Positions 1 to 48,031 of a stretch of 48,031 bases of DNA are shown here, piece by piece. This DNA is from Candidatus Aenigmatarchaeota archaeon (GTDB lineage: Archaea > Aenigmatarchaeota > Aenigmatarchaeia > PWEA01). Every line of letters starts with the position of its first letter. Positions within the stretch are counted from its first letter, which is position 1. The DNA lies in the NCBI GenBank assembly GCA_003554845.1, contig PWHK01000008.1, positions 1 to 48,031 on the forward strand. Direction: 5' to 3'. The translations under genes and the position numbers were made by a program. The notes beneath the pieces were generated by a model. That model did not search any database and was not told the DNA's origin. It saw only the letters and a list, made by a program, of their open reading frames with translations.

Positions 1-1
1 A

Positions 2-136
2 GACGCCAAAAACAGCAGATGGAACGTAGACTACGCCATGGGAGAGTATATAGAGAGATGTTCGTTGAGTCTTGAACTAGAGGAACCCATGGAAGATGGC
101 ACAGAGGAAATAGAACTCAGGTATTCACAATCATAG
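2..136 (+). CDS. C-terminal end of a hypothetical protein (5' truncated by window edge)
   Basis: Open frame from base 2 to TAG at 134-136: DAKNSRWNVDYAMGEYIERCSLSLELEEPMEDGTEEIELRYSQS*. Confidence 0.5.
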   Translation, partial: DAKNSRWNVDYAMGEYIERCSLSLELEEPMEDGTEEIELRYSQS

Positions 137-152
137 ATATTTAACTTTTAGG

Positions 153-569
153 TTGCAAGACAGATATATGGAAGAACCATTTGGTAGAATAGGAAAGATA
201 TACCGTCTGGACGATATTCTCGAGGGTTACAACGATTTTGAAAAGTTAGGACGTCTTTACAATGACCTTGGAAAAAAAGTTCTAAAGGAAGAGCCTATCA
301 TGAAGTCGCCTGAAAAAGTCACAACAATAGAAGATACTGTAAGAGGATATCGGTACGGGTGGAAGTTGTTCGAGACAAAGGATTCCTTCGAGGATTCGCT
401 TGTCATGGTAGAATACAAGGGATCATGGTCAGGATTTGCATCTGAACAGAAAAATCCACCTTCACCGGAAGATGCGTATATCAGTAAGCTCAGTATTGCA
501 CTCATAGATTCAAACGAGGAACTTGAAGAAAAAATAGAAGATATAATTTCCAGGTATCCTAGAAGGTAA
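153..569 (+). CDS. hypothetical protein
   Basis: 138-aa ORF, non-overlapping with better candidates; no recognised family. Confidence 0.65.
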   Translation: MQDRYMEEPFGRIGKIYRLDDILEGYNDFEKLGRLYNDLGKKVLKEEPIMKSPEKVTTIEDTVRGYRYGWKLFETKDSFEDSLVMVEYKGSWSGFASEQKNPPSPEDAYISKLSIALIDSNEELEEKIEDIISRYPRR

Positions 570-603
570 AAAGATAAAAACCCAGAATTTAAATAATTCT
601 TAT

Positions 604-1122
604 ATGAATGTTTCAGAAGCAGTTCTATCCAGGAGATCCGTGAGATCCTATAAGGAAAAGCAGATCCCAGAAGAATGTCTCCATAGGGTTATTGAATCTG
701 CAAGGATGGCACCTTCTGCAAGAAACAAACAGGACTGGAAGTTCGTGGTCGTTCAGGACGAAGAAAAAAGAGATGAACTTCACAGGGCGTCAAACGGACA
801 GAAGTTTGTAAAGGAGGCACCAACAGTCATCGTGGGCGTGGCCACAAAGCCAGAGGATAAGATGAAGTGTGGAATACCAACAGGGATAGTAGATGTAACC
901 ATAGCAATGGACCATATGGCACTCAAGGCAACGGAAGAAGGACTTGGAACCTGCTGGATAGGAGCCTTCGATCAGGAGAGGGTCAAGGAAATTATAAATA
1001 TACCGAAGGGATGCAGAGTAATAGCCCTCATGACCATGGGATACCCGGAAGAGGGCCTCGAGGTTATGTACAAGGAGAGAAAGGAACCTGGGGATATAAC
1101 CTGCAGAGACACATACTACTGA
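604..1122 (+). CDS. nitroreductase family protein
   Basis: SRRSVRSYKEKQIPEECLHRVIESARMAPSARNKQDWKFVVV is a typical N-terminal nitroreductase signature; GLGTCWIGAF motif. Confidence 0.9.
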   Translation: MNVSEAVLSRRSVRSYKEKQIPEECLHRVIESARMAPSARNKQDWKFVVVQDEEKRDELHRASNGQKFVKEAPTVIVGVATKPEDKMKCGIPTGIVDVTIAMDHMALKATEEGLGTCWIGAFDQERVKEIINIPKGCRVIALMTMGYPEEGLEVMYKERKEPGDITCRDTYY

Positions 1123-1125
1123 TAT

Positions 1126-2091
1126 CTACAGGCCTACTATCTTTGAGTATATGGATCTGGCCTCCTTCGCATTATCTGCGTTTACCTGCATTCTTCCGTT
1201 TTCAAAAAGTATTATATCTCTTCCGGAAAAGGCGAAGGATGTGAAAAGTTCGTTGTAGTTTCCGTTGTAGGTACTGGAAATTTTCTTTAGGTCTACACTG
1301 GCATTTTTAGGCACTACGTTGTATCCTTCACATGTTTCTTCAACTATGATATCCTCTTTACCTTCCATGATCTCGAATTTTTGTTTTTGGCATACATCAC
1401 AGTCTTCCTTTCTTCTGACTCCGATGGTTTTGAATCTTCCTTCCTTGAGATCAACCACAACAAGATCCCTATTTACAACACCGAAGTCTGCGAGGTAGTT
1501 CAAAGCCATACTGCTCTGTATGGACGAGACAACTGAGGTTGTGTAGTTCAAGACACCGGACCCTCTACAGGTTTCCAGAGAACCAGGCTCTGGTACACGT
1601 GGATAGAGACACATGAAACACTCGTTTTTTCCGTCAAAAAACTTGATTCTTCCCTCACCTCTTATCGCACTGCCATGAATGAAGGGTATTTCCTGTTTAA
1701 CACTCACCTCATTGAGAAGATAACGAGAGGACATAGAGTCCAGGCAGTCAACTATCAGATCAACGTCCTTTGTGATAGTTTTCCATGTAAATCTGTTGAA
1801 ATCCTCAAAGACAGGCTCTATATCTGAAATACTTCCCTTGCTAAGAATTTCATCGAGTGCTTCGACCTTGGACCTCCCTTCGTCTTCTAACCTGAAAAGA
1901 GTTCTGTGGAGATTCGAAGATTCTACAAGATCCCTGTCCACTATGCGTAGATCTACTCCTGCCCTGGTAAGGTTGTTTGCAACTAGATTTCCAAGGGCTC
2001 CACAACCGAGGACAAGAACAAGCGAGTTTCCTAGACGTTTCTGTGCTCTTTCTCCAAAGACCTTTATCTGTCTATCGTATATATCGGTCAT
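1126..2091 (-). CDS. E1-like ubiquitin/SAMP-activating enzyme (ThiF/MoeB/UbaA family)
   Basis: YDRQIKVFGERAQKRL, GCGALGNLVANNLTRAGV, D-R-D--N-R segment, catalytic-type Cys in SLETCRGSGVL, zinc CxxC pairs (CFMC...CDVC). Confidence 0.88.
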   Translation of the reverse strand: MTDIYDRQIKVFGERAQKRLGNSLVLVLGCGALGNLVANNLTRAGVDLRIVDRDLVESSNLHRTLFRLEDEGRSKVEALDEILSKGSISDIEPVFEDFNRFTWKTITKDVDLIVDCLDSMSSRYLLNEVSVKQEIPFIHGSAIRGEGRIKFFDGKNECFMCLYPRVPEPGSLETCRGSGVLNYTTSVVSSIQSSMALNYLADFGVVNRDLVVVDLKEGRFKTIGVRRKEDCDVCQKQKFEIMEGKEDIIVEETCEGYNVVPKNASVDLKKISSTYNGNYNELFTSFAFSGRDIILFENGRMQVNADNAKEARSIYSKIVGL

Positions 2092-2136
2092 ACATAATTC
2101 TTTGAACAGGAGATTAAAATATCAAAACATGCTCCA

Positions 2137-2514
2137 TCAGGAAATACTGCATCCAACTTCCTCTGCTATCGCTTCCGGATCCCTTGATCCCTGGTAGAGT
2201 TGACCGTTGATCTGTATCTCCGGAACTCCGCTACCGTGCATCTCCTGCTGACATCTCTGCTGCTCATCTGTACATTCAACCCAGATGGGATCAACAACAT
2301 CGTACCCTCCAAGACTTTCGGCAAGCCTACTGCATGCAGGACACCACTCGGCTCCGTATATCCTTACACCGTTCTGTTCCAAGCAGCCTATGAGATCTCC
2401 CGCCGTCTGGATATCCGGAGTAAAAAGGTACAGAATAGATGCAACGAGAACCAAACCCAAAACTGAAATACCTAGAACTGTCTTCCCTGTTATCTCTATT
2501 TCTTTATCGGACAT
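2137..2514 (-). CDS. membrane-anchored thioredoxin/glutaredoxin-fold protein
   Basis: N-terminal TM (VLGISVLGLVLVASILYLF), then YGAEWCPACSRLAESLGG and GSGVPEIQING (cis-Pro). Confidence 0.8.
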   Translation of the reverse strand: MSDKEIEITGKTVLGISVLGLVLVASILYLFTPDIQTAGDLIGCLEQNGVRIYGAEWCPACSRLAESLGGYDVVDPIWVECTDEQQRCQQEMHGSGVPEIQINGQLYQGSRDPEAIAEEVGCSIS

Positions 2515-2548
2515 AGTAAAAGTTATCTCAAAAAATATTTAAATCTTC

Positions 2549-2566
2549 GTTCGGTGAAGTCCGAAC
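2549..2566. promoter_or_regulatory. perfect inverted repeat GTTCGG-TGAAGT-CCGAAC between divergent promoters (candidate operator)
   Basis: 6-6-6 inverted repeat flanked by TATA-like AAAATATTTAAAT (minus gene) and CTTTTTAAAAGG (plus gene). Confidence 0.45.
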
Positions 2567-2608
2567 AAAACCAGCATCTTTTTAAAAGGAGAACACTCTG
2601 ATTACAAT

Positions 2609-2899
2609 ATGAAAAAGATTGCACTGATACTACTTTTGGTTGGTATCATATCCGTCGGTTTGATATACATAACACCATCGACAAAGGGAACAGTTATCGA
2701 AGAATGTGAATCAAACGAAGAATGTGGATGGGTAAGCACCAACTGCTGCCCACCGAATATGGGAGCCAACTGGGAGTGTGTCAACGAAGCAGATACGGAA
2801 CTGGACTGTCCGGAAAATCCAATATGTCCTGCAGTTATGAGCCCTATGCCTGAAACAAACTGTGTATGCACAGATGGCATCTGCCAGGAACAAGATTAA
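2609..2899 (+). CDS. small Cys-rich secreted or membrane-anchored protein
   Basis: N-terminal signal/TM followed by about ten cysteines (EECESNEECGWVSTNCCPPNMGANWECVN...CVCTDGIC). Confidence 0.7.
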   Translation: MKKIALILLLVGIISVGLIYITPSTKGTVIEECESNEECGWVSTNCCPPNMGANWECVNEADTELDCPENPICPAVMSPMPETNCVCTDGICQEQD

Positions 2900-2919
2900 A
2901 CAACCGAACGCCGGATAGT

Positions 2920-3963
2920 TTAGTCAACAAGAAACGTTATATCCTTAGATATGACTGCTACGTTTTTAGTATCTCCTGAAGGATCCTTAACAGGACTTAA
3001 TGTTCTTAAAAACTGTCTCTCTGGTTCTTCCCAGGAGTGCATGTGTTTTACAGTATCACCACTTTCGAAAACCTCGTCTATCTTTTTCTGAAACTCCCGG
3101 GTTTCATCTTCACTGTGGAACTTACTGAAACTCTCCCCGACTATCTCACCCTCCCCTTTACTAAGCCTTGAAACAAGCTCTTCGTTGACAATAACATACC
3201 GACAGTCTCTATCTACCATGTATATGGAATCATCCGAGGCGTTTATAAGAGACGATAGTCTTTCCTTTGTTCTCTTTATCTCCTTGGATCTTTTCTTAAC
3301 AAGTTCCTGAAGTCTCTTTCTGTACTTTCTACACTCGTCCTCGGCCTTTTTTCTCTTTGTGATATCCTTTAAAATGAGTGTAAGCCCTGCTTCGCCGTTT
3401 TGGAAGGTAGTAGGTACCATATCTATCTCCAGATAAAATCTCTTGGACCCGAATTCGAATGATGTCTCCACATCTTCCTGCTTGTCTTCGTTTAGAGCAG
3501 TCTGTATCTCGGGAAGTATACTTGCCTGTGGAAACGAATAAACTGACCCATCATCTTTGTTTCTCCTGAAGAGAGGTATATCTACCTCTTCAATCGGTAC
3601 ACCAACAACATCTTCCTTGTCCAGGTTGAACTTATCAAAAAACTCCTGGTTTACCTGGAGAATATCCATGTCATCACTGAGAACAACAATACAGTTGTCT
3701 GTATAGTTGAGAACGGCACTGAGAGGAACCTTTTCGGAAAGAGTGTAAACCTTGGAAGGTCCTATTTTTCTTCTCTCGACCTCGCCTGATATTGTAAGAA
3801 TCTCAAGGTACTTTGCAACAGAGTTTCTATTCAAGTCTACCTTATTTGACACTTCCCTTATTGTAAGTCCCTTGGGGTTTTTTTCAAGGGACTCCTTTAC
3901 CTTATTCAAATTTTCGTTGGCCTGTGGAAGACAGGAATTCATTATAACTATAGATATTTTCAT
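2920..3963 (-). CDS. wHTH-PAS-PAS one-component sensory transcriptional regulator
   Basis: N-terminal wHTH (GLTIREVSNKVDLNRNSVAKYLEILTISGEVERRKIG) and two PAS domains with DITKRKKAE/SKDITF ends; no histidine-kinase domain. True start may be an internal Met (MNSCLPQ). Confidence 0.82.
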   Translation of the reverse strand: MKISIVIMNSCLPQANENLNKVKESLEKNPKGLTIREVSNKVDLNRNSVAKYLEILTISGEVERRKIGPSKVYTLSEKVPLSAVLNYTDNCIVVLSDDMDILQVNQEFFDKFNLDKEDVVGVPIEEVDIPLFRRNKDDGSVYSFPQASILPEIQTALNEDKQEDVETSFEFGSKRFYLEIDMVPTTFQNGEAGLTLILKDITKRKKAEDECRKYRKRLQELVKKRSKEIKRTKERLSSLINASDDSIYMVDRDCRYVIVNEELVSRLSKGEGEIVGESFSKFHSEDETREFQKKIDEVFESGDTVKHMHSWEEPERQFLRTLSPVKDPSGDTKNVAVISKDITFLVD

Positions 3964-3984
3964 GTGTACTTTTATGCTTTTCGA

Positions 3985-4012
3985 TTTTGCATATCACTAC
4001 TGAAATGCAAAA
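3985..4012. promoter_or_regulatory. inverted repeat TTTTGCAT-N12-ATGCAAAA (candidate operator)
   Basis: Perfect 8-bp arms, 12-nt spacer, between the start of the PAS-wHTH gene (minus) and the TATA-like ACTTTAAGTATTT of the plus-strand transcript. Confidence 0.5.
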
Positions 4013-4049
4013 ACACAAACTTTAAGTATTTCAAAACACAATGTATATT

Positions 4050-4140
4050 TCCCTCGTAAACCAAGTCTGGTTTGCGAAGGTGTGGGAAGAGTACATAGTT
4101 CTGATAGATTCGGGTGTAAAATCAAAATCAAAACCGTTAG
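4050..4140 (+). ncRNA. candidate structured leader or small RNA
   Basis: CGTAAACCA-AGTC-TGGTTTGCG hairpin (4055-4076, extended by flanking pairs) starting about 25-30 nt downstream of a TATA-like box at ~4018-4030. Confidence 0.35.
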
Positions 4141-4353
4141 ATGGAGGTGTCTAAAATTAAGTACGCTTTACATGATCTCCAGGGACTTTCACGGAGACTT
4201 TCGGACAATCTGAATGTGAACGGAAAAAGGGTCAACGAACTCATCAGTATATTGATTTTTCTCAAAGAAGGTAACATGGACTTAGAAAATGCTCTGAAAG
4301 ACATAGACTCAATCTACGAGTCAGAGTTTATCTTCAACGGAGGTAAAATATGA
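4141..4353 (+). CDS. small hypothetical protein
   Basis: 70-aa ORF; stop overlaps the start of the next ORF (ATGA). Confidence 0.55.
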   Translation: MEVSKIKYALHDLQGLSRRLSDNLNVNGKRVNELISILIFLKEGNMDLENALKDIDSIYESEFIFNGGKI

Positions 4354-4490
4354 GTGTTTTAAGAAAAAAATGTCCAGGGTGTGAAAAAAAAGTATCACAG
4401 AAAACACAGAAATGTCCGAAATGTGGAATGATTTTTGAACTCCGCACCGAAGACACGTGGTCGTCCGGGAGACCCATACAAAACTGGTAG
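4350..4490 (+). CDS. small double-CxxC zinc-ribbon protein
   Basis: Read by hand: MSVLRKKCPGCEKKVSQKTQKCPKCGMIFELRTEDTWSSGRPIQNW*; ATGA overlap with the upstream ORF. Not in the supplied ORF track (46 aa). Confidence 0.6.
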   Translation: MSVLRKKCPGCEKKVSQKTQKCPKCGMIFELRTEDTWSSGRPIQNW

Positions 4491-4498
4491 AATAGGAC

Positions 4499-4519
4499 CG
4501 GCCTGTTGGAATAGGCCAT
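4499..4519 (+). terminator. hairpin, possible terminator
   Basis: GGCCT-GTTGGAAT-AGGCC after the zinc-ribbon stop codon, followed by a pyrimidine-rich run. Confidence 0.35.
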
Positions 4520-4601
4520 TACCTTATCCTTTCCTATTTTCTCCGTATTAACAAATTGTTAAAAATATTTAAGCTTCATACGACAAAAATACCTTGGTAA
4601 A

Positions 4602-5021
4602 ATGTGCCTTGATATAAAAACCGCCGAAGTGGAGTTTTCGACCTCTGAAAGGGAGGTGAAGGACCTCACCTTGGAAGTAGAGAAAAAGATCAAGGGAACC
4701 GATGTGAATGATGGTATATGTCTAATATTTGCTCCCCACGCCACGGGAATTTTATTTCTCAACGAAAACGAAGAAGGCATAAAGGAAGACTACATGAAAG
4801 GGCTAGACGAAGTGGTACCAGAGAACAACAACTGGAAACACGATAGAATAGACAACAACGCACATTCACATATAAAGAGCGCCCTGGTGGGAACAGATAT
4901 AACAGTTCCCATAACCAGTGGAAGTCTGGATCTCGGAACATGGCAAAACATATTTTTTGTTGAAACCGATGGACCGAGGAAGAGAAGAAGGCTGATCTTA
5001 AAAATAATAGGAAAGTTCTAG
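4602..5021 (+). CDS. YjbQ/UPF0047 family protein
   Basis: CLIFAPHATGILFLNENE, NAHSHIKSALVGTDITVPITSGSLDLGTWQNIFFVETDGPRKRR are diagnostic of the family. Confidence 0.92.
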   Translation: MCLDIKTAEVEFSTSEREVKDLTLEVEKKIKGTDVNDGICLIFAPHATGILFLNENEEGIKEDYMKGLDEVVPENNNWKHDRIDNNAHSHIKSALVGTDITVPITSGSLDLGTWQNIFFVETDGPRKRRRLILKIIGKF

Positions 5022-5078
5022 GCCCGAAACCTATTTAAGTCTCGGGTTTACTACTGAGGGTGAGAAAAGAGAAGATTA

Positions 5079-5111
5079 ACAGGAAAGGGTATAAAAGATA
5101 CTTTTTCTTGT
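5079..5111 (+). promoter_or_regulatory. 5'-leader hairpin of the DEAD-box helicase gene
   Basis: ACAGGAAAGGGTAT-AAAAG-ATACTTTTTCTTGT: 14 continuous pairs (3 G-U), 5-nt loop, ~40-70 nt upstream of the ATG. Confidence 0.5.
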
Positions 5112-5147
5112 CTTCATTTAATAAAACGAACTTAGGAGGTAATTTAG

Positions 5148-6275
5148 ATGGAAAATTTCACAGATTTCAATCTATCAAATCAGATTTTAAAATCTATACA
5201 AGAAAAGGACTTCGACAGTCCCACAGAAATTCAAGAGGAGGCAATTCCATATATACTTGAAGGTAAGGATGTTATAGCAGGATCTGCAACAGGATCCGGA
5301 AAGACGCTTGCATTTGCAACCGGAATAGTAGAAAACGTGGAACCGTCTTCCGGGGAGATACAAGGACTTGTACTGGCTCCGACAAGGGAGCTTGCAAAAC
5401 AGGTCAGTAGAATGCTGGAACATTTCTCCAAGCACCATGAGTACAACATAGCAACCATACACGGAGGTGTAGCCTACCAGCCACAATACAGAGATCTATC
5501 AAAAGCAAACGTAGTAGTTGCAACACCAGGAAGACTGCTGGATCTTATAGGCAAAGGAAGATTAGACCTATCAAATGTAAACACGTTTGTTCTCGACGAA
5601 GCAGACAGAATGCTGGACATGGGATTCATAGACGACGTCGAAGAGATAATGCGTGAGACACCGAGAGAAAAACAGACAATCTTTACATCTGCAACTATCC
5701 GTGGTGAGGTCATGAGACTGGCAAACAGATACATGGAAGACCCTGCCAAGGTCTTCGCAGAGAGGAAGGTTGATCCAGAAAAACTGGAGCAGGTGTACTA
5801 CGACATACCAGGACATCTCAAACTTTCGCTTCTCGTTCATCTGTTAAAGGAAGAAGAAACCGATCTTTCAATGGTTTTCTGCAACACCAGAAGAACCGTA
5901 GAGTTTGTTGAGAAGAACCTAAAAAGCCAGGGTATAAAGGCACAGGCTATACACGGTGGTTTCTCACAAAACCAAAGGGACAAAGCAATGGAAAGATTCG
6001 AAGAAGGTGGCGTCGATGTACTTGTTTGTACAGACGTAGCAGCAAGAGGTCTCGATATAGGAAACATTTCCCATATCTACAACTACGACATTCCAAACGA
6101 CAGTAAACAGTACATGCACAGAATTGGGAGAACAGCAAGAGCAGGTGAAGAAGGCAAGGCTATAAACCTTCTTGTAAAGGATCAACACAGAGACTTCAGA
6201 AGGGTTCTAAAGGACAATAAGATCAAAGTAAACAAGGCAGAGACCCCATACGTAGATAAGATTAGCCTCAAATAG
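5148..6275 (+). CDS. DEAD-box ATP-dependent RNA helicase
   Basis: ATGSGKTLAF, PTRELAKQ, ATPGRLLDL, VLDEADRMLDMGF, SATI, DVAARGLDIG, HRIGRTARAG; Shine-Dalgarno TTAGGAGGT upstream. Confidence 0.97.
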   Translation: MENFTDFNLSNQILKSIQEKDFDSPTEIQEEAIPYILEGKDVIAGSATGSGKTLAFATGIVENVEPSSGEIQGLVLAPTRELAKQVSRMLEHFSKHHEYNIATIHGGVAYQPQYRDLSKANVVVATPGRLLDLIGKGRLDLSNVNTFVLDEADRMLDMGFIDDVEEIMRETPREKQTIFTSATIRGEVMRLANRYMEDPAKVFAERKVDPEKLEQVYYDIPGHLKLSLLVHLLKEEETDLSMVFCNTRRTVEFVEKNLKSQGIKAQAIHGGFSQNQRDKAMERFEEGGVDVLVCTDVAARGLDIGNISHIYNYDIPNDSKQYMHRIGRTARAGEEGKAINLLVKDQHRDFRRVLKDNKIKVNKAETPYVDKISLK

Positions 6276-6277
6276 AT

Positions 6278-6292
6278 GGATCAACTTGATCC
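6278..6292 (+). terminator. GGATCAA-C-TTGATCC palindrome just after the helicase stop, possible terminator or processing site
   Basis: Perfect 7-1-7 inverted repeat 2 nt after the stop codon. Confidence 0.3.
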
Positions 6293-6331
6293 TTCTATCC
6301 CTCCATTCTCTTAACCAGCCCTGGCCAACAG

Positions 6332-7441
6332 CTAACTCATAAACCTGTTCAGTTTCTCCAACGATTCAATTCTCTCCTTTCTTCCTATCTCAGCCTTCTC
6401 CAGGGCTTCCCTGAGAAACTCTATAGAACCGTCGTACGAATCTTTATCAACGGGTCTAGGGTAACCATCCTTACCACCATGGGCAAATGAAAATCTGGCC
6501 GGGTCCTCCCAGTCGTTCTCCGTTCCATGCACCAGCTGGGCAATGAGAGCAAGGGCCCTCAGAGACTTTTTACCAACTCCTTCCATCCCTACAAGATCTC
6601 GGTAGTCCTCGGGCTGTCTCTGATACGCTCTTTCCAGGTTATCCAAAGTCTGTCTTGTTACCTCGGATATACTTACATCATGGTGGGTAGGCATATGCAA
6701 TTTTCTTTTATTGACCGTATCCATATAGTTGAAAACAGATCTCTGATCCTTGGGCTTAAGGTATCTCTCCAGATGCCCTGGTCCGTCGTTGACAAGATCC
6801 ACAGATACCCTTCTGGTCTCATCTGAAAGAGAAGAAGTCAAATTGAGAACTTCGTCCTCTCTCTGCTGTGTTGATATCCCTGTATGTGGGGTCTCCACAA
6901 ATTTTCTGACTCCGTCGGAAAGCCAGTGGTAACGTCTTGCATATCTATTACTGGGGTTCATCCCCTGTTGAACAACGGCCCACTTCCCACTTTCCGTAAA
7001 GAAAAGTGTGTGGTGATAGAGACTGTACGAATCCTGGACACAGTTAGAGTCTACCTTTGCAGAAAGCTTGCTTGCATCAACAAGATTCTCAAGCACCGAG
7101 TACCTACAGAGATCCGATTCCATTATCTCATTCGGAGCCCTCCTGGATGTGGCTCCTTTACCGCCAACTACCCTTATACCATGTCTTTCCTCGTCAAGTG
7201 ATTCCTTTAGCGCCCCTGTCAAAGTAGTTGTAAGGCCAGACGAATGCCAGTCAAATCCAACGATACACCCAAAAGACTGAAACCAGTAGGGGTCAGAAAG
7301 TCTGGAGAGAAGCTCGTCCTGTGAATATTCCCGGATTATTACCTCGGATAAGGCACCTGTAAGCTTCTTCATTCTTTCAAACAGCCAGCGTGGTGCCTTT
7401 CCTCCATGCAGCGGAAGATCCGCAGAGCCTGTTCTTTCCAT
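6332..7441 (-). CDS. DUF763 domain-containing protein
   Basis: RTGSADLPLHGGKAPRWLFERMKKL...HGGKDGYPRPVDKDSYD matches the DUF763 hallmark N-terminus and core. Confidence 0.88.
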   Translation of the reverse strand: MERTGSADLPLHGGKAPRWLFERMKKLTGALSEVIIREYSQDELLSRLSDPYWFQSFGCIVGFDWHSSGLTTTLTGALKESLDEERHGIRVVGGKGATSRRAPNEIMESDLCRYSVLENLVDASKLSAKVDSNCVQDSYSLYHHTLFFTESGKWAVVQQGMNPSNRYARRYHWLSDGVRKFVETPHTGISTQQREDEVLNLTSSLSDETRRVSVDLVNDGPGHLERYLKPKDQRSVFNYMDTVNKRKLHMPTHHDVSISEVTRQTLDNLERAYQRQPEDYRDLVGMEGVGKKSLRALALIAQLVHGTENDWEDPARFSFAHGGKDGYPRPVDKDSYDGSIEFLREALEKAEIGRKERIESLEKLNRFMS

Positions 7442-7491
7442 AAAACCCCAGATTTAAGTTCTATCTCCACAAATATTAGTCTGGTGGTTCT

Positions 7492-8100
7492 TTGAATGGA
7501 AGAGAGTGCAGAAGGCAGGCCGTGCATTCCTCAGGCGTAGTTTTAGCAGTGGCCTCTCTTGTAGTCGGTAAAACATTAGCAGGCTACGCTGCACTTTCTA
7601 TATCTGTCTTTCTTGTTTTGCTTTCCTGGCTGACGAGAAACAGAGATAAGATAAGACAAAGATTCCCACTGGGACCCGGGAAGATTGAAGACGCCGAGAA
7701 CCAGACCTACGAGTTTGTAAAATCCTTTGAAAGAGAGAAGGATATGAAACACAGGCCTTACTTCGGAGCTATAATGTTCATGCTTTCGGTTGGACTTACA
7801 TTTCTTGTGTTTCCCGAGATGGCTGCAGTGGTTGGTGTTCTCGTTGTATCTATAAGCGACTCTGCCTCGACCCTGGTAGGTGTTCACCTAGGAGAGACAA
7901 AGCTCCCACACAACAACGAGAAAAGTCTCGAGGGATCATCGGCCTTCTTTTTGACCTCTACACTAATTGCACTTTTGTTTACAACGCCCCTTAACTCTTT
8001 TTTAATAGCTTTAGCTGGTGCATCTGTCGAATCTCTGCCACTTATAGACGACAACTTCTCGGTGCCGTTAACCGTTGCACTTCTATTTACCATTCTGTAA
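7492..8100 (+). CDS. dolichol/phytol kinase-like (SEC59/DGK-type) membrane protein
   Basis: CRRQAVHSSGVV, SISDSASTLVGVHLGETKLPHNNEKSLEGSSAFF; multiple TM helices. Confidence 0.85.
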   Translation: MNGRECRRQAVHSSGVVLAVASLVVGKTLAGYAALSISVFLVLLSWLTRNRDKIRQRFPLGPGKIEDAENQTYEFVKSFEREKDMKHRPYFGAIMFMLSVGLTFLVFPEMAAVVGVLVVSISDSASTLVGVHLGETKLPHNNEKSLEGSSAFFLTSTLIALLFTTPLNSFLIALAGASVESLPLIDDNFSVPLTVALLFTIL

Positions 8101-8132
8101 AAATTTAAACAAGGAGAAAGAAATAAGATAAA

Positions 8133-8690
8133 ATGAAAGAAGTAGAGGTCAGGGGATTCATATCCGAAGACGAGTACAGAAGTCTAATTAGACTGTTGGA
8201 GGAAGAAGGTGTGAAGATAAAGGAAGACAGGCAGATCACCATTTACTTTTCATGTGACGAAGATCTGAGGATACAGAAAAACAAAGACTTTGCAAAGATC
8301 TGGCTGAAGAAGGGTAAAATACACGACGACAGCCGCGAAGAGATAGAGATCAAGTTTGAACGGAACAGGTTCGAAGAACTCAAGAATCTGTTCATGGCCC
8401 TTGGCTACGATGTAGAGATAAAGTGGTACAGAAAAAGACATCTTTTCAGGTGGAAGGACCTGAAGATATCCGTAGACCACACAGTTGGATACGGACACAT
8501 AGTAGAGGTCGAAGAACTCTGCCAGGAGAACGAAGAAGACAGAGCCAAGGAAAGGGTTAGAAGGGTTTTAGGAGAACTCGATGTGGACGAAACACCCAGG
8601 GAGAAATTCGATGAAAAATTTAGGCACTACAGGAAAAGGTGGAAAAGTATATTAAGAGAAAAGGATTTCTCGGACTTCGAGGACCTTTAG
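8133..8690 (+). CDS. CYTH domain protein (class IV adenylate cyclase/ThTPase-like)
   Basis: KEVEVRGFI near the N-terminus, EEIEIKFE, WYRKRHLFRWKDLKISVDHTVGYGHIVEVEEL. Confidence 0.82.
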   Translation: MKEVEVRGFISEDEYRSLIRLLEEEGVKIKEDRQITIYFSCDEDLRIQKNKDFAKIWLKKGKIHDDSREEIEIKFERNRFEELKNLFMALGYDVEIKWYRKRHLFRWKDLKISVDHTVGYGHIVEVEELCQENEEDRAKERVRRVLGELDVDETPREKFDEKFRHYRKRWKSILREKDFSDFEDL

Positions 8691-8693
8691 GCA

Positions 8694-9485
8694 CTACATA
8701 ATCTCGCCTAAAACTTCCTCTATATATTCAAAATCTTCTATTGTACACTCATATACTCTTTTATCGGGAAGTCTGTCCTCCAGGTTCTTTACGCTTTTCT
8801 TCTCGATACCAAGAAAATGGGCGGAGTCCTCCAGGGAGTTCTTCACAAGCTTTCTCCTGTGGTGGAAGGCCGCCTTTACTATCTTCCAGAACCTCAGTGT
8901 CTTTTTCTCTACATCCTTCTTCACCAGTCTGACGACGGCGGAGTCGGTCACAGGCTCCGGATAGAACTTTTCGGAGGGTATTTCCTTAACTATTTCTGCA
9001 TCACAGTGGTACTGGACCTTGAGAGACATCCTCGAGTTGTCCATTGTACCAGGTTTTCCAACCATTCTCTTCGCAAACTCTTTCTGATAAACAAGAACGG
9101 CAAGCTCCCAGTCCAGATCAAGGAACTTAAAGGTAAGCGGCGTCGACACAGAAAAGGGAAGGTTTGAAACTATCTTGTTGAAATCCAGGTTCTTTAGATG
9201 CACAGCCATGACATCCCTCTGAAGTACAGATATATTGGACATGTCTAGATGGTTCAAAACTGCAGACATCCTACCATCCTTTTCCACGGCGGTAACAGGA
9301 CACTTCCTTGCTATATGCTCAGTCAGGTTTCCTATACCAGGACCTATCTCCAGAACCTTATCGCCTTTGCCGAGATCTGCCATATCTACTATCTCCTTCT
9401 GTAGATCCTCGTCCACTATAAATATCTGGTCTCTGTGTACATCCGGCTTTAAATTATACTTTTTGAGAACCTTTTTTACGTCCAT
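8694..9485 (-). CDS. ksgA: 16S rRNA (adenine-N6,N6) dimethyltransferase KsgA/Dim1
   Basis: DQIFIVDEDL, VLEIGPGIGNLTEHIA, VSNLPFSVSTPL, VYQKEFAKRMVGKPG, FYPEPVTDSAVVRL. Confidence 0.95.
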   Translation of the reverse strand: MDVKKVLKKYNLKPDVHRDQIFIVDEDLQKEIVDMADLGKGDKVLEIGPGIGNLTEHIARKCPVTAVEKDGRMSAVLNHLDMSNISVLQRDVMAVHLKNLDFNKIVSNLPFSVSTPLTFKFLDLDWELAVLVYQKEFAKRMVGKPGTMDNSRMSLKVQYHCDAEIVKEIPSEKFYPEPVTDSAVVRLVKKDVEKKTLRFWKIVKAAFHHRRKLVKNSLEDSAHFLGIEKKSVKNLEDRLPDKRVYECTIEDFEYIEEVLGEIM

Positions 9486-9548
9486 AGTTTAACAACCCGA
9501 ACAACCAGTTATATTTATAACTTCGAATTAAAATAGTTTGACCTGTAT

Positions 9549-9623
9549 GGGCTGGTGGTGTAGCCTGGACTAGCATCGGGGCTTTGGGAGCCTCAGACCC
9601 GAGTTCAAATCTCGGCCGGCCCA
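9549..9623 (+). tRNA. tRNA-Pro (anticodon TGG)
   Basis: Acceptor GGGCTGG/CCGGCCC, anticodon loop TTTGGGA, T-arm CCGAG-TTCAAAT-CTCGG; CCA not encoded. Confidence 0.93.
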
Positions 9624-9694
9624 TCATATTTTCTTTCTTTCTGATATATCAAAAACTTTAAATAACCCCAACCACATTACAAACGCTGGTATCC

Positions 9695-12316
9695 ATGACA
9701 AAATATGTATATTCTTTCAAGGAAGGCAGTGCCGACATGAAAAACCTCTTAGGTGGAAAAGGATCCAATTTGGCTGAAATGACAAACATAGGTCTCAAAG
9801 TACCTCCTGGTTACACGGTAACAACAGAGGCCTGTTTAGAATATCTAGAAGAAGGAGATATATCCCAGAAGATAGAAAAACAGATGAAGGAAAACATGGA
9901 GGAAATCGAAGAGGAAATGGGACAGAAGTTCGGGGATACAGAGGATCCACTTCTCGTGTCTGTACGTTCTGGTGCTGCTGTCTCGATGCCTGGTATGATG
10001 GATACCATTCTCAACCTAGGACTCAACGACAAAACTATCAAGGGGCTCACAGAGAGAACCGACGAAAGGTTCGCATACGATAGCTATAGACGTTTCATAA
10101 ACATGTTCGGTGAGGTCGTCAGGGGAATTCCCCACAGTAAGTTCGAAGAGAGAATGGACAAGGTAAAGAAGAAAAGGGGTGCCGAAAAAGACGTTGACCT
10201 GGATGCAGAGGGAATGAAGGAAGTAACAGAAAAGTACAAGGACCTCGTAGGCGATATACCGTCCGATCCGTGGAAGCAGCTTGTAGAAGCAACAAAGGCA
10301 GTGTTTGCTTCATGGGACAATGAAAGGGCAATCCGTTACAGGGATCTAAACGACCTACCCCACGACATGGGAACTGATGTAAATGTTCAGGTCATGGTAT
10401 ATGGCAACACAGGAAAAAACTCCGGAAGCGGTGTTGCCTTTACACGTGATCCATCAACAGGAGAAAATAAAATCTACGGTGAGTTTCTGAGAAATGCCCA
10501 AGGCGAGGACGTTGTAGCCGGAATAAGGACACCACTTGATATATCAGATCTAAGGGATATATGGCCCGATGTATACGAAGAACTAAAGGAGGTCTGCGGA
10601 ATCCTTGAAGAAAAGTACAAGGACATGCAGGATCTGGAGTTCACAATAGAAGACGGTGAACTTTTCATACTTCAGACAAGAACAGGCAAAAGAACACCAA
10701 ACGCCGCCGTCAAGATAGCACACGACATGCACGAAGAAGGTATAATCAGCAAGGAGGTTGCTCTTCTCAGGATAGATGGTGACCAGGTGGAAAAAATACT
10801 TCACAAAAGAATAGATCCAGAGGCCGAAACAAAAAAACTGACCAAAGGAATAAATGCATCACCCGGTGCAGCATCTGGAAAGGTTGTTTTTGACACAGAC
10901 GAAGCCGATGAAAGAGGAAGTAATGACGAAGATATAGTTCTTGTGAGATCGGAAACCACACCGGAAGACATACACGGACTTGTGGCCTCCCAGGGAGTTC
11001 TAACAAGCAGAGGGGGGATGACAAGCCATGCAGCTGTCGTTGCAAGAGGCATGGGTAAACCATGCGTTGCCGGTGCTGAAGAAATAGAGATCAAATCGAA
11101 GGAAGGTTACTTCGAGATCGACGGAAAGAGGATAGACAAAGACGACATAATAACCATAGATGGAACCACAGGGGATGTAATTCTAGGTGAAGCCCCTCTC
11201 ATAGAGCCCAAGTTCACAGGGGAGTTTGAAAAGCTTCTTCAATGGGCCGACGACATAAGAAAAATGGGTGTAAGAGCGAATGCCGACACACCAGAAGACA
11301 CAGAAAAGGCCGTAGAGTTCGGGGCAGAGGGAGTAGGACTATGCAGAACTGAGCACATGTTCTTTGAGCCTCAGAGGCTGGAAGCAATGCAAGAGCTTAT
11401 AATATCAGACGACAGCCAAGAGAGAAAGAAGGCCCTGGACAAGTTGATGCCTATGCAGAAAAAGGACTTCAGGGAACTATTCGAAGCCATAGGCGGGAGG
11501 CCGATTATAATAAGACTGCTTGACCCACCGCTACATGAGTTCGCGCCGACCGAGGAAAAAAGGCAGAGGGAACTCGCAGATAAACTCGGGATGGATGAAG
11601 ACGAAATAAAGGCAAAGGTAGAGAAACTCGAAGAAGAGAATCCCATGCTGGGTCACAGGGGATGTAGGCTGGGAATAACATTCCCTGAAATATACAGAAT
11701 GCAGGTCAGAGCAATCCTCGAAGCAGCATCAGAAACAAAGGAAGACGGATGCGATGTCAAGCCAAAGATAATGGTTCCGATCATAGGCAACGTAGAGGAG
11801 CTGAAAAACATAAAGGAAAGGGTAATAGAAGAAGTAGAAAGGAATGTTTTTGAAGAAAGGCAGAGGATCGACTACGAAGTGGGAACCATGATAGAGATCC
11901 CCAGGGCAGCCGTAACAGCAGATGAGATAGCAGAAGAGGCGGAGTTCTTTTCCTTTGGAACCAATGACCTGACACAGATGGGCATTGGATTCAGCAGAGA
12001 TGATGCAGGAACCTTCATACCCAACTACATAGACCAGGGAATTTTTGACAAGGATCCATTCCAGGTTCTCGACCAGAAAGGAATTGGCCAGTTCATCGAA
12101 ATGGCCACGGAGAGAGGAAGAAAAACAAAGGACGATCTCTCGGTAGGAATATGTGGAGAACATGGAGGAGAGCCATCGTCCGTGAAGTTCTGCCATGGCG
12201 CAGAACTTGACTATGTAAGCTGCTCACCATACAGGGTTCCTGTAGCAAGAATAGCTGCAGCACAGGTGGTCATAGAAGAGGAGATGGAAGTGGACGAAGG
12301 AGTAGACGGATACTAA
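9695..12316 (+). CDS. ppdK: pyruvate, phosphate dikinase
   Basis: LGGKGSNLAEMTNIGLKVPPGYTVTTEAC; GGMTSHAAVVARGMGKPCVAG swivelling His domain; FFSFGTNDLTQMGIGFSRDD and CGEHGGEPSSVKF C-terminal domain; 873 aa. Confidence 0.97.
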   Translation: MTKYVYSFKEGSADMKNLLGGKGSNLAEMTNIGLKVPPGYTVTTEACLEYLEEGDISQKIEKQMKENMEEIEEEMGQKFGDTEDPLLVSVRSGAAVSMPGMMDTILNLGLNDKTIKGLTERTDERFAYDSYRRFINMFGEVVRGIPHSKFEERMDKVKKKRGAEKDVDLDAEGMKEVTEKYKDLVGDIPSDPWKQLVEATKAVFASWDNERAIRYRDLNDLPHDMGTDVNVQVMVYGNTGKNSGSGVAFTRDPSTGENKIYGEFLRNAQGEDVVAGIRTPLDISDLRDIWPDVYEELKEVCGILEEKYKDMQDLEFTIEDGELFILQTRTGKRTPNAAVKIAHDMHEEGIISKEVALLRIDGDQVEKILHKRIDPEAETKKLTKGINASPGAASGKVVFDTDEADERGSNDEDIVLVRSETTPEDIHGLVASQGVLTSRGGMTSHAAVVARGMGKPCVAGAEEIEIKSKEGYFEIDGKRIDKDDIITIDGTTGDVILGEAPLIEPKFTGEFEKLLQWADDIRKMGVRANADTPEDTEKAVEFGAEGVGLCRTEHMFFEPQRLEAMQELIISDDSQERKKALDKLMPMQKKDFRELFEAIGGRPIIIRLLDPPLHEFAPTEEKRQRELADKLGMDEDEIKAKVEKLEEENPMLGHRGCRLGITFPEIYRMQVRAILEAASETKEDGCDVKPKIMVPIIGNVEELKNIKERVIEEVERNVFEERQRIDYEVGTMIEIPRAAVTADEIAEEAEFFSFGTNDLTQMGIGFSRDDAGTFIPNYIDQGIFDKDPFQVLDQKGIGQFIEMATERGRKTKDDLSVGICGEHGGEPSSVKFCHGAELDYVSCSPYRVPVARIAAAQVVIEEEMEVDEGVDGY

Positions 12317-12382
12317 AAGATAAATAGCCCCGAAACCCCCTGTTTTTTAGCTTTTTATATCTTCAGACTAAATAAGAAGAGG

Positions 12383-15028
12383 ATGAAAATAAAGGCCCTG
12401 ATTTTGGGTTTGCTTGCATTGCTGTTCATCGTACCACAGATCGCAGGAGTGTGGGTAGACTACCTCTGGTTTGAATCAATGGGATATCTCTCTGTCTTTA
12501 CAACAATATTGTCCACAAGGCTTTTTCTTGGAATCGGAAGCCTCATATTTACAACGGCCTTTATATGGATAAACCTGAAGATAGCAGGAAAGACTGTAGA
12601 TCTTGAAAAACTCCGCCTGAAATCCAGACTCAAGGAGTTTGAAATCTTCGGCGTTTCATCAGTAATAATAGGTGTAGTCGCCGGCCTTATATGCTCGACC
12701 TTCTATATGACTGTCCTGAAATTCCTCAACCACATACCTTTCGAGTACAGTGAACCGGTCTTCGGTAATGATATATCGTTCTACTTTTTCAGACTGCCTT
12801 TCTGGAACCTGACCACAGGCTACATCCTTGGGTTGATAACAGTGACAACCGGTGTGGTATCCGCATTCTACTATCTTGCCGTACAGAAGAAGATGGAATC
12901 CGAGGAGGACTACTCCCACATAGTAGACGGAGCCAAAAAACATATATACCCTCTCATAGGAACACTTTTTGTGGCTCTGGGGATCAGAGTCTATCTTGCA
13001 AGATACTCTGTGCTTTTCTCAGAAATCGGAGTCGTCTTTGGGGCAGGATACGTCGACCTCAATATACTTCTCCCTATAATAACAGCTTCTTCTTTGGTAT
13101 GCATCGCTGTAGGTATACTGTTCTTCGTAAACCTCAAGATGGACAAACTGAGTTACCCTGTATACGGTATATCAGTTCTGTTCATCCTTTTAGTAGTAGG
13201 CGGTCTGGGATCGGTTGTTGTCCAGTCCTACCACGTAGAACCCAATGAACTGAACATAGAAGAAGAATACATAGAAAGGAATATAGAGAACACAAGATCC
13301 GCATACGGACTGGAGAGTATGCAGGAGGTATACTTCGAACCATCCTACAATTTAACAGCAGAGGATCTGGAAGAAAAAAGCAAAACAGTGGACAACATAA
13401 GGCTATGGGACTACCGTGTTTTGAGGGATACATACGCGAGCACACAGGAACTCAGAACATACTATGAGTTCAAGGACGTCGATGTCGACAGGTACAAATT
13501 CGGTGAGGATAAAAGACAGGTAATGTTATCGTTGAGGGAAATGGACGTAGATAGGCTGCCTGAGCGTGCACAGACGTGGGTAAACAGACACCTTGTATAC
13601 ACCCACGGAACAGGCGCTGTCATGTCTCCTGTAAGAGAAGTAACACAAGGAGGACAGCCTCAGTTCTGGCTCCAGGATATACCGACCAGGGTTACAGACG
13701 ATGCACCCTCAAAGGATATACAGATAGAAAATCCTGATATATACTTCGGAGAAACATCACATAACTTTATCGTTGTAAATACAACCACAGAGGAGTTCGA
13801 CTATCCGAAGGGAGATCGAAACGTCTTCACAACATACGACGGAGATGGAGGAATCGAAATGGGCCTTCTGGACAGACTTGTCTTTTCAATAGTTCTTGGT
13901 GACATACGCCTTCTTGTTTCAGATGCGATACAACCGGAATCAGAGATAATCATAAGAAGAAACATAAACCAAAGGGTAAGAAAGATCGCGCCTTTCCTAC
14001 AGTACGACGATGATCCTTACCCTGTTATACACGACGGTGGAATATCATGGATCTACGACTCGTATACAACATCGGACATGCACCCCTATTCCGAACCACT
14101 TGGATCTATAAACTATATACGGAACTCTGTTAAGATAACAGTAGATGCATACAACGGAGATACCAGGTACCATATAGTAGAAGACGATCCAATCGCAGAA
14201 ACCTACAGAAACATATTTCCTGATCTCTTCCTCGACAAAGACGATATGGACAGTGACCTGAGACAACATATAAGATATCCACAAGACCTCTTCACAATAC
14301 AGGCAGAGATACTATCAACCTACCATATGACCGACACAGGGACATTCTACAATCGGGAAGATCAGTGGGAGATACCCAAAGAAAGCTATAGAGGAAGGAT
14401 GCAGAAGATGGAGCCGTACTATATAACTCTTGAACTTCCCGAACAGAACGAGACACAGTTCACCCTGATGCTTCCATTTACGCCTGAGGGTAGACCCAAT
14501 ATGGTCGCATGGCTGGGAGCCAAAAGTGACGAGCCAAACTATGGCGAAACACTTCTATATAGGTTTTCCAAGGACGAGCTCATATACGGACCGAGCCAGA
14601 TTGAATCGAGAATAGACCAGGACTCCGAGATCTCCGAAAGGCTCACCCTTTGGGATCAAAGAGGAAGCGAGGTCATAAGAGGTAACCTCCTTGTAATACC
14701 TATAAAGGACTCCGTACTGTATGTTGAGCCTGTCTTCTTGGAAGGATACGAGGAATCAATACCTGAACTCAGAAGGGTTATAGTAGCCTACGGCGAGAAA
14801 ATATCAATGCAGCCAACTCTTGAACAGGCTCTTATGGATATCTTCGGTGAGTTTGAAGAGATCGAGACACCGAAAGATCCTATAGAAGACGATGTAGATA
14901 CAGATCTCCTGGAGAGGGCTACAAAACACTACGAAGATGCCATGGGATATCTAAGAGAAGGCGATCTAGGCAGTTACCAACAAGAGATCGAAAAATTGGG
15001 ACATGTTCTCGAAAAGATGCAGTCCTGA
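12383..15028 (+). CDS. UPF0182 family large membrane protein
   Basis: Seven hydrophobic segments then a long ectodomain with SYHVEPNELNIEEEYIERNIENTRSAYGL, HGTGAVMSPV, ESEIIIRRNINQRVRKIAPFL, IPKESYRGRMQKMEPYYITLELP. Confidence 0.93.
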   Translation: MKIKALILGLLALLFIVPQIAGVWVDYLWFESMGYLSVFTTILSTRLFLGIGSLIFTTAFIWINLKIAGKTVDLEKLRLKSRLKEFEIFGVSSVIIGVVAGLICSTFYMTVLKFLNHIPFEYSEPVFGNDISFYFFRLPFWNLTTGYILGLITVTTGVVSAFYYLAVQKKMESEEDYSHIVDGAKKHIYPLIGTLFVALGIRVYLARYSVLFSEIGVVFGAGYVDLNILLPIITASSLVCIAVGILFFVNLKMDKLSYPVYGISVLFILLVVGGLGSVVVQSYHVEPNELNIEEEYIERNIENTRSAYGLESMQEVYFEPSYNLTAEDLEEKSKTVDNIRLWDYRVLRDTYASTQELRTYYEFKDVDVDRYKFGEDKRQVMLSLREMDVDRLPERAQTWVNRHLVYTHGTGAVMSPVREVTQGGQPQFWLQDIPTRVTDDAPSKDIQIENPDIYFGETSHNFIVVNTTTEEFDYPKGDRNVFTTYDGDGGIEMGLLDRLVFSIVLGDIRLLVSDAIQPESEIIIRRNINQRVRKIAPFLQYDDDPYPVIHDGGISWIYDSYTTSDMHPYSEPLGSINYIRNSVKITVDAYNGDTRYHIVEDDPIAETYRNIFPDLFLDKDDMDSDLRQHIRYPQDLFTIQAEILSTYHMTDTGTFYNREDQWEIPKESYRGRMQKMEPYYITLELPEQNETQFTLMLPFTPEGRPNMVAWLGAKSDEPNYGETLLYRFSKDELIYGPSQIESRIDQDSEISERLTLWDQRGSEVIRGNLLVIPIKDSVLYVEPVFLEGYEESIPELRRVIVAYGEKISMQPTLEQALMDIFGEFEEIETPKDPIEDDVDTDLLERATKHYEDAMGYLREGDLGSYQQEIEKLGHVLEKMQS

Positions 15029-15059
15029 AAGCTTATAAGTATAAAACAACAAGTTTAGG

Positions 15060-15140
15060 TCTAGTGATTGAGATGGCAGGTGGATACGTTCCACTATGGT
15101 AAGAAAATGCTGTTAAACTTCTCTAGTGGGAGGAATAGAT
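15060..15140 (+). promoter_or_regulatory. structured 5' leader of proS with a short uORF (15073-15102, MAGGYVPLW*)
   Basis: TATA-like TTATAAGTATAAAA at ~15033-15046. CCACTA (15091-15096) can pair with upstream GTGGA (15080-15084) via TCCAC or with downstream TAGTGG (15124-15129), which overlaps the Shine-Dalgarno GGGAGGA. Confidence 0.4.
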
Positions 15141-16577
15141 ATGTCTGAAGATTTGGGTATAACGACTTCAAAGAAAGAAAATATAGGCGAATGGTACAGA
15201 GAGGTAGTTACAAAATCAGGGCTTGCAGACTACACGTCCGTCAGTGGATGTTTTGTTTTAAAGCCTCTTTCGTATTCAATATGGACAACCGTTCGCCGAG
15301 GTCTGGATAAACTTTTCAAAGATATCGGCGTGGAGAACGCTTATTTTCCCCTGTTTATACCCGATAAGCTCCTTGAAAAGGAGGCAGAACATTTCGAAGG
15401 TTTCAACCCAGAGGTCGCATGGGTAACAAGAGCCGGAAACTCTGAACTGGATGAGAAACTGGCTGTAAGGCCCACATCAGAGGCGATAATGTACGACTCA
15501 TATAAGGACTGGATAAGATCACACCGTGATCTACCACTCAAAATTAACCAGTGGAACAATGTAGTTAGGTGGGAGTTCAAGCACGCAACACCCTTCCTGA
15601 GAACCCGTGAATTTTTATGGCAGGAAGGACACAGCGCCTACGCATCCAAAGAAGAAGCACTGAAGGACAAGAAGAGTGTACTGGATGCCTATCAGGAAAT
15701 ATGTGAGGATAGGATGGCTTTACCGTGTGTAAGAGGAACAAAGACCCAGAAGGAGAAGTTCGATGGTGCTGTTAACAGCTACTCACTGGAACATCTACTA
15801 CCAGACGGACAGGCTATACAAGGTCCGTCGTTCCACTACGACGGCGAAAACTTCGCCGAAGCCTTCGGTATAACCTTTACAGATGAGGACGGAGAGGAGA
15901 AAAACGTACATCAGAACACCTTTGGATTCAGCACAAGGCAGATAGGAATTATGATAATGATGCATTCGGACGACTGTGGGCTTGTTATACCACCAAGGCT
16001 TGCACCTACAAAGGCAGTCGTCGTACCCATATACAATAACGAGGAAGAAAGGAAATCGGTTCTCGGAATGGCAGAAGAGGTAAACGAGAAAGTAGAAGAT
16101 TGCAGGATAGACAACCGCGACCACAAGACACCTGGGTGGAAGTTCAACGAATGGGAAGTAAAGGGCGTTCCACTGAGAATAGAGATAGGAAGCAACGAGG
16201 TAGAGGACGGAGAAGTAACACTTGTGAGAAGGGACACAGGCAAAAAGACGTCTGTGAAGGTCGAAGGAATAGAAAAGAAGGTCAAAGAGGAGCTGGAAGA
16301 AATGCAAAAAAGGCTTTACAGAAGGGCAGAGGAGTTTATGGAGGAAAATACAAGAGAGACCGAAGATTATGAGGAACTAAAGAGGATAATAAAGGAAAAG
16401 GGTGGCTTTGTAAAGGCTCCCTGGTGCGGCAAACAAGTATGTGAAGACATAGTCAAGGACGATACAAAGGCCAAGATAACCAATATACCCTTCAAGTACG
16501 ACAAACCAGAAGACAAAAAATGCGTAAGGTGCGATGAAAGGGCAAATCACTGGGTACATTTCGCAAAATCAAGATGA
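15141..16577 (+). CDS. proS: prolyl-tRNA synthetase
   Basis: ENAYFPLFIPDKLLEKEAEHFEGFNPEVAWVTRAG, RPTSEAIMYDSYKDWIRSHRDLPLKINQWNNVVRWEFKHATPFLRTREFLWQEGHSA. ATG at 15141 preferred over the GTG at 15126 because GGGAGGA lies just upstream. Confidence 0.97.
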   Translation: MSEDLGITTSKKENIGEWYREVVTKSGLADYTSVSGCFVLKPLSYSIWTTVRRGLDKLFKDIGVENAYFPLFIPDKLLEKEAEHFEGFNPEVAWVTRAGNSELDEKLAVRPTSEAIMYDSYKDWIRSHRDLPLKINQWNNVVRWEFKHATPFLRTREFLWQEGHSAYASKEEALKDKKSVLDAYQEICEDRMALPCVRGTKTQKEKFDGAVNSYSLEHLLPDGQAIQGPSFHYDGENFAEAFGITFTDEDGEEKNVHQNTFGFSTRQIGIMIMMHSDDCGLVIPPRLAPTKAVVVPIYNNEEERKSVLGMAEEVNEKVEDCRIDNRDHKTPGWKFNEWEVKGVPLRIEIGSNEVEDGEVTLVRRDTGKKTSVKVEGIEKKVKEELEEMQKRLYRRAEEFMEENTRETEDYEELKRIIKEKGGFVKAPWCGKQVCEDIVKDDTKAKITNIPFKYDKPEDKKCVRCDERANHWVHFAKSR

Positions 16578-16692
16578 GGGAAAAACTTTAAATACTTTTA
16601 TTATAAAAGAGAGTATGATTCTTGGGAGTTGTATTCTCAAGTTTCAAAAAATATGGTTTTAAATCTTCTGGATTATATCAGAGGGTTCCAAA

Positions 16693-17343
16693 ATGCAAAG
16701 CATGAACAAAAACGGACAGGAAGAAGTAAAGACCGGAACGACAACTGTTGCTTTGGAGTATGACAGTGGTGTAGTTCTGGCAACAGAGAAAAGGGCTTCC
16801 ATGGGCTACCAGGTTTCGGGTAAAAATGCTAAAAAGGTATACGAAATAGACGATGGAATAGGCATAACAACAGCAGGTTCAGTAGGTGACGTACAGACCG
16901 TGGTACGCTACATGAAGGCTGAAACAAATCTTTTCAAGTACAGAAAGGATCGGAGAATGAGTCCCAAGACCGTAGCAAGCCTAATGGCGAATATACTCCA
17001 GGGATCAAAGGCTCTTCCCTACATGGGACTTTTCATACTCGGTGGATACAACCACGAAGATGAGAAGGGTGAAATATACCAACTTGATCCAGCAGGAGGT
17101 ATTTTAGGCGAAGATACATTCTACGCAACTGGCTCAGGATCACAGATAGCATACGGGCTTCTCGAGGATGGTTTCAGAGAACAGATGCCAAGGGATGAAG
17201 CTGTAAGTCTTGCAATTAGATCTGTAAAGAGTGCATCAGAAAGGGATATAGCCTCCGGAAACGGCTTTTCAGTAATGGTAATAGACAAAGAAGGATGCCA
17301 TGTACTCGAAGACGAGGAAGTAGAACAGTACCTAGCAAAATAA
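16693..17343 (+). CDS. psmB: 20S proteasome beta subunit
   Basis: Propeptide ending KTG then TTTVALEYDSGVVLATEKRASMGYQ (N-terminal Thr), GSVGDVQ. Confidence 0.97.
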   Translation: MQSMNKNGQEEVKTGTTTVALEYDSGVVLATEKRASMGYQVSGKNAKKVYEIDDGIGITTAGSVGDVQTVVRYMKAETNLFKYRKDRRMSPKTVASLMANILQGSKALPYMGLFILGGYNHEDEKGEIYQLDPAGGILGEDTFYATGSGSQIAYGLLEDGFREQMPRDEAVSLAIRSVKSASERDIASGNGFSVMVIDKEGCHVLEDEEVEQYLAK

Positions 17344-17388
17344 ACTCTCTGGTTATGTCTTCCTTATGGATTTTCTGTAGGTGTTTTG

Positions 17389-19269
17389 ATGGAAATTATA
17401 GATAAAGTAAAAGAAGGACTTCCCGGCGACGCAATGATCTCAGAGGTATGCTTCGAGGGAAGTGACATAGTTCTCTACACAAAAAACAAGGAGATGTTTA
17501 AGAGCAACGGCAAGTTCATAAAAAAACTTGTCAAAAAACTCAAAAAAAGAATAGAGCTCAGACCCGACCCATCTATAAGGAAGGACATAGAAAATGCAAG
17601 GAATATCATAGAGAAGGAGGTTCCCGAGGAGGCAGGAATTGAAGAAATAACATTCCAACCAGGCTTCGGTAAGGTAATAATAGAAGCACTGAAGCCAGGC
17701 CTTGTTATAGGCAAGGGCGGAAAAACGCTTGAAAAGATAAAGAAAGATACGGTTTGGAAACCCCAGGTAAAGATAGCACCTGAGATCTCATCGGATATTG
17801 TTGATACTGTAAGAAAGGTGCTGTATCAGGAATCCGAGTGGCGCAAAGACTTTCTGAACAAGATAGGAGAAAGGATCCACTCAAAGGAAGTAGAGGAGGT
17901 CGAATGGGCAAGGGTATCGTGTCTTGGAGGATGCAGGGAAGTAGGAAGGAGCTGCTTTGTTCTCCAGACGCCACACTCGAGGATAATGATAGACTGTGGA
18001 ATAAAACCAGGTAACAAACACGAGTATCCCTACTTACAGGTACCCGAAGGAACTATAAACTCGTTGGATGCAGTTGTTGTATCACATCCACATCTGGACC
18101 ACATAGGATTTGTACCCTACCTTTATGAATATGGTTACGACGGACCACTTTACATGACTTCAGCAGCAAGGGACCTTATGGTACTTCTTTGCCTGGACTA
18201 CCTTGATGTTGCACAGAGAGAGGGAAACGAGGTTCCCTATTCGTCGCAATCCGTCGAAAAGGCAGTAAAACATTCTATAGCCCTCGACTATGGACAGGTG
18301 AGTGATATAACACCAGACGTAGGACTTACGCTTGAAAATGCTGGACATATACTGGGTTCAGCTCTTGCACATTTCCACATAGGAGAAGGTGATCACAACC
18401 TCGTCTACACAGGCGACTACAACTTCGGCGAATCAAAACTCTTTGGTAAATCGTCGACAGATTTCCAGAGAATAGAAACCCTAATAACAGAATCCACATA
18501 CGGTGAAGACGACGCAATACAACCGTCAAGAAAGGAAGCAGAGAAGCAACTTATTGAATACGTTAAAAAGACAATAGATCGTGGAGGAAAGGTTCTGATA
18601 CCTTCATTTGCCGTAGGAAGGGCACAGGAACTAATGTGTATACTAGACGAAGAAGCAAGGAAGAACGGACTAGATGTACCTGTATACCTTGAAGGTATGA
18701 TGTGGGATGCAACTGCTATACATACTACATATCCAGAAGACCTGAACAAAAAGATACAGCACCAGATATTCCACAAAGACCACAATCCACTTACATCGGA
18801 TATATTCCACAGAGTAGCCTCCAGAGAAGAAAGGGATGAGGTGATAAACTCCCCGGATCCTGCAGTAGTGCTGTCTACATCGGGAATGCTTACAGGAGGT
18901 CCTGTAATGGAGTATCTAAAGGAGTTTGGACCCGATGAAAAAAATATGCTTGTGTTCGTAGGATACCAGGCCGAAGGAACGTTGGGAAGAAGAATACAGA
19001 AGGGCTGGGATGAGATACCTGTAAAGAGAAAGGGGAAAAGAAAGGTAGTAGAACTGAACCTTGAGGTCGGTACAGTAGACGGACTATCCGGACATTCGGA
19101 CAGGAACCAGATCATAAACTTCATAAACTCGCTGAAAAGCAAGCCAAATAAGACACTTACTGTACATGGTGACGAAAACAGCTGCATACAGATGGCCAGA
19201 ACACTGCACAAAATATTCAACAGAGAGACGATACCACCTAAAAACCTAGAAACTATACGTCTCAAATAG
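17389..19269 (+). CDS. fttA: beta-CASP ribonuclease aCPSF1/FttA with N-terminal KH domains
   Basis: GLVIGKGGKTLEKI KH motif; VVVSHPHLDHIGFVPYL, HILGSALAHFHIG, YTGDYNFGESKLF, PSFAVGRAQELM, LSGHSDRNQI. Confidence 0.96.
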   Translation: MEIIDKVKEGLPGDAMISEVCFEGSDIVLYTKNKEMFKSNGKFIKKLVKKLKKRIELRPDPSIRKDIENARNIIEKEVPEEAGIEEITFQPGFGKVIIEALKPGLVIGKGGKTLEKIKKDTVWKPQVKIAPEISSDIVDTVRKVLYQESEWRKDFLNKIGERIHSKEVEEVEWARVSCLGGCREVGRSCFVLQTPHSRIMIDCGIKPGNKHEYPYLQVPEGTINSLDAVVVSHPHLDHIGFVPYLYEYGYDGPLYMTSAARDLMVLLCLDYLDVAQREGNEVPYSSQSVEKAVKHSIALDYGQVSDITPDVGLTLENAGHILGSALAHFHIGEGDHNLVYTGDYNFGESKLFGKSSTDFQRIETLITESTYGEDDAIQPSRKEAEKQLIEYVKKTIDRGGKVLIPSFAVGRAQELMCILDEEARKNGLDVPVYLEGMMWDATAIHTTYPEDLNKKIQHQIFHKDHNPLTSDIFHRVASREERDEVINSPDPAVVLSTSGMLTGGPVMEYLKEFGPDEKNMLVFVGYQAEGTLGRRIQKGWDEIPVKRKGKRKVVELNLEVGTVDGLSGHSDRNQIINFINSLKSKPNKTLTVHGDENSCIQMARTLHKIFNRETIPPKNLETIRLK

Positions 19270-19305
19270 CTTCTCATTTTTTAATCTCAAAAACAATGTA
19301 TCCAT

Positions 19306-20136
19306 ATGGCTGACTGTAGCTACTGTGGAGAAAAAGCCGATATACCCTTTAAATGCAAATTTTGTGGCGACGTTTTTTGCTCAACACACAGACTTCCGGA
19401 AAGTCATGAATGCGTGGGTCTGGATAGGTACAAAGAAGACGCAAAAAATGACAGAAAGGTTGTGTACGAACCCTTCCAGGCAGGTTCATCAAAAGACAAG
19501 AAATCCCCATCGTCTGTATCCTTTTTTCTTGGAGGAATAAAAAAGAACTACACATTTTCAATAATAGCTGTATGCTTTGTTATGTTTATAATACAGGCAT
19601 CTATATCGGGATTCACCGAGTATCTGTGGCTATCCCCCGAGCTAGGCGAGATCCTCAGTAGACCATGGACAGTTGTAACATCCATCTTTCTACATGGGAA
19701 TACATGGCATCTCTTTGTAAACATGCTGGTTCTATTTTTCTTCGGCGGGGAGCTTGAAAGAAGAATAGGTGGAAAGAAGTTCCTGGAACTGTTTCTTCTG
19801 GCCGGTATCGTAGGCAACGTAGGTTTCACTGCCTTTTCTTACGCAACAGGGCAGTTTATACCAGCCGTAGGAGCATCGGGAGCTGTATTCGGTGTATTTG
19901 CCACACTCGCAATAATAGCACCAGAGATAAGAGTTCTAATATGGTTTATATTTCCACTGAAAATAAGACATGCTCTTCTTATATTCGCCCTCTGGGATCT
20001 CTTTCTGCTACCAAGAGGAGGACCAATAGCAAACTCCGCGCATCTCTCAGGGTTGGCAATAGGAGTAATCTATGGATATAGACTTAAAAAGAAAGGAATA
20101 AGTACAGCATTTAGTAGATTTGTGAATAAGTTCTGA
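19306..20136 (+). CDS. rhomboid-family intramembrane serine protease with N-terminal AN1-type zinc finger
   Basis: CSYCGEKADIPFKCKFCGDVFCSTHRLPESHEC (AN1); HGNTWHLFVNM, GASGAVFGVFATLA, AHLSGLAIGVIYG (rhomboid). Confidence 0.93.
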   Translation: MADCSYCGEKADIPFKCKFCGDVFCSTHRLPESHECVGLDRYKEDAKNDRKVVYEPFQAGSSKDKKSPSSVSFFLGGIKKNYTFSIIAVCFVMFIIQASISGFTEYLWLSPELGEILSRPWTVVTSIFLHGNTWHLFVNMLVLFFFGGELERRIGGKKFLELFLLAGIVGNVGFTAFSYATGQFIPAVGASGAVFGVFATLAIIAPEIRVLIWFIFPLKIRHALLIFALWDLFLLPRGGPIANSAHLSGLAIGVIYGYRLKKKGISTAFSRFVNKF

Positions 20137-20146
20137 ACAACTTCCT

Positions 20147-20503
20147 CTACTCTTCGTCCCTGACTACTTTAGCGTAGCTAGGAGCGACGACGATGTAGTT
20201 CTCGTCTATACCGGCAATATCTCCGCTGACAGCTGTACATGTCTTCCTTATTCTCTCAATTGCTCTTTTAAGATCCGACATGTCCTTCTCCTTGATTCTC
20301 TTTATCTTAACAAAAACAATTCTACCCTCTCTGATTGACTTCTGTACTTCCTCTGCGTCCTTGTATTCCTCAAGCTCCTTTACCTCTATAGGAACAGCTC
20401 TGACTTCTCCTTCGCTTACCTCTTCAGAGAGTTCAAGAAGATCCACGTCTTCGATCTTTTCCTCTTTCTTTCCTAAAATATCTTTGAGTGCCAAAGTTCT
20501 CAC
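20147..20503 (-). CDS. sepF: SepF-like cell division protein
   Basis: Pattern of VPIEVKELEEYKDAEEVQKSIREGRIVFVKIKRI...LKRAIERIRKTCTAVSGDIAGIDENYIVVAPSYAKV. Confidence 0.85.
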   Translation of the reverse strand: MRTLALKDILGKKEEKIEDVDLLELSEEVSEGEVRAVPIEVKELEEYKDAEEVQKSIREGRIVFVKIKRIKEKDMSDLKRAIERIRKTCTAVSGDIAGIDENYIVVAPSYAKVVRDEE

Positions 20504-20547
20504 CCTTTTAGTTTTTTTCCATCGAGTTATATAAAACTATCCACTTC

Positions 20548-20802
20548 TTACTGCCTATCGACCGATTCGAGTATCGAAACTATGTTCCATATCTGTGTTC
20601 TGGTATACATGGGTATGTTTGCATCGTTTGCTACTTCATCCAAACACGAGGTACATGAATTTATCCTGACCGAGAGTTCTTCTTCGTCGTTTCTTATTAC
20701 CTCTATGCACTTCTTACATTCTTTCTGTATGTTCCTGGGAACGGAGTTATCTTCTGATACCTGCTTCAACATATCAACTACATGTTCCAGATTTTCTTCC
20801 AT
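20548..20802 (-). CDS. UPF0147 family protein
   Basis: MEENLEHVVDMLKQVSEDNSVPRNIQKECKKCIEVIRNDEEELSVRINSCTSCLDEVANDANIPMYTRTQIWNIVSILE; start at the internal ATG favoured by GGTGATC upstream. Confidence 0.9.
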   Translation of the reverse strand: MEENLEHVVDMLKQVSEDNSVPRNIQKECKKCIEVIRNDEEELSVRINSCTSCLDEVANDANIPMYTRTQIWNIVSILESVDRQ

Positions 20803-20884
20803 AAAGATCACCGTTTTTTGTCTGTACATAAAGACCTTTCAGTCTATCAACTTATGAAAATTTAAGTATAAAAAACTTTTCGTT

Positions 20885-21841
20885 CTACAGCTTCTTTGAA
20901 TCGGCCTCGAAAATCCCTTCTAGCCTTTCTATCATCTCTTCTATAACCTCATCATAATCCATATTTGTCCCGTTTCCCGAAGCCGCTGCATCATGTCCAC
21001 CGGCAGAACCATCCAATGTATCCTCTATCTTGGCAAAAAGATCTTCACCAAGGTGAATCTCGTCTGTAAGCCCCCTTCTACATCTACCACTGACCCTTAC
21101 ACCACCATCTCTCTGGGAAAAAACTATCGCAACATCTGCACCTATCTTAAGAAAGGAACGTGCTGCTGCCGCCTCAAAGGAACCCACATGGGAAAATGAA
21201 ACGATCTTTCCGCCTATATCATAGTTTTTCATTCTAGAAGCAGCTTTGAGCCTTGCTATTCTCTCTGAACGGTCCACGGGTGTACTCAGTATCGAAAGTA
21301 TATCCGAGTAGTTCTTATCAGAAAGAGGTAGAAGTTCGGAGATGTAACGGAACTGTTTTTTATCTGCAAATCTTAGATGCGAAGTATCTGCAACAATGCC
21401 ACATATCAATGCCTCGGATGCACTTTCATTGAAGTTCCATCTGTCCTTCAAAAGCTCATATACAAGTTCGGATGTCGACCTAGCATCCGAATCGGTGTAT
21501 TTTATATCAACCATATCGTAGAGATTTCCCTGTGAATGGTGGTCTATCAACAATGTCTTTCCCGAAAAGCCCTCTACATCGACGGGATCAATCTGTTCAG
21601 AAGATGGACAGTCAAGTATAACCAGTGTATCACAGTTCTCGAGCGAAGGACTTTTCTCGAAGTCGTATCCATCTGCAAGATCCCGTGCACCTCTTGAAAC
21701 CGTATCTGGTACTGCAAGTCGAGATCTATCACCCATAAACTCAAAAAGTGCTATGGCTGAACCAACTGCATCTATATCTGCATTGTGATGCGTCAGAATA
21801 ACGACATCCTTTGACTCTTCTAATACATCATAGAATTCCAT
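20885..21841 (-). CDS. DHH-family phosphoesterase (RecJ/NrnA-like)
   Basis: VILTHHNADIDAVGSAIAL, VILDCPSSEQ, LLIDHHSQGN, DTSHLRFAD, SAGGHDAAASG. Confidence 0.92.
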   Translation of the reverse strand: MEFYDVLEESKDVVILTHHNADIDAVGSAIALFEFMGDRSRLAVPDTVSRGARDLADGYDFEKSPSLENCDTLVILDCPSSEQIDPVDVEGFSGKTLLIDHHSQGNLYDMVDIKYTDSDARSTSELVYELLKDRWNFNESASEALICGIVADTSHLRFADKKQFRYISELLPLSDKNYSDILSILSTPVDRSERIARLKAASRMKNYDIGGKIVSFSHVGSFEAAAARSFLKIGADVAIVFSQRDGGVRVSGRCRRGLTDEIHLGEDLFAKIEDTLDGSAGGHDAAASGNGTNMDYDEVIEEMIERLEGIFEADSKKL

Positions 21842-21879
21842 AAAATCTTCCTCTTTAGAAAAATAATAAGAAGGGATTT

Positions 21880-22263
21880 TTATCCGGCTTCTTCTGTGTT
21901 TCCACCAGACATTAGATCTCTCAGCTTTTCCTGATTTTCCCTTGCTTTGTCTTCTATGTTCTTCTCTTTCTTTTCAAGTGAGTTCATTTTGACTTCAAGG
22001 GTTTCCTGCTTCTCTTCGAGATCTTCGAGAAGATCGTTTCTGTTTGACTTTATTACAGTCGGTCCGACGACCCTGAAAACCTCTTCGTCTTCTCCTGTTT
22101 CTTTCAGAGCTTCTACAGCCTTGTCTATCTGTGATTTCTGGGCTCTTAACTCCATCTTGTGTTGCTCCATCTGCTGCAGCTGCTGCTGACTCTGCTGTAG
22201 CTCACCAATCATCTGCTGAGCTTCTGGTGGTAAGTTTTGTGGATTCTGTGGCATATTTTTCAC
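21880..22263 (-). CDS. pfdB: prefoldin beta subunit
   Basis: LPPEAQQMIGELQQSQQQLQQMEQHKMELRAQKSQIDKAVEALKE...VFRVVGPTVIKSNRNDLLEDLEEKQETLEVKMNSLEKKE. Confidence 0.93.
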   Translation of the reverse strand: MKNMPQNPQNLPPEAQQMIGELQQSQQQLQQMEQHKMELRAQKSQIDKAVEALKETGEDEEVFRVVGPTVIKSNRNDLLEDLEEKQETLEVKMNSLEKKEKNIEDKARENQEKLRDLMSGGNTEEAG

Positions 22264-22475
22264 CTCCTTATTGCTTTCTCCGATGTTTTTATAAGTCTAA
22301 ATATAGTGTTTATACCTGCCCTGAGGTTAGACAGCCTGTCTGCTTCTATACTCACCAAAAGGCCGGTATCTACATCAATAGTAACATCGATCGAATCGGA
22401 TCCGTCACTTTCAACCTCAATGGATTCCTTTACTATCTTGGGTGATTCTAAATCAAGATCTAGTTCTGCTTTCAT
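22260..22475 (-). CDS. pcc1: KEOPS complex subunit Pcc1
   Basis: VTIDVDTGLLVSIEADRLSNLRAGINTIFRLIKTSEKAI; position in the exosome operon. Confidence 0.8.
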   Translation of the reverse strand: MKAELDLDLESPKIVKESIEVESDGSDSIDVTIDVDTGLLVSIEADRLSNLRAGINTIFRLIKTSEKAIRR

Positions 22476-22476
22476 T

Positions 22477-22617
22477 CTACCTGGCTTTTATCTTCTTTAC
22501 GCCGGCAGCTCTTTTCTTCTTAAGGATTCTATATCCACAGAAAGGACATCTGATTCTTCTTCTGAGATCGTCCTTCTCTATGTCTTCCTCACATTTCATA
22601 CACTTGTAGGTCATCAT
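22477..22617 (-). CDS. rpoP: DNA-directed RNA polymerase subunit P (Rpb12-like)
   Basis: Translated by hand (46 aa, absent from the ORF track): MMTYKCMKCEEDIEKDDLRRRIRCPFCGYRILKKKRAAGVKKIKAR*; CxxC...CPFCGYRIL; start overlaps the L37Ae stop. Confidence 0.94.
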   Translation of the reverse strand: MMTYKCMKCEEDIEKDDLRRRIRCPFCGYRILKKKRAAGVKKIKAR

Positions 22618-22874
22618 TCCTCACCTGCCTTTTCAAGAACCCTTTGGACCATGCTCTTTCCCTTCGTCTTAGGTCTCCATGCACCACCGGCTATTTTGTT
22701 ACCGCACTTTTTACACTTCCATATTCCCTTGGCTTCTCTCTTGAGAGAAAGAAATCCACATTCAGGACATTCGTGGTTACTCTTCTGGTCCTTCTCGACT
22801 TCGGAGACCTTGTTCCTTATCCTCTTGCCGTACCTTGCTCCATATCTCTTTGCACTGTTGCCCTCGTCTTTCAT
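22614..22874 (-). CDS. rpl37ae: 50S ribosomal protein L37Ae
   Basis: RYGARYGKRIRNKVSEVEKDQKSNHECPECGFLSLKREAKGIWKCKKCGNKIAGGAWRPKT. Confidence 0.95.
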   Translation of the reverse strand: MKDEGNSAKRYGARYGKRIRNKVSEVEKDQKSNHECPECGFLSLKREAKGIWKCKKCGNKIAGGAWRPKTKGKSMVQRVLEKAGEE

Positions 22875-22878
22875 CCTA

Positions 22879-23652
22879 TCACTCTATAATTTTCCTGAGT
22901 TCATCGGATTTCTCCCTGGCAAGCTCAAATATCTCAATCAGTTCGTCCTTCTTGAACCCACCATTTCCTCTCTTCTGAAGGGAACAGAGCTCTTCTTCTG
23001 TCCATGTAACCGTCACCATACCGTCTACAATCTCTTCCTCGACCAAACTTGGATCGATTATGTATCTGTCGCCGACCTTAGCAACGGTACAGGCTATCGG
23101 AGTCCTTCTTATCTTGAAGTCGTGTTTCTCTTCTCTGAGAACCTTTCCATCCTCATATCCAGGAATCTTTGCCTCCATAAGAGCCGCTATGGCTCCAAGT
23201 GCAGAAGCATCCATCAGATTGCCGTCATGGTCAAGAATATGTATGTCGACCATAACCTTCCAGACCTCTTCTCCTTCTTCGATACAAAGATCCTCAAGAG
23301 GCAGTGCTTCTGACTCCCTTAAACCTCTATCTATAACCCTCGAAAGCTCCGTAGCTTCCTTTCCAGGTGGTCCGGATTCAAAGTTAGGCGATGCCATCGG
23401 TCCAAGTTCTGCATTAACCATCAGTATGCCCTCGTCGGGTGTATCCGGAAATGGATGTCCAACTCCGAACTTGACACCTACTATGACCTTACTGTCACCA
23501 AAAGTGACCCTGGCACTACCCTCGGCCTTCTTCGCAACGCCTGTTTCTACCTTTATGTCTCTGAACTTCTTCAGGTCTCTTCCATCTAGTCTTTTGCCGC
23601 TTTTTATCTTGTCCAAGGCAGCCTGTTCTTCAATTTCAGTTATATCCATCAT
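22879..23652 (-). CDS. rrp42: exosome complex subunit Rrp42
   Basis: RLDGRDLKKFRDIKVETGVAKKAEGSARVTFGDSKVIVGVKFGVGHPFPDTPDEGILMVNAELGPMASPNFESGPPG. Confidence 0.96.
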   Translation of the reverse strand: MMDITEIEEQAALDKIKSGKRLDGRDLKKFRDIKVETGVAKKAEGSARVTFGDSKVIVGVKFGVGHPFPDTPDEGILMVNAELGPMASPNFESGPPGKEATELSRVIDRGLRESEALPLEDLCIEEGEEVWKVMVDIHILDHDGNLMDASALGAIAALMEAKIPGYEDGKVLREEKHDFKIRRTPIACTVAKVGDRYIIDPSLVEEEIVDGMVTVTWTEEELCSLQKRGNGGFKKDELIEIFELAREKSDELRKIIE

Positions 23653-24374
23653 CTTGAATCCTCAAATGTTTTCATTAAAGCTTCTCTCTGTTTTTCAGCA
23701 ACTTTTTTACAACCCTTGATTGCAAGTTCAAGCATCTCGTCCATCTCTTCTGTATCTGTCATTCCGTCCATTTGCAAAAGTGTTATTTCATCTGTATCAA
23801 CGTTCATCGCTATTGGAAGATCAACCTGTCCATCTTTGTCCTCTTCTCCCTTCAGATCAAGAACCGGTGTATCTTCTATCTTTCCTGCTGCACATGCAGA
23901 TATAAGTCCTCTCATCGGTACCCCTGCATCTGCAAGGGCGATAGAGGCGGCATTAAGTGCAACACAACGCGTTCCTGCATCGGCCGATATGACCTCCATA
24001 TAGACATCTATCGTTGCAGTAGGAAACTCTTCCAAAAATACTGTAGACGAAAGTGCTCCTTCCGATACTTTTCCGATTTCCTTACCTCTTCTGGAAGGTC
24101 CGGGTCTCTTTCTATCTTCAACTGAAAATGGAGTCAAATTGTACCTGCACTGTAAAATCCCTCTCTTTGGTTTTTGTCTGTGTTTTGGATGTAGTTCTCT
24201 TGGTCCAAATACCGCAGCAACTGCTTCTGTTCCTCCCATTCTGAAGTATCCGGAACCGTCTGCTCGCTTGAATATGCCTGCTTCTGCTTCCATCTCTCTG
24301 AGATCACCAATTCCTCTTCCATCTATTCTCTTTCCATCCTTCAGTAGTTTCTTATCTTTGCTCATATTTTTCAC
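23649..24374 (-). CDS. rrp41: exosome complex exonuclease Rrp41
   Basis: RIDGRGIGDLREMEAEAGIFKRADGSGYFRMGGTEAVAAVFGPRELHPKHRQ...CRYNLTPFSVEDRKRPGPSRRGKEI; overlaps rrp42 start. Confidence 0.97.
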   Translation of the reverse strand: MKNMSKDKKLLKDGKRIDGRGIGDLREMEAEAGIFKRADGSGYFRMGGTEAVAAVFGPRELHPKHRQKPKRGILQCRYNLTPFSVEDRKRPGPSRRGKEIGKVSEGALSSTVFLEEFPTATIDVYMEVISADAGTRCVALNAASIALADAGVPMRGLISACAAGKIEDTPVLDLKGEEDKDGQVDLPIAMNVDTDEITLLQMDGMTDTEEMDEMLELAIKGCKKVAEKQREALMKTFEDSR

Positions 24375-25045
24375 CTTCTGTTTAGTATTTTTTCAACTTT
24401 TTCTGTTAAGCCATCACCATGGCCTTTTTTATCAACGGTTTTTATAGCCTCAAGAGCAAGGTCTTCTTCGCCTCCACTGACCCAGACAATTCCATTCTGA
24501 CCTATGATTATCCTGGAACCTGTCTTGTCTTTTATCATCTCCACCATCGAACCACCCTTTCCTATGAGTCTCGGCACCTTGCTTGGACTTATCCTTACGA
24601 TCCTTCCGCCACTCAGCTTCTTGCAGATTCTGTCCTGCATCGAAAGTTTGACATCCTTTTCGCTGGTGACCTTTATGACCTCTGTATAGATTATCTCACC
24701 GATATCGTATACATCTGAAAGATCTGTTTCATCAAGATCTATAAACTCATCTGATCCCTCTGCAAGTGAAAGGTATCCATCGTAGGGCGAATCAAGTTCT
24801 ATCCACCAGTGGCTTGGGCCTATACCCGAAACCTTTCCTACTACCTTGTCACCTTCCTTTGGGATATATCCTCCTGTAAGAGGTATAACACTGATTTTTG
24901 ATTTATCGGTTCTCGCAACTCCAAGAACCCTCGATTTTACTTTTCCGTCTTCTTTGTACGTGCCTCTACCGGACAGGTAGTCACCCTCGGCTAAAACGTC
25001 TCCTGGAAGCACATTTGATTTATCTTCAACTAATTTTTTTCCCAT
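24371..25045 (-). CDS. rrp4: exosome complex RNA-binding subunit Rrp4 (S1/KH)
   Basis: VLPGDVLAEGDYLSGRGTYKEDGKVKSRVLGV, S1 and KH (GRIVRISPSKVPRLIGKGGSMVEMIKDKTGSRIIIGQNGIVWVSG). Confidence 0.96.
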   Translation of the reverse strand: MGKKLVEDKSNVLPGDVLAEGDYLSGRGTYKEDGKVKSRVLGVARTDKSKISVIPLTGGYIPKEGDKVVGKVSGIGPSHWWIELDSPYDGYLSLAEGSDEFIDLDETDLSDVYDIGEIIYTEVIKVTSEKDVKLSMQDRICKKLSGGRIVRISPSKVPRLIGKGGSMVEMIKDKTGSRIIIGQNGIVWVSGGEEDLALEAIKTVDKKGHGDGLTEKVEKILNRR

Positions 25046-25058
25046 TTATTTCACCTCA

Positions 25059-25757
25059 TCAACTATCAATTATTTTTGTCTCGACTTTACCCTTTGTTAC
25101 TGAATTTGCCCTTTTATAAAACTTGTCCTGAAGTCCTGCAGGCATCTTTACAACTGCCCTCCACGAACCATCGTTTCCCCAGTCCTCCTTCTTTATATCG
25201 CCTATGTCCCTTAACTTACCGGAGGCCTGACCGGCGTACTCAGCAGGTACCCGGACTGCTATCTCCACCTCCTCCACAGATATTGGAAGTATGGCCCTTA
25301 TCTTGTCCAACGCATCCGAAACCTGGGTTTCCACGTCCTTCATCTCATCAACGTGGATTCCTGCCTCATCCATTGCATTCATTATCCTCTTCGGAGGATG
25401 TGGCTTACCTGTTTGTGGATTGACGGCCCGTCTTGATATGGTCGCTGCAATGTTCTTCCTCATCTCCTGACGCATCTCTTTTCTCTGCTTGGTTGTCAGT
25501 TGAACTTCGCCGTCTCTTATTATCTTATATACTATTTCCTTGTGATCATTTGTACCGAAGATCCTGTTGAGATCCACGTCACCTGCCCTCTTTCCCTTGT
25601 CGGCATCTACAAATATCTCATCGGCCGCGATAAGATCGTCGAGATCAACGTCCTCACCGTCCTTGACTTCCAATGCCTTCTCGGGGTCAACAAGGACCTC
25701 GAAATGTTCTCCGTACGAATCAAGACGAGCTATAACGGCATCGTCTATAGATATCAT
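25059..25757 (-). CDS. sbds: ribosome maturation protein SBDS
   Basis: DDAVIARLDSYGEHFEVLVDPEKAL, LNRIFGTNDHKEIVYKIIRDGEVQLTTKQRKEM, PKRIMNAMDEAGIHVD. Confidence 0.95.
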   Translation of the reverse strand: MISIDDAVIARLDSYGEHFEVLVDPEKALEVKDGEDVDLDDLIAADEIFVDADKGKRAGDVDLNRIFGTNDHKEIVYKIIRDGEVQLTTKQRKEMRQEMRKNIAATISRRAVNPQTGKPHPPKRIMNAMDEAGIHVDEMKDVETQVSDALDKIRAILPISVEEVEIAVRVPAEYAGQASGKLRDIGDIKKEDWGNDGSWRAVVKMPAGLQDKFYKRANSVTKGKVETKIIDS

Positions 25758-25761
25758 CGGA

Positions 25762-26469
25762 TCACAGGAGCTCTTCGCACTCCCCTTCGTCTAAGTATCG
25801 GAAGCCTCCTTCCTCGGTAATAACTGCCATCTTTACAGTGTTTTTGTTTATATCTGTTTTGCCCTTTCCAAGCACCTTTATGGCGAGATCCTTTGCCTCT
25901 GACTCTGTCATTCCTTCTTTCCATTCTTCTTCAAGGAGCTCCTCTCCTTCCTTTCTTCCCTTTCCTATGACCTGGGCATTCCATCCATAGATATCCCCAC
26001 CGACGTCTGTCTCGAAAACCATAGGCTCTCCTTTGTAGACGCCACCGATCAAAAATGAAACTCCCATGGGCCTAAGACCTCCGTACTGTGTGTGCTGCTG
26101 CTTGAAATCGCCTATCTCTTCTGCAAGCGATCTGACATCGATCTTTTCCTGGTATGAAACCCTGTAAACCTGTGCCTGCTGTCTTGCCTGGTTGACAAGA
26201 ACCCTTGTATCTCCAACCAGTCCAGCTGATGCGGCTCCTATATGCTCATCAAGCTGATGTACCTTCCTGCTGCCACGGTCATCTGACAGTTTATCACACG
26301 GCCTGAGTCCAGCAAGAACAACACCACCTTCAAACTTTATTCCAGCACATGTAGCAGCTCTCTTTATAGCTTCTCTTGCATACTCTACCTGGAAAAGACG
26401 TCCATCGGGCGAAAACGTAACTATAGCCCTGTCGTAACCCATCTTTCCTTGCTTCGGCATCATTCCCAT
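25762..26469 (-). CDS. psmA: 20S proteasome alpha subunit
   Basis: GYDRAIVTFSPDGRLFQVEYAREAIKRAATCAGIKFEGGVVLAG. Confidence 0.97.
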   Translation of the reverse strand: MGMMPKQGKMGYDRAIVTFSPDGRLFQVEYAREAIKRAATCAGIKFEGGVVLAGLRPCDKLSDDRGSRKVHQLDEHIGAASAGLVGDTRVLVNQARQQAQVYRVSYQEKIDVRSLAEEIGDFKQQHTQYGGLRPMGVSFLIGGVYKGEPMVFETDVGGDIYGWNAQVIGKGRKEGEELLEEEWKEGMTESEAKDLAIKVLGKGKTDINKNTVKMAVITEEGGFRYLDEGECEELL

Positions 26470-26651
26470 ATTTATTCACCAATCGTTCATTTTTTATTAT
26501 TGAAATGGCAAGAAATGCCACATCTCTCTTTTTTCCAAATACTTATTACACCCAACCTTTAAAAACTTTTACAGATCCAGGAGACGACCTGAGGACGAAT
26601 GAAGTTATATGCTCCTGTTCCAAAGAAGATTGTACTTAAAGTACTTAAACC

Positions 26652-27308
26652 TTAACATAAATCTACCTCCGGATAATCACATATACAGTTAAGAACACAT
26701 TCTTTGCATCTTGGACTTCGGGCCCTGCATATCTTCCTTCCGTGCTTTATCAGATTTATATGAAACTCCTGTTTTCTCTCTCCTGGAACCATATCCTCGA
26801 GGATATCATAGGCGGACTCCCTCGTCGAACCATCCGGAACGAGACCCAGCCTACTGGAAACCCGGAAGACATGTGTATCCACAGGGAAGGTCTCCATTCC
26901 AAATGTAAAGTTAAGTACAACTGCTGCGCTCTTGGGTCCTATTCCAGGCAGTTTTCTCAGCCATTCCTTGGCCTCCTGAACATCCATACTTGCAAGAAAA
27001 CCAAGATCGAGATCCCCACGCATTCTTTCTATCTCCTTGAGACAACTCTTTATCCTTTCTGCTTTGATGTTATGAAGGCCCGAAACTGATATCGCATCGG
27101 ATATATCATCGACACTGGCCTCCTTTATCTCACCCGGGCTTTGAAATCTTTCCATAAGACTTCTGTAGGCCCTGTCTCTGTTTGTATCGTTTGTATTCTG
27201 GGAAAGTATAACCTGGATCAGAGAGTCAACCGGGTCATCCCTCCGGTCCACTACAGGGACACCGTATTCTTCCTTGAGGAGATCCATGGCCCTACGGAGC
27301 TTGGACAT
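26652..27308 (-). CDS. nth: endonuclease III (HhH-GPD DNA glycosylase with FeS Cys cluster)
   Basis: PVDSLIQVILSQNTNDTNRDRAY, LRKLPGIGPKSAAVVLNFTFG, FPVDTHVFRVSSRLGLV, C-terminal Cys cluster. Start set at MSKLRRAM (ORF opens at 27329). Confidence 0.93.
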   Translation of the reverse strand: MSKLRRAMDLLKEEYGVPVVDRRDDPVDSLIQVILSQNTNDTNRDRAYRSLMERFQSPGEIKEASVDDISDAISVSGLHNIKAERIKSCLKEIERMRGDLDLGFLASMDVQEAKEWLRKLPGIGPKSAAVVLNFTFGMETFPVDTHVFRVSSRLGLVPDGSTRESAYDILEDMVPGERKQEFHINLIKHGRKICRARSPRCKECVLNCICDYPEVDLC

Positions 27309-27404
27309 ATTTTCACCTTTACAACCCATGAATTTAAGCTTAATGAAAACAAAAGATATCCAAAGTAAACTTTTTAACTATGTGACCAAAGTTATAGTCA
27401 TAAG

Positions 27405-27492
27405 GCGGGGGTACCCAAGCGGCCGAAGGGGCAGCGTTGAGGGCGCTGTGCACGTAGGTGCTTCGTGAGTTCGAATCTCACCCCCCGCACCA
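27405..27492 (+). tRNA. tRNA-Leu (anticodon GAG), CCA encoded
   Basis: Acceptor GCGGGGG/CCCCCGC, anticodon arm CAGCG-TTGAGGG-CGCTG, long variable arm, T-arm GTGAG-TTCGAAT-CTCAC, ACCA end. Confidence 0.95.
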
Positions 27493-27496
27493 CTGT

Positions 27497-27994
27497 TTAC
27501 TTGAAACAGTGCTTAATTTCTCTTATGCGCCATGTGCAGTTCCATCCAACCAGATCACAGTAGTCCTCTCCCTCCGTCGGCTCCACTGCAAACTCCCCTG
27601 TCTGGGGCTCAAGGAAAACTACCCCTTGATCCGCTGTGTCAAAGGCAACTATAGAATGGGAACCCTTTTCATGGTCTATAAAAACTGTACATGCACCTAT
27701 ACCTTCACCCAGTGCATTCCCTACAACATCGTTGGCAAAGTCCTGGCAAACGTAGTCTTCGCTATAGTTGTTAAGATATGTTCCGTCTTCCATCACAAAG
27801 TCAACAACATCGGAGTAGTTTACTCTATATGTAGTCTCCCTGCCGAAGGTTTTTTCCTGTGTTTCGTTTTCGGTAGGAATACCATACCCACCACTATCAC
27901 CCATAAAACGCCCTGTTAAAGAACCCGAATAAAATAAAGCGGATAAAACTAAGACGACTGCAAAAAATACTGTAACCAAAATACCTCTGTCCAT
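27497..27994 (-). CDS. membrane-anchored transglutaminase/cysteine-peptidase-like exported protein
   Basis: N-terminal TM ending SGSLTGRFM; EDYVCQDFANDVVGNALGEGIGACTVFIDHEKGSHSIVAFDTADQGVVFLEPQTGE has Cys / His / acidic spacing typical of transglutaminase-like folds. Confidence 0.6.
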   Translation of the reverse strand: MDRGILVTVFFAVVLVLSALFYSGSLTGRFMGDSGGYGIPTENETQEKTFGRETTYRVNYSDVVDFVMEDGTYLNNYSEDYVCQDFANDVVGNALGEGIGACTVFIDHEKGSHSIVAFDTADQGVVFLEPQTGEFAVEPTEGEDYCDLVGWNCTWRIREIKHCFK

Positions 27995-28063
27995 ATACCC
28001 ACCCGTTACATGTAACAGTTAAAGAACAAGTTTTAAGTACATGGAGTTCAGGTCCGGGCAAAA

Positions 28064-28606
28064 CTACCTACCGGTGTTGTTCATATACCTATCAACCATA
28101 CCCGGATCCTGGCCGTTTTTGTCCAGAGATCTCTTGAGCTGCTCGGGGGTAAATCCCCTGTTGAGATTCCTACGTATCCATCTCTTCATACCGCTTGGAA
28201 TATCATTACCAACGTCTAATCTATCTCCTGTTGTATTGAGCCTGTTCTTCAGTTCTTCTAATCTGTCGTTACTTCTTTGGCTTCTGCTCCGGGGTGAAGA
28301 TCCTGTATCTACTTTATTTCCATCAACGGATCTCTCTTTTTTTCTGGCCTCAAAAACAGGTCCCCTTCCCTCTTCATCTGAGGACTCCGCAGGAGATTTT
28401 ATCGGTCTGTCTTCTGGAAAACGACGATCCCCGTCACATGCCTTTAAACTGGAAATATCCTCCTCCATCTGTTTCTGCTTTTCATAAATACTCTGTAGTT
28501 TATCTTCTATAGTCGGACCTTCGACTATTTCCTCTATTTCCTCTGCAAAGCCGTCGCCTTCGAAGTCCGTTTCCTTAAACTTTTCAAATATATCTCTAAT
28601 TGACAT
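28064..28606 (-). CDS. hypothetical cytoplasmic protein with C-terminal short helical motif
   Basis: Low-complexity linker, C-terminal MKRWIRRNLNRGFTPEQLKRSLDKNGQDPGMVDRYM; overlaps the upstream coiled-coil gene by 11 nt. Confidence 0.72.
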   Translation of the reverse strand: MSIRDIFEKFKETDFEGDGFAEEIEEIVEGPTIEDKLQSIYEKQKQMEEDISSLKACDGDRRFPEDRPIKSPAESSDEEGRGPVFEARKKERSVDGNKVDTGSSPRSRSQRSNDRLEELKNRLNTTGDRLDVGNDIPSGMKRWIRRNLNRGFTPEQLKRSLDKNGQDPGMVDRYMNNTGR

Positions 28607-29612
28607 TTACATCACCTACAGCCTTCAGGGCCTTCAGTAACATCCTCTGACGTTCCTTCAGTTTTTTGTTTTGCTCCAGGACTTCCCCGAACATACTCCT
28701 TACCTCCTTGTATTCTCCCAGAGCTTCCTTTAGATTTTTAGAATCAATGTTTGAGAGCATCTCATCGACGAGATCACTTATCTCGTATACCTTGTTCTCG
28801 ACCTCTTCATCTGTTTCCTCTATCTTTCTCTCCAGTTCCTTCCTCAGATCCTTGAGATCGTCCTCTTTTACCATATCTTCTGTCTTAATATCTATCTTAT
28901 CCACACTTCTCATAAGCTCCGTTATAGTCTCCTTGTTGGAATCTATCTTTCCCTTGTAGTTCTCAAACTCACTGACCTTGTTGGATATCTCAGAAAATAT
29001 ATTTTCTATCTTGGATGCCTTCCTCTCAACATAGTTCTTGTTTTCGTCTATCTCATCAAGCTTCTTGTTTATCTTGTTTGAAAGATCTATTATATTTTCT
29101 ACATCCTTTATACCACTTAGTTTCTTATCGACGTCCCTTATCTTCTCCTTGAGAACTTTAAACTGCTCGTCAAACTCTTCAATCCTTGCCTCGTTCTTTG
29201 AGATCTCTTCCTCCTTCTTCTGCAGTTTTTTCTCAAACCTACCAGGCTGTATCTCTTCGAATATCTCCTTTATTCTGCCGAAGTCTCCTTCGAGATCGTC
29301 AAAGTCCCTCTCTCTGTCCATGAGACTGGATCTCAGTTCACCTATCTGACCGGACAGCTCCTGTATCTGATCCTGAAAGCCAGACCTTTCATCCTGCACC
29401 ATCTCAAGCTTTGCTTCAAGCTTGTCTATACGCATCGTTAGCTTATCTAACTTACTGGCCTCATCGGGTATCTCCTCGACATCCTTGTCTTCGTCTTCAA
29501 CAACAAGACCTCCTTCCTCTTCCTCTATCTCATCAAACTCTTCCTTGCTAATGACGTTTTCCCTGTCCTCGGTGTCTTCTTCAACCAAGTCCTCTATATC
29601 GTCTTCGGCCAT
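28596..29612 (-). CDS. long acidic coiled-coil protein
   Basis: 338 aa, almost continuous heptad-like sequence, no TM or signal peptide; 8 nt downstream of the giant ATPase gene. Confidence 0.8.
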   Translation of the reverse strand: MAEDDIEDLVEEDTEDRENVISKEEFDEIEEEEGGLVVEDEDKDVEEIPDEASKLDKLTMRIDKLEAKLEMVQDERSGFQDQIQELSGQIGELRSSLMDRERDFDDLEGDFGRIKEIFEEIQPGRFEKKLQKKEEEISKNEARIEEFDEQFKVLKEKIRDVDKKLSGIKDVENIIDLSNKINKKLDEIDENKNYVERKASKIENIFSEISNKVSEFENYKGKIDSNKETITELMRSVDKIDIKTEDMVKEDDLKDLRKELERKIEETDEEVENKVYEISDLVDEMLSNIDSKNLKEALGEYKEVRSMFGEVLEQNKKLKERQRMLLKALKAVGDVNVN

Positions 29613-29620
29613 CTGTTCAC

Positions 29621-32600
29621 CTACTTTAATTTATCCTCAAGGGAGTTTATGTAAATTTCGGTCATCCTGAAGTTACCCGACTTAAGCTTGTTCTTTGCCA
29701 TTCTCAGAGATGTTCTAAGATCAAAGACATCCTCGCCTCTGTCATCCATATCATCGACCTTGGCTTCGAGTTCGTCAAGCTTCTCGGCAAACTCCTCGTA
29801 CTTCTTCAGCTCCTCTTCCTTGAGTTTGTGTGGATTGTGCCACGTGGGCCTGAACCTCACAAACCACGGATCACCGTCGTTATACTGGGCGTGCTGCATC
29901 ATACAGACACCTATACCCTGTCTTGTTATCCTTTTAGCGTACTTTTCTCCGTACTTGTCCTTTGCTTTTCTTATATCCTTTATAGCCTTTGTATTGAACT
30001 GGACATCCGTTAGAACATTACCCTCTATAGCCTCCTTGAAGTCAGCCAGAACCTGTGAACACATTATAAGACCTATTCCCCATTTTCTGAACTCTCTGCA
30101 TGCCCTTTCAAGTGCCTTGTAGCCACCCTTACCGCCGTACTTCTCAAGAAGCCTATGAACTTCGTCGAATACCACAACAAGTTTAAGCTCCTCGGACTCC
30201 TCCCAGTTTATCTCGAACATCGAGTCTATTATATTTCTCACTGCCCTGTCGAACTCCTCGGTGGAAAGTTCATTTAATGTGAAAACCGTTATCTCACCCT
30301 CCTGTGTAAGCTCCTGGAAGTCTATATCCCTGTCTGGATCATCCATCTTGTGTATCATACCAGGATAGCTTCTCCTTTTTCTCTTGTCCATTCCGTGGTG
30401 ACTGTAGTGCTTAAGAAGCTCCTCGTCCTCGCACTGGTTGACAAATCCTGTCCACTGGGCTGTGGGATCAAATACAACGACGGGTATTCCCTGATCCAAA
30501 GCCTCCTCTGCAAAGACAGAGGCACCAACCGACTTACCTGCGCCTGTGGCACCTGCAACCAGGGCATGTGTCTTTAGGTCGTCGGGATTGTAGTATGCCT
30601 TTTTATTGCCTCCTGCAAGCTTTCCTATCCAGAAGGATCTATCGCTCTTCTGTGGTATTGCATTATCATCTACCGGGAAAAGATACCTCTGCTGTTCTTC
30701 CTTGGCCTTCTTCCACTCTTTATACTTACCCTTTAGATGAACGGTGCTTATGACTATAGCCAGTATAGCAATCGGGAGCCCAAGGAAAAGAAGTGCTTGG
30801 CCTGCTGTAGTTGCCCAGAAAGTTTCAAGTACATGGAATGTTTGCATGTCTCTCACACCTTTGTTGTCGAACTTGGCCCATACCTCTAAGTTATATTTAC
30901 CGGGTTCCGTGTCCTCGGGTATCTCCATCTGTCTGAAGCCCGAATAACTGCCTGTAAACGTCACATTTTCTCCTGCTTCAACCACTGTCCTGTTGTCGGG
31001 GCCTCTTGCTGTGTAGGTAGCCTCTATATCTAACTCATTTGTACTCTCGGTATTTAACTCTAAACGGAAGGTTACGTTGTCGCCTCTCTCCACCTCATCA
31101 TCAACAATATTCACATCAAGAGAAAGATACTCGTCGCCCTCTTCCAGTACATTAACCTCAAAGGGCAGGGTCCTCTGTCTGCCTCTTGCAGAAAGAAGTA
31201 TATCACCAGAAAAGGTACCAGGCCCTGTTTCTACCGGAACCTGTAGGTCCATCTCCAGTGTTCTTGAGCTTGTCGACTCCAGTTCAATCGAGCTCTCTTC
31301 AAACTCCAACCAATCGGAAACATCACCTAGAGGCTCGAGATCAACGGTTAGATTTTCATGTATATTGTTTGTCAACATAATCCAGAAGCTTCTCATGTCA
31401 CCTGGGAAAAGGTCCACGCTATCGAGGTTAGTTTCGAGGTCGAATGGGAAAGGATCCTCCTCTTCGCCGGGCATTGCACCGTTTCCTCCACTGTCGCCGG
31501 TATCCCCTGTATCATCGGGCGTGTATCCTGCACAGTCAATAAGTTCGCCGTCGGATATGCATGCCTCTGCAAGAATATAGGCACTCCCTGGTTCTTCGTC
31601 CAAGAAGTTTAGGGTGTTTTCCTGTGTACTGGGGCTATAATCAAAATAGTGTTCCTCACCCAAAGTTATGTTACAGTCTCTATATTGATAGTCCCATTCA
31701 CTGCACTTCAAAACCCTAAGGTTTTCTGTGTTCTGGACTCCACCGAGGCTTCGGCCTGAGAAATCCATGGTTATATTTCTACGTGAAAATGTGAGATTTT
31801 CGTCTGCTTCAACCACAATACCAAATATAGGATTCTGGAACTTTCTTGAAATAGTTCTAAGGGCGCCATCGGCTGCATCCGAATCGGGTATATAGTCAAA
31901 CTGAAGGGGATCCTGTAGTTCATCACCCGAAGTCGAATCGTTTATATCTAGGGATTCAAAAATTATCTCCTGGCCGAATACCTCCACATTCATATCGTAC
32001 CCACGCCTATGTACTTCCCAGTCGAACTCGGATGTTTCTTCACCGACTGTAAACTCATGTATGGGATGTGGCCAGAACTCCCTTCCTTCTCTGTAGAAGG
32101 TAAAGTTTGCAGATATATTGTCACCGGTCGGCTTATCGAGACTGCCTCTGAGATCAACGGGCTCATAGACACTGAACCATCCACGGGTACTGTTAACAAG
32201 GCCTCCTCCGAGATCGCTGTATTCTCCCAGCTCTCCTGTATCGTTGGCATAGACAGTTATGTCATAGTCTCCGACGGGAAAATCTTCACCGCCTGTACCA
32301 TCAAAGTCTGACTCGGTGAGATTGAATATAAACCTATCTCCGTTCCTCTCGTAGTCTGTTATGTTTAAAACACCATTCGGTATATCTATGCCTACCCAGG
32401 CCTCGTCCACGCCTGTGTTATCTGTTATGTCAACCTCTATCTCCTTGTAACCATAATCGCGTACAGTGTCCTTGTCTATAGGATCCACGTACACATCAGA
32501 AAATACAGGAGAAACAACATCTTTGTATATTACAGAGTCCTCGTTCTCTCCATAACTGGTCAAGTTGTCGTGTGTTGCCGCAACCCTTATACTGTTCTTT

Positions 32601-35600
32601 ATGGGGTTACCTGGGACCCACGGAACTTCACATTTTATAATCCATGCAGCAGACAATGTATGGAAGGGTTCATCTGTTTTCGTACACATCTCACCATCGA
32701 CCCATACATCAAACTCCACGTCATCATCCACAACATCATCAAGGCGTGTTACATTTACGCTTAGTTCAACTTCGTCACCGACGTTCAATGGACCTTCATG
32801 GCTGTCTTTGGTTGGGTTCAAAACATCAACAGTTAGGTCAACTATATCCAGTGTAGCGGTGAAGTTTATGTAGGACGGTATAAGATCATCTATAGGCTCC
32901 AGAGTTATATCTGCAACATAGGTTCCATTCTCGTAGTCTTCTTCACCTCTCTGATGTACTACCTCTAAGATCACAGAACTCTGGTTGGCAACTTCTACTG
33001 TCTGCTTTGATGTAGTTATATAGTCCGTATGCCCCTCTGTTCCATTACCGTCGAAATATACATCAAAGGAACTGTTTTCTTCAATGTTGTTGAAAATTTC
33101 TACCTGGCCTATAACACCCTCCATATCACCTGTACCTATAGTTTTGTTCATAAACTCAGGTTCCTTCTCAATGTACCAGTCTGGAATATCTACAGTAAGG
33201 TTAAAGACCGAAACATCCCAGCATCTATCCTCCGGAGAGCAAGTGGAGTTTGTAGCATTTGCGACTATATCGGCAGTATACAAACCTGGCTCTATGTCCA
33301 TGGGCAACGTGGCATTAATATCCACTGTTTTATTATGGCCTCTTTCTATATCTCCGATGTTTCCCGAAACAGAAGTCCAGTTGTAGATGTTTTCGTTGCT
33401 GACGTTGGTCATATTTATCGTTACATTTTCGACTTCCGTATTACCAAAGGCTTCGACCGAGAAGTTGGCAACGACCCCTTCGAAACCAGCAGATTCTGAT
33501 GAGTTCACTGTATCCTCCATGATATTAAGAGCAGTGTTGTCCATGATTTCAAGTATAGTCGAGTTCTCCGTTGTATTTTCACTTCCATCGGAGTTGGTCC
33601 AGTGGAGGGTTGTATTAATATCGGTAGTTCCTGGGTCCGCGTACTGTGTTACATTTACTTCGGCTGTCCTTGTGCAGTTTTCACCGTCGTCGAGAGGTGG
33701 ACATTGGACATCCTCTACATATATACCTTCTTCTGTGTCTACAGTTATCTCGGGTGAAAGCATAAGGCTTCCCTCGCTCTTGACTGTGAGATTTATACCA
33801 AAGGTATGGTTGTTCAACCTGGTTATGTCTTCTGCCTCTTCAAATGACGGCTCCTGGAGAAGTGTTCCAGTTGTATTGCCCGAGTCAACCACAAATGTCA
33901 GTTCGCCTTCGTTCGTTGATGTCACATTGTAAAATACAGAGGACTGGTCTGTTATGTTACAGGTTAGATTGTACTCGCCTTCCTCCGAGGTCTGGAACCA
34001 GTGGTATCCCAAACCGGAATCCAGGGTAATGTTGGTTCCCATTTTATCTGTATCGTTGTAGAAGTCCACATAATAACCTCCTATACCCCCGGAGCTGTGT
34101 GAATCATAAACACCGCAGTCAAATCTTACATCTGCATTCTCCCCACAGATCCAGGAGTCATCTCTAAGGGTACAGTAGTCGGATGTCAGATCTATATCAC
34201 CTACTTCAGACCATCCGTATAGATCAAAGTTCAATGTAGTAAAGTTCGGTACATAGTATTCACCGTCTGCAGAAGCATATAGCCTCCTGTCTCCCACCAG
34301 CTCACTGATATCGGGTTCCCACGGTCCATCGTCTTCCATCACCCAATCTCTGAAAACCACATCCTTATCCAGAGGAGCCCCGGACTGTGGTGTCAGGCAC
34401 TCTCCGTACTCATCTGATATACATATACTATCCACAAGAAGATGTGGGGCATCGCGTCCATAACCTGCATTCCCATCGTACTCAACAACAACAGATATCC
34501 AGTCTGAATCTACAAACGACCCATTGTAGCATGTGGTTGAATTCCATGTAGACTCATCCTCTCTGAGCCTGTCCATATCAAAGTCCATATGACAAGATCC
34601 CTCTCCGGCATAAACAGTCGCCGTTCTCTCGTCATCAAAGGTTCCCCATGCCTTGTACACAAGGGAGAGATACTCCGAGTTGATTTTTCCAGGAACAGTA
34701 ATGTTGAGATATGTTTTGCCGTCGAATGCAAATACATGGGCAGAGTAGTTCCCACTGTAGCTATCGTTTTCTATAAAAACATAGTCATTGTAGTCGTCGC
34801 TTCCGGGCGTTCCATCTGTATAATTCCATCCCGACAGACTTCCGCCTTCAAATCCTCCATTCTCTATGTAATGTATCCTATCCTGTGGCTGCTGGTTGGA
34901 TTCATTCCACATAATCCGGTAGTCCCTGCTCTCCCCGGTCTCTAAGTCCACAAGGAAGACTATATCTGTGTAGTTATCCACATATTCCTTTTCATAGTCC
35001 AGTTCCTCCTTTTTTTCATCTGTCCAGGGTCTTACTTCCATGGAAACATTTCCATCTGAAACAATCCGGGTATCGTTCACTCTCCAATTACTGAAATCAA
35101 CGCCTATTTCCTCGAGCCAAGATCCGTTTATCCTTAGGGGCTCATCTGTTCTGTTTAAACCCATGTTCTCTGTCAAACCTATCCTTATGCTATCCTTCCT
35201 GACAAGGCTCCAGTTAGCCGTGTAGCCATCGATCTGCACACCCTCACAGGAATCGTTTACCTCGGACCCAAGATCTATTGTTTTGTTTTTGTGTTGAAGT
35301 GAACCCGACTGAGGGTCTGTTATATTAATATCAAGACTGTCCCATACCTCCACATCCGAGGAGTCAATTCCATCGACAACTGTATAGAACTGGCTTTCTC
35401 CACCGACTTCTACAGTAATACTGTAACCCCCTCTATCTACATCACAGTCTGGTTCCCAACTGTACATACATACCCCATCACCGAAACCACCTGAACCTGC
35501 TTCCTCTCCGTTGTAGTAGTATGAGCAATCGTGTCCTTCTTCAGAAACTTTTTCGCCGTACTGGTCGACAAGCCCACTCTGAAGTTCCGATGCTGTATTT

Positions 35601-38488
35601 CTCAGGAGCACATCGCCGTCCAATGGCTTATGTATATCTACATTCAACAGGCCATGGATATCAACCAAGAATTCTGTTGTATTTGTATCCATGTAATGTT
35701 CATCGTCCGCGACACCAGCCTTCCATATCTGGGATCCTACAGAATAATTCTGCCCTGGTGAAAAGTTATAGGTTCCATGTCCCGTCTCGTTTGTCAGGCT
35801 TTGGTTTCCGCTGTCCCAGCTTTCACCATCTTCAGTTACCCAGAAACTGAGACTGACATTCTCTCCAACTTCGTGAAATCCCTCTTCTTCATCAATTACA
35901 GCTACCTCAAAATAAGTTTCCTCGGACCTGTTGACCGAAGTCTCGTTGCCCTGTATGTGCTCCACGGAAACTGAGTGCCTTTGTCCCATGGGACCATGGA
36001 AATCCGTTGTGTTCACAGGCGAATGGAATATTTCTACAGGGTCCCCGGGACTGTAGTCAAAGTACTCAAATTTGTACGTGCTGTTACCACTCCAGTCCAT
36101 GTCGCTCTGTATATCCTCAAAGGTTGCTGTACCTTGGCCTTCAACCATATCTGTACCCTTTTTGATCCACTGGCCGGACTGATTTGGCTTTACAAAAAGT
36201 GTTACATTAACATTATCGCCGTCTTTGTCTTCCACGTCCACATAAAAGTCAAATTTTGACCCCCAAATGTCGGTCTCTGGATCAACACTGGTATTTTCAA
36301 TAACAGGTTTGTAGTTCGTGGAACCTCCCACAATATAGTTCATGGAAGATGTCTCCGGCTGCTTCCATTTGAAGAAATCAACTACTCCACTTTGATCTGT
36401 ATCCTCCTTACAGACGTAGAAGGTTTCACCTTCTACCTCCCTTTCTACGTACTCTACATCATCGCCATGACAGTCACCCTCTTCGTCTGGAGTCAGATCC
36501 ATCCAGAAACCGTCGACATATACCTCAAGGAAAGAGTCCTCTGCGACCTGTTCCTCGTCTATGGTTGCATTTGCGGTTACATTTTCAAAAACTTGATTCG
36601 ATGTACTCCATATAGTGTGGTTCTTTCTCCAACTATAGTCGTCGGTTTCCTCTGTAAACCATTGCTCCGATGAGTTCATAAGAACAGGAACATCTTGTGG
36701 CATTGTATCATCCCAGAAAACCACAGGTTCCGGAAGATCTCCCTGGGTGCTATAGAGAACAAAACTATCTATATCACATACATAGCCCTCGGATGTCTCC
36801 ACGGTATCGTACTGTGTTCCATTGAAGTCACATACACTGGCATCCTGACTTACGTTTATGTATCTTACTTCAACGTCGTTGACAGGCCTTTCTTCGAAGT
36901 TCAGTTTAATCGATTCGCTTCCTATAGACTCATTGACCATTATATTTCTAGTTCTTGACCAGTCTGCATTTTCCTTGGTTACGATATCGGACACGTTGTA
37001 TCTGTACTCTACATCCAGATTCGAAACATTCAACCTTCCTGCAAAGTCAGAACCAAAGGTAAAGGGAACAGAACAAACTCCTTCTACGGGAGAGCAATCT
37101 TCTAAGAAATCCTGGATTGACTCTTCAAAACCTTCTGCTCTTTCGGATTCCCTGAGCTTTGTATCGGCCGACTCCCATACCCTCTGATCACCGATATCCA
37201 GAGAAGCATTGGTTGGGAAATACTCAAAATTAAATATATACAGATTCCCATCCCCTGCTGCAACCTCATCTCCCTGGAGGTCCGGCATCAAATTTCCTGC
37301 AGTAACCGAATGAACATAGCTTTCGGTCTGGAAGTCCCATATAAGATCCCCATCATTTGAAAAAACATGCACCCTTTTGTTGTCATGTGTACCTGCAACT
37401 ATCTCCTTTTCTCCACTGTACGGACTTTCGGTTATTATATCATAAACTTCTACGCTGTTTATTCTGTAGTCGAGGGACTTTGACCATACCACATCCAGCT
37501 CTGGAGCTTCGGAAGTTATATTGTAAACTGTTATCTCGTAGTCTGTGTCGTCCCCTACAACAATTTCATCCCATTCGGATTCAACAATACTGCTCACCTT
37601 TATAGTGGTAACGGTCCTCTCTGTGTCCTTCGAAAACTTCTCATGACCTGTTCTGTTGTATATCCGGATATGGTTTCCCGTTGCAACAGCAATATCAAGT
37701 CCTTCGTCCGGTAAAAGATTTCCTGTGCTTACATCCCTCACGACACCTTCGGTCGATACATTCCAAACAACTTCATCTTCTCCACCAAGAACGTAAAGTC
37801 TTGTATCCTCTGATCCTGCTATTATCTCATTGTTCTCATCTCCAGTAACATCTGCGATCTCAACTGTTCTTGCGTCTCCACCGGTTGTATATGTCCATAA
37901 CTCATTACCATCCTTATCAAGGACGTATACATCGTTGTCCTCGTTTGCAAAAACAACTTCATTGTCTCCATCACCTGTTACGTCACCTATATCCGTGGAG
38001 TATGTGGTATGTGTAGCAGGAGGTTCATCGTATGTCCATATAATATCACCTGTGTCACCTTCTACCAAAAACACACTTGAATCGCCTTGTGTACTGTACT
38101 TTCTACCAGAAACTATCTCATTGTCTCCATCACCTGTTACGTCACCTACAGAAAGACCTTCTACACCTGCCTCTGTTATTTCCCTTTTGTAAACCGTAGT
38201 TATTTCACCTGTTAGATTAACGCCTGTGGTCAGAACCGTGCTGTTTTTAGGTATATCGACGTAGTAAGTCTCTGTTCCACCGTCATCAGGGAAGTCTATA
38301 TCCTTCGTTGGCTCTGTATCATTGAAAGACGTTTCTCTGTATAAAAATGAGAACTCGTTAAGATCCAGTGTATATGTCTCCTGCGACAGAAAGTAACCTG
38401 TAAGAGAACCTGAAAACACGACAGCAAACAAAACTAGAACAACTACTCCAAATACTACAGATATCATCCGGGGGTGCTCATATTTCAT
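29621..38488 (-). CDS. giant surface protein: FG-GAP/PQQ-like propeller + Ig/NEW3-like ectodomain + TM + cytoplasmic HerA/DUF87-type ATPase
   Basis: 2955 aa. N-terminal TM; seven DVTGDGDNEIV-type blades; Asn-sequon-rich middle; NEW3-like DLFPGDMRSFWIMLTNN; TM ALLFLGLPIAILAIVISTV; Walker A AGATGAGKSVGAS (~30530-30565) and Walker B KLVVVFDEVHRLL (~30150-30185). Confidence 0.9.
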   Translation of the reverse strand: MKYEHPRMISVVFGVVVLVLFAVVFSGSLTGYFLSQETYTLDLNEFSFLYRETSFNDTEPTKDIDFPDDGGTETYYVDIPKNSTVLTTGVNLTGEITTVYKREITEAGVEGLSVGDVTGDGDNEIVSGRKYSTQGDSSVFLVEGDTGDIIWTYDEPPATHTTYSTDIGDVTGDGDNEVVFANEDNDVYVLDKDGNELWTYTTGGDARTVEIADVTGDENNEIIAGSEDTRLYVLGGEDEVVWNVSTEGVVRDVSTGNLLPDEGLDIAVATGNHIRIYNRTGHEKFSKDTERTVTTIKVSSIVESEWDEIVVGDDTDYEITVYNITSEAPELDVVWSKSLDYRINSVEVYDIITESPYSGEKEIVAGTHDNKRVHVFSNDGDLIWDFQTESYVHSVTAGNLMPDLQGDEVAAGDGNLYIFNFEYFPTNASLDIGDQRVWESADTKLRESERAEGFEESIQDFLEDCSPVEGVCSVPFTFGSDFAGRLNVSNLDVEYRYNVSDIVTKENADWSRTRNIMVNESIGSESIKLNFEERPVNDVEVRYINVSQDASVCDFNGTQYDTVETSEGYVCDIDSFVLYSTQGDLPEPVVFWDDTMPQDVPVLMNSSEQWFTEETDDYSWRKNHTIWSTSNQVFENVTANATIDEEQVAEDSFLEVYVDGFWMDLTPDEEGDCHGDDVEYVEREVEGETFYVCKEDTDQSGVVDFFKWKQPETSSMNYIVGGSTNYKPVIENTSVDPETDIWGSKFDFYVDVEDKDGDNVNVTLFVKPNQSGQWIKKGTDMVEGQGTATFEDIQSDMDWSGNSTYKFEYFDYSPGDPVEIFHSPVNTTDFHGPMGQRHSVSVEHIQGNETSVNRSEETYFEVAVIDEEEGFHEVGENVSLSFWVTEDGESWDSGNQSLTNETGHGTYNFSPGQNYSVGSQIWKAGVADDEHYMDTNTTEFLVDIHGLLNVDIHKPLDGDVLLRNTASELQSGLVDQYGEKVSEEGHDCSYYYNGEEAGSGGFGDGVCMYSWEPDCDVDRGGYSITVEVGGESQFYTVVDGIDSSDVEVWDSLDINITDPQSGSLQHKNKTIDLGSEVNDSCEGVQIDGYTANWSLVRKDSIRIGLTENMGLNRTDEPLRINGSWLEEIGVDFSNWRVNDTRIVSDGNVSMEVRPWTDEKKEELDYEKEYVDNYTDIVFLVDLETGESRDYRIMWNESNQQPQDRIHYIENGGFEGGSLSGWNYTDGTPGSDDYNDYVFIENDSYSGNYSAHVFAFDGKTYLNITVPGKINSEYLSLVYKAWGTFDDERTATVYAGEGSCHMDFDMDRLREDESTWNSTTCYNGSFVDSDWISVVVEYDGNAGYGRDAPHLLVDSICISDEYGECLTPQSGAPLDKDVVFRDWVMEDDGPWEPDISELVGDRRLYASADGEYYVPNFTTLNFDLYGWSEVGDIDLTSDYCTLRDDSWICGENADVRFDCGVYDSHSSGGIGGYYVDFYNDTDKMGTNITLDSGLGYHWFQTSEEGEYNLTCNITDQSSVFYNVTSTNEGELTFVVDSGNTTGTLLQEPSFEEAEDITRLNNHTFGINLTVKSEGSLMLSPEITVDTEEGIYVEDVQCPPLDDGENCTRTAEVNVTQYADPGTTDINTTLHWTNSDGSENTTENSTILEIMDNTALNIMEDTVNSSESAGFEGVVANFSVEAFGNTEVENVTINMTNVSNENIYNWTSVSGNIGDIERGHNKTVDINATLPMDIEPGLYTADIVANATNSTCSPEDRCWDVSVFNLTVDIPDWYIEKEPEFMNKTIGTGDMEGVIGQVEIFNNIEENSSFDVYFDGNGTEGHTDYITTSKQTVEVANQSSVILEVVHQRGEEDYENGTYVADITLEPIDDLIPSYINFTATLDIVDLTVDVLNPTKDSHEGPLNVGDEVELSVNVTRLDDVVDDDVEFDVWVDGEMCTKTDEPFHTLSAAWIIKCEVPWVPGNPIKNSIRVAATHDNLTSYGENEDSVIYKDVVSPVFSDVYVDPIDKDTVRDYGYKEIEVDITDNTGVDEAWVGIDIPNGVLNITDYERNGDRFIFNLTESDFDGTGGEDFPVGDYDITVYANDTGELGEYSDLGGGLVNSTRGWFSVYEPVDLRGSLDKPTGDNISANFTFYREGREFWPHPIHEFTVGEETSEFDWEVHRRGYDMNVEVFGQEIIFESLDINDSTSGDELQDPLQFDYIPDSDAADGALRTISRKFQNPIFGIVVEADENLTFSRRNITMDFSGRSLGGVQNTENLRVLKCSEWDYQYRDCNITLGEEHYFDYSPSTQENTLNFLDEEPGSAYILAEACISDGELIDCAGYTPDDTGDTGDSGGNGAMPGEEEDPFPFDLETNLDSVDLFPGDMRSFWIMLTNNIHENLTVDLEPLGDVSDWLEFEESSIELESTSSRTLEMDLQVPVETGPGTFSGDILLSARGRQRTLPFEVNVLEEGDEYLSLDVNIVDDEVERGDNVTFRLELNTESTNELDIEATYTARGPDNRTVVEAGENVTFTGSYSGFRQMEIPEDTEPGKYNLEVWAKFDNKGVRDMQTFHVLETFWATTAGQALLFLGLPIAILAIVISTVHLKGKYKEWKKAKEEQQRYLFPVDDNAIPQKSDRSFWIGKLAGGNKKAYYNPDDLKTHALVAGATGAGKSVGASVFAEEALDQGIPVVVFDPTAQWTGFVNQCEDEELLKHYSHHGMDKRKRRSYPGMIHKMDDPDRDIDFQELTQEGEITVFTLNELSTEEFDRAVRNIIDSMFEINWEESEELKLVVVFDEVHRLLEKYGGKGGYKALERACREFRKWGIGLIMCSQVLADFKEAIEGNVLTDVQFNTKAIKDIRKAKDKYGEKYAKRITRQGIGVCMMQHAQYNDGDPWFVRFRPTWHNPHKLKEEELKKYEEFAEKLDELEAKVDDMDDRGEDVFDLRTSLRMAKNKLKSGNFRMTEIYINSLEDKLK
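37959..38148. repeat. 31-nt identical direct repeat within adjacent propeller blades (copies 37959-37989 and 38118-38148)
   Basis: TCATTGTCTCCATCACCTGTTACGTCACCTA occurs twice, 159 nt (53 codons) apart. Confidence 0.9.
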
Positions 38489-38541
38489 GCTTTCTACATT
38501 AGTCTACGTATCAGGATTAAAATGCTTATCGTTTGGTCGAA

Positions 38542-38769
38542 CTAGACCTCAACAGGCTTCATATTCTTTGTCACTTCCTTGAGATCGTTGATTGCCTCCT
38601 TTAGTTCCCTTACCTCATGAGAAAGCTTTATCTCTTCCTCGTCAAACTCCTTAAGAATCCTCTTCTGTTGTCTGAACTCGAACTCCAATATGATTAGGTA
38701 TACAACCACAAGGAGACAGAAGATTACAAGAAGCTCCATTATTGGTATATTAATTCCAAATATATACAT
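38542..38769 (-). CDS. small single-TM protein with cytoplasmic coiled coil
   Basis: 75 aa; MELLVIFCLLVVVYLIILEFEF followed by an amphipathic helical tail; located between surface protein and giant ATPase genes. Confidence 0.7.
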   Translation of the reverse strand: MYIFGINIPIMELLVIFCLLVVVYLIILEFEFRQQKRILKEFDEEEIKLSHEVRELKEAINDLKEVTKNMKPVEV

Positions 38770-38775
38770 CTATTT

Positions 38776-41700
38776 TCACCTCTCTGATCTAATGCTTCCT
38801 ATTCTTTTGTAGGAGATATAACCTGCACCGGCCACCGCCAGTATGATCAAGAGCACAGTTATTGCTCCACCGGCTGGCTCAAATGAGCCCTCTACATAGA
38901 AGTTTCCAGTTCCAGAAGCCAGTGTTGTGAAGTCTTCTCTGAAACTTACCCTGGCCATGTAGTCACCCGACGGTAGATTTGGAGAGAGAATATATTTCTC
39001 TGTGAGTTCCGTTTCCTCAAGAGGCTCAAGATCCTCTATCTCTACTATATCCGACAGTACAACGTTCCTTCCCGGTCCAACTATCTCCGATTCCAGTCTT
39101 GCCCTGTCTATCTCCTGACCTCCGTTTATAACCAGTATACTTATGTTTACAGGTGAATCGAGATCATACGAGTCCTTCTGTGGTGTAACTATAACCGTAG
39201 GATAGGACTGTTTGTATCTTATCTTTATCTGTCTGAGTTCATCTGGACCTATTTCATCTATAAATACAGAAGTAGATGCTTCTCCTCCTGTGTACTGGAG
39301 CTCTTCTCCAAAACCTGTCTCAACACTTATAACATCATCATACCGGATCGGTAGGTTGAAAACTACTTCCTCATAGGAATCCCTTGCAAAGTTTCTTACA
39401 AATACGTCCATTTCAAGCTCTACCATCTCACCGGGTAGCTCATCAACAACTTCTACATCTCTGTCAACCTCCATGACAGGTGCAGTCAAGGCCCTAATCT
39501 CGTAACTGCGTGTAGTCAAGGCAGGTATCCTTTCTTCCCATTTAAGTACCATTGAATCTTCTCCTTCCCTTAGGTCACCCTCTATTCTGACTGTTTCTCC
39601 GTCTTGATCTGTATACTGAACCCATGCCCTCTCTACTGCGTTCAGTACATCAACCTCGAAGGTTCCACGGACAGGTCTTGGATTTGGATTGTAAACTTCA
39701 ACGGGCTTCATCCACTCTGCCATATCTCCAACGGATACTCTTCTTGTAAGGCTAACGTCACCTTCTCTGATATCAAGATCCCTTGTAGGTTCAGGAACGG
39801 AAACCCTGACATCTCCTATGGCGGTTGCTCCTAGTTCAACTCCTGTGGCAGGGTCTATACCTGCAAGGGTTGCAGGCATCTCGTAAAGTCCCGAGTCTGT
39901 TATATTGAACTTGTATGAGACCCTTATCATTTCGTTATCATTAAGATGCCATCCATCACCGTCCTGTTCATCAAGGTATTCATATGCTTCGACCGTCTCA
40001 CCCGAAGGCAGTTCAACTGTTCCAAGGTACTCTATGTGATACTCTGTGGTCCATTCCGTCCATGTCTGGCCGCCATCGTCCGAATATTCAACTATTACAT
40101 CTCCATCTGTGAAGTTTGTTCCCTGTGGAACGTAGTCTGTAAACATTATACCTTCAATTCCCTCTTGTTCATCGGTTGCATCTATTACCTCTACTCTGAG
40201 AACACCATCTATCAGTGTAGGCTGTTCCGGGTCTTCTGCAACAAGGTCCTTGAAACCTATCAACCTCTTTGCAGAAACACTCAAAGTCTGCTCGGGCTGA
40301 ACCTCGGTAAGCGGAGTTCCTGATTCTGTGGTATATGTATTTTCACCGTCAAAGGTAAATACATTACCAGTCTCGGTAGTATAGTTTGTATATACACTGT
40401 ACTCGAGCCTTATCTGCTCGGACTGATTGAGATTACTGTCCAGACCTTCGATGGCTTCGACGTTGCCTATTGAAATCTCTACAAGACCGTCGTCTCCTTG
40501 ACTTGTGGGCTGTGTTACCTGTACAGTTACATCGTTGGTTATGTCCTGTGTGGTTTCGTCGTCAAAGAAAACCTGTACACTTTCTTCGTCTACAGCAAAG
40601 AATGTATCATCGCCGTGTCCTAAATCGGAAGGAGATTCTCCATCATCTGTGGTTCCTGGAATTCTTGAAACTATATCCACGCTTTCTGCCTTTGCCTCGG
40701 TAGAACCCTGGTGTGTCGTATTGTCTGTTATATTTATAATCTCGCCCTGTGTTCCCGGATTGAGTACACCATCCAGGGTCTTCTGGTTTATCATATCAAC
40801 CTTGTAGAGAACTGGCATATCAAGTGTAGTATTTATATATGCAAAGTGGTTTTCGGCATCTGTATCGTTCCAAACAACCTCCCATTTGAACTCTGTTGCA
40901 TAATAAGGCTTAGCTGCGTCGGTGTCGTACCACTCGCCGCCTCCTGCCACATCGTCTGTTGTGTATATTCTTCCATGTTCACCTGTTATATCCTCGGTGA
41001 AGCCCTCTTCCATATGTTGAACTCTCTCATCCAGCTCTCCCTGGTCTGTGACGTTGTAAATGGCCCACTCATGCACTGTGTATGTAAGGTTGTTTGCAAG
41101 ATTTCTCATAAAACCTCTTACATTCCATCCCTGGTCCGTTTCAGATAGATCCGTACCCTGCCTTATAGGACCTCTGGAAAACCTACCTTCTATGGTCTTC
41201 CCTGTAAGTGTTTCAATATCAGACCAGTAGGATCTTGCTCCCCTGTCCTCTGAATCTAGATCGACAGAGTCACCATCGAAATGCTCGTGCTCTTCCATCT
41301 CACCCTGGAAGGTTACTGTCTCGGATGAATCTGTTCCTATATCACCTGTCCACTCGACGCGGTCTTGGTTCCCATCTTCATTGGAATCACTTGAACTTGC
41401 ACCTTCACCTGTAGTTGTAATATCTATAACTGAACCCTCCTCTGTATCAAACTGAACCGCTATGTCCACGCCATTCAGTGTATGGACCGTCGAAGGATTT
41501 GTAACGGTCAGTGTGAAGTCCATCGTATTAACCGGTGTATCTACGTTATCAGAGCTGTATAGATCCTCACCGCCCTCCACGTTACTGTAGTCCAGAGAAA
41601 GTTGTATAACCGGGGCCTGATCGGCGTCGTCTATATTATAATATAGGCTTTGGTCGTTTTCTGTTGTATTAAGGTAAAGATACGACCTATCCCATGGTTC

Positions 41701-42033
41701 TCCAAAAGAAGAAAGTGCTCCTTTGTATGCAGTACTAGACTGAAGATCCGTGTCTGTAGTATCTGATATGTTGACTCTTATGTACTGAAGAACATCCTGT
41801 GTATTTGAAACTGCAACCTGAGAATATCCATATCGGCATGGATTTTCATCACCGCATTCAGTCCAGGTAACAGAGTTATCTATACTCCCGTTATGATTGT
41901 AGTGTGCCTCGACCTGTTCTGTGAGATAGGCAGCAGGTCCAACGGTCTGTGCCAGAGCCGGAAGACTCAAAAATCCAACAGCAAGTAAAAAAGCGGTAGC
42001 AGCTACGATCTTCTTCATGGCAATCAATTTCAT
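38776..42033 (-). CDS. large secreted surface protein with C-terminal TM anchor (paralogue A)
   Basis: Signal peptide MKKIVAATAFLLAVGFLSLPALAQ; many N-x-S/T; C-terminal ITVLLIILAVAGAGYISYKR. Start may be the internal ATG at 42018. Confidence 0.85.
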   Translation of the reverse strand: MKLIAMKKIVAATAFLLAVGFLSLPALAQTVGPAAYLTEQVEAHYNHNGSIDNSVTWTECGDENPCRYGYSQVAVSNTQDVLQYIRVNISDTTDTDLQSSTAYKGALSSFGEPWDRSYLYLNTTENDQSLYYNIDDADQAPVIQLSLDYSNVEGGEDLYSSDNVDTPVNTMDFTLTVTNPSTVHTLNGVDIAVQFDTEEGSVIDITTTGEGASSSDSNEDGNQDRVEWTGDIGTDSSETVTFQGEMEEHEHFDGDSVDLDSEDRGARSYWSDIETLTGKTIEGRFSRGPIRQGTDLSETDQGWNVRGFMRNLANNLTYTVHEWAIYNVTDQGELDERVQHMEEGFTEDITGEHGRIYTTDDVAGGGEWYDTDAAKPYYATEFKWEVVWNDTDAENHFAYINTTLDMPVLYKVDMINQKTLDGVLNPGTQGEIINITDNTTHQGSTEAKAESVDIVSRIPGTTDDGESPSDLGHGDDTFFAVDEESVQVFFDDETTQDITNDVTVQVTQPTSQGDDGLVEISIGNVEAIEGLDSNLNQSEQIRLEYSVYTNYTTETGNVFTFDGENTYTTESGTPLTEVQPEQTLSVSAKRLIGFKDLVAEDPEQPTLIDGVLRVEVIDATDEQEGIEGIMFTDYVPQGTNFTDGDVIVEYSDDGGQTWTEWTTEYHIEYLGTVELPSGETVEAYEYLDEQDGDGWHLNDNEMIRVSYKFNITDSGLYEMPATLAGIDPATGVELGATAIGDVRVSVPEPTRDLDIREGDVSLTRRVSVGDMAEWMKPVEVYNPNPRPVRGTFEVDVLNAVERAWVQYTDQDGETVRIEGDLREGEDSMVLKWEERIPALTTRSYEIRALTAPVMEVDRDVEVVDELPGEMVELEMDVFVRNFARDSYEEVVFNLPIRYDDVISVETGFGEELQYTGGEASTSVFIDEIGPDELRQIKIRYKQSYPTVIVTPQKDSYDLDSPVNISILVINGGQEIDRARLESEIVGPGRNVVLSDIVEIEDLEPLEETELTEKYILSPNLPSGDYMARVSFREDFTTLASGTGNFYVEGSFEPAGGAITVLLIILAVAGAGYISYKRIGSIRSER

Positions 42034-42050
42034 ATTTGATAGTTAAATAT

Positions 42051-45000
42051 TTAAAGCTTTTTCTTGGCCTTTCTTCTTATTTCATCTATTCTTTCCTGAT
42101 AACGATCCTTCTTACGGTAAAGTCTTGACAGTATCAATCCGACTACAGCGGCAAAGACCGCTATGATATGCCAAACCTCGACGGCGAATAATTCATCCCT
42201 TCCTTCGACATAGAAGGAGGACTCCCTCGAAGTAATAGTCTGGAAGTTTCGTCTGAAAACGGCCTTCATGTTGTATTGGCCTTCTGGAAGACCGGCGAGA
42301 TCCACAGTCCTGAGAATTTCCTTACTGATATTGTCCATGGGTATCAACTCGGAGTAAACCTGTCTATGGCTTGGTTCAGGGCCTGTTACAGTGAGTTCCA
42401 CATGGCCTCCGACATGCCCCTCCTCTCCCACAACAAGTATGGTTATATCGGAACTCTCCTTGTGCGTGTAGCTGTAGCTGTCTGGACTTAAAACAAGTAT
42501 AGGCGGGAGCTCCCTGTATACTGTTTCAACAGAGACCGTCTCTCCCGGACCAATTGATCCAAGGTGTATCTTTGTTTTCTCGCCGGACCCTATGTAGTCT
42601 ATGTCTTCCCCATCGATTGTAACAGAACTTATACTTTCGTAGGGTATATCAACGAGATGGCTTACATCCTCGTACTCATGGGGTGCGTAGTTGCGGAATT
42701 CCTTATTGAAGATGAACTCGACCGACGTGTGGTTTGATTCAACTATACCTATATCTTCCTTATCGAGAACAACAGGTGAGGTATGGGATTCAAATTCAAA
42801 TATTCTTCTCTGGAGAGGCCCCATGTCTACTTCCCAGTTTACAAACTTACGACGGAGTTTTTCCTTAACCTCGAGCTTCTCTCCATCCACATAACAGGAA
42901 AAGGCCTCGTCTGGAAGGTATATCTGAAGAGTCCTTTTCATTCGCTCCTTGTTGGGATTGTTTACAGTAACTTCCCTTGTCCATCTCACAGGCTCGTCGA
43001 CGATGGCTTCATCCTGGAACCATCTATCTCTGTGTATACCCATGGGCTCGGCCTCCCAACCAACCCTTACAGGAGAAATCTTATCATCGTTTACAAATAC
43101 ATCATCGTAGTAGTCGTAGTACGATACCCTTGTAACTATACTGTTTCTGCCGAAGTTTGCTCTTGTATCGTATGTTACATTGATCATTTCTCCATCGTCG
43201 AGTCTAAGTCCCTGATCTCTGTCACTCATTATACTTATCTCGTAAAATGAAAATCCCTCACCATTGACAGTTCTTTCACCTACCTTTTCTATATCGTACT
43301 CGTCGGGCATTAGCTCGTTCCACTGGCTGTCCTTCTTGTATTGGACTTCTACTGAGGGTTCCTCCAGATGGTTACCTGGTTCAAGAAGCACACCGAGATC
43401 TATATTTCTCATACCTCTGTTTCCTGTATCCCTCACCATATCGGACCTTGTTATCCTGACGAGATTTCCTGTAACAACGGACGCAGTCGACTCGATGTTC
43501 TCGAGATCAAGCCTCTTTGGAGCAGGAGGAGGTGAAGGATCAGGTGGATCTGGATCTGGCTCATCGACACCATCCAAGGATATATTTTCCTCGGCAAACT
43601 GCGAATCAGGAGTACCGGAAGACGACCAGGACGTTGAGTTCGAGTAGAAGGAGTATTTCCTGTCTTCATCCGAGCTTCCTGAAGCGATGGTGTACTCAAG
43701 GAGTATATCCTCATTAGGTTCAAAGAAGTCCGTGGTCTCGTTGGCCATGACTTCTGCCCTGACATAACCATATGAACCACTACCAGGCTCCTCTATAACT
43801 ATATTAGTATCGTTTGTTATATCCCGTGTTCTCGGCTGACCATTTACAAAGTCCCTATAAGCAACAGATACATCATCTATGTTCCAGTATTCACTGTCTC
43901 CATCGGTAGACTCGTTTGGAACGATAGAGAAAATCTCTGTTCTGTTTGCACGGGTTTCTTCTTGGCCTATGTTTTTCAGTGTATCCCTTACACGTATCTT
44001 CCTGCCGTCCATACTGTTCTGCTGAATGGAAAGATCCTTCTGGAGATCGCCTTCGAAAAAACGTATAAGAGGCATTTCCACTACCTCCGACTCAACGTAC
44101 TCTCTATATATAGAATCACCCCACTGCACAGACCAGTCGAAGGTTGCAAAGTAGTACTGCTTCTCCTCCTCGTCGGAGTAGTATGTATCGGTGTATATGG
44201 CTTCACCGGGTTCGATTTGCTCGTTTACAGTTGCGTTTATCAGTGGCTCATCTTCGTCTATTCTGTAAAGTTCCCAGCCATCCACATTGTACTTTAGGCT
44301 GTCTGCTCGGTTCATAAGAAATCCTTCTATCTCCCAGTTTTCTCCGTCCTTTTGAACCATATCTATTCCGTTTCTGGCAGAGGCCCTTGAATACCTTGCA
44401 TGGAAGCTTATGTCGGTAAAGGTGGAGTCGTAGTTTTCGTATGTGGCCATGTACTCGCCTCTATCCATATCGACCGGAACGGCTGTGTTGAAGTTGACTC
44501 CGGGTTCAGTAACACCTCTAAACGATATCATCACAGGCTCCCTTTCGTAGAGGTTCCCCGACCACTCGACTGTCTCATAGTGGTCGTTCGATCCTTCTCT
44601 TTTTACCCTCCTACAGCGGTCGTAGTCACCTGTACAACCATGGTCTCTGAGATTAAAGGAATCCTGTCCCTGTGGACCTGTCTCTGTAGGAACCTTGAAA
44701 AAGAACTCTGCGCCGTACATATCCTCCGAGCTTTCGAGCACAACACTGAACTCCAGGACGTTTTCACCGCCATGTATCTCCTTTCCTCCTCTGATGTTCA
44801 TGTATTCGATCTCTACATCCAATCTGGGTGTTTTCCAGGGATCAATTGTATAGTCCAGAGCCTTGTCGGAATCCTCGATTTCCAGATACATCTTTGTAGG
44901 ATCGCCTGCTGGTGAAGAAACCGCAGGCCTGTATGCCTCCAAAGACTCCAGATTTGTTCCGTTTGTCGTAGTAACTGTAAGTGTGGTGTCCTTTAGTATA

Positions 45001-45218
45001 TCGTTGGAAAATACGCCGATAGAACCCTTTCTATCGACGGATCTGACCGTTCCGTTTGGACGGTAATCTGTGATCACCTTCTCATCTATATGGCTCGTTG
45101 GATTGACTACCTCCGCAGTAGCAACTGAGCCAAACCACATAAAAGTAGCCATAAAAAGTATCAGTACAAGGGTTTTCATCTTCATAACAATCGAATTCAT
45201 TTGATTATTTGGAGCCAT
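42051..45218 (-). CDS. large secreted surface protein with C-terminal TM anchor (paralogue B)
   Basis: Signal MKTLVLILFMATFMWFGSVATAE; aligns by eye along its length to the 38776-42033 protein; C-terminal TM and basic tail RIDEIRRKAKKKL. Confidence 0.85.
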   Translation of the reverse strand: MAPNNQMNSIVMKMKTLVLILFMATFMWFGSVATAEVVNPTSHIDEKVITDYRPNGTVRSVDRKGSIGVFSNDILKDTTLTVTTTNGTNLESLEAYRPAVSSPAGDPTKMYLEIEDSDKALDYTIDPWKTPRLDVEIEYMNIRGGKEIHGGENVLEFSVVLESSEDMYGAEFFFKVPTETGPQGQDSFNLRDHGCTGDYDRCRRVKREGSNDHYETVEWSGNLYEREPVMISFRGVTEPGVNFNTAVPVDMDRGEYMATYENYDSTFTDISFHARYSRASARNGIDMVQKDGENWEIEGFLMNRADSLKYNVDGWELYRIDEDEPLINATVNEQIEPGEAIYTDTYYSDEEEKQYYFATFDWSVQWGDSIYREYVESEVVEMPLIRFFEGDLQKDLSIQQNSMDGRKIRVRDTLKNIGQEETRANRTEIFSIVPNESTDGDSEYWNIDDVSVAYRDFVNGQPRTRDITNDTNIVIEEPGSGSYGYVRAEVMANETTDFFEPNEDILLEYTIASGSSDEDRKYSFYSNSTSWSSSGTPDSQFAEENISLDGVDEPDPDPPDPSPPPAPKRLDLENIESTASVVTGNLVRITRSDMVRDTGNRGMRNIDLGVLLEPGNHLEEPSVEVQYKKDSQWNELMPDEYDIEKVGERTVNGEGFSFYEISIMSDRDQGLRLDDGEMINVTYDTRANFGRNSIVTRVSYYDYYDDVFVNDDKISPVRVGWEAEPMGIHRDRWFQDEAIVDEPVRWTREVTVNNPNKERMKRTLQIYLPDEAFSCYVDGEKLEVKEKLRRKFVNWEVDMGPLQRRIFEFESHTSPVVLDKEDIGIVESNHTSVEFIFNKEFRNYAPHEYEDVSHLVDIPYESISSVTIDGEDIDYIGSGEKTKIHLGSIGPGETVSVETVYRELPPILVLSPDSYSYTHKESSDITILVVGEEGHVGGHVELTVTGPEPSHRQVYSELIPMDNISKEILRTVDLAGLPEGQYNMKAVFRRNFQTITSRESSFYVEGRDELFAVEVWHIIAVFAAVVGLILSRLYRKKDRYQERIDEIRRKAKKKL

Positions 45219-45235
45219 TAAATAAAAATATCACC

Positions 45236-48031
45236 TTACCAGAGAAGATTACCATCCTCCCTGCCGTAGTATATCTCCAGCTCTCCTCTGATCTTCGCCG
45301 CTGCTATATCGTCGTCAGACGTACCTCTTAGGGTCATTTCCGGTCTGTTGTATACAATATCCTCCAGTTCCTCAACTGTAAGATGGCAGCGCATATCGTC
45401 CCCTGTACTTATCTCACATATCTTTTTATCTTCTCCGTACACCTCGAACTCAGAGAAGTCTCCTCGTATAACATCCATATCCAAAAATATATTTGCACCC
45501 TGTGGCGTGTAGCCTCCAATAGGTCTTGCCTCTAGATCCATAGATTTCGCCCCGCCTGTTGTGGTGTAGACAACAGTACCTGACTCAAAGGAAGACGAAG
45601 CAACGGTAGGCCTTTCCCTCATGAAGAAACCTGTAACCGTATCACCTCCTGCAAGCATTCCGCTTGTAATTATGAGGCCCAGTAGCACAAGAACCATGAC
45701 AGCCTCCTTTCTGCCTTCGTGTCTGGGTTCTATGTCTCTTTTCTCATCCATCTTTTCATAGAGATGTTCCTTATTTATTTCTCCATCCCCTCTATGTATA
45801 TATCCTTCACCAGCGAATTCGAAGTCTATTCTCCAGAACATAAAGGCGGATAAACCAACTATACCCACGATAAGCAGTACTACATAAAGCCATCTGAACT
45901 CAACTTCCTTCTCTATGTAAACTCTGAAGCTGTCTGTTGCTATGGCTTCCCTGCCTGTGTATGTGATAAGGGACTCAAATATGTACATGCCTTCTTCTAT
46001 ATCATCGGGTAGATACAGTCCAAGCTCCCTCTTGGCTGTATCTTCGACTGCAAATGTATCGGACTTCTGTGTCAGAACCTCGCCTCTGTCATCTCTTATA
46101 GAGTAGGTGTTGACAACATCGACTGTGGCCATCCTTCCTCCTATGTTGTGCATCTTAAGTGCACCTTTAACAAGGTTTCCGGGGTTTACCTCTCGGCTAA
46201 GTACGTTCAAAGACGTGTCGAATGCCGGTATATTTGCAGATTCATGCATCTCTGTCCTTATATGTGCATTGTGTATAGGGTCAAAACCGCCAAGAACCGT
46301 CGGTACTCTCCACTGTCCTCCACCCACAATTGATATGTTGTACCTTATGTTTACTGTATCGTTTTCGTAGAGGTTGCCATCCCAGTTGCTGTAGTCGCCT
46401 ATGCTCATATTGTAGTGGTATAGCCTTCCCATGAATCCATCTGGAAGTTGTACCCAAACAGGATCTTCAAGTATATAGTCACTTTCGTTGTAGAGCTCTT
46501 TGGCCTCTCCCGTGGAGTTGATATACTTCACAGTCTTGTTCTCAGGCTCTTCTGCAGCATCGGGTAGATAGTCTGCTATGTAAAGCTCTGAGCTGACTCC
46601 GCCTATCGAGGTCATGTTTATCTCGACGCTGGCTATCTGTGGATTTGTGCGGTCGGGTATCCAAACGTCCTTGTTGCCACGGAGTACCACATCGAACACC
46701 TCTATTGTCGTGTTTATCCACTCTGTCTCCTCGTTGCCCTGGACATCCTCGACTGTGGAGTTTGTATACATGGTTCTTCCTTCGTTGGCACCCATCTTTG
46801 AACTTGTCATTGTATAGTTTACGGCAACTGTGTCGCTTTCATGCAGATGGCCGAGTTCGGTTGTCGACATATCAACTGTAACGTTAACAACTGCGTTGTT
46901 TTCACCGGGGTATTCGTTTACCTCGACATCAGCCTTTTGTGTTATATCCTCCTGTTCATAGGGGTCGGCCGTGGTCCTGATTACATTTATATCGTCTTCA
47001 GAAGGCGGTGTGAAGTCATACGGTACCTCGTCCAGTATCTCTACATGTGATATGTTGTTGTTTGTCTCCACAACATCCAGTTCCGTAGTCACGTCTATAT
47101 CTTCCTTCTCGCCGACCACAAGTGATCCAGGTTGCATTTCCTTGAAAAGTTCCAGATCTATTGTAGAGACTGTGAAGCTAGCTTCGTCCTGTCCAACGTT
47201 TTCTGCCCTGTCCTCGGCCTCCAGAATAACCGTGTAGTCCCCATCGTCCATTTCCTCCAGAGTATATGTCTCTTCGACACCGACGTATCTTGGTTCTTCC
47301 TCGTCGTCCAGGTACAGTCTGTACTCCTCCAGTCCACTTACTCCCGGATCGCTGTTCCACTGTACGGTGACGTTCTCGGTATCAACTGTTTGGCCTTCGT
47401 CTGGTTCAGTTATAGTTACAGTTGGTACTGTATCGTCGACAACGAGAGAGTCCTCTTCCACATCTTCTGCCAGGTTGTCTGCTTGGTCGTAGACCTCTAT
47501 ACTAACGTTGTAGTATCCGTCGTCTGTTCCATCGGGAACAACAACCGTGGCGTTGACACCTATGCCCTCATCCACATCCATATTGACTATATCTCCGTTT
47601 TGTCCTGTTACGTATATTGTGGCGTTGTCAAAGTATGCATCTGTCGCTGTATAATTAACATCTACATCCTCTCCACTCTGTATATACACAGGATCATCGG
47701 TCGCAGGCCAGTGTATCTCGGCCTCGGGTGGTGTATCTTCTACCCTTATGCTATCAGCCTCATAGTCCCAGGCACTATTACCTCCCAAATCATGAGCCGT
47801 TAGGTTTAGAGAATAGTTTCCTTCTGCATAACCTGCAGTATCCAAAGTCTGGATGGATTCTACTCCCTCGGAGAGATCGTAACTATCTATCTCCAACATT
47901 TCTTGATCAAATACTGTTAAGGTTGCGGAAGAGAAGTGCTGGTCGGTTGCTGTGTAGGTTACATCTACGTTGGTTCCAGACTGAACTACTTCCGGATCGG
48001 ACTGTGTTGGACTGTGTATCTCTGCCTGGGG
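45236..48031 (-). CDS. large surface protein with tandem Ig-like repeats, two TM segments and C-terminal exported-type domain (N-terminus beyond window)
   Basis: The frame stays open from the listed Met (47899) to the window edge: PQAEIHSPTQSDPEVVQSGTNVDVTYTATDQHFSSATLTVFDQE..., repeating AEIHWPATDDPVYIQSGEDVDVNYTATDAYFDNATIYV. Confidence 0.87.
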   Translation of the reverse strand, partial: PQAEIHSPTQSDPEVVQSGTNVDVTYTATDQHFSSATLTVFDQEMLEIDSYDLSEGVESIQTLDTAGYAEGNYSLNLTAHDLGGNSAWDYEADSIRVEDTPPEAEIHWPATDDPVYIQSGEDVDVNYTATDAYFDNATIYVTGQNGDIVNMDVDEGIGVNATVVVPDGTDDGYYNVSIEVYDQADNLAEDVEEDSLVVDDTVPTVTITEPDEGQTVDTENVTVQWNSDPGVSGLEEYRLYLDDEEEPRYVGVEETYTLEEMDDGDYTVILEAEDRAENVGQDEASFTVSTIDLELFKEMQPGSLVVGEKEDIDVTTELDVVETNNNISHVEILDEVPYDFTPPSEDDINVIRTTADPYEQEDITQKADVEVNEYPGENNAVVNVTVDMSTTELGHLHESDTVAVNYTMTSSKMGANEGRTMYTNSTVEDVQGNEETEWINTTIEVFDVVLRGNKDVWIPDRTNPQIASVEINMTSIGGVSSELYIADYLPDAAEEPENKTVKYINSTGEAKELYNESDYILEDPVWVQLPDGFMGRLYHYNMSIGDYSNWDGNLYENDTVNIRYNISIVGGGQWRVPTVLGGFDPIHNAHIRTEMHESANIPAFDTSLNVLSREVNPGNLVKGALKMHNIGGRMATVDVVNTYSIRDDRGEVLTQKSDTFAVEDTAKRELGLYLPDDIEEGMYIFESLITYTGREAIATDSFRVYIEKEVEFRWLYVVLLIVGIVGLSAFMFWRIDFEFAGEGYIHRGDGEINKEHLYEKMDEKRDIEPRHEGRKEAVMVLVLLGLIITSGMLAGGDTVTGFFMRERPTVASSSFESGTVVYTTTGGAKSMDLEARPIGGYTPQGANIFLDMDVIRGDFSEFEVYGEDKKICEISTGDDMRCHLTVEELEDIVYNRPEMTLRGTSDDDIAAAKIRGELEIYYGREDGNLLW

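Follow-up and report, generated by a model that had tools for sequence, protein, structure and literature searches.

The window analysed here is an entire contig of 48,031 bp. On its minus strand it carries seven consecutive genes (positions 28064-48031), all of them open frames in a frame check of the window, and this part of the original prediction is confirmed (Table 1). In the direction of transcription the encoded proteins are at least 931, 1055, 1085, 75, 2955, 338 and 180 aa long; the first five junctions are gaps of 17, 17, 6, 53 and 8 bp and the last is an 11-bp overlap, a range of -11 to +53 bp. The 931-aa frame is open at the contig end, where its 5' part is lost. The surface proteins, initially described as three giants, are of ordinary size (about 1,000-1,600 aa), and the real giant is the 2,955-aa ATPase protein (GIANT). 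A 165-aa gene at 27497-27994 was considered as an eighth member and rejected, given that among the 20 relatives searched its only homologue is a paralogue in its own genome.

Table 1. Features of the seven-gene cassette, in order of transcription (positions refer to the window).
Feature	Description	Position	Strand	Evidence
S931	Surface protein, 5' part cut off by the contig edge	45236..48031	-	Pfam, hydrophobicity, homologues
S1055	Surface protein, N-terminal signal/TM and C-terminal TM	42051..45218	-	Paralogue of S1085
S1085	Surface protein, signal peptide, beta-rich ectodomain, C-terminal TM	38776..42033	-	Hydrophobicity, homologues, AF2
tm75	One TM helix and cytoplasmic coiled coil, 75 aa	38542..38769	-	Conserved family
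GIANT	SPEARE-family protein, 2,955 aa	29621..38488	-	Pfam, hydrophobicity, motifs, profile, tree
GIANT, residues 2546-2955	TM, ATPase and C-terminal helical part	29624..30853	-	Motifs, structure model
cc338	Acidic coiled coil, SPEARE-associated family	28596..29612	-	Homologues downstream of SPEARE ATPase genes
p180	Cytoplasmic, overlaps cc338 by 11 bp	28064..28606	-	Frame, fusion in relatives

GIANT has exactly two hydrophobic segments, at residues 8-26 and 2565-2583, the latter some 390 residues before the C-terminus. The N-terminal segment is followed by a beta-propeller (about 110-420; FG-GAP, Pfam match 3e-10), an ectodomain that extends to about residue 2560, the TM segment, a HerA-clade ATPase (about 2610-2890) and C-terminal helices. 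An ectodomain of ~2,540 residues, a TM helix and a cytoplasmic, intact HerA-clade P-loop ATPase are joined in one polypeptide. Beyond the beta-propeller the ectodomain probably consists of further beta-sandwich domains, and the N-terminal segment may be cleaved off as a signal peptide, leaving one TM per subunit. Pfam and NCBIfam scans of GIANT found none of the serine-protease, laminin-G and restriction-endonuclease domains by which SPEAREs were originally defined. Protease and endonuclease no longer define the SPEARE family, because they have been argued to be misannotations in its founding members too (PMC10266531).

The ATPase matches the Pfam families DUF87 (5e-9) and HerA_C (4e-9) and has the P-loop core with Walker A (GATGAGKS), Walker B (VVFDEVHR), arginine-finger (REFRKWG) and Gln (SQ) motifs of the HerA clade of the FtsK-HerA superfamily. 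Strict patterns for these motifs are found in 60, 66, 67 and 62 of 67 ATPases, respectively, with all four present in the window; the motifs are invariant or near-invariant. The ATPase is also the most conserved part of the protein (mean identity per 100 residues of 49-70% versus 24-53% in the ectodomain). HerA is the top PDB match both by sequence (1e-13) and by fold (4e-9, model pLDDT 81); the coupling protein TcpA and EccC rank lower. In NCBIfam the DNA-import ATPase CedD ranks first for the whole set (24/24, best 8.5e-17); because the matches to CedD, HerA, TraC and TraD are all far below the family cut-offs, the substrate cannot be read from them. AAA_10 (VirB4-like) is below cut-off in GIANT and the VirB4 NCBIfam models match weakly, and a separate gene elsewhere in the genome is a better DUF87 match than GIANT. 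HerA-clade ATPases also act in DNA repair and phage defence, which counts against translocation.

SPEAREs have been described as proteins with an Ig/beta-propeller ectodomain, a TM and a VirB4/TraG-like ATPase (PMC10266531), and GIANT has this plan, with a giant beta-propeller/Ig-like ectodomain, a TM near the C-terminus and the ATPase inside. An ATPase profile built without any nanohaloarchaeal sequence matches the SPEAREs of Ca. Nanohalococcus SVXNc (G324) at 3.4e-173 and BNXNv (G172) at 6.5e-176; in the former a GTG is present at the start position yielding 9,409 aa. In a maximum-likelihood tree the window's clade is sister to the nanohaloarchaeal SPEAREs with a joint support of 100/96, and the window nests inside the SPEARE family. 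Judged by the sequence of its ATPase and by its architecture, GIANT is a SPEARE protein. The gene set had been predicted to differ from SPEARE, which is wrong for the ATPase, as this domain is the SPEARE C-terminal domain. Nor is the system undescribed in its central part: the architecture has been published (PMC10266531), and PMC8470020 already gives the name SPEARE to a 3,105-aa relative, with an ectodomain of this kind, in a mud-volcano MAG. A SPEARE is expressed (PMC6642349), and proteomics of a nanohaloarchaeal SPEARE recovered its ectodomain and its cytoplasmic part from separate gel fractions (PMC6642349), possibly as a result of processing. SVXNc co-cultures show cytoplasmic bridges up to 11 nm wide (PMC11001535).

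Here, we show that SPEARE ATPases have a dedicated coiled-coil partner gene all across DPANN. The window's cc338 has an N-terminal 'ENVIS-EEFDEIE' motif and a conserved 'IGELRS' core, and across DPANN 59 of the 68 SPEARE ATPase genes, that of the SVXNc locus among them, have a coiled-coil gene with this core downstream on the same strand. The gene is present in 48/55 ATPase-positive and 3/100 ATPase-negative genomes (p = 1e-28, uncorrected for shared ancestry), and all three exceptions sit where a contig ends and the giant would be truncated. Low-complexity background was rejected as an explanation of the strong hits: the 801 genes of the fetched loci include just 2 orphan hits, and one Arg of the 'IGELRS' core is invariant. 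In genomes lacking a SPEARE, the weak hits (about 1e-8 to 1e-24) represent a different coiled-coil gene, mostly adjoining a topoisomerase-like gene. In other genomes the last ~40 residues of p180, a helical domain, are fused to the coiled-coil protein; the p180 product, originally called a linker protein, is therefore probably a C-terminal part of that protein that has split off.

The remaining companions are more restricted. S1055 and S1085 are paralogous (E about 1e-57) and have an identical distribution, in 19 of 155 genomes of the phylum, all of them ATPase-positive (p = 3e-10, uncorrected for shared ancestry). S1085 matched no Pfam family, and its AF2 model is beta-rich and of low confidence (pLDDT 44), too poor for a fold search. 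S931 consists of Ig-like repeats, a TM, a short cytoplasmic loop, a second TM and a small ectodomain; homologues of 1,009-1,668 aa, whose frames may be incomplete, precede S1055-S1085 in two genomes of the same genus (G003, G004) and in G138. The tm75 family follows the pattern 'MYIFGI-IPILELLVIF..LEFEFRQ...FDEEE..LS...RELK'. It lies directly 3' of S1085 in nearly all loci with this junction on the contig, in most of them between S1085 and the giant, and three genomes have a second tm75-like gene. In the window's clade, where the companions of the giant are the paralogous S1055/S1085 and tm75, the giant has a near-constant length of 2,909-2,978 aa and 34-49% identity end to end, and its ectodomain can be aligned over 2,847-2,893 residues between families; in other SPEARE copies ectodomain length ranges from about 1,300 to over 11,000 aa. 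A type-A clade defined by ectodomain score alone was rejected as not monophyletic in the tree: a 14-member core forms a clade (92/85), and shorter copies of 2.0-2.2 kaa from one family branch outside. The SPEARE itself is known, but the partner set, the conserved coiled coil together with S1055/S1085/tm75 of one clade, appears undescribed.

Conserved gene order and co-occurrence support the proposal of one multi-component envelope apparatus. The expectation that related genomes would keep the ATPase together with its neighbours holds for the coiled coil, found with nearly every copy, and fails for tm75 and the surface proteins, which are retained in a single sub-clade only. The source organism is a tiny archaeon of the Aenigmatarchaeota (DPANN), probably living attached to other cells. 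A viral origin was rejected, as the 28 pattern matches in viral_contigs included no sequence encoding a relative. A link to type IV pilus loci was rejected as well: the cassette has no pilus or archaellum parts (T2SSE ATPase, TadC/FlaJ platform or pilins), its neighbours give no support, and T2SSE genes are on other contigs.

The cassette is most likely a contact-dependent translocation or attachment machine with motor and conduit in one polypeptide, and the attachment and transfer roles originally suggested are still the leading candidates. Our main reading, to which we assign a probability of roughly 55%, is a hexameric SPEARE motor with a host-contacting stalk or conduit that would move a polymer or, less likely, perform adhesion work. 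The ATPase domains would assemble into a hexameric ring beneath the membrane, in the manner of HerA, FtsK and conjugative coupling proteins. Should the N-terminal segment stay uncleaved, two membrane segments per subunit would give the TM-loop-TM-ATPase order of VirD4-type proteins, with the huge ectodomain replacing the short outer loop. Six ectodomains together with S1055, S1085 and S931 could then build the stalk or conduit across the S-layer, and tm75 and the coiled-coil protein would connect the ring with membrane and cytoplasm, with a possible role in gating the motor. Hydrolysis of ATP would move DNA or unfolded protein between symbiont and partner cell or, as the less likely alternative, drive conformational work in adhesion. 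Among the cassette genes none was recognised as encoding a CedA/VirB6-like channel, and a hydrophobic-segment scan of its proteins found no polytopic membrane protein. More tentatively, the SPEARE and its coiled-coil partner, joined in one clade by tm75 and the S-proteins, might represent a separate DPANN-wide class of contact-dependent translocation machine, neither T4SS nor T7SS, in which motor ring, membrane pore and conduit come from the same polypeptide.

An apparatus for attachment only, with the ectodomains as adhesins and an ATPase that works in assembly, clustering or force-dependent release and does not move a substrate, would agree with the beta-propeller/Ig-like ectodomains and with their enormous length variation among other SPEARE copies, as in adhesins. 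However, the strongest conservation is in the ATPase, which keeps all motor motifs, its nearest relatives are DNA and protein translocases, and the conservation of the fixed-length clade is not adhesin-like; we consider this reading unlikely. Equally doubtful is DNA uptake as in the crenarchaeal Ced system, with a HerA/CedD-like ring pulling host or environmental DNA into a small-genome symbiont. CedD leads the NCBIfam matches of the set, and in Saccharolobus it is essential to the import of DNA but not to its export (PMC11868833), but matches this far below cut-off do not reveal a substrate, and no CedA/CedA1-like gene was seen within the cassette. The T4SS-type effector-secretion 'straw' proposed for nanohaloarchaea (PMC10266531) gains from the shared ATPase and ectodomain plan and from the second ATPase gene that follows the nanohaloarchaeal SPEARE gene. 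That second ATPase is, however, a paralogue of the SPEARE ATPase (4e-173) and hence not independent evidence of a T4SS; with a motor closer to HerA than to VirB4 (AAA_10 being below cut-off in the window protein) and no other T4SS part recognised in the window's cassette, a straw is no more probable here than the two preceding readings. Unrelated neighbours that merely resemble a system are scarcely credible: surface-protein genes are often clustered in small archaeal genomes, but order and co-occurrence are conserved across genera and families and even in another phylum, which places the arrangement far beyond chance.

SPEAREs are among the main candidates for the attachment of DPANN archaea to partner cells and the exchange between them, and have until now been described as single polymorphic giants. 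The conserved DPANN coiled-coil partner and the partner set of the fixed-length variant provide concrete targets for co-purification, localisation and, in genetically accessible systems, deletion; fixed partner genes make SPEARE function easier to test, and the giant of the fixed-length clade is small enough for more tractable structural work.

Compared with known systems, GIANT shares with HerA (4d2i) and the FtsK-HerA translocases, its top fold and sequence match, the P-loop core and the Walker A/B, arginine and Gln motifs. Unlike HerA, it is membrane-anchored with a giant ectodomain, and the few dozen residues between TM and Walker A are too few for a HAS barrel; no NurA gene was recognised in the cassette, and GIANT would not be classed as a HerA DNA-repair helicase with HAS barrel and NurA. 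The coupling proteins VirD4/TrwB/TcpA, with TcpA among the better fold matches, have the same TM-outer loop-TM-ATPase order if the N-terminal segment is retained, but the outer loop of GIANT measures about 2,540 residues and no relaxase or T4SS genes were recognised alongside. Pfam and NCBIfam recognised no VirB6, VirB3, VirB8 or other T4SS subunit among the cassette proteins, although distant homologues could escape these models. CedB and CedD of the crenarchaeal Ced import system are likewise membrane-anchored HerA/VirB4-like ATPases, and CedD is the best NCBIfam family, but scores are far below the family cut-off and no CedA-type channel was recognised in the cassette.

The nanohaloarchaeal SPEAREs (SVXNc_0300, BNXNv_0298, NAR1_1133 and SG9 SPEARE 1) share with GIANT the N-terminal signal/anchor, beta-propeller, Ig-like ectodomain, single TM, homologous ATPase (3e-173) and C-terminal helices, and the SVXNc and BNXNv loci have a homologous coiled-coil gene downstream, as in the window; in SVXNc this is a frame of 520 aa (L106:8256-9818). 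In contrast to their ectodomains of 6-9 kaa, the window's clade has a fixed-length ectodomain of 2.9-3.0 kaa, dedicated S1055/S1085/tm75 and no second tandem ATPase gene. The published SPEARE of the EX4484-52 MAG KA24 (3,105 aa; PMC8470020; G229, with frames of 3,105 and 8,146 aa) is a type-A ectodomain match at 7e-238 with a coiled-coil gene downstream. The passage on SPEARE in that account gives no description of the partners. The KA24 giant and S-genes are transcribed divergently, unlike those of the window, but S1055, S1085 and two tm75-like genes adjoin the giant, as the partners do here.

The central protein of the cassette, a giant of 2,955 aa, is, judged from its sequence, a SPEARE. 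A profile of its ATPase, built without G324, G172 and G213 (the first two taken as the genomes of Ca. Nanohalococcus occultus SVXNc and Ca. Nanohalovita BNXNv), matches the SPEARE ATPase of SVXNc at 3e-173 and that of BNXNv at 6e-176. In a maximum-likelihood tree of 67 ATPase domains the window falls within a 14-member clade (support 92/85) that joins the nanohaloarchaeal SPEAREs (support 100/96). The original prediction had set the cassette apart from SPEARE, which this match and placement show to be incorrect as far as the core protein is concerned. Relatives of the SPEARE C-terminus had already been noted in Aenigmarchaeota and other DPANN lineages (Hamm et al. 2019, PMC6642349). In G324 a GTG is present at the position yielding 9,409 aa, and a frame of 3,315 aa in G213 has the length published for SG9 SPEARE 3. 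Of the phylum's 156 genomes, 55 carry the ATPase, as do many archaeal genomes outside it, and in almost every case it forms the C-terminal end of a long frame (longest, 12,145 aa). SPEARE-type frames of about 10,900–12,145 aa, in G249:C8, G020:C2, G073:C12 and G338:C54, are among the longest archaeal genes; one of them is probably the 12,127-aa protein reported for EX4484-52 MAG KA27. Contig L035 (QNCM01000049.1), labelled Candidatus Omnitrophota bacterium, carries a SPEARE with the window's ectodomain type (type A), S1085 and two tm75 genes, is nested in the archaeal clade and is probably a DPANN contig mis-binned into a bacterial MAG.

The window, 48,031 bp, spans an entire contig of the source genome, a 633-kb draft with 94.9% completeness that belongs to the Aenigmatarchaeota, a DPANN phylum. 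The first 28 kb of the window are mostly housekeeping genes, among them those for the exosome, SBDS, the proteasome and FttA. In transcription order, the cassette comprises three surface proteins (S931, S1055 and S1085), the TM/coiled-coil protein tm75, the giant, the coiled coil cc338 and the 180-aa p180. The gaps of 17, 17, 6, 53, 8 and −11 bp bear out the predicted run of seven adjoining minus-strand genes with short or overlapping junctions. GGTGA-like ribosome sites precede several start codons, and S931 lacks its 5' part, its frame ending at the contig edge. The downstream edge is a possible island insertion site, given the tRNA-Leu(GAG) gene there and two same-genus drafts without the cassette.

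Hydrophobic segments lie at residues 8–26 and 2565–2583 of the giant; its N-terminus matches a beta-propeller and its C-terminus a HerA/DUF87 ATPase, in which the Walker A, Walker B, REFRKWG and SQ motifs are fully or almost fully conserved across 24 aligned relatives. The motor is HerA-clade rather than VirB4, because HerA is both the top PDB match for a profile of these relatives (1e-13; next, HerA-type defence ATPases and FtsK) and the top fold match of an AlphaFold model of the region (pLDDT 81), while CedD ranks first among NCBIfam families for the same set and VirB4 models score weaker. Lower fold matches are HerA-type defence complexes and, further down, the coupling protein TcpA and the type VII ATPase EccC.

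Across DPANN, 59 of 68 SPEARE-type ATPase genes have a coiled-coil gene on the same strand, at most three genes downstream. Among the other nine, L035, L112 and L118 have scarcely any or no sequence beyond the ATPase, and L038 has a coiled-coil gene farther along. This coiled coil is a true protein family, since a core with an invariant arginine in 'IGELRS' aligns from Aenigmatarchaeota to Nanohaloarchaeota and strong matches occur as orphans in only 2 of 801 genes of the fetched loci. It is found in 48/55 ATPase-positive versus 3/100 ATPase-negative genomes (p = 1e-28, kinship ignored), and all three exceptions sit at contig ends, where a giant would be lost. In the window's relatives its N-terminus carries a near-identical 'ENVIT-EEFE-LE' peptide, plausibly a docking motif. 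The p180 protein probably split off from the coiled-coil protein, because its last ~40 residues have counterparts within the coiled-coil frames of G012 and G006. Relative to open-licence papers, this partner of SPEARE across DPANN appears new. Locus L057 (G037:C53) holds two SPEARE-type ATPase genes, neither with a recognisable coiled-coil partner and one just 385 aa without an ectodomain. At L173–L178, in Aenigmatarchaeota without SPEARE, another conserved coiled-coil gene has as neighbours a topoisomerase-like gene and one for a small membrane protein.

The window's clade has further partners of its own. All comparisons use mechanical gene calls, and many relatives are fragmented drafts. S1085 and S1055 each occur in the same 19 of 155 phylum genomes, all ATPase-positive (kinship again ignored); as the two are paralogues, cross-matches may account for some of the 19, though most have distinct genes for both. 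The tm75 gene, with the signatures 'MYIFGI-IPILELLVIF' and 'RELR', comes immediately after S1085 in almost every locus with that junction on the contig. The order S1055-S1085-tm75-giant-coiled coil recurs in G006, and G229 has these genes too, but with the giant divergently transcribed; its frames of 3,105 and 8,146 aa agree with EX4484-52 MAG KA24. Each of the three other genomes of the genus that bear the cassette has S931 upstream of S1055. Two further same-genus drafts, G001 and G005, had no match to the cassette, which may therefore be dispensable or have been overlooked by assembly.

Locations of the cassette and associated features
Feature	Sequence	Position	Remark
Cassette	window	48031 to 28064	minus strand
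Giant	window	29621-38488	minus strand
tRNA-Leu(GAG) gene	window	27405-27492	immediately past the cassette's downstream end
687-aa DUF87 ATPase gene	L046 (G070)	47-2110	within cassette, between S1085-tm75 and giant
Second ATPase	L106 (SVXNc)	9839-11710	downstream of SPEARE
Second ATPase	L108 (BNXNv)	9414-11300	downstream of SPEARE
Second ATPase	L109	9377-11254	downstream of SPEARE

Beyond the observed motor motifs, hydrophobicity-based membrane topology, partner set and co-inheritance, we propose that the motor would form a hexameric ring beneath the membrane, as in HerA, FtsK and coupling proteins, that membrane and ring would be coupled through tm75 and the coiled coil, and that ectodomains and S-proteins would build a stalk or conduit reaching out to a partner cell. 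Earlier publications back this model indirectly: the SPEARE protein is produced (PMC6642349), and SVXNc co-cultures show bridges as wide as 11 nm (PMC11001535). CedD-like DNA import, adhesion and the export of effectors, published as the 'straw' idea, would fit the sequence alike; we favour substrate transport over adhesion alone, because the motor is the best-conserved part of the giant. In SVXNc the SPEARE is followed by a second ATPase and then the coiled coil. This nanohaloarchaeal ATPase, published as VirB4/TraG-family, is closely paralogous to the ATPase domain of the SPEARE (4e-173), with which it might form a mixed ring.

The cassette is real and conserved, a variant of the SPEARE kind and no new category. 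The published VirB4/TraG label for the SPEARE ATPase (PMC10266531) is a looser wording of the HerA-clade assignment. Fixed-length and variable-length SPEAREs occur together in G070:C39, G025, G042, G078 and G006, and within one cell the two may do different jobs. Frame lengths of SPEAREs elsewhere vary widely, whereas length is fixed in the window's clade: its eight complete giants, from several families, span 2,909–2,978 aa and align to that of the window end to end at 34–49% identity. Relative to the SPEAREs described in open-licence papers, this fixed-length clade with its own partner set appears to be new.

Follow-up and report, generated by a model that had tools for sequence, protein, structure and literature searches.

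The window, the whole stretch of 48,031 nucleotides analysed here, contains an 8.9-kb gene that appears to join a large surface domain to a P-loop ATPase, and the questions that it raises are whether one such protein exists, to which family it belongs and what an ATPase would do inside the cell at the end of a surface protein. The source archaeon is tiny and, judging from its group, probably host-dependent. The gene and the outer parts of its product map as follows.

29621..38488, minus strand: gene for a SPEARE-type surface ATPase of 2,955 aa (uninterrupted open reading frame, ATG start; full-length orthologues)
38390..38488, minus strand: N-terminal signal or signal-anchor segment, residues 1–33 (hydropathy; model helix 6–32)
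37229..38197, minus strand: seven-bladed PQQ/BBS1-like β-propeller, about residues 98–420 (Pfam, PDB, AlphaFold2, Foldseek)
30815..38389, minus strand: ectodomain, residues 34–2558, variable, with 92 N-glycosylation sequons (hydropathy, orthologue alignment, sequon count)
30728..30814, minus strand: transmembrane (TM) helix, residues 2559–2587 (hydropathy; continuous helix in the model)

An earlier note on this DNA, which named no strand, had claimed a single polypeptide carrying both an integrin-like ectodomain and the ATPase, and had named two separate genes as the finding that would speak against it. The 2,955-aa minus-strand frame is without a stop; the plus strand over 29621–38488 is full of them. 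Seven complete orthologues of 2,909–2,978 aa, which come from several taxonomic families, align with it end to end, and the alternatives of two genes or an assembly chimera are therefore rejected. The orthologue G004 is from the same genus as the window genome; outside the genus, identity is 21–46% in ectodomain blocks versus 48–65% in the ATPase. The protein encoded at 29621–38488 is genuine: a cell-surface protein of the SPEARE type, 2,955 residues long, with its ectodomain outside and its ATPase inside the cell. Elsewhere in the window are a housekeeping cluster (22879–26469, minus strand; proteasome alpha, SBDS, Rrp4 and two RNase PH exosome genes) and an AN1 zinc finger fused to a Rhomboid protease (19306–20136, plus strand).

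In hydropathy plots the TM segment at residues 2559–2587 is the one further hydrophobic segment besides the hydrophobic N-terminus, a feature of 16 of the 17 complete family members, and basic residues follow it directly, as expected for a positive inside. All 92 sequons of the window protein lie in the ectodomain; the 368 cytoplasmic residues contain none, an outcome with a probability of about 1.2e-6 if they had the sequon density of the ectodomain, and among about 65 family members the density per 100 aa is 5.09 in the ectodomain versus 0.12 in the cytoplasmic part. It is because of this sequon distribution and the basic stretch after the TM that the ATPase is placed inside the cell; the proposed division, with about 2500 residues outside, agrees with hydropathy, with a single TM near the C-terminus and with the sequons.

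The propeller has Pfam matches at residues 137–312, with FG-GAP_3 slightly above cut-off, and a mean AlphaFold2 pLDDT of 87 for the region. Its sequence matches in the PDB are PQQ-type and designed propellers, and its Foldseek matches are the KICSTOR, BBS1 and Cake propellers. A propeller had thus been recognized correctly, but "integrin-like" is a loose description of a PQQ/BBS1-type fold with about seven blades, a count taken from the strand list over residues 98–420. The "NEW3-like" character ascribed to the ectodomain is a hint, below the Pfam cut-off at E 0.017, and the Ig-like Pfam matches in the window protein are likewise weak and below cut-off; the structural model of the ectodomain extends to residue 500.

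The cytoplasmic part comprises the following.

29834..30655, minus strand: HerA-class P-loop ATPase core, residues 2612–2885 (Pfam, family alignment, HerA alignment, model, Foldseek)
30530..30553, minus strand: Walker A, GATGAGKS, residues 2646–2653 (K2652 invariant in 46 sequences)
30146..30178, minus strand: Walker B and catalytic Glu, VVVFDEVHRLL, residues 2771–2781 (D2775 and E2776 invariant)
30077..30097, minus strand: REFRKWG, residues 2798–2804, aligned with HerA "REGRKFG" (alignment to 4d2i; invariant)
29624..29821, minus strand: C-terminal helical/coiled-coil tail, residues 2890–2955, conserved (alignment, model)

The three motifs quoted in the earlier note, GATGAGKSVG (which includes K2652), FDPTAQWTGF (residues 2673–2682) and VVVFDEVHRLL, are all present. 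Across 46 sequences K2652, D2775, E2776, R2798 and R2801 are invariant, and DPTxQW, DEVHRLL and REFRKWG vary little or not at all; invariance of the catalytic residues speaks for a predicted active enzyme, in which R2801 of REFRKWG is a candidate arginine finger. Membership of the HerA/FtsK superfamily, which a profile search of the C-terminal part could have contradicted, is supported by such a search (DUF87 E 5e-9 and HerA_C E 4e-9, both above the Pfam cut-off), and profile and fold searches both put HerA first: the model of residues 2551–2955 (mean pLDDT 91.6) retrieves Sulfolobus HerA as the top-ranked Foldseek match, and a PDB profile search gives eight HerA-type entries at about E 3e-7 or better, with the first coupling protein or FtsK only at E 0.002–0.1. 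Every one of the 46 members is matched by the NCBIfam models for CedD and HerA (best E 7e-17 and 2e-14, respectively), and two are matched by VirB4_CagE. The CedD and HerA scores are, however, far below the equivalog cut-offs (for the window protein, 35.6 versus 600 bits for CedD and 39 versus 800 bits for HerA). Because these two families match best and yet so far below cut-off, the window ATPase is, by its sequence, a HerA-clade ATPase of its own kind, nearest to HerA/CedD and not to VirB4.

The window ATPase shares with the HerA helicase (4d2i) the RecA-like core, Walker A and B, an REGRK-type arginine motif and an SQ motif; it differs in its family signature (DPTxQWTGF and DEVHRLL), in its membrane anchor and in lacking the HAS-barrel, with about 50 residues between the TM and the P-loop core. 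Like CedD and CedB, the DNA-import ATPases of Sulfolobales, it is a HerA-clade ATPase in a TM protein, but those proteins have no giant ectodomain and the window protein has no counterpart of the VirB4-like N-terminal domain of CedD and VirB4. Of the named families whose function has been tested, the closest is CedD, a TM-containing HerA-like ATPase that is essential for DNA import in Saccharolobus (PMC11868833).

The earlier statement that this architecture has no described function has to be withdrawn insofar as it took the architecture to be undescribed. Giant nanohaloarchaeal proteins termed SPEARE have been described, with the intracellular part as the most conserved, and Aenigmarchaeota are named among the carriers of SPEARE-like sequences (Hamm 2019, PMC6642349); a later redescription lists a signal, propellers, about 75 Ig-like domains, a TM, a VirB4/TraG-like ATPase and a coiled coil (Reva 2023, PMC10266531). 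Over 403 aa, from the TM through the tail, the window ATPase has 53% identity to a 623-aa ATPase of a nanohaloarchaeal operon (L109), and the family profile matches the adjacent giant, a 9,433-aa open frame, at E 3.6e-175. In genome G329 the 9,433-aa open frame is followed by the genes for the 623-aa ATPase and for a coiled-coil protein of 520 aa, then by one for a product of 108 aa and by a PAC2 gene; from these sizes and this order (PAC2 fourth downstream) we infer that the operon is SVXNc_0300 to SVXNc_0296. Because of the 53% identity to the ATPase of a nanohaloarchaeal SPEARE operon, it is virtually certain that the window protein family is SPEARE, with the topology given above.

The correspondence extends to the signal, the propeller or propellers, a large β-rich ectodomain, one TM, the same ATPase domain, a C-terminal coiled coil and a coiled-coil gene downstream in the window and in the nanohaloarchaeal operons; the ATPase is the most conserved part of the window family, as published for SPEARE (PMC6642349). 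The window protein has one third of the length of the nanohaloarchaeal SPEAREs (SVXNc_0300, 9,409 aa; BNXNv_0298, 8,880 aa; Ca. Nha. antarcticus, 5,998 aa) and is present as a single copy in its genome. At least one laminin-G domain belongs to the 2019 description (PMC6642349), and the 2023 redescription does not rest on one; unlike in the SPEARE descriptions, Pfam detects no protease domain in the window protein and no laminin-G domain across its whole length, in a type of scan that can miss the latter. In proteomics of a SPEARE, the ectodomain turned up in another gel size range than the TM/cytoplasmic part (PMC6642349), so that the ectodomain may be cut from the ATPase after export and a permanent covalent link is not to be assumed.

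The profile search recovers the ATPase module in 60 of the 160 genomes searched from the phylum and in 96 of the 396 archaeal genomes sampled, other phyla included; in the latter set, ordinary HerA-like proteins probably account for two or three of the weakest matches. A single-sequence search finds the module in 57 of 148 near relatives, where the few weakest matches are probably of this ordinary kind too, and a single-sequence scan for related loci found only three close relatives. Open frames of the family reach 11,262 and 12,145 aa. The survey of DUF87 fusions and their neighbourhoods that the earlier note had suggested thus reveals a widespread family, usually with a coiled-coil gene downstream. 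Variants of the arrangement occur. L117 (7518–19998, minus strand) contains two ATPase-bearing genes in tandem, the first of them with the 12,145-aa open frame, and a single coiled-coil gene behind them, and is a duplicated motor with one common partner; the member at L121 (4581–9500, minus strand) has about 365 additional C-terminal residues beyond the ATPase tail, unlike the usual end; and in L057, L058, L054, L116 and L111 an additional gene of 255–339 aa lies between the giant and the coiled-coil gene, its product having a hydrophobic N-terminus in L054, L057 and L058.

The downstream gene of the window is the following.

28596..29612, minus strand: operon partner P0002, a 338-aa cytoplasmic, highly charged coiled-coil protein (8 bp downstream of the giant gene)

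P0002 has neither signal nor TM by hydropathy and contains an N-terminal ENVIS.EEF motif and a core IGELRSS motif. Among the 70 family copies with readable downstream sequence (a few two-ATPase operons being counted twice), 61 are followed in a same-strand run by a charged coiled-coil gene, 50 adjacent and 11 after one gene; for background, 10% of 239 open reading frames of 200 aa or more are equally charged. Most partners, including those at loci of other phyla, carry the core LxxKIEKLEGKLE...ERIxxLSEEIGELRSMIxEREK...P, and an N-terminal ENVITxEEF motif is common to the partners of near relatives. The IGELR motif is absent from the three nanohaloarchaeal partners, and for these it is position and composition that argue for homology to P0002. 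The pairwise distances between motors correlate with those between partners (r 0.69; permutations reach at most 0.24; species history uncorrected), which fits co-inheritance, and paralogues of the two agree in their segregation in 9 of 14 comparisons, the differences being mostly uninformative. Position, charge and motif tests were used here in place of neighbour clustering by connected components, which merged coiled coils with the ATPase family. The coiled-coil protein is very probably a functional partner of the SPEARE ATPase. The near-invariable downstream coiled-coil gene with its IGELRSM motif is new; the available portions of the SPEARE descriptions (PMC6642349, PMC10266531) contain no mention that we found of such a partner.

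The partner core shows a weak resemblance to the archaellum FlaC profile (hhalign 75%, a control coiled coil reaching 45%). In the partner proteins scanned, FlaC_arch stays below its Pfam cut-off throughout (P0002, 14.6 versus 27.8 bits), and it was not recovered in A2 at E 0.01; with dozens of other sub-threshold coiled-coil matches in the same search, membership of the FlaC family is not claimed. Matches to SMC, NPV_P10, ATG16 and the like in Pfam and NCBIfam were set aside as unspecific coiled-coil matches.

Upstream of the giant gene lie two further exported proteins.

38776..42033, minus strand: exported protein with signal and C-terminal TM (members of its family also lie next to the ATPase gene in relatives)
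42051..45218, minus strand: paralogue of the 38776..42033 product, 25% identity over the full length (sequence comparison)

Neither product belongs to a Pfam family. Homologues of the pair adjoin the giant ATPase gene in L038, L039, L040, L043, L044, L048, L049 and L050, which is suggestive of an association of this exported-protein family with the ATPase gene; the paralogue pair is possibly a second surface component of the locus. A third exported protein is encoded at 45236–48031 (minus strand), its 5′ end cut by the contig edge; it has two TM segments and matches bacterial Ig-like domains weakly.

The explanation that we consider best, with a probability of roughly 0.55, is that the window protein is a SPEARE adhesin for host contact, with a motor ring tethered to the membrane that moves a macromolecule, nucleic acid being the likeliest one. 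The variable ectodomain would bind a host or partner cell, and six copies would join their ATPase domains as a ring directly under the membrane, with the TM preceding the motor in the chain as it does in CedB/CedD, VirD4 and FtsK. The coiled-coil protein would dock on the cytoplasmic tail as an adaptor or scaffold, and ATP hydrolysis would move the macromolecule across the contact. A contact-dependent motor ring working on nucleic acid is favoured because of the variable binding exterior, the constant motor from a polymer-pumping superfamily and the DNA import by CedD. Taken singly, a motor ring is somewhat likelier than a non-translocating ATPase, and nucleic acid as the cargo is a tentative choice. 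The fullest form of the proposal is a two-gene contact machine, common among small archaea and separate from type IV secretion, in which a giant adhesin with its HerA/CedD-class motor and a coiled-coil adaptor would take up nucleic acid from the attached host cell; we consider it rather unlikely.

For nanohaloarchaea, the ATPase has been proposed to be VirB4/TraG-like and part of a type IV secretion system with a channel by which protein effectors are injected into the host, and the gene behind the giant has been reported as a VirB4/TraG ATPase with PF03135 (Reva 2023, PMC10266531); for SVXNc, cytoplasmic bridges of up to 11 nm have been reported. The window ATPase does have the superfamily and the P-loop in common with VirB4/TraG, together with weak TraC/TraD matches, so that the original comparison with these motors stands at the level of the FtsK-HerA superfamily, but the sequence match is weak or absent and is outranked by HerA/CedD, and the PF03135 N-domain is missing from the window protein. 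In L108, L109 and L110 the product of the gene behind the giant is made up of a signal peptide, an ectodomain of about 200 residues, a TM and this same ATPase module, and Pfam gives no PF03135 match in the two of these neighbour proteins scanned (E 0.05). From its sequence this "VirB4" neighbour is a mini-SPEARE, as we name it here, and the published PF03135 is not reproduced, our operons having been compared with the published ones by matching size and gene order; unlike those operons, the window locus has no mini-SPEARE gene between the giant and the coiled-coil gene. PF03135, PF19044 and PF04610 were not found in the 94.9% complete window genome, the PF03135 and PF04610 negatives being weak by themselves since few archaeal controls match these profiles; type IV pilus-type ATPases (PF00437) are present in that genome, and no dedicated membrane channel protein was identified. 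The data argue that the family label, as judged from these profile comparisons, belongs on the HerA/CedD side rather than with VirB4 and type IV secretion, and we regard a secretion component as improbable.

Other readings keep the adhesin and change what the ATPase does. It could drive clustering, folding, extension or retraction of the adhesin with no cargo crossing the membrane, as the covalent linkage of the two, the conserved coiled-coil partner and a motor that stays constant while the ectodomain varies widely in size might suggest. FtsK/HerA superfamily members of known function, however, move polymers. The possible separation of ectodomain and ATPase in vivo (PMC6642349) also speaks against such an engine, which is unlikely but the least so among the rivals. 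More doubtful is a contact receptor, in which propeller and ectodomain would sense the host and ATPase and coiled-coil protein relay the signal inward: the propeller lies close to the N-terminal tip and the partner core has its weak FlaC-like match, FlaC being an accessory protein of the archaellum, but that match is sub-threshold throughout and no known signalling output domain is present. The published proposal of a DNA-degrading restriction-type enzyme (Hamm 2019, PMC6642349) has a counterpart in a weak ResIII match to the P-loop; ResIII is, however, a helicase/ATPase model and below cut-off for the window protein, profile searches found no nuclease domain in it, and the proposal was also rejected by Reva 2023 (PMC10266531), so that we give it hardly any weight.

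How host-dependent DPANN archaea obtain what they need from host cells is a question in which SPEARE proteins are leading suspects, and no SPEARE biochemistry was found in the literature. The architecture itself was known already; what is usefully added is the partner gene and the placement of the ATPase on the HerA/CedD side. Compared with a SPEARE of 9,000 aa, a member of 2,955 aa is much more tractable, its cytoplasmic domain is short at 370 residues and well predicted, and through the conserved coiled-coil gene the SPEARE family gains a testable partner.
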